A stretch of 64,000 nucleotides of DNA from NCBI GenBank assembly GCA_018902385.1, contig JABSSW010000011.1, positions 796,565-860,564 on the forward strand, written 5' to 3'. Below are positions 1-64,000 of this stretch, piece by piece. Numbering within the stretch: the first letter of the stretch is position 1; each line of letters begins with the position of its first letter. The DNA is from Physcia stellaris (lineage: Eukaryota > Ascomycota > Lecanoromycetes > Caliciales > Physciaceae). The notes below the pieces were generated by a model. The model did no database searches, was not told the DNA's origin, and saw only the letters and a program-made list of their open reading frames with translations. The translations under genes were made by a program, and so were the position numbers.

Positions 1-1450
1 AAATTGAATTTCGTCGTCGTTCATGACAACAATATTATCAAAAACATCGACATAATCAAAACAAAAATTTCAAAAAATCGATTTGAAATATTCGTGCATG
101 AATCAATTTTGTTACGATCGCATTTTTTCAATTTTGTTTCGATCGACATTTCGTTCGCATGATACAATATTGCGAATATGTTTTACAAATAATCAAAATT
201 TTGAAAATTGAAATCGTTAACGTCGTCGTTTGAAAAATTATCGAAATCGAAATTATAAAAATTCGAATAAATGTTGAAATTTAATTTGTCGAAACACGAA
301 TATTCAACGTCGACATTTGTAATTTAATGAAATCAACAAAAAAAACGAAAACGCACAAATGTTCGATTTTTTGTTATGTCGTTGTTTTTGAAAATGTTGA
401 ATTGTCAAAAATTTTATCAAAATAAATCAAATTGAATCATTTACGATTTTTTATTGTATTTGTATTAACAATTGTTTGCATTCGATAAAATGATAATAGA
501 AAAAAATATCATAAAAATAACGAAAAATTGAAACAAATTCGCAAAAATTCGCAAAATTTAAAAAAAAAAAACAATATAACGATTTTGACGCGAAAATTTT
601 GAAAATTTTAAATCGAAATCAATTTCGTCAAACGAAACAAATTCGTTCAATTCACAAATTTTTTGTTATGTAAATAATTTTTCTTCATAATTAATATTAA
701 ATTTATTTTATTTTTTATTATTTATTTCGTTTCAATTCGTAACATTTTGAAATTAACGTTTTGAACGATTTTGAATTTGTAATCGTAAAATAAATGCGAT
801 AAAAATCGTTTATTACGTCGCAAACATTATTAAATTTTTCGTTGTCGACATAATATCATATATTATTATACAATCAATTTGATCAATTGACACGATAATA
901 AAAACGATTATAATAATATCGAAATTTCAAAATATCGTTCATTTTTTATTCGAAATTTTCGTTGATTATGACAAAATCAAAAAATTCATTAATTTGATTT
1001 TCGAATAAATTACGAAAATTTTTGCGTAAAAATCAACAATGAAACACATCGTAAATATGCATAATTTCAAACAATTTCAATCGATATAAATTGTTTATAC
1101 GTTGTAATATTTTGTAAAAATTTAATTTTTTGTCATCGAATTTGTCAAACGATTTGATCGTTTTAATATTTTGTCGATCGAAAAAAACGAAAATTTTTTC
1201 GACGTATTTTACGATTTTTCGATATTTATTAATTTGAATTATTATACGTTTTTAAATCATTTTTGCATAATTTCGTACGTAATTGAAAATATTTTGCATC
1301 ATGTTAATAATATTTTTTGTTTTAATCATCAAAAGTTGTTTTTTCGTTATAACATACGAGATAAAATTTAATAAAAATTCATACGAAAATGAAAATTTTT
1401 ATTGATAAAAAATGAAAATAATTTTGTTATTGCAAATATTGCGTTGTTGT
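1..1450 (-). mobile_element. family D Ty3/Gypsy remnant, copy I, 3' part (integrase C-terminus and chromodomain)
   Basis: This stretch matches, on the minus strand, the distal integrase and chromodomain part of copies A (about 13480-14240), B (about 42120-42880) and C (about 62900-63600). It shares the same short blocks in the same order, for example around 780-1060 and 1150-1380. It is heavily C-to-T mutated, and no continuous frame survives. Its LTR would lie left of the window and is not seen. The copy is interrupted at 1450 by element H and resumes at 9046: the five bases GTTGT before H are repeated directly after it. Family membership is read from shared sequence; the domain names come from the less damaged copies. 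Confidence 0.7.
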
Positions 1451-1665
1451 TGTGACGAACGTACATCGAATTCAACATCTGACAGAATTAACATCGAATT
1501 AACATCGTTATCTTATCACATCGAATGTTAAAATCGAAATTCGACTTGACGCATTCAAGAAATCAAATTTTCTACATATATTTTTGCAAATCTCATGTAT
1601 TTGCTTTTCACTTCGATATTTTCGTATAGTTATGTAATAATATCATATCATTGCATAGCATTTCA
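1451..1665 (+). repeat. 5' LTR of element H
   Basis: 215 bp, starting TGTGACGAAC and ending AGCATTTCA. It aligns without gaps to 8826-9040 with 11 differences, all transitions: nine in CpT/ApG context and two in CpA/TpG context. The target duplication GTTGT lies immediately left. No clear tRNA primer site can be read after it, as expected if mutated. Confidence 0.93.
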
Positions 1666-2189
1666 CATTATATCGAAATCATTTTTTTTTCATATTCGTT
1701 CATGATACGCGAGCATTCAAATAAACAAAGCTTTTTACAATTAAATTCAGTGAACGAATAAAAACATAATAGATTCAATCTGATTTTGATCATTCAACGA
1801 AAACAACGAAACATAATAGACTCGTTGTGAATTGAAAAAAACGAAACATAATAAATTCGTTTGTTTTGTCTTAAAAAACGTTCAAAACAGACAAATTCAC
1901 GCGATAGTTTCGATTCACAATACAACAAAACTTTTCTTTTTTATCACTTCTGACGAAGCATTCGTGCTTGAAAATCAGAAAATCATTAAATCAGAAAAAA
2001 CATCAACAAACAAACATTTTTATTCAACATTCATTTGTTTCATTATAAGCAAACATCTAGAAATTTCATTCAACATCACATCGAATTTGTCATTCTAAGT
2101 GAAATTCAATCATCAAGATTTATTTAAATCATTGTTTTGCTCATTTTTTTTTTTTTGTTTCAACAATTATTCGATTTCAATTCACAATC
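1666..2189 (+). other. leader of element H between LTR and gag
   Basis: 524 bp of AT-rich sequence. The primer-binding site would be at its left end but is not recognisable. An 88-codon open frame at 1832-2098 has no recognisable domain and may be the mutated gag N-terminus or chance. Two short repeats of a phrase like aaacataatagattcg (about 1763 and 1811) occur here. Nothing else is evident. Confidence 0.5.
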
Positions 2190-3579
2190 ATGATTTTTTC
2201 AAGTTTTTTTCTCGAAATCAATCTGAAAGATCGATTATTGCTTAGCGAAATCACACAATTGAACGTGTATGTTTCTGATCGAATAATCACAAATTTCGAA
2301 CAGCATATCATCGACATTTTTTTTGTTTTAAATTTTAATCAAGATGACGATGAACTTGATGAAAATGAATCGTTCAAAATCGTTAATTCGATAAACATTT
2401 TTTCGAAACAACAATTTCAATCAATGATCGTCAATCATCTCGACGAACTATGAACTATTTTCGAAATTTTTCGACGAGATCGAGATCGAGAAATGATCGT
2501 CATTCGAATTTGAAATTTTCAAATGAAAAACATGAAAATCAAAATCTCGAATCATAACAAAAAAAAATATGAAATCAATGAAATTTTGCGTGTCGTCAAA
2601 GTCGAAATCTTTGTTGTTCAAACTCAATGTAATGAATTTTTCAAAATTCAACGTGTTCGTGAAAATAAAAATAAACAACGAAAAAAAACTATTAAATTAT
2701 CAAAGTCTGAAGAATTTTTCAATTTCGAAAAAAAATTTCGTTTTGAATTTAAGAAGCGCTCGTTCAAACAATTTGATTTTCTTGTTGAAAAATTTCGATC
2801 TGATTTTAAGACGCGCTCGTTTCGACATTTTGATTTTTTTATTTTTTTTGAACATAAGAATTTCAATACATTCGAATACATTCGCTACGATATCTGAAAG
2901 AATAAATGCATTGATAAGTTGAAAGTCAATTTCGACTGATACGTCGATAAGTTCAAAGAGATTTTTGCAATTATTGAATGAACAGAAAAAAAATTCGCGA
3001 AGCATATCGATATTCGACGCGAAATTAAACGCAATTTTTTCGAATCAACTGATCAAATCTTCAAGCTTTTGAACGACATTTATATCGATGTTGATCATTT
3101 TCGAAACGTTCGTCGTCAATACGATGATTTGAAAATGAAATTCATTGAATTTTTCAACGAATTCTATTTCGAATTTCTTTTTTTAATCAATCAATTGCTC
3201 AAGAAGAACGAGAAAGACAAAATTCACGATTTCGAAAAAAAAAATCACAACGAAATTTCAACATGTCGACGTTGTTTTGAACGATTATGAGATTTTTGAC
3301 GATTATTTTCGCAAATTTCAAATCATGAATAACAAACATTGTCGCATCAAAAAGAACGATGTTAAAATCAATATTTTTTTCACTAGAAACAAATCATCGA
3401 CAAGTCAGTTAAGTTTTCGAGTTCGTCGCAATGAGCAATACATAAAAAATTTGAAAACTAAATATACGACTTTTTTGAAGAAAAAGACGTATAAGATTGT
3501 CATTGTTCGTTCTAATTTGTTTAAACTGAAAAAAAAATGCCGAAAGTGTGATGAAGAAAATCATTGATAAAAAAAATGC
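2190..3579 (+). pseudogene. decayed gag of element H with CCHC zinc knuckle
   Basis: Gag would form the particle that packages the element RNA. A charged N-terminal part (2190-2900) is followed by a Ty3-type capsid-like segment (about 2900-3330), including a recognisable block around 3060-3200 (FLNDIYxDVD-like, then RRQYDDLKMK). A retroviral-type knuckle C-x2-C-x4-H-x4-C lies at 3538-3579, with two stop codons between the His and the last Cys. The frame is broken several times (stops and frame changes near 2453, 2897 and 3290). The start at 2190 is the first ATG of a frame leading into recognisable sequence and is uncertain. Confidence 0.72.
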
Positions 3580-3848
3580 ATTTTTGACAAATCATTTGAT
3601 AATTGAATCGACAATTTGATCAAACAAAAAATGTTTAATTTGCAAATCATTTTTTTGATCAACGATAATTTTTCAAGCATCGACGACGATAATATAAATT
3701 TCGATGTTTCAATCACATTCGACGTTGAATCGAAAAACTAACAATTTCTTTCGAAAACGCGAAAAAGATTATCAAAGTTTGTTCACGAAACTTTCAGCAT
3801 AACATCTTTAACGAATTTCATTGTAAGTTTTTAGTTAAAAAGATAAAT

Positions 3849-4777
3849 TTGTTTTCGAATGATAAAAAAATCATGATTCATGATTTAATTGATATCGATG
3901 CTTTTGAATACGTTTTCATTAGTGAAGAAACTGCGCAAAGAATATGTCATAAATTAGAATTAATTTCAGTTTTTTTATTTCGATTTAAAAGAGTTTTTAA
4001 TTTCGAAAAAACGAAAGTCAAATCTATTATTCATCAAATATTGCTCAAAATGACGATACAGAATTATTCAGAACTTTTCGTTTCATTGTTCATCATCAGA
4101 ATAGAACAGCATTCGCTGATTTTAAAAAAATCTTGAATGAACAAACACGAAATGATTTTTAATATGATCAATAACGAATGTTATTTCATTTCAAATCATT
4201 GCGATCACGTTGAAATTTTTTTTCTGTTTTCACGTTCGTTTATATTTCAGAAATTGTTTAATTCGATTCAGCAATCGAATAAAACGTTCTATTTATCATT
4301 TTCGAATCGATTTTTAACGTCGTTTTCGTCGACAAGCGTTCAGAAATATCAGATATTTCAAAAACGATTCGTTTCGACATTTTCTCGAATAATTCTTTCT
4401 CGTTTTACTGTGAAAGACACGAAGAAAAACGAACAATCAGTAAAAAAATTTTTGATTTCAGACTTCAAATATGTCATTGAGAAAATAAACAAGAATTATT
4501 TTTCAAGTAAATTTTTCAAAAAGAAACGAAAATTGAAAATTATACGCGAAACTCAAAAATCGATTTTGATCAACGCATCAATAAAAAGACTCGACATAGT
4601 CAAGAAATTCACGCGTCGATTCAGTCGACAATTCAAAATTACAATTTTCGAGATGAAAAATGACGAACAGAATCTCGATTCTGATACATCGTTGAATGTC
4701 GTCTTTATTGACGCGACGATTTTTCAATCGCTAGTCGAATCTAAAAAAAAAAAAAAAAAAAAAATCAAGACATTTCG
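3849..4777 (+). pseudogene. decayed retropepsin and linker of element H
   Basis: An aspartic protease would cut the polyprotein. The catalytic D-T/S-G-A is seen as LIDIDAFEY (about 3882-3908): the Thr and Gly codons have become Ile and Asp by C-to-T and G-to-A changes. A flap and C-terminal half follow to about 4200 (QHSLILKKS, then a TGA where Trp is expected, then MNKHE). The rest, 4200-4777, is a Ser/Lys-rich linker to reverse transcriptase and ends in a run of about 20 A at 4743-4762. Assignment rests on the motif and on position between gag and RT. Confidence 0.72.
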
Positions 4778-6250
4778 TTGATCATGAAAAAACTGAACGA
4801 AATTATTGACAACGTCAAAAAAAAATTAATTAAAATAAAAATTGATTTTGATTTGAATTTCAAAAAAACTCTTAAGATCATGAAAACAATCGTCGAGAAA
4901 TTAAAGCGTAAAATTTTTGAATTTCTTAAACGATTCGAAAGTGTATTCAATTCGAAAAAAGTCGACAAGTTATTTTTTCATAAATTTTACGATCACAAAA
5001 TCGAATTGACGAAAAGTTCGAATCAATTATTTCGAAGTCGAGTTTATTTTTTATCGTTTAAAAAACTCGAAATCTTTCAAAAGTATTTACACGATAATTT
5101 TCAAAAAGAATTTATCAATTCAAACAAAACGTTTTATGTTTCATTCATTTTATTCGTCGTCAAGTCAAACGAACAATTTCGTTTGTGTGTCGATTATCGA
5201 AAGTTGAACGTCATAATCAAGCGTAATAATTATTTTATTTCGTTGATTGAAGAAATTCTCGCTAAAGTTATCGATTGTAAATTTTTGTTCAAGTTGAATA
5301 TTATATCGATTTTCAATAAATTTCGAATGAATTCACAAAGCGAAAATCTTATTATTTTCATATGTTCGTTAGACATTTACAAGTATCATGTGTTGTTTTT
5401 CGATTTTATCAATGATTCAGTCAATTGACAACATTACATGAATGATTTGTTGTTTGAATATATTAATCATTTTTGTCAAATGTATTTGAATGATATTTTC
5501 ATTTACAGTAAAATTCGAAAGCAACATGAGCGACATTTCATTCAAGTTTTTCAAAAGTTGAAAAAAATTGATTTTCAAATCGATATCAAGAAGTGCGAAT
5601 TTTTTCAAACAAAAATTTCATTTTTAAAAGTCATACTATCGACAGAAAATTTACGCATGAATTTCAAGAAAATGCAAAACATCGTCAATTGAATTCGCTC
5701 AACATGCATCAAGAAAATGCAAACGTTTGTGAATTTCTGCAATTTTTATCGACGTTTCATCAAAACGTTTTCGAAATTCGTCAAGTTCTTAACTCGAATG
5801 ATCAAAAAGAAAATTGATTTCGAATGAATTGATTTCGCTAACGAGACATTCGAAATTTTGAAAAAACAAATAATCGAAATTTCAATTTTTCGACATTACG
5901 ATCGCAATCGTAAAACTATTTTGAAAATCGATTTTTCAAATTGATGTTTAGATGAAGTTCTATTTCAATACGACGACGACGAAATTTTGCATTCAGTGAT
6001 TTTTTTCAGCAAGAAGATGATTTCTGTCGAGTGCAATTACGAAATATATGACAAAGAATTTCTGATCATTATTCGATGCTTAAAACATTGAAAATTCGAA
6101 CTCGAAGATATTGACGAATCAGTCGAAATTTATATCGATCACAAAAATTTCGAAAATCTTTATGACAAACAAAAATTTATTTTTCGTCAAATACGTTGAA
6201 TCGAAATTTTGACGAATTACAACATCAAATTCAATATCAATTCGAAATCA
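4778..6250 (+). pseudogene. decayed reverse transcriptase and RNase H of element H
   Basis: These domains would copy element RNA to DNA. RT fingers and palm are seen in order: FHKFYDHKIEL (about 4975), QFRLCVDYRKLN (about 5180), an FKLNIISIFNKFRM block (about 5290; family norm KLD..AFN.IR), and the catalytic YxDD box as YLNDIFIYSK (about 5485-5515), where the first Asp is now Asn. RNase H follows with TILKIDFSN (about 5920), [12 protein letters not shown] (about 6035) and IYIDHKNFE (about 6130). Stops at 5426, 5690, 5816 and 5942 are TGA, several of them where the family has Trp. The domain order is clear, and the gene is certainly non-functional. Confidence 0.88.
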
Positions 6251-6589
6251 AAAACGTCAAAACGAATGTTTTGATTAGAATGTTTGAATTTCGTTTCGTC
6301 GAAAACGACGAACGTGAATTTTATAAAAAACAAATTTTGTTGTCATTTTTTCGATTGCAATTATGTTCGATTGACGTTTAAAACGATTTATACGAACGCG
6401 TCATGCAAATCAATCGAAACAACGAAAATTGTATTAATTATCGTCAAATTTTGATCGATGAACAAATTATCAACGAAAAAATAAATTTGCAAAATTGTTT
6501 CGATCGAAACGAAATTTTTTTAAAAACGAAAATTTATGAATGTCAAACAAATTAAATTTCATGATTGAAATAATTCGTGACGTTCACGA

Positions 6590-7870
6590 TCAATTCTTTT
6601 GTGCACATTCGAACATGAATCGTATTGAAAAATTCATTAAACGTTATTATTATTGATTTAATATGAAATTATTTATCAAACGTTATATTCGTAATTGTCA
6701 CAAATGTCAACGATCGAAATTTTCACACGATAATCGTCACGAATTATTAATTTCATTGTCGATTTTTAATCAACGATGAATTGATATATCGATGAATTTC
6801 ATAATGAATTATTTGATTTCAAAACAACAATGTCATTTGTATTATTATCGATCGTTTAATCAAAAACGTCATTACGTTTTTTGCGTGACTGATGACGATG
6901 ATTTAACAATTCAAATTTGTGTCAAAATATTGTTTCATTACGTATTTCGTATTCATGAATTATTTTTTCATTATTTCAAATCGAAATGATCAATTCGTAA
7001 ATCGCGTTTGAAAAATTTTTGTAAACGATTAAAAATCAAATGTAAATTGTTTACTGTTTTTCAATCTGAAATCGATGATCAGATCGAGCGAGCGAATCAA
7101 AATATCGAAATTCGATTGCGTTTGTATTGCAATTATCGTCAAGACGATTGAGTTGATTGAATAAATATCATGAAATTCGTTGACAACAACGATGTTTCAA
7201 CAATCATCGAGTTCATTTCATTTTTCACTAATAAAAGTTATCATTTTCGAATGATTTTTGAATCAAATTTGAATGATTACGATATCATTAGAAAACGTTT
7301 GTTGACTAAGCAAGACGAATTCATTGCCGAAAAAATGAATCGTATCATCGAATACGTCAAAGTCAATGCTGTCAATGCAAAACAGAAAATGATTGCTCGA
7401 GTCAACGAGTCTCGTTTTTCAATAAGCTTTGAAATAGAAAATTACGTTTGACTAAATCGTCGTCATATAAAAACAGTTCGTTCGTCAAACAAATTGAACG
7501 ACAAAAAATTAAATTCATACAAAATGATCAAAAAAAAGATTTCGTTTATGAGTTGAAATTATTCGACGATATACACATTCATTCAATTTTTCATTTTTGA
7601 TTATTAAAAAAAAAAATTAGAAATTCGTTAAAGAAACAACATAACGATTTTTCAAAATCAATTATCGCAAACGAAATATTTGAATGAAAATTCGATAATA
7701 TATTGCAATTTCGATATCATTATTATCGTTTTCAATATCGTTGCAAATGATCGAATTGAAATTTTCATAATCGAATTTGATATTATGTCGACGATGACGA
7801 ATTTCAAAATGTTCAAAACATCGTGAATGTTTTTCACGAAATTAATTCAAAAACAACGAAATTTGTTTTA
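6590..7870 (+). pseudogene. decayed integrase and chromodomain-like tail of element H
   Basis: Integrase would insert the cDNA. The HHCC zinc region is traceable at about 6600-6720 (His-containing FVHIRT..., then NCHKCQRSK). The catalytic core runs about 6770-7160 with FIMNYLISKQ, the Q..R.NQNIE-like block near 7095 and DDWVDW-like residues near 7145. The C-terminal domain (7170-7451) is open for 93 codons. A chromodomain-like stretch with aromatic-rich residues is traceable at about 7690-7850, and such tails guide integration to heterochromatin in chromoviruses. Frames are broken by many TGA codons. The chromodomain call is weaker than the core call. Confidence 0.75.
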
Positions 7871-8164
7871 CGAAATGATTAAATTGTAAACATCGTTTAT
7901 GATCGATCAAAAAACGTCAACATGAATTCGTTACAATTCATTGTCAAATTGATTCAAATAATTTTTGTTTCGATTTTCAATTTTCATGTTATTTCGCGTT
8001 ATTTACAATCAAAATTTACGTCGCATGAAAAATTGAATCGTGTCAAAAATATTTTCAAAAATTGTCGTCAAATTTTATTGAACAATGAAAATAATAAAAA
8101 GATGTCATGCAATGAGATGAATAAACAACAAATTGTCAAAAAATTTGAATATTTACAAATTCGT

Positions 8165-8660
8165 CAACAAAATTTTCAATTGTTTATTAATGACACGCGA
8201 AATTATTTGTAAAATTCGTTCAAAATATTTGCTTTTCAAAAAATTTAATACATTCATGTTTCGTTGAATGCAATGTACGAATCAATCGTCGTATATGCGA
8301 TAACATCGACGCGTTAATCGTGATGACAAAAATTTTATCGATATAATCAAATTGTTCGTTTCGTGATATCAATTTGATGTTACAAAAATTTTCAAAATTG
8401 TTGATACGTTAAATCGAATTCACAATTGTTTGTTTATTAATGTTCGTCGAAATTATTTTTGACGAAATGTATAAATTGATTATTTTTCAAAACATTCATT
8501 ACATTCACGTTTTGTCGCATGCAATGTACACAAAAATTTTCGCATACGCGAAAATGTCAATGCGTTAAACATTGTTACGATAATTTTATTAACAAAATCA
8601 AATTGTTCATTTCATCGTAAATCGATTTGATGTTTTCACGATTTTTGACGAATCGATTTC
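8165..8660 (+). repeat. tandem duplication of about 250 bp in the 3' region of element H
   Basis: Two head-to-tail copies share the order of blocks: aattgtttattaatg, aaaattatttttg, a TGCAATGTAC box, ATATGCGA-like and GTTAA boxes, then aatcaaattgttc and aatttgatgtt. The TGCAATGTAC box occurs at about 8270 and 8521, 251 bp apart. It lies between the integrase and the 3' LTR. No coding function is visible. Confidence 0.65.
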
Positions 8661-8825
8661 GCGAACGAAATCGATTTCACAACATTTCGAATTTATTTTT
8701 TCATTTTATCAATCATTCAATTCAACGTCATTCAACAACGCATTTAAATCGCGCAAAACGTTCGTCATTAAAAAAAAAATTCAATTGATCGTTTCGAAAC
8801 GAAATTGAAAAAAAACGAAAAATAA
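8661..8825 (+). other. 3' end of element H with polypurine tract
   Basis: AT-rich sequence. Immediately before the 3' LTR is a purine-rich run, gaaattgaaaaaaaacgaaa followed by aataa. This is the expected position of the polypurine tract that primes plus-strand DNA synthesis. Confidence 0.55.
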
Positions 8826-9040
8826 TGTGACGAACGTACATCGAATTCAACATTTGACAAAATTAACATCGAATTAACATCGTTATTTTATCACATCGAA
8901 TGTTAAAATCGAAATTCGATTTGACGCATTCAAGAAATCAAATTTTTTACATATGTTTTTGCAAATTTCATGTATTTGCTTTTCATTTCGATATTTTCGT
9001 GTAATTATGTAGTAATATCATATCATTGCATAGCATTTCA
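8826..9040 (+). repeat. 3' LTR of element H
   Basis: 215 bp, same start and end as 1451-1665. It carries more C-to-T and G-to-A changes than the 5' copy (eight CpT/ApG-type changes here against one in the 5' LTR). The target duplication GTTGT follows at 9041-9045. Confidence 0.93.
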
Positions 9041-9424
9041 GTTGTTTGCAAATTCGATTATAAACAATTAAACGTTTTAATCGTTTTGTATGTAATTGCA
9101 AATTGTCGCAATTGTTTTTCGATATTTTGATTGATTTTTTCGATTTTTCATCGATTTTTAAATGAAAAACGATGAAAAATTTACATTTGATATCGAAAAT
9201 TCGACAAAATGTTTGTTAAACGAACGATATAAATTGAAAATTTCGATCAAACGTTATAAAAAAAAAAAATTTATATGTACGAAATACGTAATTGATGAAT
9301 ATTTTAATTGTAATTTCAATATTAATATTTTTCGTCGACGATACAAAACACGTAATGACGTTTTTTGTTAAATTTTCAATTATCGTTTTATAACATTATG
9401 ATCGTAAACGTCGAACAATTCGAT
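9041..9424 (-). mobile_element. continuation of family D copy I (integrase) after element H
   Basis: The sequence gttgtttgcaaattcg that follows H continues exactly as in copies A (14225 onward) and B (42885 onward). This confirms that H is inserted in an integrase of family D lying on the minus strand. Similarity stops abruptly at about 9424, where an unrelated 226-bp repeat begins. The 69-codon plus-strand frame at 9162-9371 is the antisense of this integrase and is not a gene. Confidence 0.75.
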
Positions 9425-9650
9425 AATAAAATTCATTATTATAATACAAAATTGTATAATATAAAAAAAATAAATTCATTAATTAGAAAAAATGTTGATT
9501 AAATATTACACGTGTCAAAACATTATAATTTCGAAACAATCATTTATTAATTATTTAATTAATTTTATCAATATGTCAATATCATAACAAATGCACAACA
9601 ACAAAGAAAATTGAATGTTTTCATTGACATATTTAATTTATACATATAAT
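9425..9650. repeat. inverted repeat copy 1, pair of 22450-22690
   Basis: 226 bp whose reverse complement matches about 22450-22690 along most of its length, including blocks TGTATAAATTAAAT, TTGTTGTTGTGCATTTGTTAT, GATTGTTTCGAAAT and TGTAATATTTAATCAAC. The second copy follows the chromodomain of element G, so this may be the terminal or LTR segment of a G-like element in the opposite orientation. It abuts exactly the LTR of copy A at 9651. Its identity is not settled. Confidence 0.6.
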
Positions 9651-9898
9651 TATCATAAATCGTGTTTGTATAATTGTATTGATTAATTAATTAGACGAAA
9701 ACAATAAATTTGCAAAAACAAATAAATACAAAATGTTGAAATTGCAAACAATGTACGACGTTAAATTTCAAATCACGTTAATTTCGACGTAAAATTAAAA
9801 CATAATTCGTTGTTCGATCACATATTATATTAATTATTTATTTGTCAAATTTATTTATCAAATTTATTTGTCAAAATTTGTCAAAATGTTAAAAAACA
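9651..9898 (-). repeat. 3' LTR of family D copy A
   Basis: About 248 bp, reading on the plus strand from TATCATAAATCGTG to the degraded equivalent of TGTTCGTAACA. In element sense the LTR runs TGTTACGA...TCATGATA, with an ancestral CA end likely changed to TA. To its right is a degraded polypurine tract (plus strand ttttttttcgcgaacg), which shows that the element body lies to the right. Confidence 0.85.
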
Positions 9899-10239
9899 TT
9901 TTTTTTTCGCGAACGTCGTTTAAATAATTCGTTGTTGTTTCGAAATTTTGAAAATTTTGTTGAATTGATTTGAATGACGTTTAAAAATTTTTTTAATTAT
10001 TTTATTTTTTGATATTTTGTTGTCGTTTTCAACGTTCGATAAAATTTGACAACAATTTTTCAAAATGTTTTTGACACGATTCAATTTTAAATGCGATGTA
10101 AATTTTGATTGTAAAAAACATCGAAACGATAATAAAAATTGAAAATCGAAAAAAATCGAAAAAATGAAAATCTAAATGAATGTATCGAATTTGAAATTTT
10201 CAAATTTTAATCGAATGTAATTTCAATAAAAATCAAAAT
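9899..10239 (-). other. 3' untranslated region of copy A, left of element F
   Basis: Collinear with 41756-42110 of copy B and 62550-62890 of copy C. Contains no frame of note. Element F interrupts it after AAAAT at 10235-10239, and the uninterrupted sequence can be read in copy B near 42095-42120. Confidence 0.6.
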
Positions 10240-10445
10240 TGTTATAATACAATTTTCGCAAAAACGAAATTTTGCAAATCGTTGCAATCAAAATTATTAA
10301 TATAATTTGACGAAAAAAAATTAATACGTTTTTGTTGAAATTAATGTTTTAACATTTCAAAAAAAACGACATTTATGTAATTTATTAAAATAACGAAATT
10401 CAAAACAATAAAATGATAATTTTATTGATTTTTTCGATTTCAATA
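10240..10445 (+). repeat. 5' LTR of element F
   Basis: 206 bp, starting TGTTATAATAC and ending TTTCAATA. Its strongest similarity to 13255-13460 is over the blocks TAATATAATTTGACGAAA and TTATTAAAATAACGAAATTC. It is more diverged at the left end. No primer-binding site is recognisable after it. Confidence 0.72.
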
Positions 10446-10941
10446 AATTATGATTTTCGAATTAACAATTTTCGTTACATTTAATATCAATTACAAAAAC
10501 ATGTCGAAAAAACGAAACAAAAATATTTAATCGCAAACAATATAAAAATGTAACGCAAAATTAATTCAATGAAATATTCAATTTTGTTAAATCAAAATTG
10601 ATTCAATTGTATTGACAATATTTAATATTTTGATACAAATCAATTTTCGAACATTTTATTTATTTTACGAATTTTTTACGAAACGATTAATTTTCGATTT
10701 ATTTAAAAATCGATTTTATTTTACGAAAATTTATTTATCGAATTTTTACGCGAAATTTATTTAAATTCAATTCAAAATGATTATTTTTATTTTTTGCGAT
10801 CAAATTCGCGAATTTATTTTCGCATTTAATTATTAATTTTTTCGTTTGTTTTTCGATCACGTGTTTGAAAAAAACGCAAAATTTGAAATTTTTGAATAAC
10901 ATCATAAATTTTATTGAAAATATTAAAATTTTGCGATTCAA

Positions 10942-11712
10942 TTGATTCAAAAATTCAAAAAAAACAAAAAATTATTGAACGTAAAACGAATTCAAATGAA
11001 AAACAAAATCAAACAAAAAACGAAAAATTTGATAAAACAACAAGAAAAAATTTGTCTAATCAAAAAACGAACAAAAAAATTTACGTGTAAACGTTGCAAA
11101 TATTCGATTAAATTCGATAACAATATTAAATTACACGAACATATTCGCATTCGACAAACGAAAAAGTCGAAATTTGTTCAACAATTTGTTGAATATATGA
11201 TTTCATTTTTTATTTCGTTTGTTTTATCGTTTCGATCGATAATTTTTTTATTTTCAACGTCATCGAAATTTTTATTTTTTTCGATGTTTATATCAGAAAT
11301 TTTATTCGAACGTTTAGAAAACGTATTATCGAAATCATTAATTATTTTTTTTTCAAAATTTTTGTCGATTGCAACATCATGAAAATCGATATTTTGAACA
11401 AAAATTGTTTTAAAATCAATCGTTGTATCGAAATTTTCACGTTTTTCGATTGCGACATTCAAATCGATGTACAAATTTTCGAAAAATGCAAATATTGTTT
11501 GTTCGTTTATTTCGTTTCGAAAATTTATATCATCGAGATTTTATTTCATCGTGAACGATTTGTTTCGCATGTTTGTTAAAAAGTCGAATTTATTTGATTT
11601 GCAATCAAATCAGAAAAAATCTTTGTTTTTGCGTAATTTTGACAAATGCAATTTTAAAAACAATTGCAAATTTGATTTCATACAAAATTGCATTACATTA
11701 ATTTTTCAATGA
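10942..11712 (+). pseudogene. decayed ORF with C2H2-type zinc finger inside element F
   Basis: One frame runs from 10942 to 11712 interrupted only by two TGA codons (11380 and 11395), which probably replace Trp. After a Lys/Gln-rich N-terminal part it shows a finger-like motif at about 11083-11145: C-K-R-C, then F-D-N-N, then K-L-H-E-H-I-R. The spacing and F..NN.KLH.HIR pattern resemble the finger in the Gag of element E at 50791-50856. The C-terminal part (about 11550-11712) reads VNDLFRMF...NFDKCN...FIQNCIT, which resembles a conserved tail that I believe occurs in fungal repeat-associated proteins; this is from memory and unverified. Real function unknown. The start is uncertain, since the frame may begin further upstream. 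Confidence 0.6.
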
Positions 11713-13254
11713 TTTCATTTGTTTCGAAAATTAAATCGTAAAAAATTTGCATCAATTTCCGTTTCGATGAAAATTCGAAATTATTTTCGCGAATTTTTCG
11801 ATTTTTTCTTTTTCGATACGCAATAAAAATTTTCGTTCATTTTTTTTCAATTAAAACATTGTCAAAAACGTTTGTCATATATTAATTTATTGATTGAATT
11901 ATATCAAATGTTTCAAAATTGAAAACAATGAAATAAAATGAAACAAATTGAAATTTCGTTTTTTTCGTTTTATTTTGAAAAAATATTGATTTTTTTCGAA
12001 AAAATCAATTTTGAAAAAATTAAAACATGTTATTTGTTTGTTTTTGTTCGTTTATCATTTTTTGTTAATCGTTGATCGATTTGAAAAAATCAAAAATTGT
12101 TGTTTTAATAAATTCGATGTTTCGTTTTTTTCGTTTTATTTTCGATTTGAAAAAATTTTACAAATTGTTGTATGTTTTGTTTATTTGTTTTATTGTTTGA
12201 CGAATATAATAAAAATTTATTTTTGTTGTGATTTCGTCTTGATTTAACACGACTAATTATCGTTTTTTTAATATTATTTTTGAAACTTAGTCGTTCGATA
12301 AATACGAAAAAATAAATAAATACAATCGTCGTATTTGACGTATTGTACGAACAATTGTTAAAAAAAAAACAAATTAAATAATATCGTTTCGAAAAAACGT
12401 ATTATTGTCAATTACACAGTTTCGAAAATCGAAACAAATCATCATAATATCGTTTCGAAAAAACGTATTATGCAATTATATTATATATTCGATTTTGCAA
12501 ATCAAAAACTCGATCAGAATGCAAACAAGAATTCGATCAAAAAAAACAAATAATGTTGAAAATGTTTGATTTTTTCGCATATTAATCGATTTAATTTTTT
12601 GACAAATTTTAATCACGTCAAAAAAATTCGAATTTGCATTTTTTGCATTGATGTATGTTCGCAAAAATCTGTTCGCATTCGATATATTATTTTTTTTATC
12701 GATTTTTTGATTATTGTTCAAATTACATATTTATCGAAATTTTTACAATCAAGTTATTAGATATCGAATCGTTGATGTCGCAAACAATATTTGAAAATTT
12801 TGAAACACATTAATGTTATATAATGTGATTTGTATTTTCGTTTATCATCGCAAAATTTAAACAATTGATATTTGTTTTATGATGTATTTTTCATTCAATT
12901 CTAAATATCGAATTTCACATCGATGTTTTATTTCATGAAAAAATTCAAAACGTCGCAATTTTTTAAATGTTCGATCGCACGTTTTACAATTCGATTTTAC
13001 GTTATGTTGAAATCAATAAAATTTCGATTCGTTCGTTTTTGCAATTTTTATATCGATGCATGATTTTATCACGTTGAAAAAATTTGTTCGAAAATTTCAA
13101 ACAACGTATCGTTGAAAAAAACACATCGTTAAAAAAATCACGTCGTTGAAAAAAATTCAAAACACGCATCGTTAAAAAAATTTGCACGAAAATTTCAAAT
13201 CAAATTGAATTCGTTAAAATACAAAACAAATAACACAAACGATTGTTTGAAAAA
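11713..13254. other. interior of element F, no recognisable gene
   Basis: About 1.5 kb of heavily mutated AT-rich sequence. Open frames at 12011-12247 (+), 12476-12721 (-) and 12566-12760 (+) have no recognisable domains and fit chance in this composition. A 25-bp box, aatatcgtttcgaaaaaacg plus tatta, occurs twice 67 bp apart (about 12379 and 12446). A loose tandem of cgtcgttgaaaaaa-like units lies at 13070-13190. Confidence 0.4.
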
Positions 13255-13460
13255 TGTTGAAATACAGTTTTCGTAAATGTTTGAAAATTCAAAAAATCAA
13301 AATTCAATTAATATAATTTGACGAAAAAAAAATTAATGCGTTTTTGTTAAAATTATTGTTTTAACATTCGCACATTTTTTGTGTTTTCATCTGCATGTAA
13401 CTTATTAAAATAACGAAATTCAAAACAATAAAATGATAATTATTCATGATTTTTTCAATA
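13255..13460 (+). repeat. 3' LTR of element F
   Basis: 206 bp, starting TGTTGAAATACAG and ending TTTTTTCAATA, the same length as the left copy. The following AAAAC is the right half of the target duplication, after which the copy A sequence resumes (gacgattttttttcgaaaac, as in copy B at about 42119). Confidence 0.72.
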
Positions 13461-13465
13461 AAAAC

Positions 13466-15240
13466 GACGATTTTTTTTCGAAAACGACGACGATTTGCAA
13501 AAAAATTTTGAATATCGACGACGAAAATATTCGATTTAAACGATTTTGAATTTGCGACGATAAAATGATTTCGATGAAAATTTTTCATTACGTCGCGAAC
13601 GTTATCGAATTTATCGTTATCGACGTAATATCACGTTCGATTATGTAATCAATTTGATCAATTGACACGATATTGAAAACGATTGTAATGATATCGAAAT
13701 TTCAAAATATCGTTCATTTTTCATTCGAAATTCTCGTTGATTATAACAAAATCGAATGATTCGTTGATTTGATTTTCGAAAAAATCACAAAAAATTTTGC
13801 GAAAAAATCAACAATGAAACACATCGTAAATTCGCATTGTTTCAAATAATTCAAATTGATAAAAATTGTTTCGACGTTTTAACATTTTGAACGAATTTAA
13901 TTTTTTGTCATCGAATTTGTCAAATGATTTAACGATTTTGATGTTTCGTCGATTCAAAAAAACGTAATTTTTTTCGACGTATTTCACGATTTTGCGATGT
14001 TTGTTGATTTGAATTCGTTATACGTTTTTAAATTATTTCGACGTGAATTCGTACGTAATCGAAAATGTTTTGCATTATGTTCGTGATATTTTTCGTTTTG
14101 ACGATCAAAAATCGTTTTTTTGTAATAATATACGAAATAAAATTCGATGAAAAATTCATACGAAAATGAAAATTTTTGTTGACGAAAAACGATAATAATT
14201 CAATAAATGCAAAAATCGCGTTATTGTTTGCAAATTCGATCATAAATAATCAAACGTTTTAATCGTTTTGCATGTAATTGCAATATTGTCGCAATTGTTT
14301 TTCGATGTTTTGATTGATTTTTTCGATTTGATTATCAATTTTTGAATGAAAAATCGTGAAAAATTTACATTTGATGTCGAAAATTTTGCAAAAAATTTGT
14401 CATACGAAAAACACGAATTGAAAATTTCGATCAAATGTTATGAAAAAAAACAAATCATGAATACGAAACACGTATTGAATGAATATTTTTGTTGTGATTT
14501 CAACATTCGTGTTTTCGTTTTTCGTTGTACAAAATGCATAATGACGTTTTTTATTAAATTTGTCGATTATCGTGCAAATGACATTATGATCGTGAACGTC
14601 AAATAATTTCGTGATGAAATCAATGAATATATTTGTTCAACGTTGCAAAAATATAATCAAAAAAATGAATAAATCGTTTTTACGATTTCGAAAAATTTTA
14701 ATTCGTTGACATTCATGACAATTACGTACGTATCGACGAATTGTTTTGCGCATGTTGAATCAATAATAATCACGACGTAAAAAATTTTTCATGCGATTAA
14801 ATTCAAAATGATTCGACGTTGAAAATTCATGAATTTTTTTGAAAAAATCAACAAACAAAAAAACATCGACGAACATTCATAATCGATTTTTGTAATATAA
14901 AACATCGTTTTTTTTTTGACAATCGCGTAAATTGATTTCATTCACGAAAATAAAATTTTGATTGAATGTTTCACGATATGTTTGCAATCGTCGTTTGTTT
15001 TGTTGACGACGAAAATTCGTTCGTAAATTGATTCGTCAAATTCGACGACATAAAAATTTCGAATCGTTTCGAAATGAACAATATTTGTTTTTTATATTGA
15101 TGTCGTTCGTCGTTATCGTTTTTAAATCGTGAATTCGACATGCGAATCAAAACGTTTGTTTTAACGTTTTGAATTTTTGATTGAAATTGAATGACGATAT
15201 TGAATTTCGATAAAATTTTTGTTCAACGAATTTGACGAAA
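13466..15240 (-). pseudogene. decayed integrase and chromodomain of copy A
   Basis: Minus-strand counterpart of the better preserved plus-strand integrase of copy D (60240-61540). The C-terminal block with IEFANNN and an FVNKNFHFRM-like stretch is readable at 14028-14243, then DRRNIK and an MRIYDVFHC-like segment near 13820-13990, then the chromodomain region at about 13570-13750. The catalytic core and HHCC region lie at 14240-15240. Many stops are present. The plus-strand frame at 14346-14606 is its antisense shadow. Confidence 0.7.
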
Positions 15241-15419
15241 TTTTTTCGAAATTTTTTCGATAAAAAAATGAAAATTTTCAAATTTTTCGAAATGATCGAA
15301 AAATTTGAAAATTTTCAATTGAAAATTCAAATTTTCAATGCGATAAATCATCAAATCGATTCATCGTTTCAATGTTTTCGAATTTTGAACGTCAATGTTT
15401 CAAACAACGAATAATAATC

Positions 15420-15690
15420 AAATTTTTTTTAAATTTTTTTTTTGAAATCAAATTTCGTTAAATTTAAAAATTTTAATTCAATTGAAATTCGATTCGTTGT
15501 TTTAAAAATTGATTTTGTTTGATTGTTTCAAAAAAAACGATTCGTTAAAACGAAATTTTCAAAAAATTTTTTGTTTTAAACGTTTCGTAATTGCGATTTT
15601 TAAAATTTCGATCGCTATTTTTGAAAAAAAATTTGAAAAAAAAAAATTTTTGTTTCAAAAATTTTTTCGAAAAAATTAATGACGAAACTT
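15420..15690. repeat. AT-rich insertion specific to copy A
   Basis: Copy B reads from caaacaacgaatgatgatca directly into ttttttgtcataaatttcg (about 43995-44030). Copy A has about 270 extra bases between the same points, made of A- and T-runs separated by CG. No terminal repeats are convincing, so it may be a small insertion or local expansion. It sits in the RNase H gene. Confidence 0.5.
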
Positions 15691-15699
15691 TAAAAATAA

Positions 15700-16990
15700 A
15701 ATTTTTTGTTATAAATTTCGTAATTGCATTCGATTGAAATCATGTTTCAATTGTAAAAAACAAAAAAATATAAAATTTTTTCGTCATCGTATTGCGATAA
15801 CATTTTTGCATTAACGTAATTTGAAAAATCGATTTTTAAAATGATTTGTTTGATTTTATCGTAATAACGAAATATAAAAATTTCGATTATCGTTTTTTTG
15901 AATAAATTGAAAATTTTTTTGTTTTCGTAATTCATTCGAATTTTACGAATTTTTGATTATTCGAATGAAAATTTTGATTTTTTTCGAAAAATCACGAATG
16001 AAACGTCGATAAAAATTGACGAAATTCACGAAAATTTGTATTTTTTTGAAATTGATAAAACGTGTTCAATCAATTATGATTTGTATTTTTTTTGAATTCA
16101 TGCGAAAATCATTTATCGAAAATATAACGTTTAAAAAAATCATTTTTTTTTTGAAAAATTCGCATTTTTCAATATTCATTTGTAAATCGATTTTTTTGAA
16201 TTTTTTCAATATTGTTCGAACGTGCACGATATGTTTTTTTTTGAATTTGTTGTAAATGAATATGTCATTCAAATAAATTTGACAAAATTCGTTCAAAAAA
16301 TTGAACAAAAAATCATTCATGTAATGTTGTCAATTTGCAAAATCGTTGATTAATTCAAAAAATAATATTCGATATTTATACGATTTCATAAAAATGACGA
16401 ACGTGATGAATTTTTCATTTTTTTCATTCATTCGAAATTTATTGAAAATTGATATGATATTCAATTTGATCAAATATTTGCAATTTTGAATTTTGATCAA
16501 AATTTTTTCGATCAAAAAAATAAAATATCGATTACGTTTCGTGATGTGATTGAATCGACGATAATTTACACACAAACGTAATTGATCGTTAAATTTGATC
16601 GCAAATAAAACAAATAAAACATATGTCGTTTGATTAAATACGATAAATTTTTTTTGCAAATTTTTTTCAAATATTTTTTGAATTTTTTAAATTTGAATTC
16701 GAATAAAAAATACATTCGATTGCGAAATAAAAAATTGTTATCGTTCAACAATTCGATTTTATGATCGTATAATTTATGAAAAAACAATTTGATAATTTTT
16801 GAAAATCGAATATTTTTGATAAATGACGAAAATATTTTGACATTTTTTTCATTATGCGTTCGAATATCGATTTGATTTGTTCGTGTTTTAAAATTTTTTG
16901 ATTATGACGACGATTTTTAACGATTCAAAATTCGTTTGTAATGTTTTGAACGCGAAATCGATTTGATTGATCGTAATGAAAAAACATTGA
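15700..16990 (-). pseudogene. decayed reverse transcriptase and RNase H of copy A
   Basis: On the minus strand RT reads FFHKLYDHKIEL (about 16785), an LRLCVNYRRFN block (about 16570), a KLNIISIFNKFRM block (about 16460) and the catalytic box as YLNDIFIYNK (about 16270-16240). RNase H follows with ILKIDFSNYVNAKM and a YDDEKIL-like block (about 15860-15770). The YLDD box has lost its first Asp. The gene lies in the same order and with the same breaks as copy B (43989-45397). Confidence 0.82.
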
Positions 16991-17519
16991 ACGTTTTGTT
17001 TTCGATTTTTGACATCGATCAACAAACAAAAAAAAAAATTGCATCAATTATTGCGATATTCATCGAATCGTCAAAATTCAATTTTGAAAATAACGAAAAT
17101 TTTGATTGTTGTTTTTTCGTTTTTCATCGTTTATTACGTTGATTTTTCAATTTTTTTTTTTTTGACGAATGTCGTTTTCGTAATCGTCGTGATATCAATT
17201 TTTGAATTATTTGATTCGATTGTTGACGATTCGTCGTCGTTATCGATTTTTGAATGAATTGAACATTCGAAACATTTCGAATCGAATATATTTGATTCGT
17301 TTTCAACAATAAAAAATAAAAATTTGATTTTGAAACGTAATAAAATAATATATCGAAATTTTATCGTCGTTATGTGTTTTGTATTATTTTTTTGCGATAA
17401 TTTTGTATCGCGACGTCAATTAAATACATTTTATCGACGATTTGATTTGAAAATTTTTAAACGACGAATTTGCATCGTTTGATTGAATATGTTGTCATGA
17501 TAATTGTATTTGAATGATT

Positions 17520-17985
17520 TAAAAATCAATTTATCGTAAATCATGTTCAATATAATTTCATGTTTGTTCATTCACGATTTTTTTAAAATTATCGAATGAT
17601 TATCGAAATCAATGATTAACAAAAAAACGATCAATTCGAAATGTAATTTTATCGTCAACTTGAAATATATCGCGTGAATTATAAAAAACACATAACGATC
17701 GTCGAATTCAATTAACGATTTCGATTTCAATAAAAATACGAATTTCATGTTCAACATGTTGCATACAAATTGCGCGATTTTTTTATCAATGAACGCATAA
17801 TCGATTGCATCAATGTTTATTAAAATTTTTAATTTATGTTTATTATCGTTGAATGATAACGTACAAATAATGATTAAAAATCGTTTAATGAAAAAATCAA
17901 ACATATTATTATCGTGAATAAAAAAAATTTTTAAACATTCATCAATCGCGTTTTTGACGTGAATTGTCAATTTTTCGAATCAAAT
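17520..17985 (-). pseudogene. decayed retropepsin of copy A
   Basis: A 132-codon minus-strand frame (17572-17970) contains ILINIDAIDYAFIDKKIAQF, the mutated form of the family's active-site segment (D-T-G-A changed to I/N-I-D-A). It is followed by the flap and C-terminal half ending NHSIILKKS. The same peptide with few changes occurs in B (45929-46219) and D (57542-57874). It lies between gag and RT. Confidence 0.78.
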
Positions 17986-18049
17986 TCGTTCGAATCGATA
18001 TTCAAATTCAATTGATATATTTGTAATTTATGTCATTGACGTTTTTGAA

Positions 18050-19345
18050 ATTTGTTGACGTTAAAACAAAATTTTCAATTGTGATCGAATTTTTCACACG
18101 TGAAACATTTGTTCGTGACAATCAATTGATCGATAATCGAATCATATTTATAATCGTTTTTGAATTTGACGAAAAACGTCGATGTAATTGATTTGACAAA
18201 CGAAATTGCAATCGAAACAACAAACGTCGATTTGAAAATCACGAAAATTGATTTTTGAATTCGAATTCGAATTTTTTTTTCGAATGTTGATTCAAATCGT
18301 TATACATTTGTTGAATGTCATTTTTTCACGCGAACAAAATGAAATGATGACGAAACGAATTGTTCAAAATTTGTTTCAACGACATGATGAATTTGTCAAT
18401 CAAATTTTTCATCAAAATGAATTGATCGAAATTGATTTGAATATTCAAACGATAAAAATTCGAATAAAAAAATTGAAAATTTTGAATGTCGAACATGATC
18501 AAATTTCGATATTTTCGACGTACGTTGCGTTAATAATTTGAATTTTCATAAATGTTTTCGAAAAAATTGATTATCATTATTTCATTTTCGAAATAATTCA
18601 AATTGTTATATCGACGAAATTGAATATGTTTGATTGTTTTTTTTTTCAATTCAATCAATTATTGTCGTGATCATAAATCGAACAATTTCGTATCAATCGT
18701 TGTTGATCGTGAATTTATCGTGAACGTTGATTTTTCACGTAAATCAATCAAAATTCACATCGTTCGTAAATTTATCGAAATTCGAATGTTTGTTCGTGCG
18801 TTTTTTTTTTCGAAAATTTGACAAAATTTGTAACGATCGAATTGTCATCAACAAATTTTTTTTCGTCATCGTCGATATTGTTTGAATTTTCATTTGAATC
18901 GAAATTGAAAACACGTTCGAAACGACGAATTTTTTCGATTTTATCAAATCGTCGTATTCGATACGTTTGTCAATGAATTAAATTATAATTCGTTTTTTTT
19001 TTCGAACGTTTTAAATTTGTCGCGTATTTTTTCGAAAATATTATCGATTTCGAATAGATTTTTTTTTTGAATTTTGAAATTTTGACGAATTCGTGAAAAT
19101 TTTTTAAAACGATCAAATATTTGTTTCGATCGATACGTAAATCGTTAAACGCATTCAAAAAATCGTCGAAATGATGTTGAATTCAATATTTCAATTGACG
19201 AACGATTTTTATGTTCAAAAAATGCGTGATATCGTCGTTTTGATTCGACACAACGTTTGAAATAAAAAAAAATTGACGAAATTTGTAACGAATCGTGAAT
19301 TTTTCGTCGATTTCTTGAAATTTCGTTCAACATTTATTCAACGTT
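18050..19345 (-). pseudogene. decayed gag of copy A
   Basis: Minus-strand Gag with a Lys/Asp-rich N-terminal part (blocks like NDLRIDRNKYLIVLKNFHEF at about 19130), the capsid region, and the first half of a CCHC knuckle (C-F-T-C...H, about 18080-18110) just before the protease. It is homologous to 46391-47640 of copy B and 56067-57375 of copy D. The frame is broken throughout. Confidence 0.65.
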
Positions 19346-19622
19346 TTGTTGTATTTCGTCGATATTCAAATTTTGACGAAAAAAATTGAATTGAAATTTT
19401 TTATGATGATTTCGAATCATTTCGAAAAAATAAAAAAAAAAAAAAATCGTCGTCGTTTTGTCGTTTTTTATCGTCGAAAATTTCGTCGTTTGCGTGTAAA
19501 TTCGATTTGTAATTACACGATTTTCGTCGTTTGTTTTTCACGAAAAGTTTGATCGATTTGAAATTTTATTTTTGAACGTTCGCGTATTACGACGAACGAT
19601 AAAAATTGAAAATTTATTGTAA
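19346..19622 (-). other. 5' leader of copy A
   Basis: Region between gag and the 5' LTR, collinear with 47640-47973 of copy B. The block next to the LTR (element sense TTACAATAAATTTTCAATTT) is shared with copies B and D and should contain the primer-binding site, but the tRNA cannot be read after mutation. Confidence 0.55.
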
Positions 19623-19860
19623 TATCATGAATCGTGTTTGTATAATTGTATTGATTAATTAATTAAACGAAAACAATAAATTTGCAAAAACAAATAAATA
19701 CAAAATGTTGAAATTGCAAACAATATGCGACGTCAAATTTCAAATCACGTTAATTTCGACGTAAAATTAAAACATAATTCGTTGTTCGATTATATATCAT
19801 ATTAATTATTTATTTGTCAAATCTATTTGTCAAATTTATTTGTCAAACATGTTCGTAACA
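19623..19860 (-). repeat. 5' LTR of copy A
   Basis: 238 bp, plus-strand TATCATGAATCGTG...TGTTCGTAACA. Next to it on the left is the leader block shared with the 5' ends of B and D, so the element body lies to the left. Compared with the B LTR it shows CpT-to-TpT and ApG-to-ApA changes (for example ctatctgtcag to ctatttgtcaa). Confidence 0.87.
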
Positions 19861-19867
19861 ATTTTCA

Positions 19868-20570
19868 TGAAATTTACAAATTGATTACGTTCATTAATAT
19901 TTCGTTACGTTCAACGTGTACAATCGTTACAAAAACGTAAAAACACGTTCACGAAAAACGTTATTGTTAACGAATTTGCACGAAAAAAACAAACAATTAA
20001 AACGCAATTGTACGATTTTATTTTCGAAAAACGTATCGTTTTTCGAAATTTGCAAATCGCATTCGTTTCATCAACGTTTTTGATTTATTTCGACAAAAAA
20101 CGTCGATTTTACATTGATTTGAATATTTTCAAACAATGAAATTTTGTAACAATAATGTATTACGTGTTAAATGATTCATTTAACGATGTCACGTATTCGT
20201 GTACAATCATTCAATTAATAATATTTTTTAATCGATATTTGAACGACGTCGAAAAGAATTATTGATCAACAAAATTGAAAATAATCGACATTGTGTGAAT
20301 AATTCGTAAAATCAAACATATAATAAAATCAATTGAAATATTTTCGATTATTATTTACACGAATTATTTTGTTGCTATATTTATTAATCGACAAATCATT
20401 TTCATTATTTTTAATAATGATAAATTAAATTTGCGTTTAATGCGAATTTCGTAATATTTATATGATTTTAATTTGTTTGTTAAACACAAAATTGACAAAA
20501 TTAACGTAATGTCAAACGTTTTATTCAAATTACAAATTGACGTGATTATTATTGACAAAATCGACGTGTT
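19868..20570 (+). pseudogene. decayed RNase H of element G
   Basis: In the frame starting ATGAAATTT at 19868, the sequence reads through the connection domain to FYIDLNIFKQ (about 20110-20140; YIDLDASK in E) and KNY*STKLKI (about 20255; RYWPTELEL in E). It continues with KLNLRLMRISQYLYDFNLFVKHKIDKINVMSNVLFKLQ (about 20405-20555; E has KLNLRLVRASDYIQRF...HKPGKQHIVPDALSRL). TGA replaces Trp at several places. Confidence 0.82.
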
Positions 20571-22425
20571 CGAATCATTGTACGAACATATTTTGAAATT
20601 CACGCAAACAAATTTAATTTTGAAAACATTTTTGTATTTTTATCATGTGATATTAATCGAAATATCAAACGATTTCAAAATTCGATTTAATCAAACGTAT
20701 CAGAATGACGAACATTAGTTTAAAATATTCGTTATTGTACGATTCGTTGCAATGAACGTAATTACGTCAATTACGTCAATTATTGTTACGAACGAAATTA
20801 TTGTTTCGCACGAAATTACATTTGTGCACGAAATAATATTTGCGCACGAAATTATTTTCACGAACGAAATTAAATTTGTTAACGTATTTATTATTGAAAT
20901 TACATTTGCATTTGTAATTATATTTGAAATTTACGAATTTTTGATTTTCGTGACGTACGTTTTCGTTACAGAAATGATTTATTGTATTACATTTTTTTGA
21001 TTTCGATTCAAAACGTTTATGCATATTCGCAATCATAAAAATTAAAATATTTCGACAAATTCACGATTTTATATATCATGAAAATTTCATGCGTACGTAC
21101 GATCAATTACGCAATTTTATTTACGTACATTCAATAATCAAACATTTTAAAATTTACATAATTTATTATTCAAAATGTCAAATTAATTAAATCAAATTTT
21201 ATTTTGTTTACGACGAATTCACATTTATAATATCATCAACGATATTTTTTATATAATAATTATGAATTTCATCGTGAAATTATCATTTAGTCGTAACATG
21301 AACGTATTGTTTACGATTACGTGCAATTTTTCAAAAAATTTTTGTTAATTTCGAATCACGATATTTGATTTGCAATCGATTGAATTAATGTAATCATTGT
21401 AACGTTTATAAAACACGATTGAAACATTTCGCATGCTATTGTATGAAATAAAAATAACAAATTCATGTCAAGTTTTTGACAAATTGTGTTCAATAAATTT
21501 AAAACAATTATATTCACGTTCACAATTTATTATTCGCAAACAAATAATCAATCGAAACGAATCAATCAATTCATCGAAATCGTTTTTTGTTTTTACGTCA
21601 TTGCATATTTCGACGACGAATGAATTGACGTGTTATTATTCATATAAATTGAAAACAACAACGTTGTTCACGTCATTACAAAATACGTTTCGAACGAATT
21701 TGTTTACGAATTCAAAATCAATGATACGTTAAACATGTTAACGAATTTATTATTTGAAAATTATAATCAATTGCGTCAAATCAAACGCGAAAACGTCGAA
21801 ATTGTTATAACATTCGTTAACGTTTTGAGCGAAATTCGTTACGATGCAATGCACAAAACGTTAAAATTCAAAATTAACAACAAAATATATTTACGTTTAC
21901 ATCATGATTACATTATATTCGATTTATTTAATCACAAATTGTTAAAACAACGCGTAGAATTTTTTTCGATTATTAAAAAAATCGACAATTTAACGTTTCG
22001 ATTATAATTATTTTTTGTCATGAAAATACATTTTGTTGTATTAATTGCACAATTAAAATCAATTACGCGTGACACGAATTCGTATAATAAAATTGTCGAT
22101 AAAAATTCGTTATCAATTCACGAAAAACAATTTATTGCATTAATCGAACAAATTTCGTTGTACGAAATTGAACGTTTGTTGAATCGACGTATCATTTTTA
22201 CAAATCGTATTAATTATTTAATCAAATGAAAAAATTACGAATCGAAACACAATGTTTAATATTTTTTGCACGTTTTCGATACGTTCAAAAATTTTGTTGA
22301 TGTTTACGATTTACAATATTTCATTGTTCAAATTGACAAAACAAACGAAACACGAAAAAAACGCGAAAAACGTAATAAAAATCGTTTTAAAAATAGATTT
22401 CGAAAAATTAAACGCGAATAAATGA
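20571..22425 (+). pseudogene. decayed integrase and chromodomain of element G
   Basis: After a repeat-containing linker (20752-21000) the integrase is poorly readable until about 21730. There the segment VNVLSEIRYDAMHK...YLRLHHDYIIF...NHKLLKQRVEFF...KKIDNLTFRL (21735-22007) matches the GQMNAKFHYDRKH...YALIQLHKGY...VGNLAYRL part of E. A chromodomain follows: IHFVVLIAQLKS (about 22020), YEIERLLNRRI (about 22160), then YLIK, TGA for Trp, KNYESKHNV (about 22210-22255). It ends in a basic tail near 22425. Confidence 0.8.
20787..20882 (+). repeat. 18-bp tandem repeat, five units, in element G
   Basis: The box CGAAAT[T/A]A recurs at 20793, 20811, 20829, 20847 and 20865, exactly 18 bp apart, so the frame repeats a six-residue unit (NEIIVS, HEITFV, HEIIFA, HEIIFT, NEIKFV). 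It lies between RNase H and integrase and was probably a short peptide repeat before mutation. Confidence 0.75.
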
Positions 22426-22435
22426 TTGATGTGTA

Positions 22436-22700
22436 ATATATTGATCAAAACATAATTATATGTATAAATTAAATGTATCAATAAAAATATTGAATTTTTT
22501 TTTGTTGTTGTGCATTTGTTATGACATTAATATATTAATATAATTAATTAAATGATTGTTTCGAAATCATAATGTTTTGACATGTGTAATATTTAATCAA
22601 CAATTTCTTTTAATTAATCAATTTAATTTTTTTATATTACAAACATTTGTATCATAACAACATCAATGAATACGAAATATTGATATAAATTTAAAAAAAA
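22436..22700. repeat. inverted repeat copy 2 after element G, pair of 9425-9650
   Basis: The segment 22450-22690 matches the reverse complement of 9425-9650. Its position right after the G chromodomain fits a 3' terminal segment or LTR of element G. No second copy in direct orientation is seen, because the 5' half of G is absent. Confidence 0.55.
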
Positions 22701-24818
22701 ATGTTATTTATTTTGATTTATTGATAATATTATCAATAATTAATTACAAAATCGCATATATTGATTCAAATCAATTTTTATTACATAAATTTTTTCTTAA
22801 AATCGTCAAATACGAATTCGATTTTCTTCGAAAAAAAATTGAATTTCAACAATTTCGAAATGATTGACGAAACAAATCGTCGAAATTTTAAACGTTTTCA
22901 AAACATTAATCGACGCGAAAATATTTTTTTCGATCAAAAAATATTGTTCATAATTTTCTTGAACGCAATAACGATACATTTATAACGTTTTTAGAAATTC
23001 GATTACGATTGACGATAAATTTTCGAATTTAATTTTATTTTTACAATCAAAATTCGTAATCAACAATTCAGAATTTTAAAATTAAATTTTTCGAAATGAC
23101 AACGATATCGTTTTTCGATTATTCGAAAATCACATCAACGATTTTGACGTCGAAAACGATTTCGAAAATCGTATTCAAAATTCGAATAACGAATAATTTA
23201 TTAAAAAAATCGATCACGTTTAACAATTTTTATCGTCGCGAATATTCAACAATTTACGTCGTTTCAATTCAAAACAATTAAAAAATTTAAACATCGTGAC
23301 GCAAATCGATTTTTGATTCTGAATTGTTAAAACGAAAAAATAAAAAATTTAAAAATAACATTTATTTTCAGAATAATCAATTGAATTATCGATTTTTGAA
23401 TCATTTTGCGTTTCAATAACGTTCAAAAATTTATTAAAAACGTTCAAAAACGTTTCGAAAATTGATAAAATGAAATCAACAAATTGAATACAACAATTAA
23501 TGTCATAAACAAACGTATCATCGAATATAAATTTATTATCGCACAATTGCAAATTTTTTATACAATTCAATTTAACAAATTGAACGACATCGTGCGTTAA
23601 TACAATTTCGTATAAAAATAATTGATAAATGCACAAATTCGAATAATCACGATAAACAATGAATATTTTGCAAAAATCAACAAATAAAAACAAAAAAATG
23701 CTAAATTGCGTCAATTTAAAAATGAATACAAACGAAAAAAAAATGATTACGTCGAAAAAATTTGCATTATTCGTGTCGACAAAACAACATTGAAAAAAAA
23801 AATTCAAAATTTGAAAATCAAACAAAACGATTATTTTATCGTTTCATATTGTTATTTTATCGTTTTTCAAAATTCAAATTTTAAAAATGATTTTTATTAT
23901 CGAAACAATCGTCGTCAAAATTTTTACAACGCATAAAATCAATTTCGAATCATTGATTAAACAAAATCAATAAAATTCAATCGTTTTTTGAATTTTTTGT
24001 TAAAAATTTTATCGATAAACGTTTACGTTTGACATTTTTCGAATCATTTGTCAATTATTATATTTTTCACAATTTAAAATTTAACGATTATCGTATTTTA
24101 TTTTATAAAAAAACTAAAAATATCAATGATTATTACGACGATTATTTTGAATGAAAATTATAAAAAAACAAAATATTAATTAAATTTTGAATCAACGTCA
24201 AACGATATTTTATTAAACGACACAAAATTAATTACGTGCGCAAACATTTCAAAAATATAATAAAATATTTTCTATAAAAAATGTTCAGTATATTCGTTTG
24301 ACGCGAATAATCGATCGAAATGAATTATCGATCAATCGAAAAATTGTCGAAATTTTTTTCATCAATTGAAAATACTGAAATAAATCGACGTTCGAATGAG
24401 AAAATGCGTTAAATTTTTTTAAATTAATCATTAAACATGTTGCGTTCATGCAATTGTTTTGCAATTTGCATCGCATTTTTCAACGACGTCTTTTTTCAAT
24501 GTAAATTGATCAAATTATGAAATCGTTTTTGCGTTTTTCAATAACGCGAAAATCGATCGAATTAATCAATTATTGTTCATGATATCACGATTTCAATAAA
24601 CATCGATAATTATTGTTTATCAAACACGATTTTGTCAAATTTATTATCATAACAAATTCAAATTTTTTTTATTATTTCGTTTTATGTTTTTGCAATTGTT
24701 TTGTTTTTATTCAATTGATATCATGATTTTTTTCGATCAATTTGCGTTTGTTGTCAATGAATTTCAAAACAGTTTTTTTATTTAAATCGTCAATCGTGTT
24801 CGCGCACATCAATTTCAA
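22701..24818. other. unassigned decayed sequence
   Basis: About 2.1 kb of heavily mutated AT-rich DNA. Plus-strand frames at 22761-22985, 23096-23281 and 23706-23936 are rich in Lys, Asn and Ile, and one part (23700-23830) has a coiled-coil-like charged pattern that could be a gag remnant. I cannot assign a family. The 158-codon minus-strand frame at 23349-23825 is probably antisense to this. The segment 24285-24720 also shows no recognisable domain. Confidence 0.4.
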
Positions 24819-26210
24819 ATGTTTCAAAATTTTTTCGAATTCGTCATTTCGTTCGTTGCAAATTCTACGCGTTTGATTTCGAAACGATTTTTTATTGATA
24901 TTATCGATATTGTTAATCAATTTGTGCAAAAGAAATTTCGCGATAAATTTCGAAAAAACGTCGATAAAATCATTCAAATTGTCATTTTCGTTGTTTTCAA
25001 AATCAAAAAGTGTTTAACAAACGTTCAAATCAAAAAAATGCGAATCGAATATTTGAAATCAATTTCAATTTCGTTTTTTACAATTCTACTTTTTTTGTTT
25101 CTGTCAATTTACAATTTCGTCAAACAAAACGACATTTTGCGCGTTTCGCGAATCGTGTTTTTTCATTTTCTCAATCGTTATTTCAAGAAAACAACGATGA
25201 CGACGATTTCGACGATTTTTTTTATACGATTATACGCAAATTTCGTCGATCATGAATCGAATTATGAGTCAAAACACGTTTCAAACAACGAAAACGACGA
25301 AAAAAAGAAATCACGTCTGTTTAACAAAAAAAATAAAAAAACATACGCGAAGAAAATCGTCAAACAACGCGTTCGAATTCGAAAATTTAGTTTTAGAAAT
25401 CGACGTGACGACAAAAATTTGAATTTCGATTATATAATCGTTCGCGAAAAAAACGTGATATTTGAAAAATATGTATTGTCGAAATTGAAAAACAAAAACA
25501 ACGTGTGTTTTTTTTGCGATGTTTATCAATACGTCGAAAAATTTTATCGCAAATTCATCGACGATAAATATTAACATTGTTGCGTCAACGATAAAATTTC
25601 ATCGAACATGATAATTTCTGAAACAAATTTTGAAATTGTGACGAAATTGCTCGACAAATTCGACAAAAACGCAATTTTACAACGTGACGCGAATTTCAAA
25701 TATTTAGATCATTTTTTGTATGAAATGCGATTTACAAACGATTTCGATTCATTCAAACGATTGAACAAACGATGCAAAAAATTTCAAAAAATGATTAATA
25801 TTTTCAACAACGTATTGTTATTTATCAATGAAAATGCGAAAATGAATGAATTACATAACGTTTGAATTATTTTTCGCATCATGAAATCGATTCATCACAT
25901 GTTGAATGTTTTTCTTGTCGATTCAGATAATCGTCGTCGTTTTTGTCAGATATATTCGTTCGATTTTTCGCAGAAAATTTTATTGAAACGTCTCGTTCAC
26001 GATAAATAACTGTTTGAAAAGAAATTTCACAATTTACAAAACTTGATGATCAAATACAATTCGTACGTTCAATTATTCAAAAATTGCAATGATTGTTTGA
26101 AAAATGACGATTTTGAAATCAAAATTGTTTTGAAACAACATGATTTCAAACGAATGTTAAAAAAACGCACAACAAATTCATTTTCGAAAAAATCGTTGTT
26201 GTTTTGAACG
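24819..26210 (+). pseudogene. decayed Helitron N-terminal domain
   Basis: A 251-codon frame (24819-25574) of low-complexity, basic sequence leads to C-V-F-F-C-D-V-Y-Q-Y (about 25500-25530), which resembles the C-x2-C segment before the Helitron_like_N domain. After the frame break, 25608-26180 reads IHHML...FCQIYSFDFSQ (about 25885-25970) and LQNLMIKYNSYVQLFKNC...IKIVLK (about 26035-26135). These fit the family's Y.QIYI.D and LN.YNP.VQ.F motifs. Start uncertain. Confidence 0.68.
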
Positions 26211-27095
26211 TTTTTGAAATATTTGATTCGAATAAATCAATCGAAAAAAATATTGTGATGCAAATTTACGATGATGATTTCATTCGAATGTTTTATTGAC
26301 ATTTTTGTTACATGACGTTTCGATATTCTTTTTTGTTTTTTTGCGAAAAACAAAATTGAATGTTTATTATTTCTTTTTTCGATCACGAAAATAATCGTGA
26401 TTTACGTGCTCGCAAAATTTTTTTCGATATAACGTTTCGATCGATTCAAAAACACGATTTAAAATTCGACGATGACGAAAATCAAAAATTTGCACGTGAT
26501 CAAAACGAGAAAAACGACAACAACGATGTTCGAATTGAAAAAAAAAATCGAAACGAATGATTCAAAAGAAATTTTATTCGTATATCATTTCAATACGTCG
26601 TTTTTTGCATTTTTCGCATCGAAATACGATTTCTATTTCGATTAATTTTTTTCTTACGTATGTTTTGTTAAATGTTTCGTTTTTTGCATATTTGATCGAG
26701 AAAAAAAAAATTTGCGAAAATCATTTTTTTTTTAGTAAAATTTCTTTTTCGTCAAATCGTGAAATTTTCAATAACGATGAATTGTTATTCGTGTTCTGAA
26801 TTTCAACAACGTATTTTTGACACGATTCAACGCGTTGTTGAAATTTTTATCACGATGTAAATTTTGCATACGTTTAGCGAATCGATCGATTGATACAAAA
26901 AAAATACGATGAATTTATTGTTTTTCTGTTGTGCGAAATCAATGTATTAATATGAAAATTTCGTTTTTTTACTTTCGTCAATGTATTAGTATGAAAATTT
27001 CGTTCGTTTATTTTCGTCAATGTATTCGTGTCAAAATCACGTTTCTTTCTGACGTTATATATATATAAAATCGTAAAGAAAAATTCAATCGTGTA
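26211..27095 (+). other. Helitron linker between N-terminal and Rep domains
   Basis: Low-complexity frames (26360-26560 acidic, 26557-26799 hydrophobic and Phe/Ser-rich) that I cannot match to a Helitron motif. Includes the 39-bp tandem repeat at 26939-27055. Could be a linker of the RepHel protein or a small foreign insertion. Confidence 0.4.
26939..27055. repeat. 39-bp tandem repeat, three units
   Basis: The box TCAATGTATT recurs at 26939, 26978 and 27017, a perfect 39-bp period. Units share ATGAAAATTTCGTT and a TTTCG end. The period is a multiple of three, and on the minus strand gives a 13-residue unit (HTNTLTKVKKRNF-like), so it may be a former coding repeat on either strand. Confidence 0.75.
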
Positions 27096-28720
27096 TTGCA
27101 TTCGAAACGATTGTTTCAACATTTTTTGATAAATGCGTTTGTTTACGTGAAATTCAATAATTTCAATTTCGTTCGTTTTAATCAATTGTTTTTGCGAATT
27201 AATTTTTATCGAAATTTCATGAATCGATTGAATCAAAATTATGAATTCAATGATATTGATCAAAAAATGACGATATTGTCGTCGAATCATACGAAATTTT
27301 TTCGATACATGAAAATCAAAAAGCAAAACGTTTTCGTTTTGATTCGAAAATTCAATAAATTCATTTTTTTCATCATTTTCATTTGCAATTCACATTGAAA
27401 AAAATTCGAACGAAATTTTTTTTCAGACGTTGATATCGTCAATCGTTTCGACTTGATAATTAAAATGTTTCAATTGAAATTCAAAAAATTTCTGCGCGAT
27501 TTTATCGAACGTTATGTTATAAAAATAATAAACGCGCACATTTACGTTATCGAATTTCAAAAAAAAAATTTGTCGCATGTTTATATTTTTCTCATTGCAA
27601 ATTTTCGAGATAAATTCGATAAAAACAACATTGACGACGCGATTTATACAATCATATTTTTCAAAAAAGTATTTGAATTCAACGCGAAACGCAAAATTTT
27701 TTACGAATTGATTGTTAAACAGATAATTCACAAAAATTGCAAAAAAATCGAAAAAACGTTTTGTCATGATTTCGAAAATAAATGCATCAAATGATTTCTC
27801 AAAAAAAAATTAATGATGACGAATTTATGTCATCATTCAAATTTATCGCGATATCGTCGTTTTTCGTACGAACGCGTGAAAAAAAAATATTGAAACAACA
27901 AATGAATGATTTTTTATAATTTTTGATTGTTGCAAAAATATGAAATTCATATTAACGTTAAAATTTGCATCAATGCGAAATTCGTGAAATATTTGTACAA
28001 ATATATTTTCAAAAAAAACGATTACGTCGACGTATTTTTCAACATCATTATTATTCGTCGAATTAACGAATTTCGTGCGAATCGACAAAACAACGAAAAA
28101 TCTGTTAACGAAATCAAAATTTTTCACGACGCGCGTTGAATAAAATTTTGCGAAATCGTTTGACGTATATTCGATTTTTTTCGACGAAATTAAATTCGCG
28201 ATCATTCGATTTCAATTGCATTTGAAAAATCGCAATCGAATTGTCATTAATTTCAACGATAAAAAAATTTCAAATCAATTGATTGAAAACGAAAATTTTC
28301 GCACGATTCAATTAATCGAATATTTCGAATTCAATCGCATAATTCACGAAATCGAACGCAATAATAAATTTTCTTTTTTTGTTATTCGCAAAAAGAATCG
28401 TAATATTGTTGTGAATTCACGAAAACATTTTTATCAAAATATTTTCGAATTTTTCGTATGAAATAAAATTAAAAAAATTTGAATCGTGCGAAAAATGAAC
28501 AAATGCGTAAATCGAATGTATTTCATGAATTTCAAATCAAATGATATTTTCTATTTGCGTTTGCTGCTCGTCAACAGAAAAAAATGCACATTTTTTGACG
28601 ATTTAAAAATCGTGAATGTGCAAATTGAAAAAACGTTTGTTGAAAAAATCGTTTTTCAATTTTTAAATTACAAACAAATTTGCGTTGAATTCGAATTAAT
28701 TAACGATAATAACGAATGAA
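27096..28720 (+). pseudogene. decayed Helitron Rep (HUH endonuclease) domain
   Basis: This domain would nick and join DNA for rolling-circle transposition. 27300-27400 contains the FITFTCNP-like block (seen as FIIFICNSH). About 27535-27600 reads AHIYVIEFQKKNLSHVYIFLI, where the HUH pair (His-hydrophobic-His) has become SHVY. The catalytic tyrosine region reads VKYLYKYIFKKNDYV at about 27985-28030, keeping both Tyr of the K/Y-x-x-K-Y motif. 28486-28720 has NRMYFMNFKSNDIFYLRLLL and FFDDLKIVN, a conserved block between Rep and helicase. At least four in-frame stops. Confidence 0.82.
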
Positions 28721-29093
28721 ATGCAATCATGATTGAAATCATCGAATTCGATATTGCGACGATGTTGAAAAAATTATTCGTAACGATTTTAATCGAATAT
28801 AATTTTGCGAAATTTTTGAAATTGTGAACGAAACACAAAAAAATGTAAATCAATTTCGATTTTTTTTTGAATTTTGAAATGTTCGAAATGATTTCGAATA
28901 TACAAAAATTTTGTATAATAATGTTGAATTTTTTAAATTTTTCATTGATCGAAAATGAAATGACACGTGCACATTTTCAAATGTTTTTTTTTTTAATTTT
29001 ATTTTTTGCGATCGCATTATTTTCGTTTTTCATTAATTTTATCACAAATTTTTTTCAAATTGCAAAAATATAATAATTCGCGACTATTTTTTA
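28721..29093 (+). pseudogene. Helitron region between Rep and helicase
   Basis: Continues the conserved block (LKKLFVTILIEYNFAKFLKL, about 28765-28825), which the family uses just upstream of the helicase, then loses recognisable similarity. The 68-codon frame 28867-29073 contains several stops upstream and no motif. Confidence 0.55.
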
Positions 29094-30789
29094 TTGCAAA
29101 AATTCACGTTGAAAAATTTTATTGAAATCGATTTGAATGCATTGCACGATCAAAAAAAACAATTGATATTGTTTTTGTTGTCAAATTTGTTCGATAAAAT
29201 TGTTGACGACGAAATTTCAAATTTTTTTCATTATAATTTGTTCGAATTTTTTATTGATTTCGATCAATACGCTCAAATCAAAAATCGTTTGATTCGCGAA
29301 AAAATAACATTGATTGATTTTTCAATTTTCGTCGTCGCGAATTGAAACAAATTTAATGCGAATCAATTACATGCGATCAATACAATCGTTGAAACAATCG
29401 AAAAAAATAAAAATTCGTGAAATCAAAATCATTTTTTTTTTGACGATTCTGAAAATACGAAAAAAAATTTCGTTCAAAATATCGTCATGATCAAATTACA
29501 ATCGAAAAATATTATTGTTTTTGCGATGATTTTTTCAAACATTACAATCACGTTTTTGAAAAATGATATTATTGTTTATTTCAAATTCAAAATTTTCTTG
29601 AATTCGAAAAATAAAAACATTTGTTCGATCAAAAAAAATATCGATCGTGTCGAATTTATTAAAATCGTCAAGTTGATTTTTTGAAACGAAATTTTTATGC
29701 AACGAAAATGAAATTTCATGATCGTCAATCGTATTTTTTTTGATTTTTGCGATGTTGACAAAATTGTTTTTTTCGAAAAAAAAATTGTATGTTTTTGCGA
29801 AAACTTCAAACAATGTCTTTTTGTTATTTTTAAAAAATTTTCAAATATTATCGTCAATATGTGTTTGCAAAAAATTTTTTTTTTGAAATATTGTAAATAT
29901 TTTATTTTTTATCATCAACATGCGTTTTCGAAATTCAATGTTCACAAAGAAAAATCGTCAAAAATCGTTGTTTTCGTTAAAAATGTTTTGAATATCGACG
30001 ATGCGATAAAAATCGACGAGAATAAAAATTTCGCATCGTGACATTATAAATATTTATCGAAAACGAATTCGCAATTAAAATTCATTAATATCATTTATTT
30101 TGACTTGAAATTTCGCATTTCTATCAATCAATATTTCGATAAACGAATTATTTTCGCGATGATCAATATCGACGTTCAACAAATTAACGAAATTTGCGTC
30201 GATAAATTTCGTGAAAACGTGCATTTCAAACACAATTTCAATATTTTCGTAAATTTTGAACTGAAAAATGAATTCGATGACGAATGTTTTCATCATTACA
30301 ACGAAATATCGTTTTTTTTTTTTTCATATTTTGCGTTTGAAAATTGATATGTTTGTCATGATATTGCGAAATTTGAATTTTTTTTCAAATGCAACGAAAT
30401 CAAAACTCGAATAACTCGTATAAATGAACGAATTATCGAAATCGAAATCATTGACGATAAACGAAACGATATCAAAATCGTTATATTTCGCATATCGTTG
30501 CAATTCAAAAATGACGAAAACAATAAAAATCGTCGAACGAATGTGTTTTGTCAATTTATTAAACGTCAATATTTTATTCGATCGATTTTCGCAATAATTA
30601 TCAACAAATTTCAAAATCAATTTTTACGATATGTGAACGTCAATATTCAAATGCGAAATTGTTTTATTCATGATCAATTTTATGTGATCGTGTTTAAAAT
30701 CACGAATAAACACAATTTTCACATCGTTATATTTGAGTTGAATGTTTTGTCAAACGATTTTTCGCGAAAAATTATTAATCATCAATAAA
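29094..30789 (+). pseudogene. decayed Helitron PIF1-type helicase domain
   Basis: This domain would unwind DNA 5'-3' during transposition. Q/LNADQ-like start FNANQLHAINTI at about 29355-29390. Walker A reads FFFDDSENTKKNF at about 29430-29470, where G-P-G-G-T-G-K has lost all Gly. SKI-type Walker B reads LIF, TGA, NEIFMQ at about 29672-29700 (WDE ancestral). 30498-30780 holds the C-terminal helicase motifs, with a RRQYFIRSIFAIIINKFQNQF-like stretch and FIHDQFYVIVFKITN (G-Q-LYVALSR ancestral). Ends at TAA 30787-30789. Confidence 0.85.
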
Positions 30790-32537
30790 AAGAAAATTCT
30801 ATTAAAAAGAATTAAATTCGATTAAAATTCGTGTTATGTTTCGAAATTGATGTCAATTGATTGCGTTTTACGAAATTTGATTTTTCATTTATTTATTTCG
30901 CAACGTTTCATTCATTCAATTTTTCGTTTTTTTATCGTTGTTATTTTACAAATTGTTTTTATTGCATTCATTTTTTTCATTCATTCGATTTTTCGCATTT
31001 TTCAAATTTTTCGCAACATTTACAAATTGTTTCGTCGTTGTTTTATCGCGTTCAATGTTTGTTTTTCAATTCATTTCGCGAAAATTTGTATCAACTAATC
31101 AATATTACGATACGATTTGAATACGAATTTAATTCGTTTGAAATTTTCATGAATTGTTTCGTCGAATTTTTATAACAAAATTCAAAAGTTTTCGATTTGA
31201 AAAATTTCGTTTTCATGTTCAAAAAACAATGTTACGAAACTATTTTAATTTTTGAACGTATTACGTTTAATTAAATCAAATATACGAGACATGCGCGATC
31301 GAAATCAGAAAACAAACATTGAAAATGATTGAAAAACGACGAAACAATTTAATGTTGTTGCGAAATTGCGAAAATTCGATTATTTGATTCAAATGTTGTT
31401 GTGTGATTTATTTTTTCTTATAAAAAATACATGTATGTGATCGTTAATTTCGACATGTCATAAATAATTTGTAATTGACGTGTGATAATTGTCGTCGTCG
31501 TCGATAAAATCAAATTTGTTTGAAATTTTGTCATTTTCGCAAAGAAATTTTTTCATGCGAAATTGATTTTCGCGACATTATTGTTTAATTGAATCAAAAT
31601 CAAAATTCAATTTTGCGTTTTTTCGTTTTTTTTGAAAAATGCAATTTGAATCAAATGTCATCGTTATGCGCATTTTTCGAATTCGATTGCAATAAAATTT
31701 ACAATTGTTTCAATTCGTACGTTGTAAAATTTTCAAAAAATAATGACGTATTGTTCGTAAAAACGTGTAAATACGAAATATTAATTGTTCGATTGTTGAA
31801 ATTTCGAATTTCAATAAAGAAAAAATTTCGATATTCGATTTCAAAAATTTCGAAAAAAATTTGTTTCATATATTACATTTTTCTATGCGCACACGATTTA
31901 CGATCGCGAAATTCACGCACATACATGATTATAATCGTATAATTAAACGAATTTTCGAAAAGAATAATAATTGCGAACGTTGTAAAATTAATAATATTGA
32001 TCGTCGAAATCGTTTTCGTGAAAAAATGTTTTAAGAATGTTTAAAATTTAAAATTACGAACAAACTTGTTATTACATAAATTCAAATGAATGAATGTTCA
32101 CATATGAATGAATTTTATTTTTATGAATTAATTTCATTTCATTTTAATATCGTTTTTTGTCAATCGTGTTTGAATTTTTATTAAATATAAACATCGCATT
32201 TTTTTTATCACAATCATGATATCAATCACAATACAATATGAAAACGAACGTCAATATCAATTTAAATTACAAAAATCACGAATGTTTTTATCACAAATCG
32301 ACGAAAACATAATGATCGAACACATTATTGCGATCGCGACATCAACAAATTTTCGATATTATTACAATACATACGTTGTAACATTTTGACGTATCGTAAA
32401 ATTTCATGCGATATTTTTTCGAACGCAAATGAACAAAAATATGTCGCAATAATTCAAAATCATATAAAATTCAAATTTTTTAATTTATTTTTATGTAATC
32501 AACATCGAAAAAAAATTTAAAATCGTTTTTAATTTTT
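30790..32537. other. unassigned decayed sequence after the Helitron
   Basis: AT-rich, heavily mutated. The Helitron 3' terminus should be near its left end but is not visible. Overlapping Phe-rich frames at 30847-31175 and a 117-codon frame at 31589-31942 (Asn/Ser/Phe-rich, several Cys) carry no domain I recognise. No LTR pair was found here. Confidence 0.4.
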
Positions 32538-32753
32538 TTGTTTATTCAATTCAATATCAAATTATCGTTTCGATTTTTGACAATTTTCACATCGAAAACA
32601 ATGTTTATTTTGTTCAATATCGAATCGTCGTTTCGATTTTCGACAATTTTCACATCGAAAACAATATTTATTCAATTCAATGTCGAATCGTTGTTTCGAT
32701 TTTCGACAATTTTCATTTCATTCGAATTTTCGACGATTTTTATATCGAAAACA
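32538..32753 (+). repeat. 63-bp tandem repeat, about three units
   Basis: Units at 32538-32600, 32601-32663 and 32664-32753 (the third interrupted by a partial extra unit). Each encodes, in one frame, a 21-residue peptide of the type FIQFNIESSFRFSTIFTSKT. The period is a multiple of three and differences are mostly C-to-T, suggesting an ancestral coding repeat, probably rich in Ser, Thr and Pro. Confidence 0.75.
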
Positions 32754-33263
32754 ATATTTTTGATTTTTTTTCGCGATAAAACAAATGAAATTAATGTCGA
32801 CGCAAAAAACATATCGATCGTCAAATTAACAATTGATACGTCAAATGTGATTTTCAACAATACGTTTGTTTTTATTCGATACATTTTTTGATCAAATTGC
32901 GTCAAATATTTGTTCAACGAAAATTGAACGAAAATTGTCAATTATTTTTTTTGTCGCGTTTGAATTTTTTGTCGCGTTTGAATTTCAACATTCAATTATC
33001 ATCGATTTGAAATCACGAAAAAATACACAATAAATTTTTTACGTTTATCGCATTCGATTCATCGTTTTTTCAAATTAATATTTTTTGTATTTCGTTTTTT
33101 TTCAATTCACATTTATTCACATAATCAATTAATTTCGATCATCGATATTTCGAACATGTTCGTTGTTTTTAAAAATTAATAACGATTTATTTTTTTATTC
33201 GTTTTTTCAACGTCGTTCATCGAGCGAAAATTTGTCGAAATAACAACAAATTTTTTATCAATA

Positions 33264-33297
<34 letters not shown>

Positions 33298-35899
33298 TGC
33301 AAAAATTGATCAAAATTTGCGTTCGTCAAAATCAAAATCAAATCGATGTTGTATTATTATCAACGACGATAACGATAACGATTCGACGCAAATCATTTCG
33401 ATTGTTGTTTTTCAAAATAAAAATAATAATACATTCGATTTCAAATTTTTTCAATATGTCGATTGAAATTCAAAACGCGTTTGCATGAATGACAATCGAC
33501 GAAACGAAATCATAATTCGAAAATGAAAAAAAAAATGATACGATCGATAAAAACAATGACGACGCGTTAATGAATCGATATGTTTACAACGACAAACAAC
33601 ATATATACACGATTTGTTGATCACGAAATTTAAATTTGATCAAAATGAATTGATAACGAATTGTGAACATAACGAATTGTGAAAATCGATTGTTAATTTC
33701 GTCAAATATTTGTCGAAAAACAATGGAAATAATTCATGCATCGAAATATTTGAATTCAACGAAAAATTAAAACAATATCAATGTTTGACAATGTTTACAA
33801 TACGATTATTCATGATAAATGAAAAAAAAAACGATATTATCAATGCAAAAAAATCGAATATGAACAAAATTTGTTTTTATTTTATTTGATGATTTTTTTC
33901 ATTCAATTGACATCATTTGAATTCAAATTGTCGAACAATTTGTCATGTTTTTTGATTACAAAAATATGATCGCAAATTATACAAAAATGCAAAAAAAATG
34001 AAATGATTTATCGACAAATCGTCGTTATCGTGATAAAAATGACGAAAATCATCGTGCAATAAAAAAAAATTATGACACGTTTGTATGTGTGATTTCAAAT
34101 ATTTTTTTAAAAAATACGATTTCGTCGATAAATTCATGTCGATCATAATATTTTCGCGATAACATTAAATTGAAAAAAACATTAAACGAAAACGACAAAC
34201 GTTCGAATTTTTACATAATCGTTCACAAAATTTACGACGAGAATTCAAACAAAATATCGAATTGAAAAAAATCACTGTTGATATTCGAACACAAATATTT
34301 AACAAATTAAAAACAAATGAAGAATTCGATTTAAATGCGTCGTTAATATGAAACGAAAAATTCAACAATTATGTTTTAAAAGCGCAAAAAAAAAAAAATA
34401 TTTTCGCGATCGTTTTCAAACAAAATTATTCAAATTCATGATTATCATTACAAAATTATCGTATGACGAACATGTGCAAATTCATTTGTCGTTTAAAAAA
34501 TACGAATGATATTCAAATTTGAAAAAATATAAATCGAATCAAAATAAAAATATTTTTTGAATATGTTCGACGATATCGATTGTCGACAAAACGCATTTCG
34601 TACGACAAAAACATGTCGATCAATTCGATATAATAAATCGAATTTAACAAAATTGTAATCACATCGTCAAAATGAAAAATTCATATTTTCAATCATTTTC
34701 GAAACGTCGTTTTAATCGTCGTTCAAACGATAAACAAAATTTATCATTTTTTCGCATAATAAATTATTTTCACAAAATGAATATCAAAAACGTATGTATT
34801 AAATCAAATTAAAAAAATTTGAAATGTTCGTCAATTATGAAAATTATTATAATTAAATTCGATAACGTTTATATTAATATCGAAAAACAAATCAAAAAAA
34901 ATTTTTCGTCGTACAAACACAATCGTCAATTGATTGATAATTTGTTCGAAAATTTCAACGATATTTTATCAAAAATTATAATTCGACATATTTTCGAATT
35001 ATCATGATTTGACAAACATATCAAGCAATTTTTGTCACATACGAACGTGAATGTGAATGTGAAATTTTCATCGAAATTTTCGTCATTGTTAAATTAATTT
35101 AATAAAATTATCAAATATCAATTACAAATCGTCGAATTAACGTTTTTAAAATTTGCGAATCAATCAATAATCAATAAAAAACGTATTTTGTCAATGACGA
35201 AATTATATCGAATAACATTCAATTTTTCATTTATGTTGAAATTTTGAAACAATTCGATCAATATTCAATATCAAATGACATCTATCGACATGAAAAAGTG
35301 AATCAAAAATGACAAAATGAATTCAAATTGTTCATTGAATTTTCGTTTTGAAATGATTTTAATTATCAATTTTAAATCAAATTACATCGATCGCGATATA
35401 AATGTCTGAAACGAAAAACAAAATAACAAAATGTTAATGTGAATGACGTTTGTCATCGTTGCGCGTTTTGTCGCATTGATACGTTTATTGTTAATAACGA
35501 AATCAATTATGTATATTATTAACATAATTATAATATATCAATTGACATATCATTGAGAAAATCGTCGTATTTTTTCATTTTGAAATTTCAAACAAAAAAC
35601 GAATCACAATTAAACGTGATTTTCAATGTTATGTAAATTCATTCGATTTTACAAAACGATTCAAATATTTTCAACACGATCACGATATTATTTCATCAAC
35701 TTTTCGTCTTTTGAATATTGATATGACATTAACACAATTCGACAAATGTATTTTCATGATGTCACAACATATGTCGTTTGCGAAAACGCAAAAAAAATCG
35801 CGTATTGCGCGTGACACAATAACAATTTGTTGAATTCGTCAGATTTGTCGACAATTAACTAGAAATTGAAAACATTGTTGTTGATACAAATAAACGATG
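32754..35899. other. unassigned decayed sequence
   Basis: About 3.1 kb without a recognisable domain. Small frames at 33297-33488 (+), 33943-34146 (-), 34165-34368 (-) and 34819-35007 (+). The minus frame at 33943-34146 contains several Cys and His (LKSHIQTCH, then HDDFRHFYHD) but no complete zinc-finger spacing. The 3' LTR of element J should lie near the right end but was not identified. Confidence 0.35.
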
Positions 35900-36149
35900 T
35901 CACTATTTTTTCATGACAATATTAAAAATGATGTTGAATAAAACGAATAAAAAATGCAAAAATGATATGAAATGAAATGAATGTTTCGATGAATTCATAT
36001 ATGTTCAATTCGTAATATTTACAATACAATGATGCAAAAATCAAATATCGTTTTTCGATAAAATATATCATTGCATCAATTTTATGCGTTCGAAATCGAT
36101 TAAAATTTTTTGATAATATGTTTTGCGAACATGAAATCGACTCAAATAC

Positions 36150-37480
36150 TATGTAAAATGATCAAAAAAGTTAAAAATTGATTTCAAACGTTTCAAACGC
36201 TTTGATCAAAATCGATTCGACTTCGAGTCGATAAACAGTGAAACACTTTTTCGACGAATTTGTGTCGTTTTTAACGAAAATTGAATTCGATTTTGTTGAT
36301 TTGAAACGACGATAAAAATCATCGTCAAACGACGAACAAGATTTCAATTGAACGATGATGAAAACAAAATAAATTCGTCAATTAATCGAAAAAATTAATC
36401 GATAAACAAATTTTTCGATGCGTTCAATAATTTGAAACGAATCAATATATTGTTGAACGTATTTTTTGTTTAAACGAATTGTGATTGATATTTTGTAATT
36501 TTTGTGCAATTGAAAAAATGTTCAATCGTTTGTTTTCATGAAAATTGAAATGTGATTTTTATCGTAATAATATTTAACATGCATTTGAACGAACGTTATG
36601 ACGTCGATTATTTCATTTCGAATAACACGTTCAATTGAACGAAAAACAATCGACAAAAAATCAAAATGACATCGACAAAAATTTCGATAATAAATTTTCT
36701 GAATGAAATAAAATGAAATTATAAAAAATTTCATTGAATGTTTTGTTGATATTGATTATAAAATTTTTGAAAATTCGTTCAATTCGAAATATTATGTTTG
36801 ATTAATCAATCGAATTGTTCAACATGATCATGACGAATCGTAACGTAATTTTCAAAATTTAATTGATTTGTTCAAATTAATCGTTGATTAATAAATAATA
36901 TGTTGTAAAATAAAATAATTTGACGTTTAATTGACGAAATATTTCAATTTACAATTCAAACATGAATTTTCGATTTTTATTCGAAATAATAATTTTCGAA
37001 ATATTTCAATCGATTACATCGAGACGATTCAACAAAATTTTGATTCATTAAATGATTGTTCAGATGAATTTTTCTAATACGCAAATGATACGTTTGAAAA
37101 ATTTGCAAATAATTGACATATCGACATCGAATTTTTCACGAAATTTAAAAAAAAAATCAAATTGAAATCAATAGTCAAAATGTGAAAAAAAACATCGAAA
37201 TCGACAAAATTGATTGTAAAACATCATACGATTTATGTCGTTTGATTTGATGAATTTGACAATTCGAACAATAACGTAAATGATTTCGTAATTGTTTGAA
37301 AAAATCACGAATGAAATAAAAAACTGATATTCGTTCGTAATATTTGACAAAATCGAAATAATCATTAACGACGTCATATTCAAAAATGTATCGAGAATTT
37401 CGTCAACAAATGATTGCGAAATGCACAATCGACGAAATTGAAATGCGTGATCAAAAATATAATCGTTAACGCGAAAAATG
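36150..37480 (-). pseudogene. decayed integrase and chromodomain of element J
   Basis: 37168-37428 corresponds to the N-terminal HHCC region of E (54010-54180), and its Cys pair is partly kept. 36522-36734 reads SIERVIRNEIIDVITFVQMHVKYYYDKNH, matching the RRLITRHEVTDAIAFGQMNAKFHYDRKH stretch of E at about 54750-54830. Downstream, IQLHKNYKI...IDSFQII-like and VFIIVQLKSC...DDDFYRR blocks lead to a chromodomain remnant near 36170-36400. Stops are frequent. Confidence 0.75.
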
Positions 37481-39480
37481 AAATCGTTTTTTCGATATAA
37501 AAAATTGCATTGTTTTCAATGTCGATTTGTTTTTGTGCATTCAACAAAACGATAATTTTTTTAAACAAGATTTTTGATGTAATCTTTCAACAAACGATTA
37601 CGAAAAAAAATTTCATTTCAATCAATGTAATGATTAACAATGCATTTAATTCATTTTTGTCGAAAATTTTTTTAATATTGTTATTGAAATTGATTAAACG
37701 AAATAAAACGTTTGACATTATATGTTGTTTGTCAAACTTATGTCAAATATCAAAATTAAAACGTTGTATGTAATTCGACGCGCGCACGAATCGAAAATTA
37801 AATTTGTCAATTGACGAAATAATGAAAAAAATTTGTTTGACAATTTTTAACGTCGAATCATGATTTGTATAAATAACGATTGATAACACGAACGAATTGA
37901 TAAAATGTTTTATTTTTTTCAATATTCAAACAATGTCAATCAATTTTAATTCGATTGATCAATAACGCGTTTCGATTGAAATAAATAATCGATTAAAAAA
38001 CAATATGAATTCAATGAATTTTCGAAATGAATAATCGATGTTATTTCAATTTGCGAATGATTTCACGTGATAAATCATGACATTTAATTCGAATTTTTTA
38101 TTAACATCGAAATCGACAAATATTTGTCGTTTGTTGTCATAATGAATTAAATATGAAAATTTGAACAACAAAAATTGCAATAAACGAAAAAATTCGATTT
38201 TCAAAAATGATCATTATTTAGTCGAATTCGACTTGAATATGTTTTTTAACGTTGTCAACTTTGAAAAAAAATTTTAACAATTCAATTTTTCGTTTTTGTA
38301 ACGTTTTGAATACGTCAACGTAAAACGACACGTAATCACGTAATCAATCAATCAAATTTAAATAAATTTCGAATTGACGTAAAATTTTTGAAAATGAAAA
38401 TTTCGTTATAATTTTCAATTTCTTTTCATTGATTGACAATTCAAATGAATCGATTTTTTGATCGAATAATCGAACAAACGAATAATTTAAAAAGACTTTG
38501 TTAAATTTGATGAATATATTGTTTTGACGTAACATGTCGAAAACAAATCGCAAATGTTGAACATGTTTTTCGACAATTTTGAAATAAATGACGATATCAT
38601 CGACGTAAATTCGTGCAAATCGACGAAATTTGCGCAATAATCGATTTATTTGTCGTTGCACGTAAATCGATGAATTTTTGTAATTCATGACGATCACGTT
38701 GAAAAATTTTTGATTTCGATACGTAACGACAATAAATTTGTGTTTGTCGTTCGAATGTACGCGTCATTGATAAAAAAACAAACGCGTTTACAATCGAAAT
38801 GAAAAAACAATTGCGAACGATCGATATAATGTCAATTTGTAATGACAAAAAATAAACATTTGATTGTGTAATAGCGTTTAATTCGCGTATATTTACAATT
38901 ATTTTTTTTTCATCATCGACGTTTTTTCAAACAACGAACGTCGAATAATTAAATGACGTTGAATCAATAATTCAAAACAAACGATTTTGTTCGTGAAATT
39001 CGTCAAACGTTTTATCGATTAAATTTTTGTCGCGTTGATCAAATGAATAAATTTTGATTTTGTTGTTAATTCGATTTTTTCAATCAAATTTCAAAAAATA
39101 CGCATTCAATTATTTTGAAACAATTCGACGAAATCGATATTTTTTCATAATGTCGAAAATTCGTCGATTATGTTGACGAAAAATTGAATAACGTTTGATT
39201 GATGTATCGTGACGTCGTTAAAAAAATTATTTCAAAAAAATTGTTTGCGAAAAATTTCGCGTCAAAATCGATAACATCGATTGTAATTTGAATAGAAAAA
39301 ATTCTCGTTTCGAAATTAGAAAAAATTTCGCAATTCAAATACGAAAATTAAAAAATTTTTGCAATTCGAATACGAACGATTCGACAATGTAAACGACATT
39401 TTTTGACAAAATGAAATCGATTGAAATTTTTGACAAAACGATGTTGATCACGACAATGACGATTACGTTGACGACGACGA
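37481..39480 (-). pseudogene. decayed reverse transcriptase and RNase H of element J
   Basis: 38344-38697 reads MNYKNSSIYVQRQINRLLR...ARIYVDDIVIYFKIVEKHVQHLR, almost residue for residue the E sequence at 52711-52860. The catalytic YVDD (about 38600) is intact although surrounding codons are mutated. The segment continues to LFDQKIDSFEL and EIYLNLID, then TGA for Trp. RNase H ends at about 37690 with DKQHIMSNVLFRL (KPGKQHIVPDALSRL in E). Confidence 0.85.
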
Positions 39481-39502
39481 CGATTATTATAAATTTTTTG
39501 AA

Positions 39503-40326
39503 TCAAAATGTTTTGTGTTCAAATTTAAATTTTCGTTTAATCAATTCGACGACGTTTTCGTTTTCGTTTAAATGATAAATTTGCGAAAAATCAAATTCAA
39601 TCAATTTGTTTAATCGAAAATTGCGTGATATTTTGACAACGTTATTCGAATCGTTGATAATCAAAACGATTTTAATGTCGACGTCAATTATGTGAACATA
39701 TAAAATGAAATTTGATTCGTCAAATTCGAATAAAAAATCACGATTGACGAACAATTCGTCGACTAAATGATGTATGAAAATAATCATTTGATTTCGCGAC
39801 GACAACACGATAATTTTTTTGACATAAATAAAACGTTATTGAACGTGATGAACGCGTGAACGAACGTCAAAAATTATAATCATTTCACAATTATCAATAA
39901 AAATTTGCTTTTTGATCAAATCGAAAACGACGTTTTTTGACACAATGACATCGTTATCGATAAACATGTTGATTTTAAAATTGTTCATTAAATGTATTTC
40001 GCGACGAATAAAAATTTTGATTGAATTATCGTTTTTGACGTCGACAAAATACATTGACACAATAACATAATTTGAATTTTGATGTTGTGAAATATTTAAA
40101 TCACGCACGATAAAAAACGTAATTATTTGACGTATCGAAACGTCAAAATTTTGTCGATGAAAAAAATTGCGTTTATTAACGTTACGTTGACATCAATATC
40201 GAAACATACGTCGTTTTTTTTTTATTTTCGATTAGCGACACGTTTTTTTTGACATATAATCAATCGCGAAATTCAAAATTAATGTCGAGATTTTTGAAAA
40301 CGTCAACTTTTGACGAAATTATTGAC
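39503..40326 (-). pseudogene. decayed retropepsin region of element J
   Basis: The active site is seen as CFDIDVNVTLINA at about 40210-40172 (minus), the mutated form of C-L-D-T-G-A-x-V-T-L. It is followed by VRDLNISQHQNSNYVIVSMYF...IRREIHLMNNFKINMFIDND (39836-40108) and FVNRDFLFEFDESNFILYVHIIDV (39503-39808). Both match E at 51330-51480 and 51640-51740. In J the segments follow each other as in E, which helps locate the frame breaks of E. The part upstream, VDVFKNLDINFEFRD (about 40310-40265), matches VDFSKDVGTGYGFRG of E. Confidence 0.83.
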
Positions 40327-40331
40327 GTTTT

Positions 40332-40568
40332 TGTTACGAACATGTCTGACAGATAAATTTGACAAATAGATAATTGATATGATAAATGATTAAACAAATA
40401 TGTTTGAATCGAATTATGTTTTAATTTTCTGACGAAATTAGCGTGATTTGAAACTTGACGTTCGCACATTGTTTACAATTTCATCATTTTGTACATATTT
40501 GTTTTTGCAAATTTATGATTTTCGTCTAATTAATCAATATTACGTTTACTCAAGCACGATTCATGATA
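40332..40568 (+). repeat. 5' LTR of copy D
   Basis: 237 bp, TGTTACGAACATGTCTG...GATTCATGATA. Differs from the 3' LTR (62017-62254) mostly at CpT/ApG positions (tctgac/tttgac, atagat/aaataa, ttagcg/ttaacg). It is followed by the leader block TTACAATAAATTTTCAATTT shared with the 5' ends of A and B. Confidence 0.9.
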
Positions 40569-41508
40569 TTACAATAAATTTTCAATTTTTATCGCTCGTC
40601 GTGATACGCAAACGTTCAAAAATAAAACTTTAAATCGATCAAGTTTTTCTGACGAAACAAACGACGAAAAAAATTTGCTGATCAAGCAAACGATCAAAAA
40701 ATCTTTCTGACGAGACATTTGATAAAAATCGTGAAATAACAAATCGAATTTTCACGTAATCGACGATAGAAAACGAGAATTGATTCGATTAATTTTTTTT
40801 TTTTTATATTTTCAATATTTCATTCTCAACAAGCAGACTCGGAATTTTTTAAAAAAATTCTCTTCGAAGCGATTTCAGAATTAGAACTGAATCTGATAAA
40901 ATTGCGAAATTCGATATCTCGTCATTGCTTTGCGATTTCACGAATTTCGCATCTTAATAACATTTGCATTCAATGAGTAAAATTTTATACAAAAATTCAT
41001 ATTGAAACACGAAATGAATTCTATTCAAATAATCAAAAATATCGAAAATCGATCGAATGCGCATGAAATTATGATCGAAATCGTATTGAAACATTGCAAA
41101 CATTGTTAAGAATTGAATTTTCAAAAACAAAACATTTGCGAAACAGACACAAATTTGACAACGACGTAATTTTCGAAATTTCAAAATTATTGCGATAATG
41201 AATCGATTTTTGTTATTTTTGCAACGTTAAATTGCGCTCATTCAACTTTACAAAGCTGATTAAATGAATGAAAATCATATGTGATTTTTGATTGAAATGC
41301 AAAATGCGAAACAACTGTATAAACATTGATAAAAATTGAACGAAACATTTTCGCAAACATTTTCGCAAACATTTCAGTTGTTTGACACAAATTTGACAAC
41401 GACATGATTTTTCAAATCTCAAAACTATTGCGATAATGAACGAATTTTTGTCATTTTTATCGCGTTGAAATGCGCTAATTTTGCTTTACAATATTGAATA
41501 ATCAAGTG
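40569..41508 (+). other. leader of copy D, first part, with 238-bp tandem repeat
   Basis: Non-coding leader that continues after the nested elements at 55783-56040. It contains a repeat unit of about 238 bp. The box CACAAATTTGACAACGAC occurs at 41148 and 41386, followed in both by ATTGCGATAATGAA and a GCGCT-AATT block. A third partial unit starts at about 41485 and is continued at 55783. It retains many CpT, ApG and even CC/GG dinucleotides, unlike the coding part of D. The small minus frames here (40954-41184, 41213-41422) share a CRCQICV peptide only because they lie in repeat units. Confidence 0.7.
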
Positions 41509-41755
41509 TATCATGAGTCGTGCTTATATGACTGTATTGATTGATTAATTAGACGAAAACAATAAGTTTGCAGAAACAAATAAATACAAAATGTTGAAAT
41601 TGCAAACAATGTGCGACGTCAAATTTCAAATCACGTTAATTTCGACGTAGAATTAAAACATAATTCGCTGTTCGATCATATCATATCAACTATTTATTTA
41701 TCAAATCTATCTGTCAGACATTTGTCAAATTTATCTGTCAAACATGTTCGTAACA
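41509..41755 (-). repeat. 3' LTR of copy B
   Basis: 247 bp, plus strand TATCATGAGTCG...TGTTCGTAACA. The adjoining right-hand sequence, in element sense gaaaagaaaaaaataa before TGTTACG, is the polypurine tract. The left flank AAGTG is half of the target duplication. Confidence 0.9.
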
Positions 41756-43870
41756 TTATTTTTTTCTTTTCGCGAGCGTCGTTTCGACGATTCGTCGTTG
41801 ATTCGAAACGAAAACGTTGTCGATTGTTTTGAATGAATTCAGAATTCGAAATTTTCACGATCATCATTTTTTGATTTTTTCAATATGTTGTATCAATTCA
41901 CAGTTCAGTAAAATCGAACAACAATTTTTGAAAATGTTTTTGACACGATTCAATTTTTTATGCGACGTAAATTTTGATTGTAAACAACGTCGAAACGATG
42001 ATAATGAAATTTGAAATTGAAAAAAAAATTTTGAAACGAACGAATGAAATCAAAATGAATTCAAATTCAATTGAAATTTTCAAATTTTAATCGAACGTAA
42101 TTTCAATGAATGTCAAAACGACGATTTTTTTTCGAAAACGACGACGATTCGCAAATGAATTTTGATTATCGATTTGAAAAACGAAAAAATAATTTTGAAT
42201 GATTTCGAATTTGCGACGATGAAATAAATTCGATGATAATTATTCATCACGTCACGAACATTATCGAATTTATCGTTATCGACGTAATATCAAATTCGAT
42301 TATGCGATCAGTTTGATCAATTGACGCGATATTGAAAACGATCGTAATGATATCGAAATTTTAAAATGTCGTTCATTTTTCATTCGAAATTCTCGTTGAT
42401 TACAACGAGATCGAATGATTCGTTGATTTGATTTTCGAAAAAATCACAAAAATTTTTGCGCAAAAATCAGCAATGAAACACATCATAAATTCGCATTGTT
42501 TCAAATAATTCAAATTGATAAAAATTGCTCATACGTTTTAACATTTTGTATGAATCAAGTTTTTTGTCATCAAACTTGTCGAATGATTTAGCGATTTTGA
42601 TGTTTCGTCGATTCAAAAAAACGTAATTTTTTTCGACGTATTCGACGATTTTGCGATATTTGTTGATTTGTGTCGTCATGCGTTTTTGAATTATTTCGAC
42701 GTGAATTCGTACATAATCGAAAATGTTTTGCATTGTGTTCGTGATGTTTTTCGTTTTAACGATCAAAAATCGTTTTTTTGTCGTGACATACGAAATAAAA
42801 TTCGATGTAAAAAATTCATACGTGAATGAAAATTCTTGTTGACGAAAAACGATGACAATTCAATAAATACAAAAATCGCGTTATTGTTTGCAAATTCGAT
42901 CATAAATAATCAAACGTTTCAATCGTTTTGCATGTAATTGCAATATTGTCGCAATTGTTTTTCGATGTTTTGATTGATTTTTTCGATTTGATCATCAGTT
43001 TTTGAATGAAAAATCGTGAAAAATTTACATTTGATGTCGAAAATTTTGCAAAATGTTTGTCATACGAAAAACACGAATTGAAAATCTCGATCAAATGTTA
43101 TGAAAAAAAACAAATCATGAATACGAAACACGTATTGAATGAATATTTTTGTTGTGATTTTAGCATTCGTGTTTTCGTTTTTCGCTGTACAAAATGCATA
43201 ATGACGTTTTTATTAAATTTGTCGATTATCGTGCAAATGACATTATGATCGTGAACGTCAAATAATTTCGTGATGAAATCAATGAATATATTCGTTCAAC
43301 GTTGCAAAAATATAATCAAAAAAATGAATAATTCGTTTTTACGATTTTTGAAAATTTTAATTCGTTGACATTCGTGACAATTACGTACGTATCGACGAAT
43401 TGTTTTGCGCATATTAAATCAATAATAATCATAACGTAAAAAATTTTTCATGCGATTAAATTCAGAATGATTCGATGCGAAAAATTCATGAATTTTTTTA
43501 AAAAAATCAACAAGCAAAAAAACATCGACGAACATTCATAATCGATTTTTGTAATATAAAACATCGTTTTTTTTTTGACAATCGCGTAAATTGATTTCAT
43601 TTACGAAAATGAAATTTTGATTGAATGTTTCACGATATGTTCAACAATCGTCGTTTGTTTTGTTTGCGACGAAAATTCGTTCGTAAATTGATTCGTCAAA
43701 TTCGACGACATGAATTTCGAATCGTTTTGAAATGAACAACATTTGTTTTTTATATTGATGTCGTTCATCGTTATCGTTTTTAAATCGTGAATTCGACATG
43801 CGAATCAAAACGTCTGTTTTAACGTTTTGAATTTCTGATTGAAATTGAATGACGATATTGAATTTCGATA
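41756..43870 (-). pseudogene. decayed integrase, chromodomain and 3' end of copy B
   Basis: Minus strand. The C-terminal integrase segment 42467-42766 reads VRIHVEIIQKRMTTQINKYRKIVEYVEKNYVFLNRRNIKIAKSF...MRIYDVFHC, the best preserved example in the window. The chromodomain lies at about 42230-42440, the core and HHCC region at 42800-43860, and 3' untranslated sequence at 41756-42120. The plus frame 43006-43248 is antisense. Confidence 0.77.
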
Positions 43871-43988
43871 AAATTTCTGCTCAACGAATTTGACGAAAAA
43901 TTAACTTTTTCGAAATCATGAAAATTTTCAGATTTTTGTGATCGATGAAAATCTTGATCGATTCGTCAATTTTTTCGAATTTTGAACG

Positions 43989-45397
43989 TCAATGTTTCAA
44001 ACAACGAATGATGATCAATAATTTTTTGTCATAAATTTCGTAATTGCATTCGATTGAAATCATGTTTCGACTGTAAAAAACAACGAAATGCAAAATTTTT
44101 TCGTCATCGTATTGCGATAGCATTTTCGCATTGACGTAATTTGAAAAATCGATTTTTAAAATGATTTGTTTGATTTTATCGTAATGACGAAATATGAAAA
44201 TTTCGATCATCGTTTTTTTGAATAAATTGAAAATTTTTTCGATTTTCGTAATTCATTCGAAATTTACGAGTTTCTTGATCATGCGAGTGAAAATTTTGAT
44301 TTTTTTCGAGAAATCGCGAATGAAACGTCGATAAAAATTGACGAAATTCACGAAAATTTGAATTTTTTTGAAATTGATAAAACGTGTTCAATCAATTATG
44401 ATTTGCATTTTTTTGAATTCATGCGAAAATCATTTATCGAAAATATAACGTTCAAAAAAATCATTTTTTTTTTGAAAAATTCGCATTTTTCAATATTCAT
44501 TTGTAAATCGATTTTTTTGAGTTTTTTCAACATTGTTCGAACGTGCACGATATGTTTTTTTTTGAATTTGTTGTAAATGAATATGTCATTCAAATAAATT
44601 TGACAGAATTCGTTCAAAAAATTGAACAAAAAATCATTCATATAATGTTGTCAATTTGCAAAATCGTTGATTAATTCAAAAATAATATTCGATATTTATA
44701 CGATTTCATAAAAATGACGAACGTGATGAATTTTTCATTTTTTTCATTCATTCGAAATTTATTGAAAATTAATATAATATTCACTTGATCAAATATTTGC
44801 AATTTTGAATTTTGTCAAAATTTTTTCAATCAAGAAAATGAAATATCGATTGCGTTTCGTAATGTGATTGAATCGACGATAATTCACACACAAACGTAAT
44901 TAATCGTTGAATTTGATCGCAAATAAAACAAATGAAACATATGTCGTTTGACTAAATACGATAAATTTTTTTGCAAATTTTTTTCAAATATTTTTTCAAT
45001 TTTTTAAGTTTGAATTCGAATAAAAATACATTCGATTGCGAAACAAAAAACTGTTATCGTTCAACAATTCGATTTTATGATCGTATAATTTATGAAAAAA
45101 CAATTTGATGATTTTTTGAAAATCAAATACTTTTGATAAATGACGAAAATATTTTGACATTTTTTTCATTATGCGTTCGAATATCGACTTGATTTGTTCG
45201 TGTTTTAGAATTTTTTTGATCATGACGACGATTTTTAACGATTCAAAATTCGTTTGTAATGTTTTGAACGCGAAATCGATTTGATTGATCGTAATGAAAA
45301 AACATTGAACGTTTTGTTTTCGATTTTTGACATCGATCAACAAACAAAAAAAAATTGCATCAATTATTGCGATATTCATCGAATCGTCAAAATTCAA
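43989..45397 (-). pseudogene. decayed reverse transcriptase and RNase H of copy B
   Basis: RT: FFHKLYDHKIEL (about 45075), the LRLCVN-like block (about 44890) and YLNDIFIYNK (about 44590). RNase [55 protein letters not shown] (43989-44210), in which only the usual Gly, Pro and Trp positions have been lost. Upstream, 45100-45397 is the protease-RT linker. Stops and small indels separate the frames. Confidence 0.84.
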
Positions 45398-45928
45398 TTC
45401 TGAAAATAACGAAAGTTTTGATTGTTGTTTTTTCGTTTTTCATCGTTTATTACGTTGATTTTTCAGTTTTTTTTTTGACGAATATCGTTTTCGTAACAAT
45501 CGTGATATCAATTTTTGAATTATTTGATTCGATTGTTGACGACTCGTCGTCGATATCGATTTTTGAATGAATTGAATATTCGAAACATTTCGAATCGATT
45601 ATATTTGATTCGTTTTCAACAATAAAAAATAAAAATTTGATTTTGAAACGAAACAAAATGATATATCGAAATTTTATCGTCGTTATGTGTTTTGTATTAT
45701 TTTTCGACGATAATTTTGCATCGCGACGTCAATTAAATACATTTTATCGACGATTTGATTTGAAAATTTTTAAACGACGAATTTGTATCGTTTGATTGAA
45801 TATGTTGTCGTAATAATTACATTTGAACGATTTAAAAATCAATTTATCGTAAATCATGTTCAATATAATTTTATGTTTGTTCATTTACGATTTTTTTAAA
45901 ATTATCGAATGATTATCGAAATCAATAA

Positions 45929-46300
45929 TTAACAAAAAAAAATGATCAATTCGAAATGTAATTTTATTGTCAATTTGAAATATATCGCGTGAATTATAAA
46001 AAAAACATAACGATCATCGAATTCAATCAATGATTTCGATTTCAATAAAAATACGAATTTCATGTTTAGCATGTTGCATACAAATTGCGCGATTTTTTTA
46101 TCAATGAACGCATAATCGATTGCATCAATGTTTATTAAAATTTTTAATTTATGTTTATTATCGTTGAATGATAACGTACAAATGATGATTAAAAATCGTT
46201 TGATGAAAAAGTCAAACATATTATCATCGTGAATAAAAAAATTTTTTTAAACATTCATCAATCGTGTTTTCGATGTGAATTGTTAATTTTTCGAATCAAA
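45929..46300 (-). pseudogene. decayed retropepsin of copy B
   Basis: The minus frame 45929-46219 contains LINIDAIDYAFIDKKIAQFVC followed by FVFLLKSKSLIEF, nearly identical to copies A and D. The active-site Asp-Thr-Gly has become Asn-Ile-Asp. The sequence between this and RT (45400-45928) is linker without a motif. Confidence 0.78.
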
Positions 46301-46390
46301 TTCGTTCGAATCGATATCAAAATTCAATTGATATATTTGTAATTTATGTCATTGACGTTTTTGAAATTTGTTGACGTTGAAACAAAATTT

Positions 46391-47640
46391 TCAATTGTGA
46401 TCGAATTTTTCACACGTGAAACATTTGTTCGTGACGATCAATTGATCGATGATCGAATCATGTTTATGATCGTTTTTGAATTTGACGAAAAACGTCGACG
46501 TAATTGATTTAACAAACGAAATTGCAATCGAAACAACAAAAATCGTTTTGAAAAACATTAAAATTGATTTTTGAATTCGAATTCGATTTTTTTTTTTTCG
46601 AATGTTGATCAAATCGTTGTACATTTGTTGAATGTCATTTTTTCACGCGAACAAAATAAAGTGATGACGAAACGAATTGTTCAAAATTTGTTTCAACGAC
46701 ATGATGAATTTGTTGTCAATTAAATTTTTTATCAACGTGAATTGATCGAAATTGATTTAAATATTCAAACGATGAAAATTCGAATAAAAAAATTGAAAAT
46801 TTTGAATGTCGAACATGATCAAATTTCGATATTTTCGACGTACGTTACGTTAATGATTTGAATTTTCATAAATGTTTTCGAAAAAATTGATTATCATTAT
46901 TTCATTTTCGAAATAATTCAGATTGTTGTATTTGCGAAATTGAATATGTTTAATTGTTTTTTTTTCAGTTCAGTCAATTATTGTCGTGATCATGAAACGA
47001 ACAATTTCGTATCAATCATTGTTGATCGTGAATTTATCGTGAACGTTGATTTTTCATGTAAATCAATCAAAATTCAAATCGTTCGTGAATTTATCGAAAT
47101 TCGAATGTTTATTCGTGCGTTTTTTTTTTCGAAAATTTGACAAAATTTGTAACGATCGAATCGTCAATAACAAATTTTTTTTCGTCATCATCGATATTGT
47201 TTGAATTTTCATTTGAATCGAAATTGAAAACACGTTCAAAACGACGAATTTTATTCAATTTGATCAAATCGTCATATTTAATACGTTTGTCAACGAATTG
47301 ATTCATCATTCGTTTTTTTTTTTCGAACGTTTTAAATCTGTCGCGTATTTGTTCAAAGATATTATCGATATCGAATAGATTTTTTTTTTGAATCTTGAAC
47401 AATTTGACGAATTCGTGAAAATTTTTTAAAACGATCAAATATTTGTTTCGATCGATACGTAAATCATTGAACACGTTCAAGAAATTGTCGAAATGATGTT
47501 GAATTCAATATTTCAATTGACGAACAATTTTTATGTTCAAAAAGTGCGTGATATCGTCGTTTTGATTCGACACAACGTCTGAAATAAAAAAAAATTGACG
47601 AAATTTGTAACGAATCGTGAATTTTTCATCGATTTCGTGA
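46391..47640 (-). pseudogene. decayed gag of copy B
   Basis: The N-terminal part 47109-47480 is a 123-codon charged frame (RIDRNKYLIVLKNFHEFVKLF and further Lys/Asp-rich sequence, coiled-coil-like). The C-terminal part contains C-F-T-C...F-D-H (46391-46430), the first half of a CCHC knuckle, preceded by IDQLIVTNK. The capsid region between them is not readable by eye. Confidence 0.65.
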
Positions 47641-47973
47641 ATTTCGTTCAGCATTTATTCAACGTTTTTGTATTTCGTCAATATTCAGAATTTGGCGAAA
47701 TGAATTGAGTGAAGTTGTTTCATGATGACTGCGAGTCATCTCGAGAAAATAAGAAAAAAAAATAGAAAATCGTCGTCGTTTCGTCGTTTTTTATCGTCGA
47801 AAATTTCGTCGTTTGCGTGTAAATTCGATTTGTAATTACACGATTTTCGTCGTTTGTTTCGTCAAAAGAATTTTTCGTCGTTTGTTTTTCACGAAAAACT
47901 TGATCGATTTGAAATTTTATTTTTGAACGTTCGCGTATCACGACGAGCGATAAAAATTGAAAATTTATTGTAA

Positions 47974-48220
47974 TATCATGAATCGTGCTTGTATGACTGT
48001 ATTGATTGATTAACTAAACGAAAACAATAAATTTGCAGAAACAAATAGATACAAAATGTTGAAATTGCAAACAGTGTGCGACGTCAAATTTCAAATCACG
48101 CTAATTTCGACGTAAAATTAAAACATAGTTCGCTGCTCGATCATATTATATCAATTATCTATTTGTCAGATCTATTTGCTAAACATTTATCTGATTTATC
48201 TGTCAAACATGCTCGTAACA
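47974..48220 (-). repeat. 5' LTR of copy B
   Basis: 247 bp, plus strand TATCATGAATCGTGCTTG...TGCTCGTAACA. The leader block shared with copies A and D lies to its left. It keeps several CT, AG and GCT words lost in copy A. AAGTG follows at 48221-48225. Confidence 0.9.
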
Positions 48221-48231
48221 AAGTGAAAATC

Positions 48232-48401
48232 TGTTATGGTATGAGGCCGGTTGCCGGCTCATGCCAGGTTATTGGGACCCTGCCTCCAGGGTGCCTGCCG
48301 GCTCTGGGAGGCTTCCACAAAGGGACTAGCGCATGTACCTTATAACTGGCAGTTTCGTAGCTATTTACAATCCAGCTTCTTTACACTCCATACACCTGAC
48401 A
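48232..48401 (+). repeat. 5' LTR of element E
   Basis: 170 bp, TG...CA. Contains a small hairpin ACCCTG-CCTC-CAGGGT at 48277-48292 and the word GGAGGCTTCC at 48307. Differs from the 3' LTR at GGTTATTGGG (two single-base indels) and CTAGCGC/CTAATCGC (one indel, one substitution). Confidence 0.95.
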
Positions 48402-49449
48402 ATTGGTAGCATCATCGCACCAACCAGTCTTGCCTGGCACCATTGACTGCCAGCCTGGCACCAGCAAGCTTGCAACCTGTAGCTTGCACCAGAAGATACG
48501 AGTCCTACTGTACCCTTCCGTCCGTCGTTGTGAGTTCGACCTGAGCACGTCATCTACCTGACGTATTCCACCTCGCTCACCGACTCCTTCATCATTGTAC
48601 GAGTACTTCCTGTTCCCTGTCATTGTCTCTATTGTCTATCAGAGCCGGTTGCAGAAGGCTTCCCATGCTAGGAACCCTTTCACAACATCACTGTTAGCCA
48701 GCTGCAGAAGCCTTTAGCAGCACGTCCTTTCTGCTGTCAGGAAGGCATTCGCAGACACCCTGGCGTCGTCAGCCACCAGCTCGTCCTCCACTATCTCCAG
48801 AGACACCGTCCTCACTGCATTCGGCATCGACAGTTTCGTCAAGAGCCATCACAGCTACGCCAGTGGACTGCCAAACGAGATCAAATATACTGTCAACGCC
48901 ATCGTAGCCACCAACTTCCGACCGCCAGTCAGGTCTCAGACTCGTACCTCCAGAGCCGCGTCAGCAGAGCCTCCAGGTTTTCCGTCGGAGTGGGCTCTTG
49001 AGCGAAGTGCCTTCAACAACGCTATCCGGCAATTCCACGAAGCCACAGTCGAGTTCAGGACTACAGCCGGCTATCGAAGCTTCCTGCCAAGAGGCGAGGA
49101 AGGCAGTCCCGACTCGAGTCCCAATACGCCTGTTGGACCGGCGAGTCCCACCACTCCAGAAAGACCACAAACCGGCGAAGACGTATCAGGTGCCCCACGT
49201 CTCGCTAGCCGGTTTCGGGACGAAGACGATACACCTGTTGCTGGAAGGAACCAGGCTCATATCCAGGCGCACGTTCGATTGCCAGCAAACGAGCCAAGAG
49301 CTCCTAGCTACTCACCTATCACTCAACCAAGCACTACCGCTAGCCAATCCGGCGAGCAAAGTGGGTCAAACCCGCTCAATACCCGAGAGACTTCTGCGGA
49401 GGAAGTCATATACCCATTACCCATAGGACCAAATCCAATAGTTGTCCCA
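48402..49449 (+). other. leader of element E with putative primer-binding site
   Basis: The base triplet TGG, expected where the CCA end of a tRNA pairs, occurs at 48404-48406 (TGGTAGCATCATCGCACC). I cannot name the tRNA. A second site at about 48637, CTATCAGAGCC, resembles the tRNA-iMet primer site known from plant retrotransposons (TGGTATCAGAGCC) but is 235 bp from the LTR. From 48718 the gag frame is open without an ATG up to 49450, with protein-like Ser/Pro/Arg-rich sequence, so the leader may be partly coding by a non-ATG or spliced start. TAG at 48715-48717 closes the frame upstream. Confidence 0.5.
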
Positions 49450-51030
49450 ATGGATCCAGCTCTGCAAGCTGCCATTACTGCCGCCGTCAGTGCCGCAGTC
49501 ACCCAGGCTACCAACGGTATCCGGGCAGAGATTCGTCAAGAAATACAGCAAGCCCAGCAAAACAATGGCCAGCCAGGGCCTCCCGGACCTCCTGGTCCAC
49601 CAGGTCCACCCGGCGGAAATAACGGCGGAAATAACGGCGGAAATCCATCCTGGCGTCCCGAGGACCTAGGCTTCCTTGACCCCAAGCTGCCGACATCCTT
49701 TGGGCCCGGCCCCATGATCAGGGACGGTAAGAATGTTTACTACCGTAACGTTCATCTGTTCTGTGAGAGGATTCGAGACCTAGCTGCTACTAAGGGTGAA
49801 GAGCTGGTTCGAGCCAACCTCAACACCTGTCTTTCCGGCTATGCTCTCATCTGGTATACCTCAGAGCTGAAGGCTTTGGGTCGAGCTGGCTTACGTAGTC
49901 TCCCCCTTGAGGATGGCTGGATCAAGGAGCTTAAGCTACGCTTCAAGCCCAATCACAGTGCGGCCATCGATGCTCTCATTTCAGAGCGATATACCTTAGC
50001 CGATGTTCGGAGTGGTCGCGAGCCGTCCAGCTATGTGCAACAAGTTATTAGCCATGCCATGGACCCCAATTTCCAGGACACGCAACAACAGCTCACTTGG
50101 GCATGGAAGAATTTGGATCCTGGCTTAAAGCGTGATATTCCGACGCCGAGTGAGACTACCTCGCTCACGGATTATCTGCACATGATTGAGGACAGGAAGG
50201 AAGTTTGGCAAGAGCTTTACACTCGTGGTGGAAGTCGAGACGATCGCAACGATCGCGACCGGCGTCCTAATCGTCAAATCAGTAAGCCCAACCGGCAAGG
50301 TAGCAATCGTGGCGGCTATCCACCGTTCGACGGCGCCTATGCTCCCCAGTCTCAATATCCCCCTGCAGGTTGGTATTATAATCCGAATCCAGCTTACCAG
50401 AATCAGAGTTCCCAGTCTCGCCAGCCTTCCGGAGGCTACGCACAACAACGTGCCCAGCCCGCAGTTGCCTTGCCAGCTGCAAGACAACCATTACTCCTCA
50501 AAGCCGGAAGCGGGTCAGGTTCGAACCAGAACCCGAGACAGAAGGACAAGCCGAACGCCGGAAGATTTCAAAAGTCCGGTAAGGCTAAGGCCTTTCTAGC
50601 TGACGAGGATGACGAGAATGTCGAGCCTGAGGAAGCCTTCCAAGACAATCAGAATGACGATTCAAGCAACTACTTCGCATCGTCGGAAGATCTTGTCTAT
50701 TACGAGCCACCGTCATACAACGAACCGGATGATGAGGATGGCATTGCCTACCTCACCTCACCAGAGGTCTCAGCCTCAGAACACCCTCACTGCCGCAAGT
50801 GTGGTGAAACCTTCCCGTCCAACAACAAGCTGCATCAACATATTCGCAAGCTCTGTACAGCCGGTCGTGAAAGCCCTCCGCTACCAATGCAGCGTCTGGC
50901 AGACGTAGCCGTTGGACCCCCAGGGGGCCGAAATCAGCCCGCCAGCAGATGTCTTGGCCACAGAACCAGACCTGAGGAAGCTTTCCTCTACCAAGGCTAC
51001 CAAAGGTTCGTCCACAACAATCGACGCTAG
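49450..51030 (+). CDS. gag: Gag of element E (capsid, collagen-like repeat, C2H2-type finger)
   Basis: 526 residues from the first ATG (49450) of a frame already open from 48718, so the real start may be upstream. Order: Ala-rich helix (1-36), Gly-Pro-Pro collagen-like repeat (40-54) and GGNN repeat (55-65), Ty3-type retrotransposon gag core (about 68-260, with SGYALIWYTSEL and LTDYLHMIEDR), a basic Arg/Asn/Gly linker rich in Tyr and Gln, an acidic segment, then a zinc finger C-x2-C-x12-H-x4-C (residues 448-469) with Phe and Leu at the classical C2H2 positions instead of the CCHC knuckle usual for Gag. It probably forms particles and binds RNA. Ends at TAG 51028-51030, overlapping the protease frame by 122 bases. 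Confidence 0.85.
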   Translation: MDPALQAAITAAVSAAVTQATNGIRAEIRQEIQQAQQNNGQPGPPGPPGPPGPPGGNNGGNNGGNPSWRPEDLGFLDPKLPTSFGPGPMIRDGKNVYYRNVHLFCERIRDLAATKGEELVRANLNTCLSGYALIWYTSELKALGRAGLRSLPLEDGWIKELKLRFKPNHSAAIDALISERYTLADVRSGREPSSYVQQVISHAMDPNFQDTQQQLTWAWKNLDPGLKRDIPTPSETTSLTDYLHMIEDRKEVWQELYTRGGSRDDRNDRDRRPNRQISKPNRQGSNRGGYPPFDGAYAPQSQYPPAGWYYNPNPAYQNQSSQSRQPSGGYAQQRAQPAVALPAARQPLLLKAGSGSGSNQNPRQKDKPNAGRFQKSGKAKAFLADEDDENVEPEEAFQDNQNDDSSNYFASSEDLVYYEPPSYNEPDDEDGIAYLTSPEVSASEHPHCRKCGETFPSNNKLHQHIRKLCTAGRESPPLPMQRLADVAVGPPGGRNQPASRCLGHRTRPEEAFLYQGYQRFVHNNRR

Positions 51031-51373
51031 CGATTCTACCTGGAAGCCTTCCACAGACCTCACTCCTAGTAGCGATGGCGCTGGGAAGCCTTCCGCAGAC
51101 CCCCTTCCGGTCATATCCTCAGACGTCGATTTCAGTAAGGACGTTGGCACCGGCTATGGGTTTCGAGGATGGGGATACGCCCGTGTTTTTGCAGCGTTGT
51201 CACCCACTACCGAGCCGGAGCATGCGTGCCTCGATACGGGTGCCAGTATCATTCTCGCCGACCGCGAATTCTTCAAGAGGCAAGCACCGGATATACCGAT
51301 CCGGACCATGGCAACCCAATCTCAGTTCGTGGTCTTGGTACGGCACAGCATTGGTCTAGCGACTACGCCATAA
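50909..51373 (+). CDS. protease N-terminal half of element E
   Basis: Frame +1 relative to gag, open from 50909 with no ATG, so expression would need frameshifting or joining to gag. After a Ser/Thr/Pro linker with two KPS[T/A]D repeats it has VDFSKDVGTGYGFRGWGYAR, then the retropepsin active site CLDTGAS (DTG at 51233-51241), ILADREFF and IPIRTM. The frame then loses similarity (about 51310-51350) and stops at 51371-51373. The flap and second half continue in another frame. Element J shows these parts joined. Confidence 0.78.
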   Translation, partial: PLDPQGAEISPPADVLATEPDLRKLSSTKATKGSSTTIDASDSTWKPSTDLTPSSDGAGKPSADPLPVISSDVDFSKDVGTGYGFRGWGYARVFAALSPTTEPEHACLDTGASIILADREFFKRQAPDIPIRTMATQSQFVVLVRHSIGLATTP

Positions 51374-51840
51374 CTCCCATCTACTTTCCGGGCAAAAAGG
51401 ACGGAGTTGCCGTCAAAGCTATGGTTACGCGTGAGGTTCACCTGGTTGATGATCTGAGAGCCAACATGCTTATCGGGAACGACCTTATGGGACCGGAAAA
51501 GGTCGACATCAATGTGGCAAAGGGAACCGCTCACATTGGCAGCTGCGGTGTCACCGTCGCACTGGATGTCAAGACCCCTCGTACTATTGTCCACACACCG
51601 GTCCATGCACGTAAGACAACCATTGTGCCTCCGCACACTGAGGTTGTTTTGCCGGTTCACTTCACCACTATACCTGCAGATAGGGACTTCCTATTCGAAC
51701 CGGAAAACCTCAATCTGTCGCTCTATGCCCACCTGGCAGATGCCGAGTCCAAGAACATTATTGTCAGAAACGATAGTGACAAGCCTGTCCACATACCACG
51801 CAATTGCCGCGTAGGACGGATGACTGAGTTAGCAAATTAA
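51310..51840 (+). CDS. protease C-terminal half and linker of element E
   Basis: Frame of gag again. Recognisable from about 51330: VRGLGTAQHWSSDYAITPIYFPG, then VTREVHLVDDLRANMLIGNDLMGPEKVD and the hydrophobic-hydrophobic-Gly region of retropepsin. It is followed by a domain FLFEPENLNLSLYAHLADAESKNIIVRN...IPRNCRVGRMTELAN that also occurs in J (39503-39808). The open frame reaches back to 51169, but that part is out of register with the real protein. Stop TAA 51838-51840; the next codons of the protein (LNFPNAYMVAA) are in the following frame, so a frame break of one base sits here. Confidence 0.75.
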   Translation, partial: GNPISVRGLGTAQHWSSDYAITPIYFPGKKDGVAVKAMVTREVHLVDDLRANMLIGNDLMGPEKVDINVAKGTAHIGSCGVTVALDVKTPRTIVHTPVHARKTTIVPPHTEVVLPVHFTTIPADRDFLFEPENLNLSLYAHLADAESKNIIVRNDSDKPVHIPRNCRVGRMTELAN

Positions 51841-51857
51841 ACTTCCCGAACGCATAT

Positions 51858-52937
51858 ATGGTAGCAGCTGACGACGATAATGACGTCGCCGAGCTCGCAG
51901 TGAGGAAGCCTTCCACAGAACACAAAACTAGCTGGTTTAAGCGTGTCATCGCCGCTGCTTATGCCGCTACTGCTGTGGTCACGTCAGCCAGTTTGCCAAC
52001 TGCCAATTCTCCAGTAACAAACCTGAATCCTGTGACTACTGGGAACCCTTCCTCAACCGGCTATACCGCCCAAGCATCTCTGCCAGTACCACAGGTCCCT
52101 GGTGTAGCTATGCCAGGTGTGCTACCCGCACCGGCGTCGCCACCTGCGTCGGAAGTCATTCTCAGCAACGGCATTACAATACATCGGTCCAGTGACGCCG
52201 CAGTACAGGCTTTCACTGACATCGTCAAGGAATATCCTGATCTTTGGAAGGAGACAGGTTTCGCTGACTTGCCGGAAGAGAACTGGATGAGGATACCTCT
52301 TAAGACTGACTGGGAAAGCCGGATACCTGGCAAAGCCAAGGTTTATCCGCTAGGCACCAAAGATAGAGAGCTGGTTGACGCTACCTTCGATAAACTACAT
52401 GAATCCGGTAAGCTTAGCTGGACCGAAGGGCCCACTCCTTTCAGCTATCCCGTCTTCTGTGTCTGGAAGGACGTCAACGGCGAGAAGAAGGGGCGAGTAG
52501 TAGTTGACATACGAGGATTAAATGCCATTACCCAGCCTGACGTTTATCCACTTCCATTACAAACTGAAATGATCTCCGCCGTTCTCGGATGCCAGTATAT
52601 TACTGTTATTGACTGCTCAGCGTTCTTCTATCAGTGGCGCGTGCATCCTAAAGACCGGCACAAACTTACGGTGGTTAGTCACCGCGGTCAGGAATCCTTT
52701 AACGTAGCGGTTATGGGATACAAGAACTCGCCCGCCTACGTACAACGACAGATCGATCGTTTACTTCGACCACATCGTCACTACGCCAAAGCATACGTTG
52801 ACGATATTGTGATCTATTCCAAAACTCTTGACGAACACAATGCTCACTTGCGTTCAATATTTGGCATGCTTAAGGTTAATAACATCTCAGTCAAGCCAGA
52901 AAAGGCTTTCATTGGTTACCCACAGTTCACTTGCTAG
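51858..52937 (+). CDS. reverse transcriptase of element E
   Basis: 359 residues from ATG 51858; the frame also runs a little upstream, joining the linker. A Pro/Ser/Thr-rich N-terminal linker (residues 1-120) is followed by RT fingers and palm: KAKVYPLGTKDRELVD, GRVVVDIRGLNAIT, TVIDCSAFFYQWRV, MGYKNSPAYVQRQIDRLLR and the catalytic AYVDDIVIYS (YVDD 52794-52805, both Asp present). The frame ends with TAG at 52935-52937 because one C appears to be missing in the run at about 52917-52921. Adding that base in thought gives the family continuation, which is found in the next frame. Confidence 0.88.
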   Translation: MVAADDDNDVAELAVRKPSTEHKTSWFKRVIAAAYAATAVVTSASLPTANSPVTNLNPVTTGNPSSTGYTAQASLPVPQVPGVAMPGVLPAPASPPASEVILSNGITIHRSSDAAVQAFTDIVKEYPDLWKETGFADLPEENWMRIPLKTDWESRIPGKAKVYPLGTKDRELVDATFDKLHESGKLSWTEGPTPFSYPVFCVWKDVNGEKKGRVVVDIRGLNAITQPDVYPLPLQTEMISAVLGCQYITVIDCSAFFYQWRVHPKDRHKLTVVSHRGQESFNVAVMGYKNSPAYVQRQIDRLLRPHRHYAKAYVDDIVIYSKTLDEHNAHLRSIFGMLKVNNISVKPEKAFIGYPQFTC

Positions 52938-54064
52938 GACAAAAGGTGGATTCCTTAGGACTGGCTACAACTGAGGAGAAATTGAAGGCAATTTCCCGCC
53001 TATCGTACCCCAAGACATTACAGGCCTTAGAGACTTATCTAGGACTCACTGGGTGGCTACGCGATTACGTTCCTATGTATGCTGGCGTCGCGAAGCCACT
53101 CCAGGAACTCAAAACCGAACTGCTCCGCAATGCTCCGGTGGCAGGCAATGCCAGAAAGACCTTTTCCCGCACTACCAGGATTAAGAACTCCACCTCGCGG
53201 GAACTCGCGTCGTTCCAGACCCTTCAGGCGCTGCTGTCAAAGCCTTCCTACCTGGTACACGCTGACCCGGCACGCCGGATCTACATCGACTTAGACGCCA
53301 GCAAGGAATTTGGCTTGGGTGCCATGGTGTACCATGTCAAGGAGTCTGCCAACTGGGATGGGAAAGGCTACCCGCCACGCAAGGCAATAGAACCAATACT
53401 GTTTCTAAGCCGGCTGCTATCTGATGCCGAAACCAGATATTGGCCTACAGAATTAGAACTCAACGGCATAGTCTGGGTTCTGCGCAAGATTCGCCATTTG
53501 CTTGACTCCTCTCTGGCAAAGCCTTCCGTAGTGTTTACCGACCACGGGGCTGCTTTAGGGATAGCTAAGCAAACCAGCATGACAACCGCCTCAACTGACA
53601 AGCTTAATCTTCGTCTTGTCAGGGCGTCCGACTACATTCAACGTTTCGAGCTGGAAATTCGCCACAAACCTGGCAAGCAGCATATTGTACCCGACGCATT
53701 ATCCAGACTCGCCAGCACTAATACCGGCGTCGCACCAGCTGACGAGGGCGAATTAGATGCCCTTTTCACCACTGCTCTCGTCCAGATGGAGGAAGGCTTC
53801 CGCCGGAAGCTTATTGCAGGCTACACTACAGACCTTAATTGGAAAAAGATCTCTGACGTACTGGATAAACAGACCACTGAGGACAGTGCTCGTCTTCCTT
53901 TTTACCGGGAGAACGGTCTTATCTTTCGGTCAGATGGGATCACTTTGGCGGTCACGCGTTCGAATCTCGCCGGCTGTGCATTCCTGCGGCAGTCATTCCA
54001 GACATTCTGGCAACAGCTCATGACGAGAGTCACGCCGGATTTGCACGCTGCTACGAGAAGATAG
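52922..54064 (+). CDS. RT connection and RNase H of element E
   Basis: Frame 2, continuing the RT without ATG: HLLGQKVDSLGLATTEEKLKAI (thumb), YLGLTGWLRDYVPMY, then RNase H with IYIDLDASKEFGLGAMVYH (first catalytic Asp), YWPTELELNGIVWVLRKIRHLL (Glu), VVFTDHGAALGI (second Asp) and HKPGKQHIVPDALSRL. All expected catalytic acids are visible. The frame runs on to TAG 54062-54064, but from about 53970 the protein-like sequence is in the integrase frame, so another one-base break lies at about 53960-53975. Confidence 0.85.
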   Translation, partial: TVHLLGQKVDSLGLATTEEKLKAISRLSYPKTLQALETYLGLTGWLRDYVPMYAGVAKPLQELKTELLRNAPVAGNARKTFSRTTRIKNSTSRELASFQTLQALLSKPSYLVHADPARRIYIDLDASKEFGLGAMVYHVKESANWDGKGYPPRKAIEPILFLSRLLSDAETRYWPTELELNGIVWVLRKIRHLLDSSLAKPSVVFTDHGAALGIAKQTSMTTASTDKLNLRLVRASDYIQRFELEIRHKPGKQHIVPDALSRLASTNTGVAPADEGELDALFTTALVQMEEGFRRKLIAGYTTDLNWKKISDVLDKQTTEDSARLPFYRENGLIFRSDGITLAVTRSNLAGCAFLRQSFQTFWQQLMTRVTPDLHAATRR

Positions 54065-55524
54065 CGTCATCTTACTACATACGTGGCCTGTCTCGTTATC
54101 TACGAGACTTTCTGAAGCATTGTCCTAAATGTCAGGTATTCCAGACTCGCCGGCATCGCCCTTACGGCTCACTTCAGCCCATACTTACGCCGCCAATACC
54201 TTTCCACACGATCACTATTGACTTTATACTGGCCTTACCCCCGTCTTTTACAACGGAGAAGTTCGACTGCCTTATGTCTGTCAGTTGCAAGTACTCGAAG
54301 CGTATATTAGTGGTTCCGGGGAAAATCACCTGGACGGCAGCCCAATGGGGACACGCTCTACTAGACCGGCTTGATACTGCCGATTGGGGATTGCCAAAAG
54401 TAATCATCTCGGATCGTGACAGGAAGTTCCTCTCCGATATGTGGACCGCTATGTTCACGAAATTAGGCGTCAAGTTGCTCTATTCCACCGCCTACCATCC
54501 ACAAACGGATGGCTCATCGGAGCGTACCAATCAAACGCTCGAGATAGCTCTCCGGTTTCTAATCAGTACTCTGGAGCATCCAAATCGCTGGCTCGAGGTT
54601 TTGCCACGTCTCCAGCGCGGTTTCAACAACGCAATAACTAGTGTCGGCAAGTCTCCCAACGAAGTCGTCTACGGCTTCACGCCAGTGCAGGCTCTGGATC
54701 TGCCTTCCCTGCAGCCGGTGACAGACGGTTTATCACTGAAGGAGCGCCGGCTGATCACCAGACATGAGGTAACTGACGCCATTGCCTTCGGACAGATGAA
54801 CGCTAAATTTCACTACGACCGGAAACATCAACCGCTTTACATGAAGCCGGGTGACTACGCTCTTATACAACTTCACAAGGGATACAACATACCTTCGGCT
54901 ACCAGCAAGAAAATCGATCAGCAATACGTCGGCCCCTTTCTGGTTACTGAAAAGGTGGGTAATTTGGCCTACCGGCTAGCTATACCAGACAACTGGCGCA
55001 TAGATCCCATTTTCAGTGTGGCTCAGCTGGAGACCTGTCCGGCACCTGGCGATGACCCCTATCATAGACCAAGACCGGATCATCCAGATTCAGTGTACGT
55101 TGAGGGAGATACGCCCACCGTCAAGTCCTTCGAGATTGAACGTCTTATCAACAAGCGAAAGACTGCCAAGCGTGGACCTGAATACCTGGTGCGTTGGAAG
55201 GGCTATGGTCCAGAACATGACGTCTGGCGAAACCTTCCGGAATTAGGTAACGCCATGGACCTGGTCTGGGAATACGAGGATGCCATTGGCAAGGCTGTCA
55301 CCCTTCCTGGCCGGCGAACCGACCCTGCCGTCGCCAGCAAGCCGCTACCTAAGAAGCAAAGCTTTGCCGTTGTTATACCGCCAAAGCCGGTGTTGCGAAA
55401 GCCTTCCGCAGACCCGCCGTCGCCAGCTCCTTCAACGTCCGGAGTACTGGTTCGGAAGCCTGTTACAACCCCGTTTGAGTCCAGCCCTCTACGACGTTCG
55501 AGCCGGCTAAGAGGAGGAGAATAG
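53968..55524 (+). CDS. integrase and chromodomain of element E
   Basis: One open frame of about 518 codons without an own start; the first in-frame ATG is at 54274. HHCC zinc domain: H-D-E-S-H and C-P-K-C (about 54025-54130). Catalytic D,D35E core: Asp in TIDFIL (about 54220), Asp in ISDRDRKF (about 54409), Glu in GSSERTNQ 35 residues later (about 54520). GPFLVTEKVGNLAYRL and FSVAQLE blocks follow, then a chromodomain EIERLINKRK...YLVRWKGYGPEHDVW (about 55135-55235), as in chromoviruses that target heterochromatin. A basic tail follows with two KPS-type repeats and RRSSRLRGG. Intact within itself. Confidence 0.92.
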   Translation, partial: RRLCIPAAVIPDILATAHDESHAGFARCYEKIASSYYIRGLSRYLRDFLKHCPKCQVFQTRRHRPYGSLQPILTPPIPFHTITIDFILALPPSFTTEKFDCLMSVSCKYSKRILVVPGKITWTAAQWGHALLDRLDTADWGLPKVIISDRDRKFLSDMWTAMFTKLGVKLLYSTAYHPQTDGSSERTNQTLEIALRFLISTLEHPNRWLEVLPRLQRGFNNAITSVGKSPNEVVYGFTPVQALDLPSLQPVTDGLSLKERRLITRHEVTDAIAFGQMNAKFHYDRKHQPLYMKPGDYALIQLHKGYNIPSATSKKIDQQYVGPFLVTEKVGNLAYRLAIPDNWRIDPIFSVAQLETCPAPGDDPYHRPRPDHPDSVYVEGDTPTVKSFEIERLINKRKTAKRGPEYLVRWKGYGPEHDVWRNLPELGNAMDLVWEYEDAIGKAVTLPGRRTDPAVASKPLPKKQSFAVVIPPKPVLRKPSADPPSPAPSTSGVLVRKPVTTPFESSPLRRSSRLRGGE

Positions 55525-55608
55525 GAGGACACGGAGACTTGTGATAGGAAGGAGATTTTGGTATCATTGGCATCGGGGCGATGCGGTCTTATTTTGCTTG
55601 AGGCAGAC
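55525..55608 (+). promoter_or_regulatory. 3' untranslated end and possible polypurine tract of element E
   Basis: Begins just after the stop with purine-rich gaggacacggag and gataggaaggag (55525-55556). Directly before the 3' LTR is only the shorter GAGGCAGAC (55600-55608). The tract that primes plus-strand synthesis is therefore probably one of these. Which one is not clear. Confidence 0.45.
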
Positions 55609-55777
55609 TGTTATGGTATGAGGCCGGTTGCCGGCTCATGCCAGGTTTTGGACCCTGCCTCCAGGGTGCCTGCCGGCTCTGGGAGGCTTCCACAAAGGGA
55701 CTAATCGCATGTACCTTATAACTGGCAGTTTCGTAGCTATTTACAATCCAGCTTCTTTACACTCCATACACCTGACA
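55609..55777 (+). repeat. 3' LTR of element E
   Basis: 169 bp, TGTTATGG...CCTGACA, followed by AAATC at 55778-55782. Nearly identical to 48232-48401. Confidence 0.95.
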
Positions 55778-55782
55778 AAATC

Positions 55783-56066
55783 ATATATGATTGTTGATTG
55801 ATGTACACAATGTGAAATAATTGCAATTTGCTGAAACATTTCGAGATGATTTTGACGTATGTCTCGATTGAAAATTTGAATTTTCAATTGATGAAAATTA
55901 TCGACTTTAAGAAAATACGAACGCAGAATTGATCAGATTTTCCCGATCGATCATTCGCGTTAAGCGAAAATTTACTGATTACATTTTTTTTTTTTTTTTC
56001 TAGAAAATCATTTTATTATGATTCGAAATCATCACGAAACAACTTTTTTTCGAATTTTTTATTTCG
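55783..56066 (+). other. leader of copy D, second part
   Basis: Continues the interrupted leader. The junction aataatcaagtg (41508) plus aaaatcatatatgattg (48226 and 55778 onward) reads like the second repeat unit at about 41254-41290 (aatgaatgaaaatcatatgt). It still contains CC, GG and CT words (for example ttttcccgatcg), so it is less mutated than the gag that follows. A T-run lies at 55984-56000. Confidence 0.65.
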
Positions 56067-57375
56067 ATGAAACAACGTTTCAAAACGTTACGCGTCAACG
56101 TGAATCGTATGTTGCATAAAATTAACGACAATTTTTTTGACGAGAATTTCGTTAATCAATTCAAACGTCGTCGATTTGTATCATCGATCGAATTCATAAA
56201 AATGAAAAATAAAAAATCATTCATTTTTTTGAATATCGTCATCATCGATCAATTGAAATGATGAATCAATCATAAAATCGTCGATTTTTTAAAGAAATTT
56301 GATCGATTACGCATCGATCGTGACAATTATTTGAACGTTTTGATTCAATATCAGAATTTGTACAATATTGTTAACGTCGATCGTGACGAATTGATCAATA
56401 CGAATGTCGAATTAAATGAAATTCGTCGAAAATTGAATATTTTGAAAAACGAATACGAAAAACAACGTGATTTATTTTTGATCAAACAAAAAAATTACAT
56501 TTTTTTGAAAAAAAATCACGACGTTTTGTTGATCAAAATTCGCGATCGTGCACGAAATTTTGACGTCGACGATAAAAAAAACGACGATAAAATCAACGTA
56601 ATTAATTTTTTTCAAAAAAACAAACGACGTTTCAAAACACATTCAAATTTTTTTAAATTTATCGATGAAATAAAATTCATTTGACGTGTTTAAAAAACAA
56701 AAATACACGATAAAATGACGATCAACGTTGATTATTACGACACGAACATAATCGCAATCATTATTATGATTAATTAAATTGAAAATAATGTCGATAATCA
56801 CATACAATCGATTCGTGATATTGATATGAATTATTTCAAAATTTGACATATGATGTTGAAATTTTTGAACATTATTTACGAAAATTTTGATTTCAAACGC
56901 AATATGCGTAATCAATTTCGAACATTGATCATGAATATTCAAAATTTTCAATTTTTTTATTTCATTTTTTTTCGCTTTAGCAATTCAATTGATTATAACG
57001 AAATCATCAAAATCGAAAAATTGATGAACAAAATTTTTTGAAATTTGAAAAAAACGATAAATGTATATTCACGTGAATTTATCACGTTCGATAAAATTTG
57101 AATCATTTTGCAACAAATATACAATCGACAATCGAATTTTCGAAAAAAAAAAATCGCGACACGTCAACAACGTTTTAAATTGTTTCAATTCAAATCAATT
57201 TTTGTCGTTTCGATTTCGATGTTTTTTACGAAATTTGTCATTTCGATTTTTTTCGTGAAATTTACAATTCATTTTCATTTCAACGTTGAAATCAAAATTC
57301 GTAATTCGATGATCGACAAATTGATCGTCACGAACAAATGTTTCACATGTGATGAAATCGATCATGTTTGAAAAA
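56067..57375 (+). pseudogene. decayed gag of copy D
   Basis: The N-terminal part (56067-56684) is coiled-coil-like and charged (RIDRDNYLNVLIQYQNLYN, RRKLNILKNEYEKQRDLF). The capsid part at 56850-57160 has RNMRNQFRTLIMN and IDYNEIIKIEKLMNKI. The zinc knuckle at about 57330-57375 reads C-F-T-C-D-E-I-D-H-V then TGA, and the last Cys is lost. The start at 56067 is the first ATG of the readable frame. Confidence 0.74.
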
Positions 57376-57499
57376 AATATTCGAACGTTCACAAACATCA
57401 AAAACGTTATTGACACAAAATGCAAATGTTTTATATGAATTTGATTGACGAATCGAGCGATTTTGAATCGAAAAATTAACAATTCACATCAAAAACGCG

Positions 57500-57900
57500 A
57501 TTGATGAATATTTAAAAATTTTTTTTATTCACGATGATAATATGTTTGATTTTTTCATCAAACGATTTTTAATTATCAATTGTACGTTATCATTCAACGA
57601 TAATAAACATAAATTAAAAATTTTAATAAATATTGATGCAATTGATTATGCATTCATTGATAAAAAAATCGCGCAATTTGTATGCAACATGTTGAACATG
57701 AAATTTGTATTTTTATTGAAATCGAAATCATTGATTGAATTCGATGATCGTCAAATTTTTTCAATAATTCACGTCATATATTTTAAATTAACGATAAAAT
57801 TGCATTTCGAATTAATCGTTTTTTTGTTAATTATCGATTTGAATAATCATTCGATAATTTTAAAAAAATCGTGAATAAACAAATATAAAATCATATTGAA
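57500..57900 (+). pseudogene. decayed retropepsin of copy D
   Basis: The 110-codon frame 57542-57874 contains KILINIDAIDYAFIDKKIAQ, in which the active-site D-T-G is mutated. It continues to NNHSIILKKS and, after a TGA, INKYKIILNMIYDKLIF. It is collinear with A (17572-17970) and B (45929-46219). 57900-58360 is linker. Confidence 0.78.
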
Positions 57901-58362
57901 TATGATTTACGATAAATTGATTTTCAAATCGTTTAAATGTAATTATTATGACAATATATTCAATCAAACGATGCAAATTCGACGTTTGAAAATTTTCAAA
58001 TCAAATCGTCGATAAAATGTATTTAATTGATGTCGTGATATCGTATTATCGCAAAAAAACGATTCGAAACATATAACGATAATAAAATTTCGATATATCA
58101 TTTTATTTCGTTTCAAAATCAAATTTTTATTTTTACAATTGAAAACGAATCAAATGTATTCGATTCGAAATGTTTCGAATGTTCAATTCATTCGAATATC
58201 GATGACGATGACGAATCGTCAATCGTCGAATCAAACAATTCAAAAATTGATATTACAACGATTACAAAAACGACATTCGTCAAAAAAAGAAATTTGAAAA
58301 AACAACGCAACAAACGTTGAAAAATCAAAAAACAACAATTCGAAATTTTTTCATTTTCGAAA

Positions 58363-59370
58363 TTGAATTCAAACGATTCAGTGAATATCGCGATAATTGA
58401 TGCAATTTTTTTTTGTTTGCTCGTCGATTTCAAAAATCGAAAACAAAAAATGCAGTGTTTTTTCATTACGATCAATCAAATCGATGTCGCGTTCAAAACA
58501 TTGCGAACGAATTTTGAATCGTTGAAAATTGTTGTTATGATCAAAAAAATTTTGAAACACGAACAAATCAAATCGATTTTTGAACGTATAATGAAAAAAA
58601 TATCGAAATATTTCAAACATTTGACAAAAATATTCGATTTTCAAAAAACAATTGAATTGTTATCGCATCGAATTTACGATCACAAAATTGAATTTTTAAA
58701 CGATAACAATACATTGTTTCGAAACAAAATATATTTTTTGTTCGAATTCAAATTTCAAAAATTCAAAAAATATTTGAAAAATAATTTTCAAAAAAATTTT
58801 ATCGTATTCAATCAAATTGTTTACGTTTCGTTCGTTTTATTTGCAATCAAATCAAATGATCAATTACGTTTGTGTGTGAATTATCGACGATTCAATCATA
58901 TCACGAAACGCAATCGATATTTCATTTTTTTGATCAAAAAAATTTTAATTAAAATGCAAAATTGCAAATATTTGATCAAATTGAATATTATATCGATTTT
59001 CAACAAATTTCGAATGAATGAAAAAAATGAAAAATTTATTACGTTCGTTATTTTCATGAAATCATACAAATATCGAATATTATTTTTCGAATTGATCAAC
59101 GAATTCGCGAATTGACAACATTACATAAACGATTTGCTATTCAATTTTTTGAACGATTTTTGTCAAATTTATTTAAATGATATTTTCATTTACAACAAAT
59201 TCAAGAAAAAACACATCGTTCACGTTCGTAAAATATTGAAAAAATTCAAAAAAATCGAATTGCAAATGAATATTGAAAAATGCGAATTTTTCAAAAAAAA
59301 ATGACATTTTTGAACGTCATATTATCGATAAATAATTTTCGCATGAATTCGAAAAAAATAAAAATCATTG
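58363..59370 (+). pseudogene. decayed reverse transcriptase of copy D
   Basis: The 250-codon frame 58363-59115 is the longest surviving decayed frame of the family: linker, then an RIYDHKIEFLNDN block (about 58665), QLRLCVNYRRFNHI (about 58860), a KLNIISIFNKFRM block (about 58980) and IFMKSYKYRILFFELI. After a TGA (59113-59115), YLNDIFIYNK (about 59170-59200) is the catalytic box with its first Asp changed to Asn. It further breaks up after 59300. Confidence 0.86.
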
Positions 59371-59960
59371 TTAATTGAAAACGTTTTACGAATTTGAAAA
59401 AAATACAAATTTTCGTGAATTTCGTCAATTTTTACAAACGATTCATTCGTGATTTTTCGAAAAAAATTCGAATTTTCATTCGAATAATCAAAAAATTAAT
59501 AAATTTCGAATGAATTGTAAAAATCGAAAAAATTTTCAATTTTTTCAAAAAAACAATGACGAAAATTTTCATATTACGACATTACGATCGAACAAAACAA
59601 ATCATTTTGAAAATCGATTTTTCTGATTACGTCAATGCAAAAATATTATTTCAATATAACGACGAAAAAGTTTTGCATTTCGTTGTTTTTATAATCGCAA
59701 CATGATTTCAATCGAAATGCAATTACGAAATTTATAACAAAAAATTATTAATCATTATTATTCGTTGTTTAAAACATTGACGTTTTGAATTCGAAAATTT
59801 CGAAAAATCGATCAAAATTTTCATCGATCACAAAAATTGAAAATTTTCATGACGTTTAAAAAATTCATTTTTCGTCAAATTCGTTGAACGAAAATTCTCT
59901 CGAAATTCAACATTGTTATTCAATTTCAATTCGAAATTCAAAACGTTAAAACAGATGTTT
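59371..59960 (+). pseudogene. decayed RNase H of copy D
   Basis: Readable as MTKIFILRHYDR..QIILKIDFSDYVNAKI (about 59555-59650), the YNDEKVLHFVVF-like block and [20 protein letters not shown] (about 59715-59780), then IKIFIDHKN (about 59810-59840). Four TGA or TAA breaks and small indels. Same order as B 43989-44390. Confidence 0.72.
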
Positions 59961-60239
59961 TAATTCGTATGTTTGATTTTTGATTCAAAAACGAAATTGA
60001 TGAACGACATCAATATCGAAAACAAATATTGTTTATTTCAAAACGATTCGAAATTCACGCGATAAAATTTGACGAATTTATTTACGAACGAATTTTGATT
60101 GTCAATAAAATTAACGATAATTGCACGATATATCGTGAAATTATCGAACAAAATTTCATATCAATGAACGAAATCGATTTACGAAATTGCAATAAAAAAA
60201 AACGATATTTTATATCGAAATGATCGATTATGAATGTTT

Positions 60240-61545
60240 GTCGACGTTTTTTTATTCGTTAATTTTTCAAAAAAATTCATGAATTTTCGATTTCAAAACA
60301 TTCAAATTTTAATCGTATGAAAAATTTTATACGTTACGATTATTATTGATTCAACATGCGCAAATTCGTTCGTCGATACGTACGTAATTGTTATGAATGT
60401 CAACGTACGAAAATTTTCGAAATCGAAAAAAGGATTTATTCATTTTTTGATTATATTTTTGCAACGTTGAATCGACATATTTATGAATTTCATTATTGAA
60501 TTGTTCGACGTTTACGATCACAACGTTATTTGCACGATAATCGACAAATTTAATAAAAAACGTTATTACGTGTTTTCGTCGTCGACGACGAAAATACAAA
60601 TGCGAAAATCACAATCAAAATATTTATCAATTACGTATTTCGTACGCATGAATTATTTTTTTTTATAACGTCAAATCGAAAATTTCAATTTATATCGTTT
60701 GTTTGACAAACATTTTGCAAAATTTTCGACATCAAATGTAAATTTTTTATCGTTTTTCATTCAAAAATCGATAAACAAATCGAAAAAATCAATCAAAATA
60801 TCGAAAAACAATTGCGACAATATTGCAATTACATGCAAAACGATTGAAACGTTTGATTATTCATGATTGAATTTGCAAACAACAACGCGATATTTGCAAC
60901 AACAAAATTATTATCATTTTTTATCAACAAAAAATTTCATTTTCGCATGAATTTTTCGTCGAATTTTATTTCGTATGTTACAACGAAAAAGCGATTTTTG
61001 ATCGTTAAAACAAAAAAATATCATCGATACAATACAAAATATTTTCAATTACGTACGAAATCATGCAAAAATGATTCAAAAACGTATAATCGTTCAAATC
61101 AACAAATATCGAAAAATCGTGAAATACGTCGAAAAAATTTCGTTTTTGAATCGACGAAACATCAAAACGATCAAATCATTTGACAAATTTGATGACAAAA
61201 AACTAAAATCGTACAAAATGTTAAAACGTATGAGCAATTTTTATCGATTCGAATTATCAAAAATCATGCGAATTTACGATGTGTTTCATTGTTGATTTTT
61301 TCGCAAAAATTTTCGTGATTTTTTCGAAAATCAAATTAACGAATTTTTCGATTTCGTTATAATCAACGAGAATTTCGAATGAGAAATGAACGATATTTTG
61401 AAATTTCGATATTATTACAATCGTTTTCAATATCGTGTTAATTGATCGAATTGATTTCATGATCGAACGTGATATTATGTCGATAACGAAAAATTCGATA
61501 ATGTTCGCGACGTGATGAACGATTTTCATCGTATTCATTTCACGA
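60240..61545 (+). pseudogene. decayed integrase and chromodomain of copy D
   Basis: The HHCC region ends with RNCYECQRTK (about 60385-60415). Core: MNFIIELFDVYDHNVICTIIDKFNKKRYYVF (60483-60580; TDISMDF...CTIIDKFTK in the family), then QIEKINQNIEKQLRQYCNYMQNDWNVWLF with Trp as TGA (about 60780-60860). IEFANNNAIFATTKLLSFFINKKFHFRM (60863-60960) and MRIYDVFHC (61268-61295) follow, and a chromodomain region to about 61540. Two frames are used after 61060 because of an indel. Confidence 0.82.
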
Positions 61546-62016
61546 CAACAAATTCAAAATCGTTCAAAACGTTGATTTCGATATTTCAAATCGCTGTCAA
61601 CGAAACAAATTTTTCAACGAATCGTCGTCGTTTTCGAAAAAAAATCGTCATGTTAACATTAATCGAAATTATTTTCGATTAACATTTGACGTCACGAATT
61701 CGATTTTCATTCATTTGTTTTTGATTTCACGATTTTTATTCAACAATTCAAATTTTATTATTTTTTCGATGTTATTTACAGTCAAAATTTACATCGCATG
61801 AAAAATTGAATCGTGTCAAAAACATTTTCAAAAATTGTCGTCAAATTTTATTGAACGTTGAAATGACAATAAAATATTAAAAAATGAAAATTGATGATCG
61901 TGAAATTTTAAAATTTTGCAATTATACAATTTGATCAACAAAATTTTCAACAAAATTTTTCAAATTTCGAAACAACAACAAATCGTCGAGACGACGTTCG
62001 CGAAAAAAAAAAATAA
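61546..62016 (+). other. 3' untranslated region and polypurine tract of copy D
   Basis: Collinear with 41756-42120 of B in reverse. It ends in cgcgaaaaaaaaaaataa directly before the 3' LTR, the expected polypurine tract. It contains a block ttcatgaaaaattgaatcg...caaattttattgaacg near 61790-61860 that also occurs in the 3' part of element H (about 8020-8080). Confidence 0.6.
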
Positions 62017-62254
62017 TGTTACGAACATGTTTGACAGATAAATTTGACAAATAAATAATTGATATGATAAATGATTAAACAAATATGTTTAAATCGAATT
62101 ATGTTTTAATTTTTTGACGAAATTAACGTGATTTGAAACTTGACGTTCATGGCATTGTTTACAATTTTATCATTTTGTACATATTTGTTTTTGCAAATTT
62201 ATTGTTTTTGTTTAGTTAATTAATATTACGTTTACTCAAACACGATTCATGATA
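62017..62254 (+). repeat. 3' LTR of copy D
   Basis: 238 bp, TGTTACGAACATGTTTG...GATTCATGATA, followed by GTTTT at 62255-62259, matching 40327-40331. Confidence 0.9.
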
Positions 62255-62334
62255 GTTTTGATTAAATTTGTTGATTTTTTTTTCAAAAAAATTGAAATTT
62301 TCGACAAGAAATCAATTGAAATTTCGATCACGAT
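62255..62334 (-). mobile_element. continuation of element J between copies D and C
   Basis: 80 bp left of copy C. By the GTTTT duplication this is the J sequence that continued from 40326 before copy D was inserted. It would be the Gag-protease linker of J. Too short and mutated to read further. Confidence 0.65.
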
Positions 62335-64000
62335 TATCATGAATCGTGTTTGTACATTTATTGATTGATTAATTAGACGAAAACAATAAATTTGCAAAAA
62401 CAAATAAATATAAAATGTTGAAATTGCAAACAATATGCGACGTCAAATTTTCAATCACGTTAATTTCGACGTAAAATTAAAACATAATTCGAATGCTCGA
62501 TGATATCATATTAATTATCTATTTGTCAAATCTATTTTAAATATGTTAAATGTTTTTTTTTCGCAAACGTCGTCTCGACGATTTGTTGTTGTTTCGAAAT
62601 TTTAAAAATTTTATGAATTGATTTGAATGTTTGCAAAATTCAGAAATTTTCGATCATCAAATTTTATTTTTGATGTTTTGTTATTGTTTCAACGTTCGAT
62701 AAAATTTGACAACAATTTTTGAAAATGTTTTTGACACGATTCAATTTTTTATGCGATGTAAATTTTGATTGTAAACAACATCGAAACGATAATAAAAATT
62801 GAAAATGAAAAAAAATCGAAACAATAAAAATTCAAATGAATGCATCGAATTTGAAATTTTCAAATTTTAATCGAATGTAATTTCAATAAAAATCAAAACG
62901 ACGATTTTTTTTCGAAAACGACGACGATTCGCAAATGAATTTTGATCATCGATTTGAAAAAAAAATGTAATTTTGAATGATTTCGAATTTGCGACGATAA
63001 AATGATTTCGATGATAATTATTCATCACGTCACGAACGTTATCGAATTCATCGTTATCGACGTAATATTAAATTCGATTATGCGATCAATTCGATCAATT
63101 GACGCGATATTAAAAACGATCGTAATGATATCGAAATTTTAAAACATCGTTCATTTTTTATTCGATATTCTCGTTGACTATAACAGAATCGAATAATTTG
63201 TTGATTTGATTTTCGAAAAAATCGCAAAATTTTTGCGAAAAAATCAACAATGAAACACATCGTAAATTCGCATTGTTTCAGATAATTCAAATTGATAAAA
63301 ATTGTTTCGACGTTGTAACATTTTGAATGAATTCAATTTTTTGTCATCGAATTTGTCGAATAATTTAACGATTTTGATGTTTCGTCGATTCAAAAACGTA
63401 ATTTTTTCGACGTATTTCACGATTTTGCGATGTTTGTTGATTTGCGTCGTCATTGCGTTTTTGAATTATTTCGACGTGAACTCGTATATAATCGAAAATG
63501 TTTTGCATTGTGTTCGTGATATTTTCGTTTTAACGATCAAAAATTGCTTTTTTAATGATGACATACGAAATAAAATTCGACGAAAAATTCATACGAAAAT
63601 GAAATTTTTGATTGAATATTTCACGATATGTTTTGCAATCGTCGTTTGTTTTATTGACGACGAAAATTCGTTCGTAAATTGATTCGTCAAATTCGACGAC
63701 ATGAATTTCGAATCGTTTCGAAATGAACAATATTTGCTTTTTATATTGATGTCGTTCGTCATTATCGTTTTTGAATTTTGAATTCGACATACGAATCAAA
63801 ATGTCGATTTTGACGTTTTGAATTTCAAATTGAAATTGAATGACGATGTTGAATTTCGATAAAATTTCGACTCACGAAAAATTAACTTTTCGAAATCATG
63901 AAAATTTTTCAATTTTTTGTGATCAATGAAAATTTTAATGAATTTTTGATGTTTTTGAGTTTCGAACGTTAATGTTTCAAACAACGAATAATGATTAATA
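62335..64000 (-). mobile_element. family D Ty3/Gypsy copy C, 3' part, cut by window end
   Basis: Starts with a partly degraded 3' LTR (62335 to about 62549, plus strand TATCATGAATCGTG...). It continues with the polypurine tract, 3' untranslated region (62550-62890), chromodomain and integrase C-terminus (62900-63600) on the minus strand, and then, after a deletion near 63600, the integrase N-terminal part. The right half lies outside the window, so the target duplication (ACGAT at 62330-62334 on the left) cannot be tested. Confidence 0.8.

Follow-up and report, generated by a model that had tools for sequence, protein, structure and literature searches.

The window, i.e., the whole stretch of 64,000 nucleotides of Physcia stellaris analyzed here, consists of decayed repeat DNA and one retroelement of normal composition. 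Its features are the following:

1..48226, no strand: decayed repeat DNA with CpC/CpT (GpG/ApG) erased, from dinucleotide counts
1801..7000, no strand: less decayed repeat family, with 37 matched places on 27 contigs, the window's own included
4778..5428, + strand: decayed reverse-transcriptase open reading frame without Pro, Gly, or Trp; same depletion in relatives from other data sets
15700..19861, no strand: repeat copy, 93% identity to 44020-48221
41499..47135, no strand: repeat copy, 81% identity to the reverse complement of 56609-62264
48227..48231, + strand: target-site duplication AAATC, left copy
48232..55777, + strand: unmutated Ty3/gypsy-type LTR retroelement with TG...CA ends; reading frames interrupted
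48232..48401, + strand: 5′ LTR of about 170 bp, 97.7% identity with the 3′ LTR (1 mismatch, 3 gap positions)
55609..55777, + strand: 3′ LTR
55778..55782, + strand: target-site duplication AAATC, right copy
55778..64000, no strand: decayed DNA to the contig end, observed/expected ratio (O/E) 0.01 for CC and 0.07 for CT

As the unmutated element shows, an individual copy can, for the time being, be spared the mutation that has struck its family.

Between positions 1 and 48200, GC content is 0.252 and O/E is 0.00 for CC and GG, 0.13 for CT, and 0.15 for AG; CpC occurs 3 times where about 758 are expected from base composition, and GpG also occurs 3 times. The spared contexts are CA (1.24), TG (1.23), and CG (3.85), with TA at 0.45. 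By contrast, the composition of 48232-55777 is normal (GC 0.531; O/E 0.95 for CC, 1.09 for CT, 1.10 for CA, and 0.88 for CG). A first-pass annotation had claimed that CpC and CpT were erased while CpA and CpG were kept, and this comparison bears it out. The extent that it proposed, 1..48200, is indeed decayed, but the decay does not end there, since it resumes beyond the element. Its count for the sample 14041-14220 was reproduced exactly (15 CG, 5 CA, and no CC, CT, GG, or AG). Likewise, Pro, Gly, and Trp are absent from all six frames of 27096-27398 and 28216-28461, whereas Gln, His, and Met are found in most of these frames. In the repeat copy at 15700..19861 few CpT are left, and most of them are TpT in the copy at 44020-48221. 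A simulated full conversion of CpY to TpY, with nothing else changed, comes near the decayed state (GC 0.257 vs 0.252, CG 3.79 vs 3.85) and sets a GC floor of about 25% for pure CpY conversion.

The decay is sharply bounded. On contig C11 it starts at about position 783,000, where it borders abruptly on normal DNA, and in three mixed loci that were profiled the edges show a fall of CC plus GG to 0, from about 30-60 per 400 bp. Within the Ty3/gypsy element, the first CC or GG lies at most 7 bases from the left end and the last at most 7 bases from the right end. The decayed stretches that were tested are repeats. The three methyltransferase gene loci described below (L018-L020) have a normal composition (CC 0.95-0.96), and a 100-kb "genic" pool was hand-picked for normal composition, with 10 loci in and 3 mixed and 2 decayed loci out. 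Matches to 5S rRNA genes above the cut-off were found at 8 places among 47 scored of 1658 candidates.

The genome was also searched for RID/Masc1 and DIM-2 type methyltransferases, as had been proposed, and both types are present, together with a second RID-family enzyme. The gene on contig C5 is a RID orthologue with EQT in motif VI, and it matches an annotated Physcia stellaris protein. The gene on contig C6 is assigned to the Masc1/RID family by its predicted domain (Pfam PF00145, DNA_methylase, 116.5 bits), its motifs, and its RID-like homologues. In this gene, motifs I, IV (PPCQ), VI, VIII, and X, in the usual numbering, are present and mostly lie in the main reading frame, whereas GNAVPP is encoded farther downstream within the gene, in another frame; motif VI reads EET and not EQT. 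Its clade (n = 39) has only Physcia and Heterodermia as named members, with a weak deep placement in the tree. The gene on contig C3 is of DIM-2 type, given its similarity to a full-length chain of that type (9bap, which we take to be Neurospora DIM-2; E 4.6e-188, best stretch residues 329-1014, in the C-terminal region). A Pre-SET (DIM-5-type) domain was also found in the genome.

With the unmutated element as the comparison standard, the direction of change can be read in mutated copies elsewhere in the genome (loci L006, L007, and L008). From the element to L006, C-to-T changes affect 976 of 1039 CC (94%), 585 of 1022 CT (57%), 29 of 998 CA (2.9%), and 5 of 930 CG sites (0.5%); for L007, the counts are 983/1038, 661/1017, 28/997, and 4/928, respectively. 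The context order is CpC > CpT >> CpA > CpG. A weak CpA activity remains, as 2.9% stands against a reverse-direction background of 0.7%, while the 0.5% at CpG equals the reverse direction. Both strands are affected and the change is nearly pure: among the roughly 7,500 sites of the L006 alignment there are 888 changes from C to T, 714 from G to A, and 39 of all other kinds. The youngest of the mutated copies have lost nearly all CpC but still retain 35-43% of CpT; consequently, CpC is attacked first and CpT after it. L008 keeps more CC (878 of 1001 mutated) than its near-twin L007, and has many small indels. Other repeat families share the bias: in four pairs among L009-L011 and L013-L014, the share of cells that differ is 57-66% for surviving CpT, against 3-8% for CA and 3-4% for CG. 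Patches of same-strand CpT conversion were looked for within 25 bp, and the correlation was too weak to support them (0.04-0.10 on the same strand, 0.00-0.05 across strands).

These alignments support a RIP-like machinery that prefers a following pyrimidine, as the first-pass annotation had suggested. Neither of the two outcomes that it regarded as contrary is observed: CpA-to-TpA is far from dominant in alignable copies (2.9% vs 94% for CpC), and an ancestor lacking CC and CT is out, as the unmutated relative has both at normal levels. In the broad sense the decay is RIP-like, in that C:G-to-T:A transitions on both strands are the overwhelming change and RID/Masc1-family enzymes are encoded. 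It is not classical CpA RIP, because TpA is depleted (TpA/ApT 0.45, CpA conversion 2.9%, composite index -0.87). Nor is it the CpG-type hypermutation of basidiomycetes, linked to passive CpG methylation, as CpG is the best preserved context (5/930 and 4/928 mutated), or the MIP of Ascobolus, which is methylation without mutation, given the massive sequence change.

It is considered likely that repeats in this genome undergo an active RIP-like C-to-T hypermutation with a RID/Masc1-family enzyme as its putative agent; the alignments show that cytosines are selected by the 3′ neighbor in its current state. A less active process might be envisaged, in which heterochromatic repeats carrying 5-methylcytosine at CpC and CpT, placed there by a DIM-2-like enzyme, decay by slow spontaneous deamination without any RIP-like burst. 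The genome does encode a DIM-2 orthologue, and a preference of DIM-2 for CpT is stated in excerpts of a review (PMC13297926). Nevertheless, passive decay seems unlikely, as L006 has 94% of its CpC converted but only 39 other changes and no CpG excess over the reverse direction. Ordinary deamination of 5-methylcytosine exceeds background about ten-fold, whereas the number of hits per site in L006 is about 2.8 for CC, hundreds of times the background of about 0.5%. With 0.005 hits per CG site, the choice between the two contexts is about 500-fold.

Each cytosine is read together with its current 3′ neighbor, one step at a time. In L006, CCC before A has become TTC 28 times, CTC 13 times, TTT 4 times, and TCC never, and CCCC before A has become TTTC 5 times and TCTC 3 times, with one other outcome; in effect, CCC gives CTC or TTC and hardly ever TCC. 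Such stepwise outcomes would also suit direct editing of repeats, one base at a time, by a cytosine deaminase that favors a 3′ pyrimidine and takes the place of a methyltransferase, and the end product would be identical. Deaminases of the AID/APOBEC type, however, read the 5′ neighbor, and here the 5′ base has a small effect (over the four bases, 93-95% of NCC and 55-63% of NCT are mutated in L006), which makes a deaminase very improbable.

Miscalling of modified CpY cytosines by Nanopore sequencing is even harder to credit. According to excerpts of its description (PMC7513301), the assembly was built from both Nanopore and Illumina reads, and repeats are hard to polish, although the Illumina data also argue against an artefact as the main cause. 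The states of CpT in L006 and L007 are near independent (both mutated 0.414, expected 0.376) and differ at about 40% of sites; an error tied to a fixed context would not yield such differences. Agreement between L007 and L008 is high (944 of 969 CpT sites), but these are possibly one locus assembled twice and carry no weight for or against an artefact. In addition, a GC content of about 25% extends over tens of kilobases, with CC and GG resuming within 7 bases inside both element ends, and the loss recurs outside this assembly: of the 120 matches listed to decayed reverse transcriptases from other sources, for the most part ENA, 102 have less than 2% Pro, Gly, and Trp. Finally, a CpY-type process layered on classical CpA RIP, the alternative offered in the first-pass annotation, might account for the weak CpA conversion (29 of 998) and for the CpA cells that differ (3-8% in the other families, 8-27% in within-window repeat pairs), but it can practically be discarded, as the decayed window DNA, with TA at 0.45 and CA above expectation, is the opposite of simulated classical RIP (TA 1.98, CA 0), and CpY conversion simulated alone fits.

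In the RIP-like process favored here, a RID/Masc1-family C5-methyltransferase would be recruited to repeats during the sexual cycle, presumably before meiosis, and would convert cytosines by methylation and deamination or by direct deamination. The association with repeats points to homology dependence, decayed DNA being in part demonstrably repeated. The C5 RID orthologue is the candidate enzyme and, more speculatively, so is the second RID-family enzyme on C6, while the C3 DIM-2 may assist on older repeats; for purified RID, excerpts of the review report no activity (PMC13297926). Once the 3′ cytosine of a CpC is converted, the upstream cytosine would lie in a less readily converted CpT, and runs would thus be consumed stepwise. 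Genes would be killed mainly through the loss of Pro, Gly, and Trp and less through stop codons. A more tentative proposal, possible rather than probable, is that a RID-family enzyme of lichens of the Caliciales, perhaps the one on C6 with the EET motif, has acquired a specificity for C, and after it T, on the 3′ side and rejects purines. Such an inverse RIP, if real, would erase CpC and CpT and remove Pro, Gly, and Trp while creating few stop codons, unseen by CpA-based indices.

CpA is usually taken as the signature of RIP. In the open-licence literature, partly available as excerpts and not including Clutterbuck 2011, reportedly the main survey of RIP context, no description was found of CpC as the leading target with CpA spared. 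Neurospora crassa RIP resembles the decay in Physcia in its C-to-T changes on both strands of repeats, its sharply bounded GC collapse, and its RID and DIM-2-family enzymes. By contrast, its order is given as CpA>CpT>CpG>CpC (PMC5496416, in part), so that its least favored target is the most favored in Physcia. For CpT, precedents exist in the excerpts available: its change to TpT is described as a main or a frequent mark of RIP in Magnaporthe oryzae, Botrytis cinerea, and Sclerotinia sclerotiorum, and CpT changes are also reported for Tad1 of Neurospora, for some repeats of Stagonospora nodorum, and for the genomes that served as controls in van Wyk 2021 (PMC4352252, PMC2621366, PMC7882544). 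Unlike Physcia, however, the CpT-biased species of Amselem also carry a CpA signature, and the term CpC does not occur in the available text of that paper. In Monilinia, CpC is affected through CpC-to-TpT double mutations, but alongside classical CpA-to-TpA RIP (PMC8959702, in part), whereas in Physcia CpC is the primary target. Trichoderma reesei shows homology-linked C-to-T changes in crosses with another non-Neurospora context, CpA being similar to CpG, followed by CpT and then CpC (PMC5496416, in part), so that CpC comes last, unlike in Physcia.

Rhizoctonia solani AG8, with its C/T hypermutation, and Microbotryum, with a CpG bias, also illustrate that context varies between lineages; in Physcia, CpG alone is fully spared. 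In AG8, CpC is the commonest C/T SNP context (1/214 bp, with CpG at 1/370), but the authors describe a CpG bias, and the SNPs are heterozygous, hit genes and repeats alike, and are counted without normalization for context frequency (PMC4014442, in part). Unlike in AG8, the normal-composition loci examined in Physcia are unhit. In the lichen fungus Cladonia rangiformis, repeats are likewise heavily decayed by RIP, and homologues of both RID and DIM-2 occur; its ripped peak lies at about 16% GC, below the floor of about 25% for Physcia under pure CpY conversion, and the available text does not mention CpA, CpC, or CpT (PMC12542154).

A natural system in which the preference is nearly the opposite, and in which CpC is chosen over CpG about 500-fold, provides a clear contrast for identifying which residues recognize the neighboring base. 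None of the 110 decayed windows is RIP-positive by CpA-based indices, and by TpA/ApT and (CpA+TpG)/(ApC+GpT) the decayed DNA is more RIP-negative than the normal DNA of the same genome; consequently, RIP may have been missed in whole lineages. A search of contig collections from viruses and prokaryotes for DNA of relatives found none. Since proteins in other data sets carry an identical signature, inverse RIP, if real, may occur widely, perhaps throughout the lichens, and may have gone unnoticed. Furthermore, the damage removes the codons for Pro, Gly, and Trp but frequently leaves frames open, so that gene-finding programs can annotate decayed transposons as proteins.

The decay of repeats in Physcia stellaris is a real and extreme context variant of RIP-like mutation; the kind of mutation is known and, as far as our searches reach, the specificity is new. 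The first-pass annotation had found CpC and CpT (together CpY) almost absent and CpA and CpG common, and recounting of the window sequence gave agreement. The standard for comparison is an unmutated Ty3/gypsy-type element (48232-55777), which has 5 bp target duplications and 170 bp LTRs, identical to each other apart from one substitution and small gaps. A search found three full-length relatives of this element (L006, L007 and L008), at 77-78% identity.

C-to-T changes in the three relatives, in pairwise alignment with the element (fractions of sites, by context)
L006: CC 976/1039, CT 585/1022, CA 29/998, CG 5/930
L007: CC 983/1038, CT 661/1017, CA 28/997, CG 4/928
L008: CC 878/1001, CT 610/970, CA 32/984, CG 11/925

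As the reverse direction in L006 gives 7/979 for CA and 5/936 for CG, conversion at CpA is weak yet above background, while that at CpG equals background. L006 is almost independent of L007 in its CpT states. By contrast, L007 and L008 have the same CpT state at 944 of 969 sites and share about 9 kb of DNA, flank included; thus, they are a duplicated single mutated copy or one locus in two versions. These near-twins lie on small contigs (C125 and C129, respectively), with 157 gap positions over 9 kb, and L008 keeps 69 CC sites of the aligned element versus 7 in L007, either because one contig is an unpolished duplicate or because the dose genuinely differs. The young element itself stands unmutated amid fully decayed DNA, with all three relatives mutated; either it arrived after the last round of mutation or it escapes mutation.

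The same contexts recur in other families. In four pairs from two other groups of loci (L009-L011 and L013-L014), the copies differ in 57-66% of CT cells, 3-8% of CA cells and 3-4% of CG cells; by the same measure, L006 and L007 give 55%, 2% and 0.5%. Such pairs among fetched, already mutated loci differ chiefly at surviving CpT. Five pairs within the window give 71-100% for CT (7 to 92 cells), 8-27% for CA and 4-18% for CG. The more diverged of these have the higher CA and CG values and many transversions, as expected from ordinary age, and slow CpA conversion may contribute to some extent. The family at 1801-7000 occupies at least 37 places on 27 contigs (32 of 433 first-look candidates scored).

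When all CpC and CpT in the unmutated element were converted on both strands in a simulation, the result (GC 0.257, CG 3.79, TA 0.33, CA 1.50) approximated the values of 1-48200 (GC 0.252, CG 3.85, TA 0.45, CA 1.24); adding 10% CpA conversion gave GC 0.242, CG 4.27, TA 0.43 and CA 1.41. Therefore, CpY conversion in the decayed DNA has run roughly to its end point, and little else has been added. Standard CpA-based indices do not register it: TpA/ApT is 0.45, (CpA+TpG)/(ApC+GpT) is 1.32, and the composite index, at -0.87, lies further below zero than that of the gene-side pool (-0.56). None of 110 decayed windows passed the Hane-Oliver thresholds or the stricter ones of RIPper.

The consequences for coding sequence were followed over 2303 codons aligned in the five long frames of the element, overlapping frames being counted twice. 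L006 keeps 0/194 Pro, 1/146 Gly and 0/35 Trp codons, and 65/66 His, 88/92 Gln, 25/27 Met and 25/25 Cys; L007 keeps 4/193 Pro, 0/146 Gly, 1/35 Trp, 64/66 His and 89/91 Gln. New stops number 38 in L006 (34 from TGG to TGA) and 33 in L007; complete conversion would be expected to give 35 at CpY and 127 at CpA. Open frames free of Pro, Gly and Trp, noticed in the first reading, are thus explained, because CpY conversion drops these codons and adds few stops. Long open frames persist in decayed elements (4137-5428, 24819-25574 and similar), since stops arise almost solely from TGG.

Public protein sets also include proteins from decayed transposons. A word-based search, biased toward decayed relatives and hence informative on recurrence and not frequency, gave 175 public relatives of a decayed reverse-transcriptase frame (4778-5425), with Physcia itself a possible source of some. 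Among the 120 listed, Pro+Gly+Trp is below 2% in 102 and above 6% in 2, and most His+Gln+Met+Cys remains (group medians 8-11%); the corresponding values of the intact frame (a 369-aa frame, residues 101 on) are 14% and 10%. In an alignment of 19 of the relatives, YPLPL-like motifs appear as YSISL or YFISL.

Runs of C point to an order of conversion. Of the L006 runs, CCC before A turned into TTC 28 times, CTC 13, TTT 4 and TCC never, and CCC before G into CTC 17 times and TTC 14 times. Runs of four C ended as TTTC 9 times and as TCTC 6 times, with two further outcomes. Of the 108 three-C runs in L007, 3 have T then C in the first two positions (one TCG, two TCT; TCC 0). The first C was converted in 69% (L006) and 83% (L007) of CCC, versus 97-99% and 95-98% of CCA, CCG and CCT; the contrast is lesser in L008 (78% versus 85-93%). 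Methylation of all sites first, followed by deamination without mutual influence, would not yield these outcomes, although a methylate-first order would be workable if 5-methylcytosine at +1 reads like thymine. On the simplest reading of the sequences, once the 3′ neighbour of a cytosine has changed, that cytosine would be handled as CpT.

A six-frame genome search with PF00145 gave four matches at three genes, and a Pre-SET domain is also encoded. The gene on C3 is DIM-2-like (9bap, presumably Neurospora DIM-2; E 4.6e-188). That on C5 is RID, with motif EQT; its frame matches P. stellaris protein G7Y79_00005g016670 (P0121) at 96% over 97% of the 227-residue query. Among 120 relatives listed, 112 have QT and 8 do not match the motif expression. 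Coexisting with both is a smaller, second RID-family methyltransferase on C6 (about 790909-792560; L018:2410 to about 4060), with EET at motif VI, whose best named relative (72%) is from Heterodermia aff. obscurata, where RID is present too. A FastTree tree was built from 213 sequences, including the C5 protein twice; 30 of the 240 database proteins lacked the trimming motif and were left out. In it, the C6 enzyme belongs to a clade of 39 with support 0.98, separate from the C5 RIDs, and support is weak at deeper nodes (0.04 at the deepest). EET also occurs outside this clade, in 39 of 59 further relatives. Thirteen positions separate C6-type (38 rows) from RID-type sequences (116 rows), each group's reference counting twice and one position being based on 8 and 11 rows only; they include motif VI and the residues after PPCQ (FSPAQ against FSDAH). 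These positions are candidates for, not evidence of, a change in specificity.

In the retrieved parts of published work, the order is CpA>CpT>CpG>CpC in Neurospora and CpA~CpG, CpT>CpC in T. reesei (PMC5496416). CpT has precedents alongside CpA in Magnaporthe oryzae, Botrytis cinerea and Sclerotinia sclerotiorum (PMC4352252), in Neurospora Tad1 and some Stagonospora repeats (PMC2621366), and in the control genomes of PMC7882544. CpC-to-TpT accompanies CpA RIP in Monilinia (PMC8959702), and CpC is the commonest C/T SNP context in an unnormalised Rhizoctonia table whose authors stress CpG (PMC4014442). A lower CpA preference is reported for the nematode-trapping M. haptotylum, and RIP in Cladonia is given without a breakdown by context (PMC12542154). 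No description of CpC-first, CpA-sparing RIP was found in the accessible text of the open-licence literature, where, as far as searches reach, the Physcia variant is undescribed. By word count, the retrieved text of the P. stellaris genome paper leaves RIP unmentioned (all three 'RIP' strings are 'RiPP') and lacks 'transpos' (PMC7513301).

That paper describes a draft of this lichen-forming fungus built on Nanopore and Illumina sequencing of an ascospore culture, with 184 scaffolds and 46.57 Mb, somewhat unlike the 44 Mb and 147 contigs analysed here. From its GC of 43.3% (PMC7513301), versus 48.6% in the gene-side pool, hand-picked by composition, and 25% in decayed DNA, the decayed share of the assembly would be, very roughly, one fifth. 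On C11, whose end forms the window (796565-860564), decay sets in near 783,000 and continues for about 77 kb, as far as the end of the contig, with a break at the unmutated element. 5S rRNA genes lie above the cut-off in at least 8 places, on C2, C12, C14, C15, C59 and C72 (47 of 1658 candidates scored). Dispersed, short and still matching their family well, they appear to escape mutation, which would fit a length threshold of the process. Edges of decayed blocks are sharp in three loci selected beforehand as mixed in composition (L024, L027 and L035), where CC+GG drops over a few hundred bases from about 30-60 per 400 bp to none. Near such an edge, at about 3200-5200 of L027, stretches at 14-18% GC lie below the 25% minimum that CpY conversion alone would leave and are possibly spacer that was AT-rich from the outset, or older DNA.
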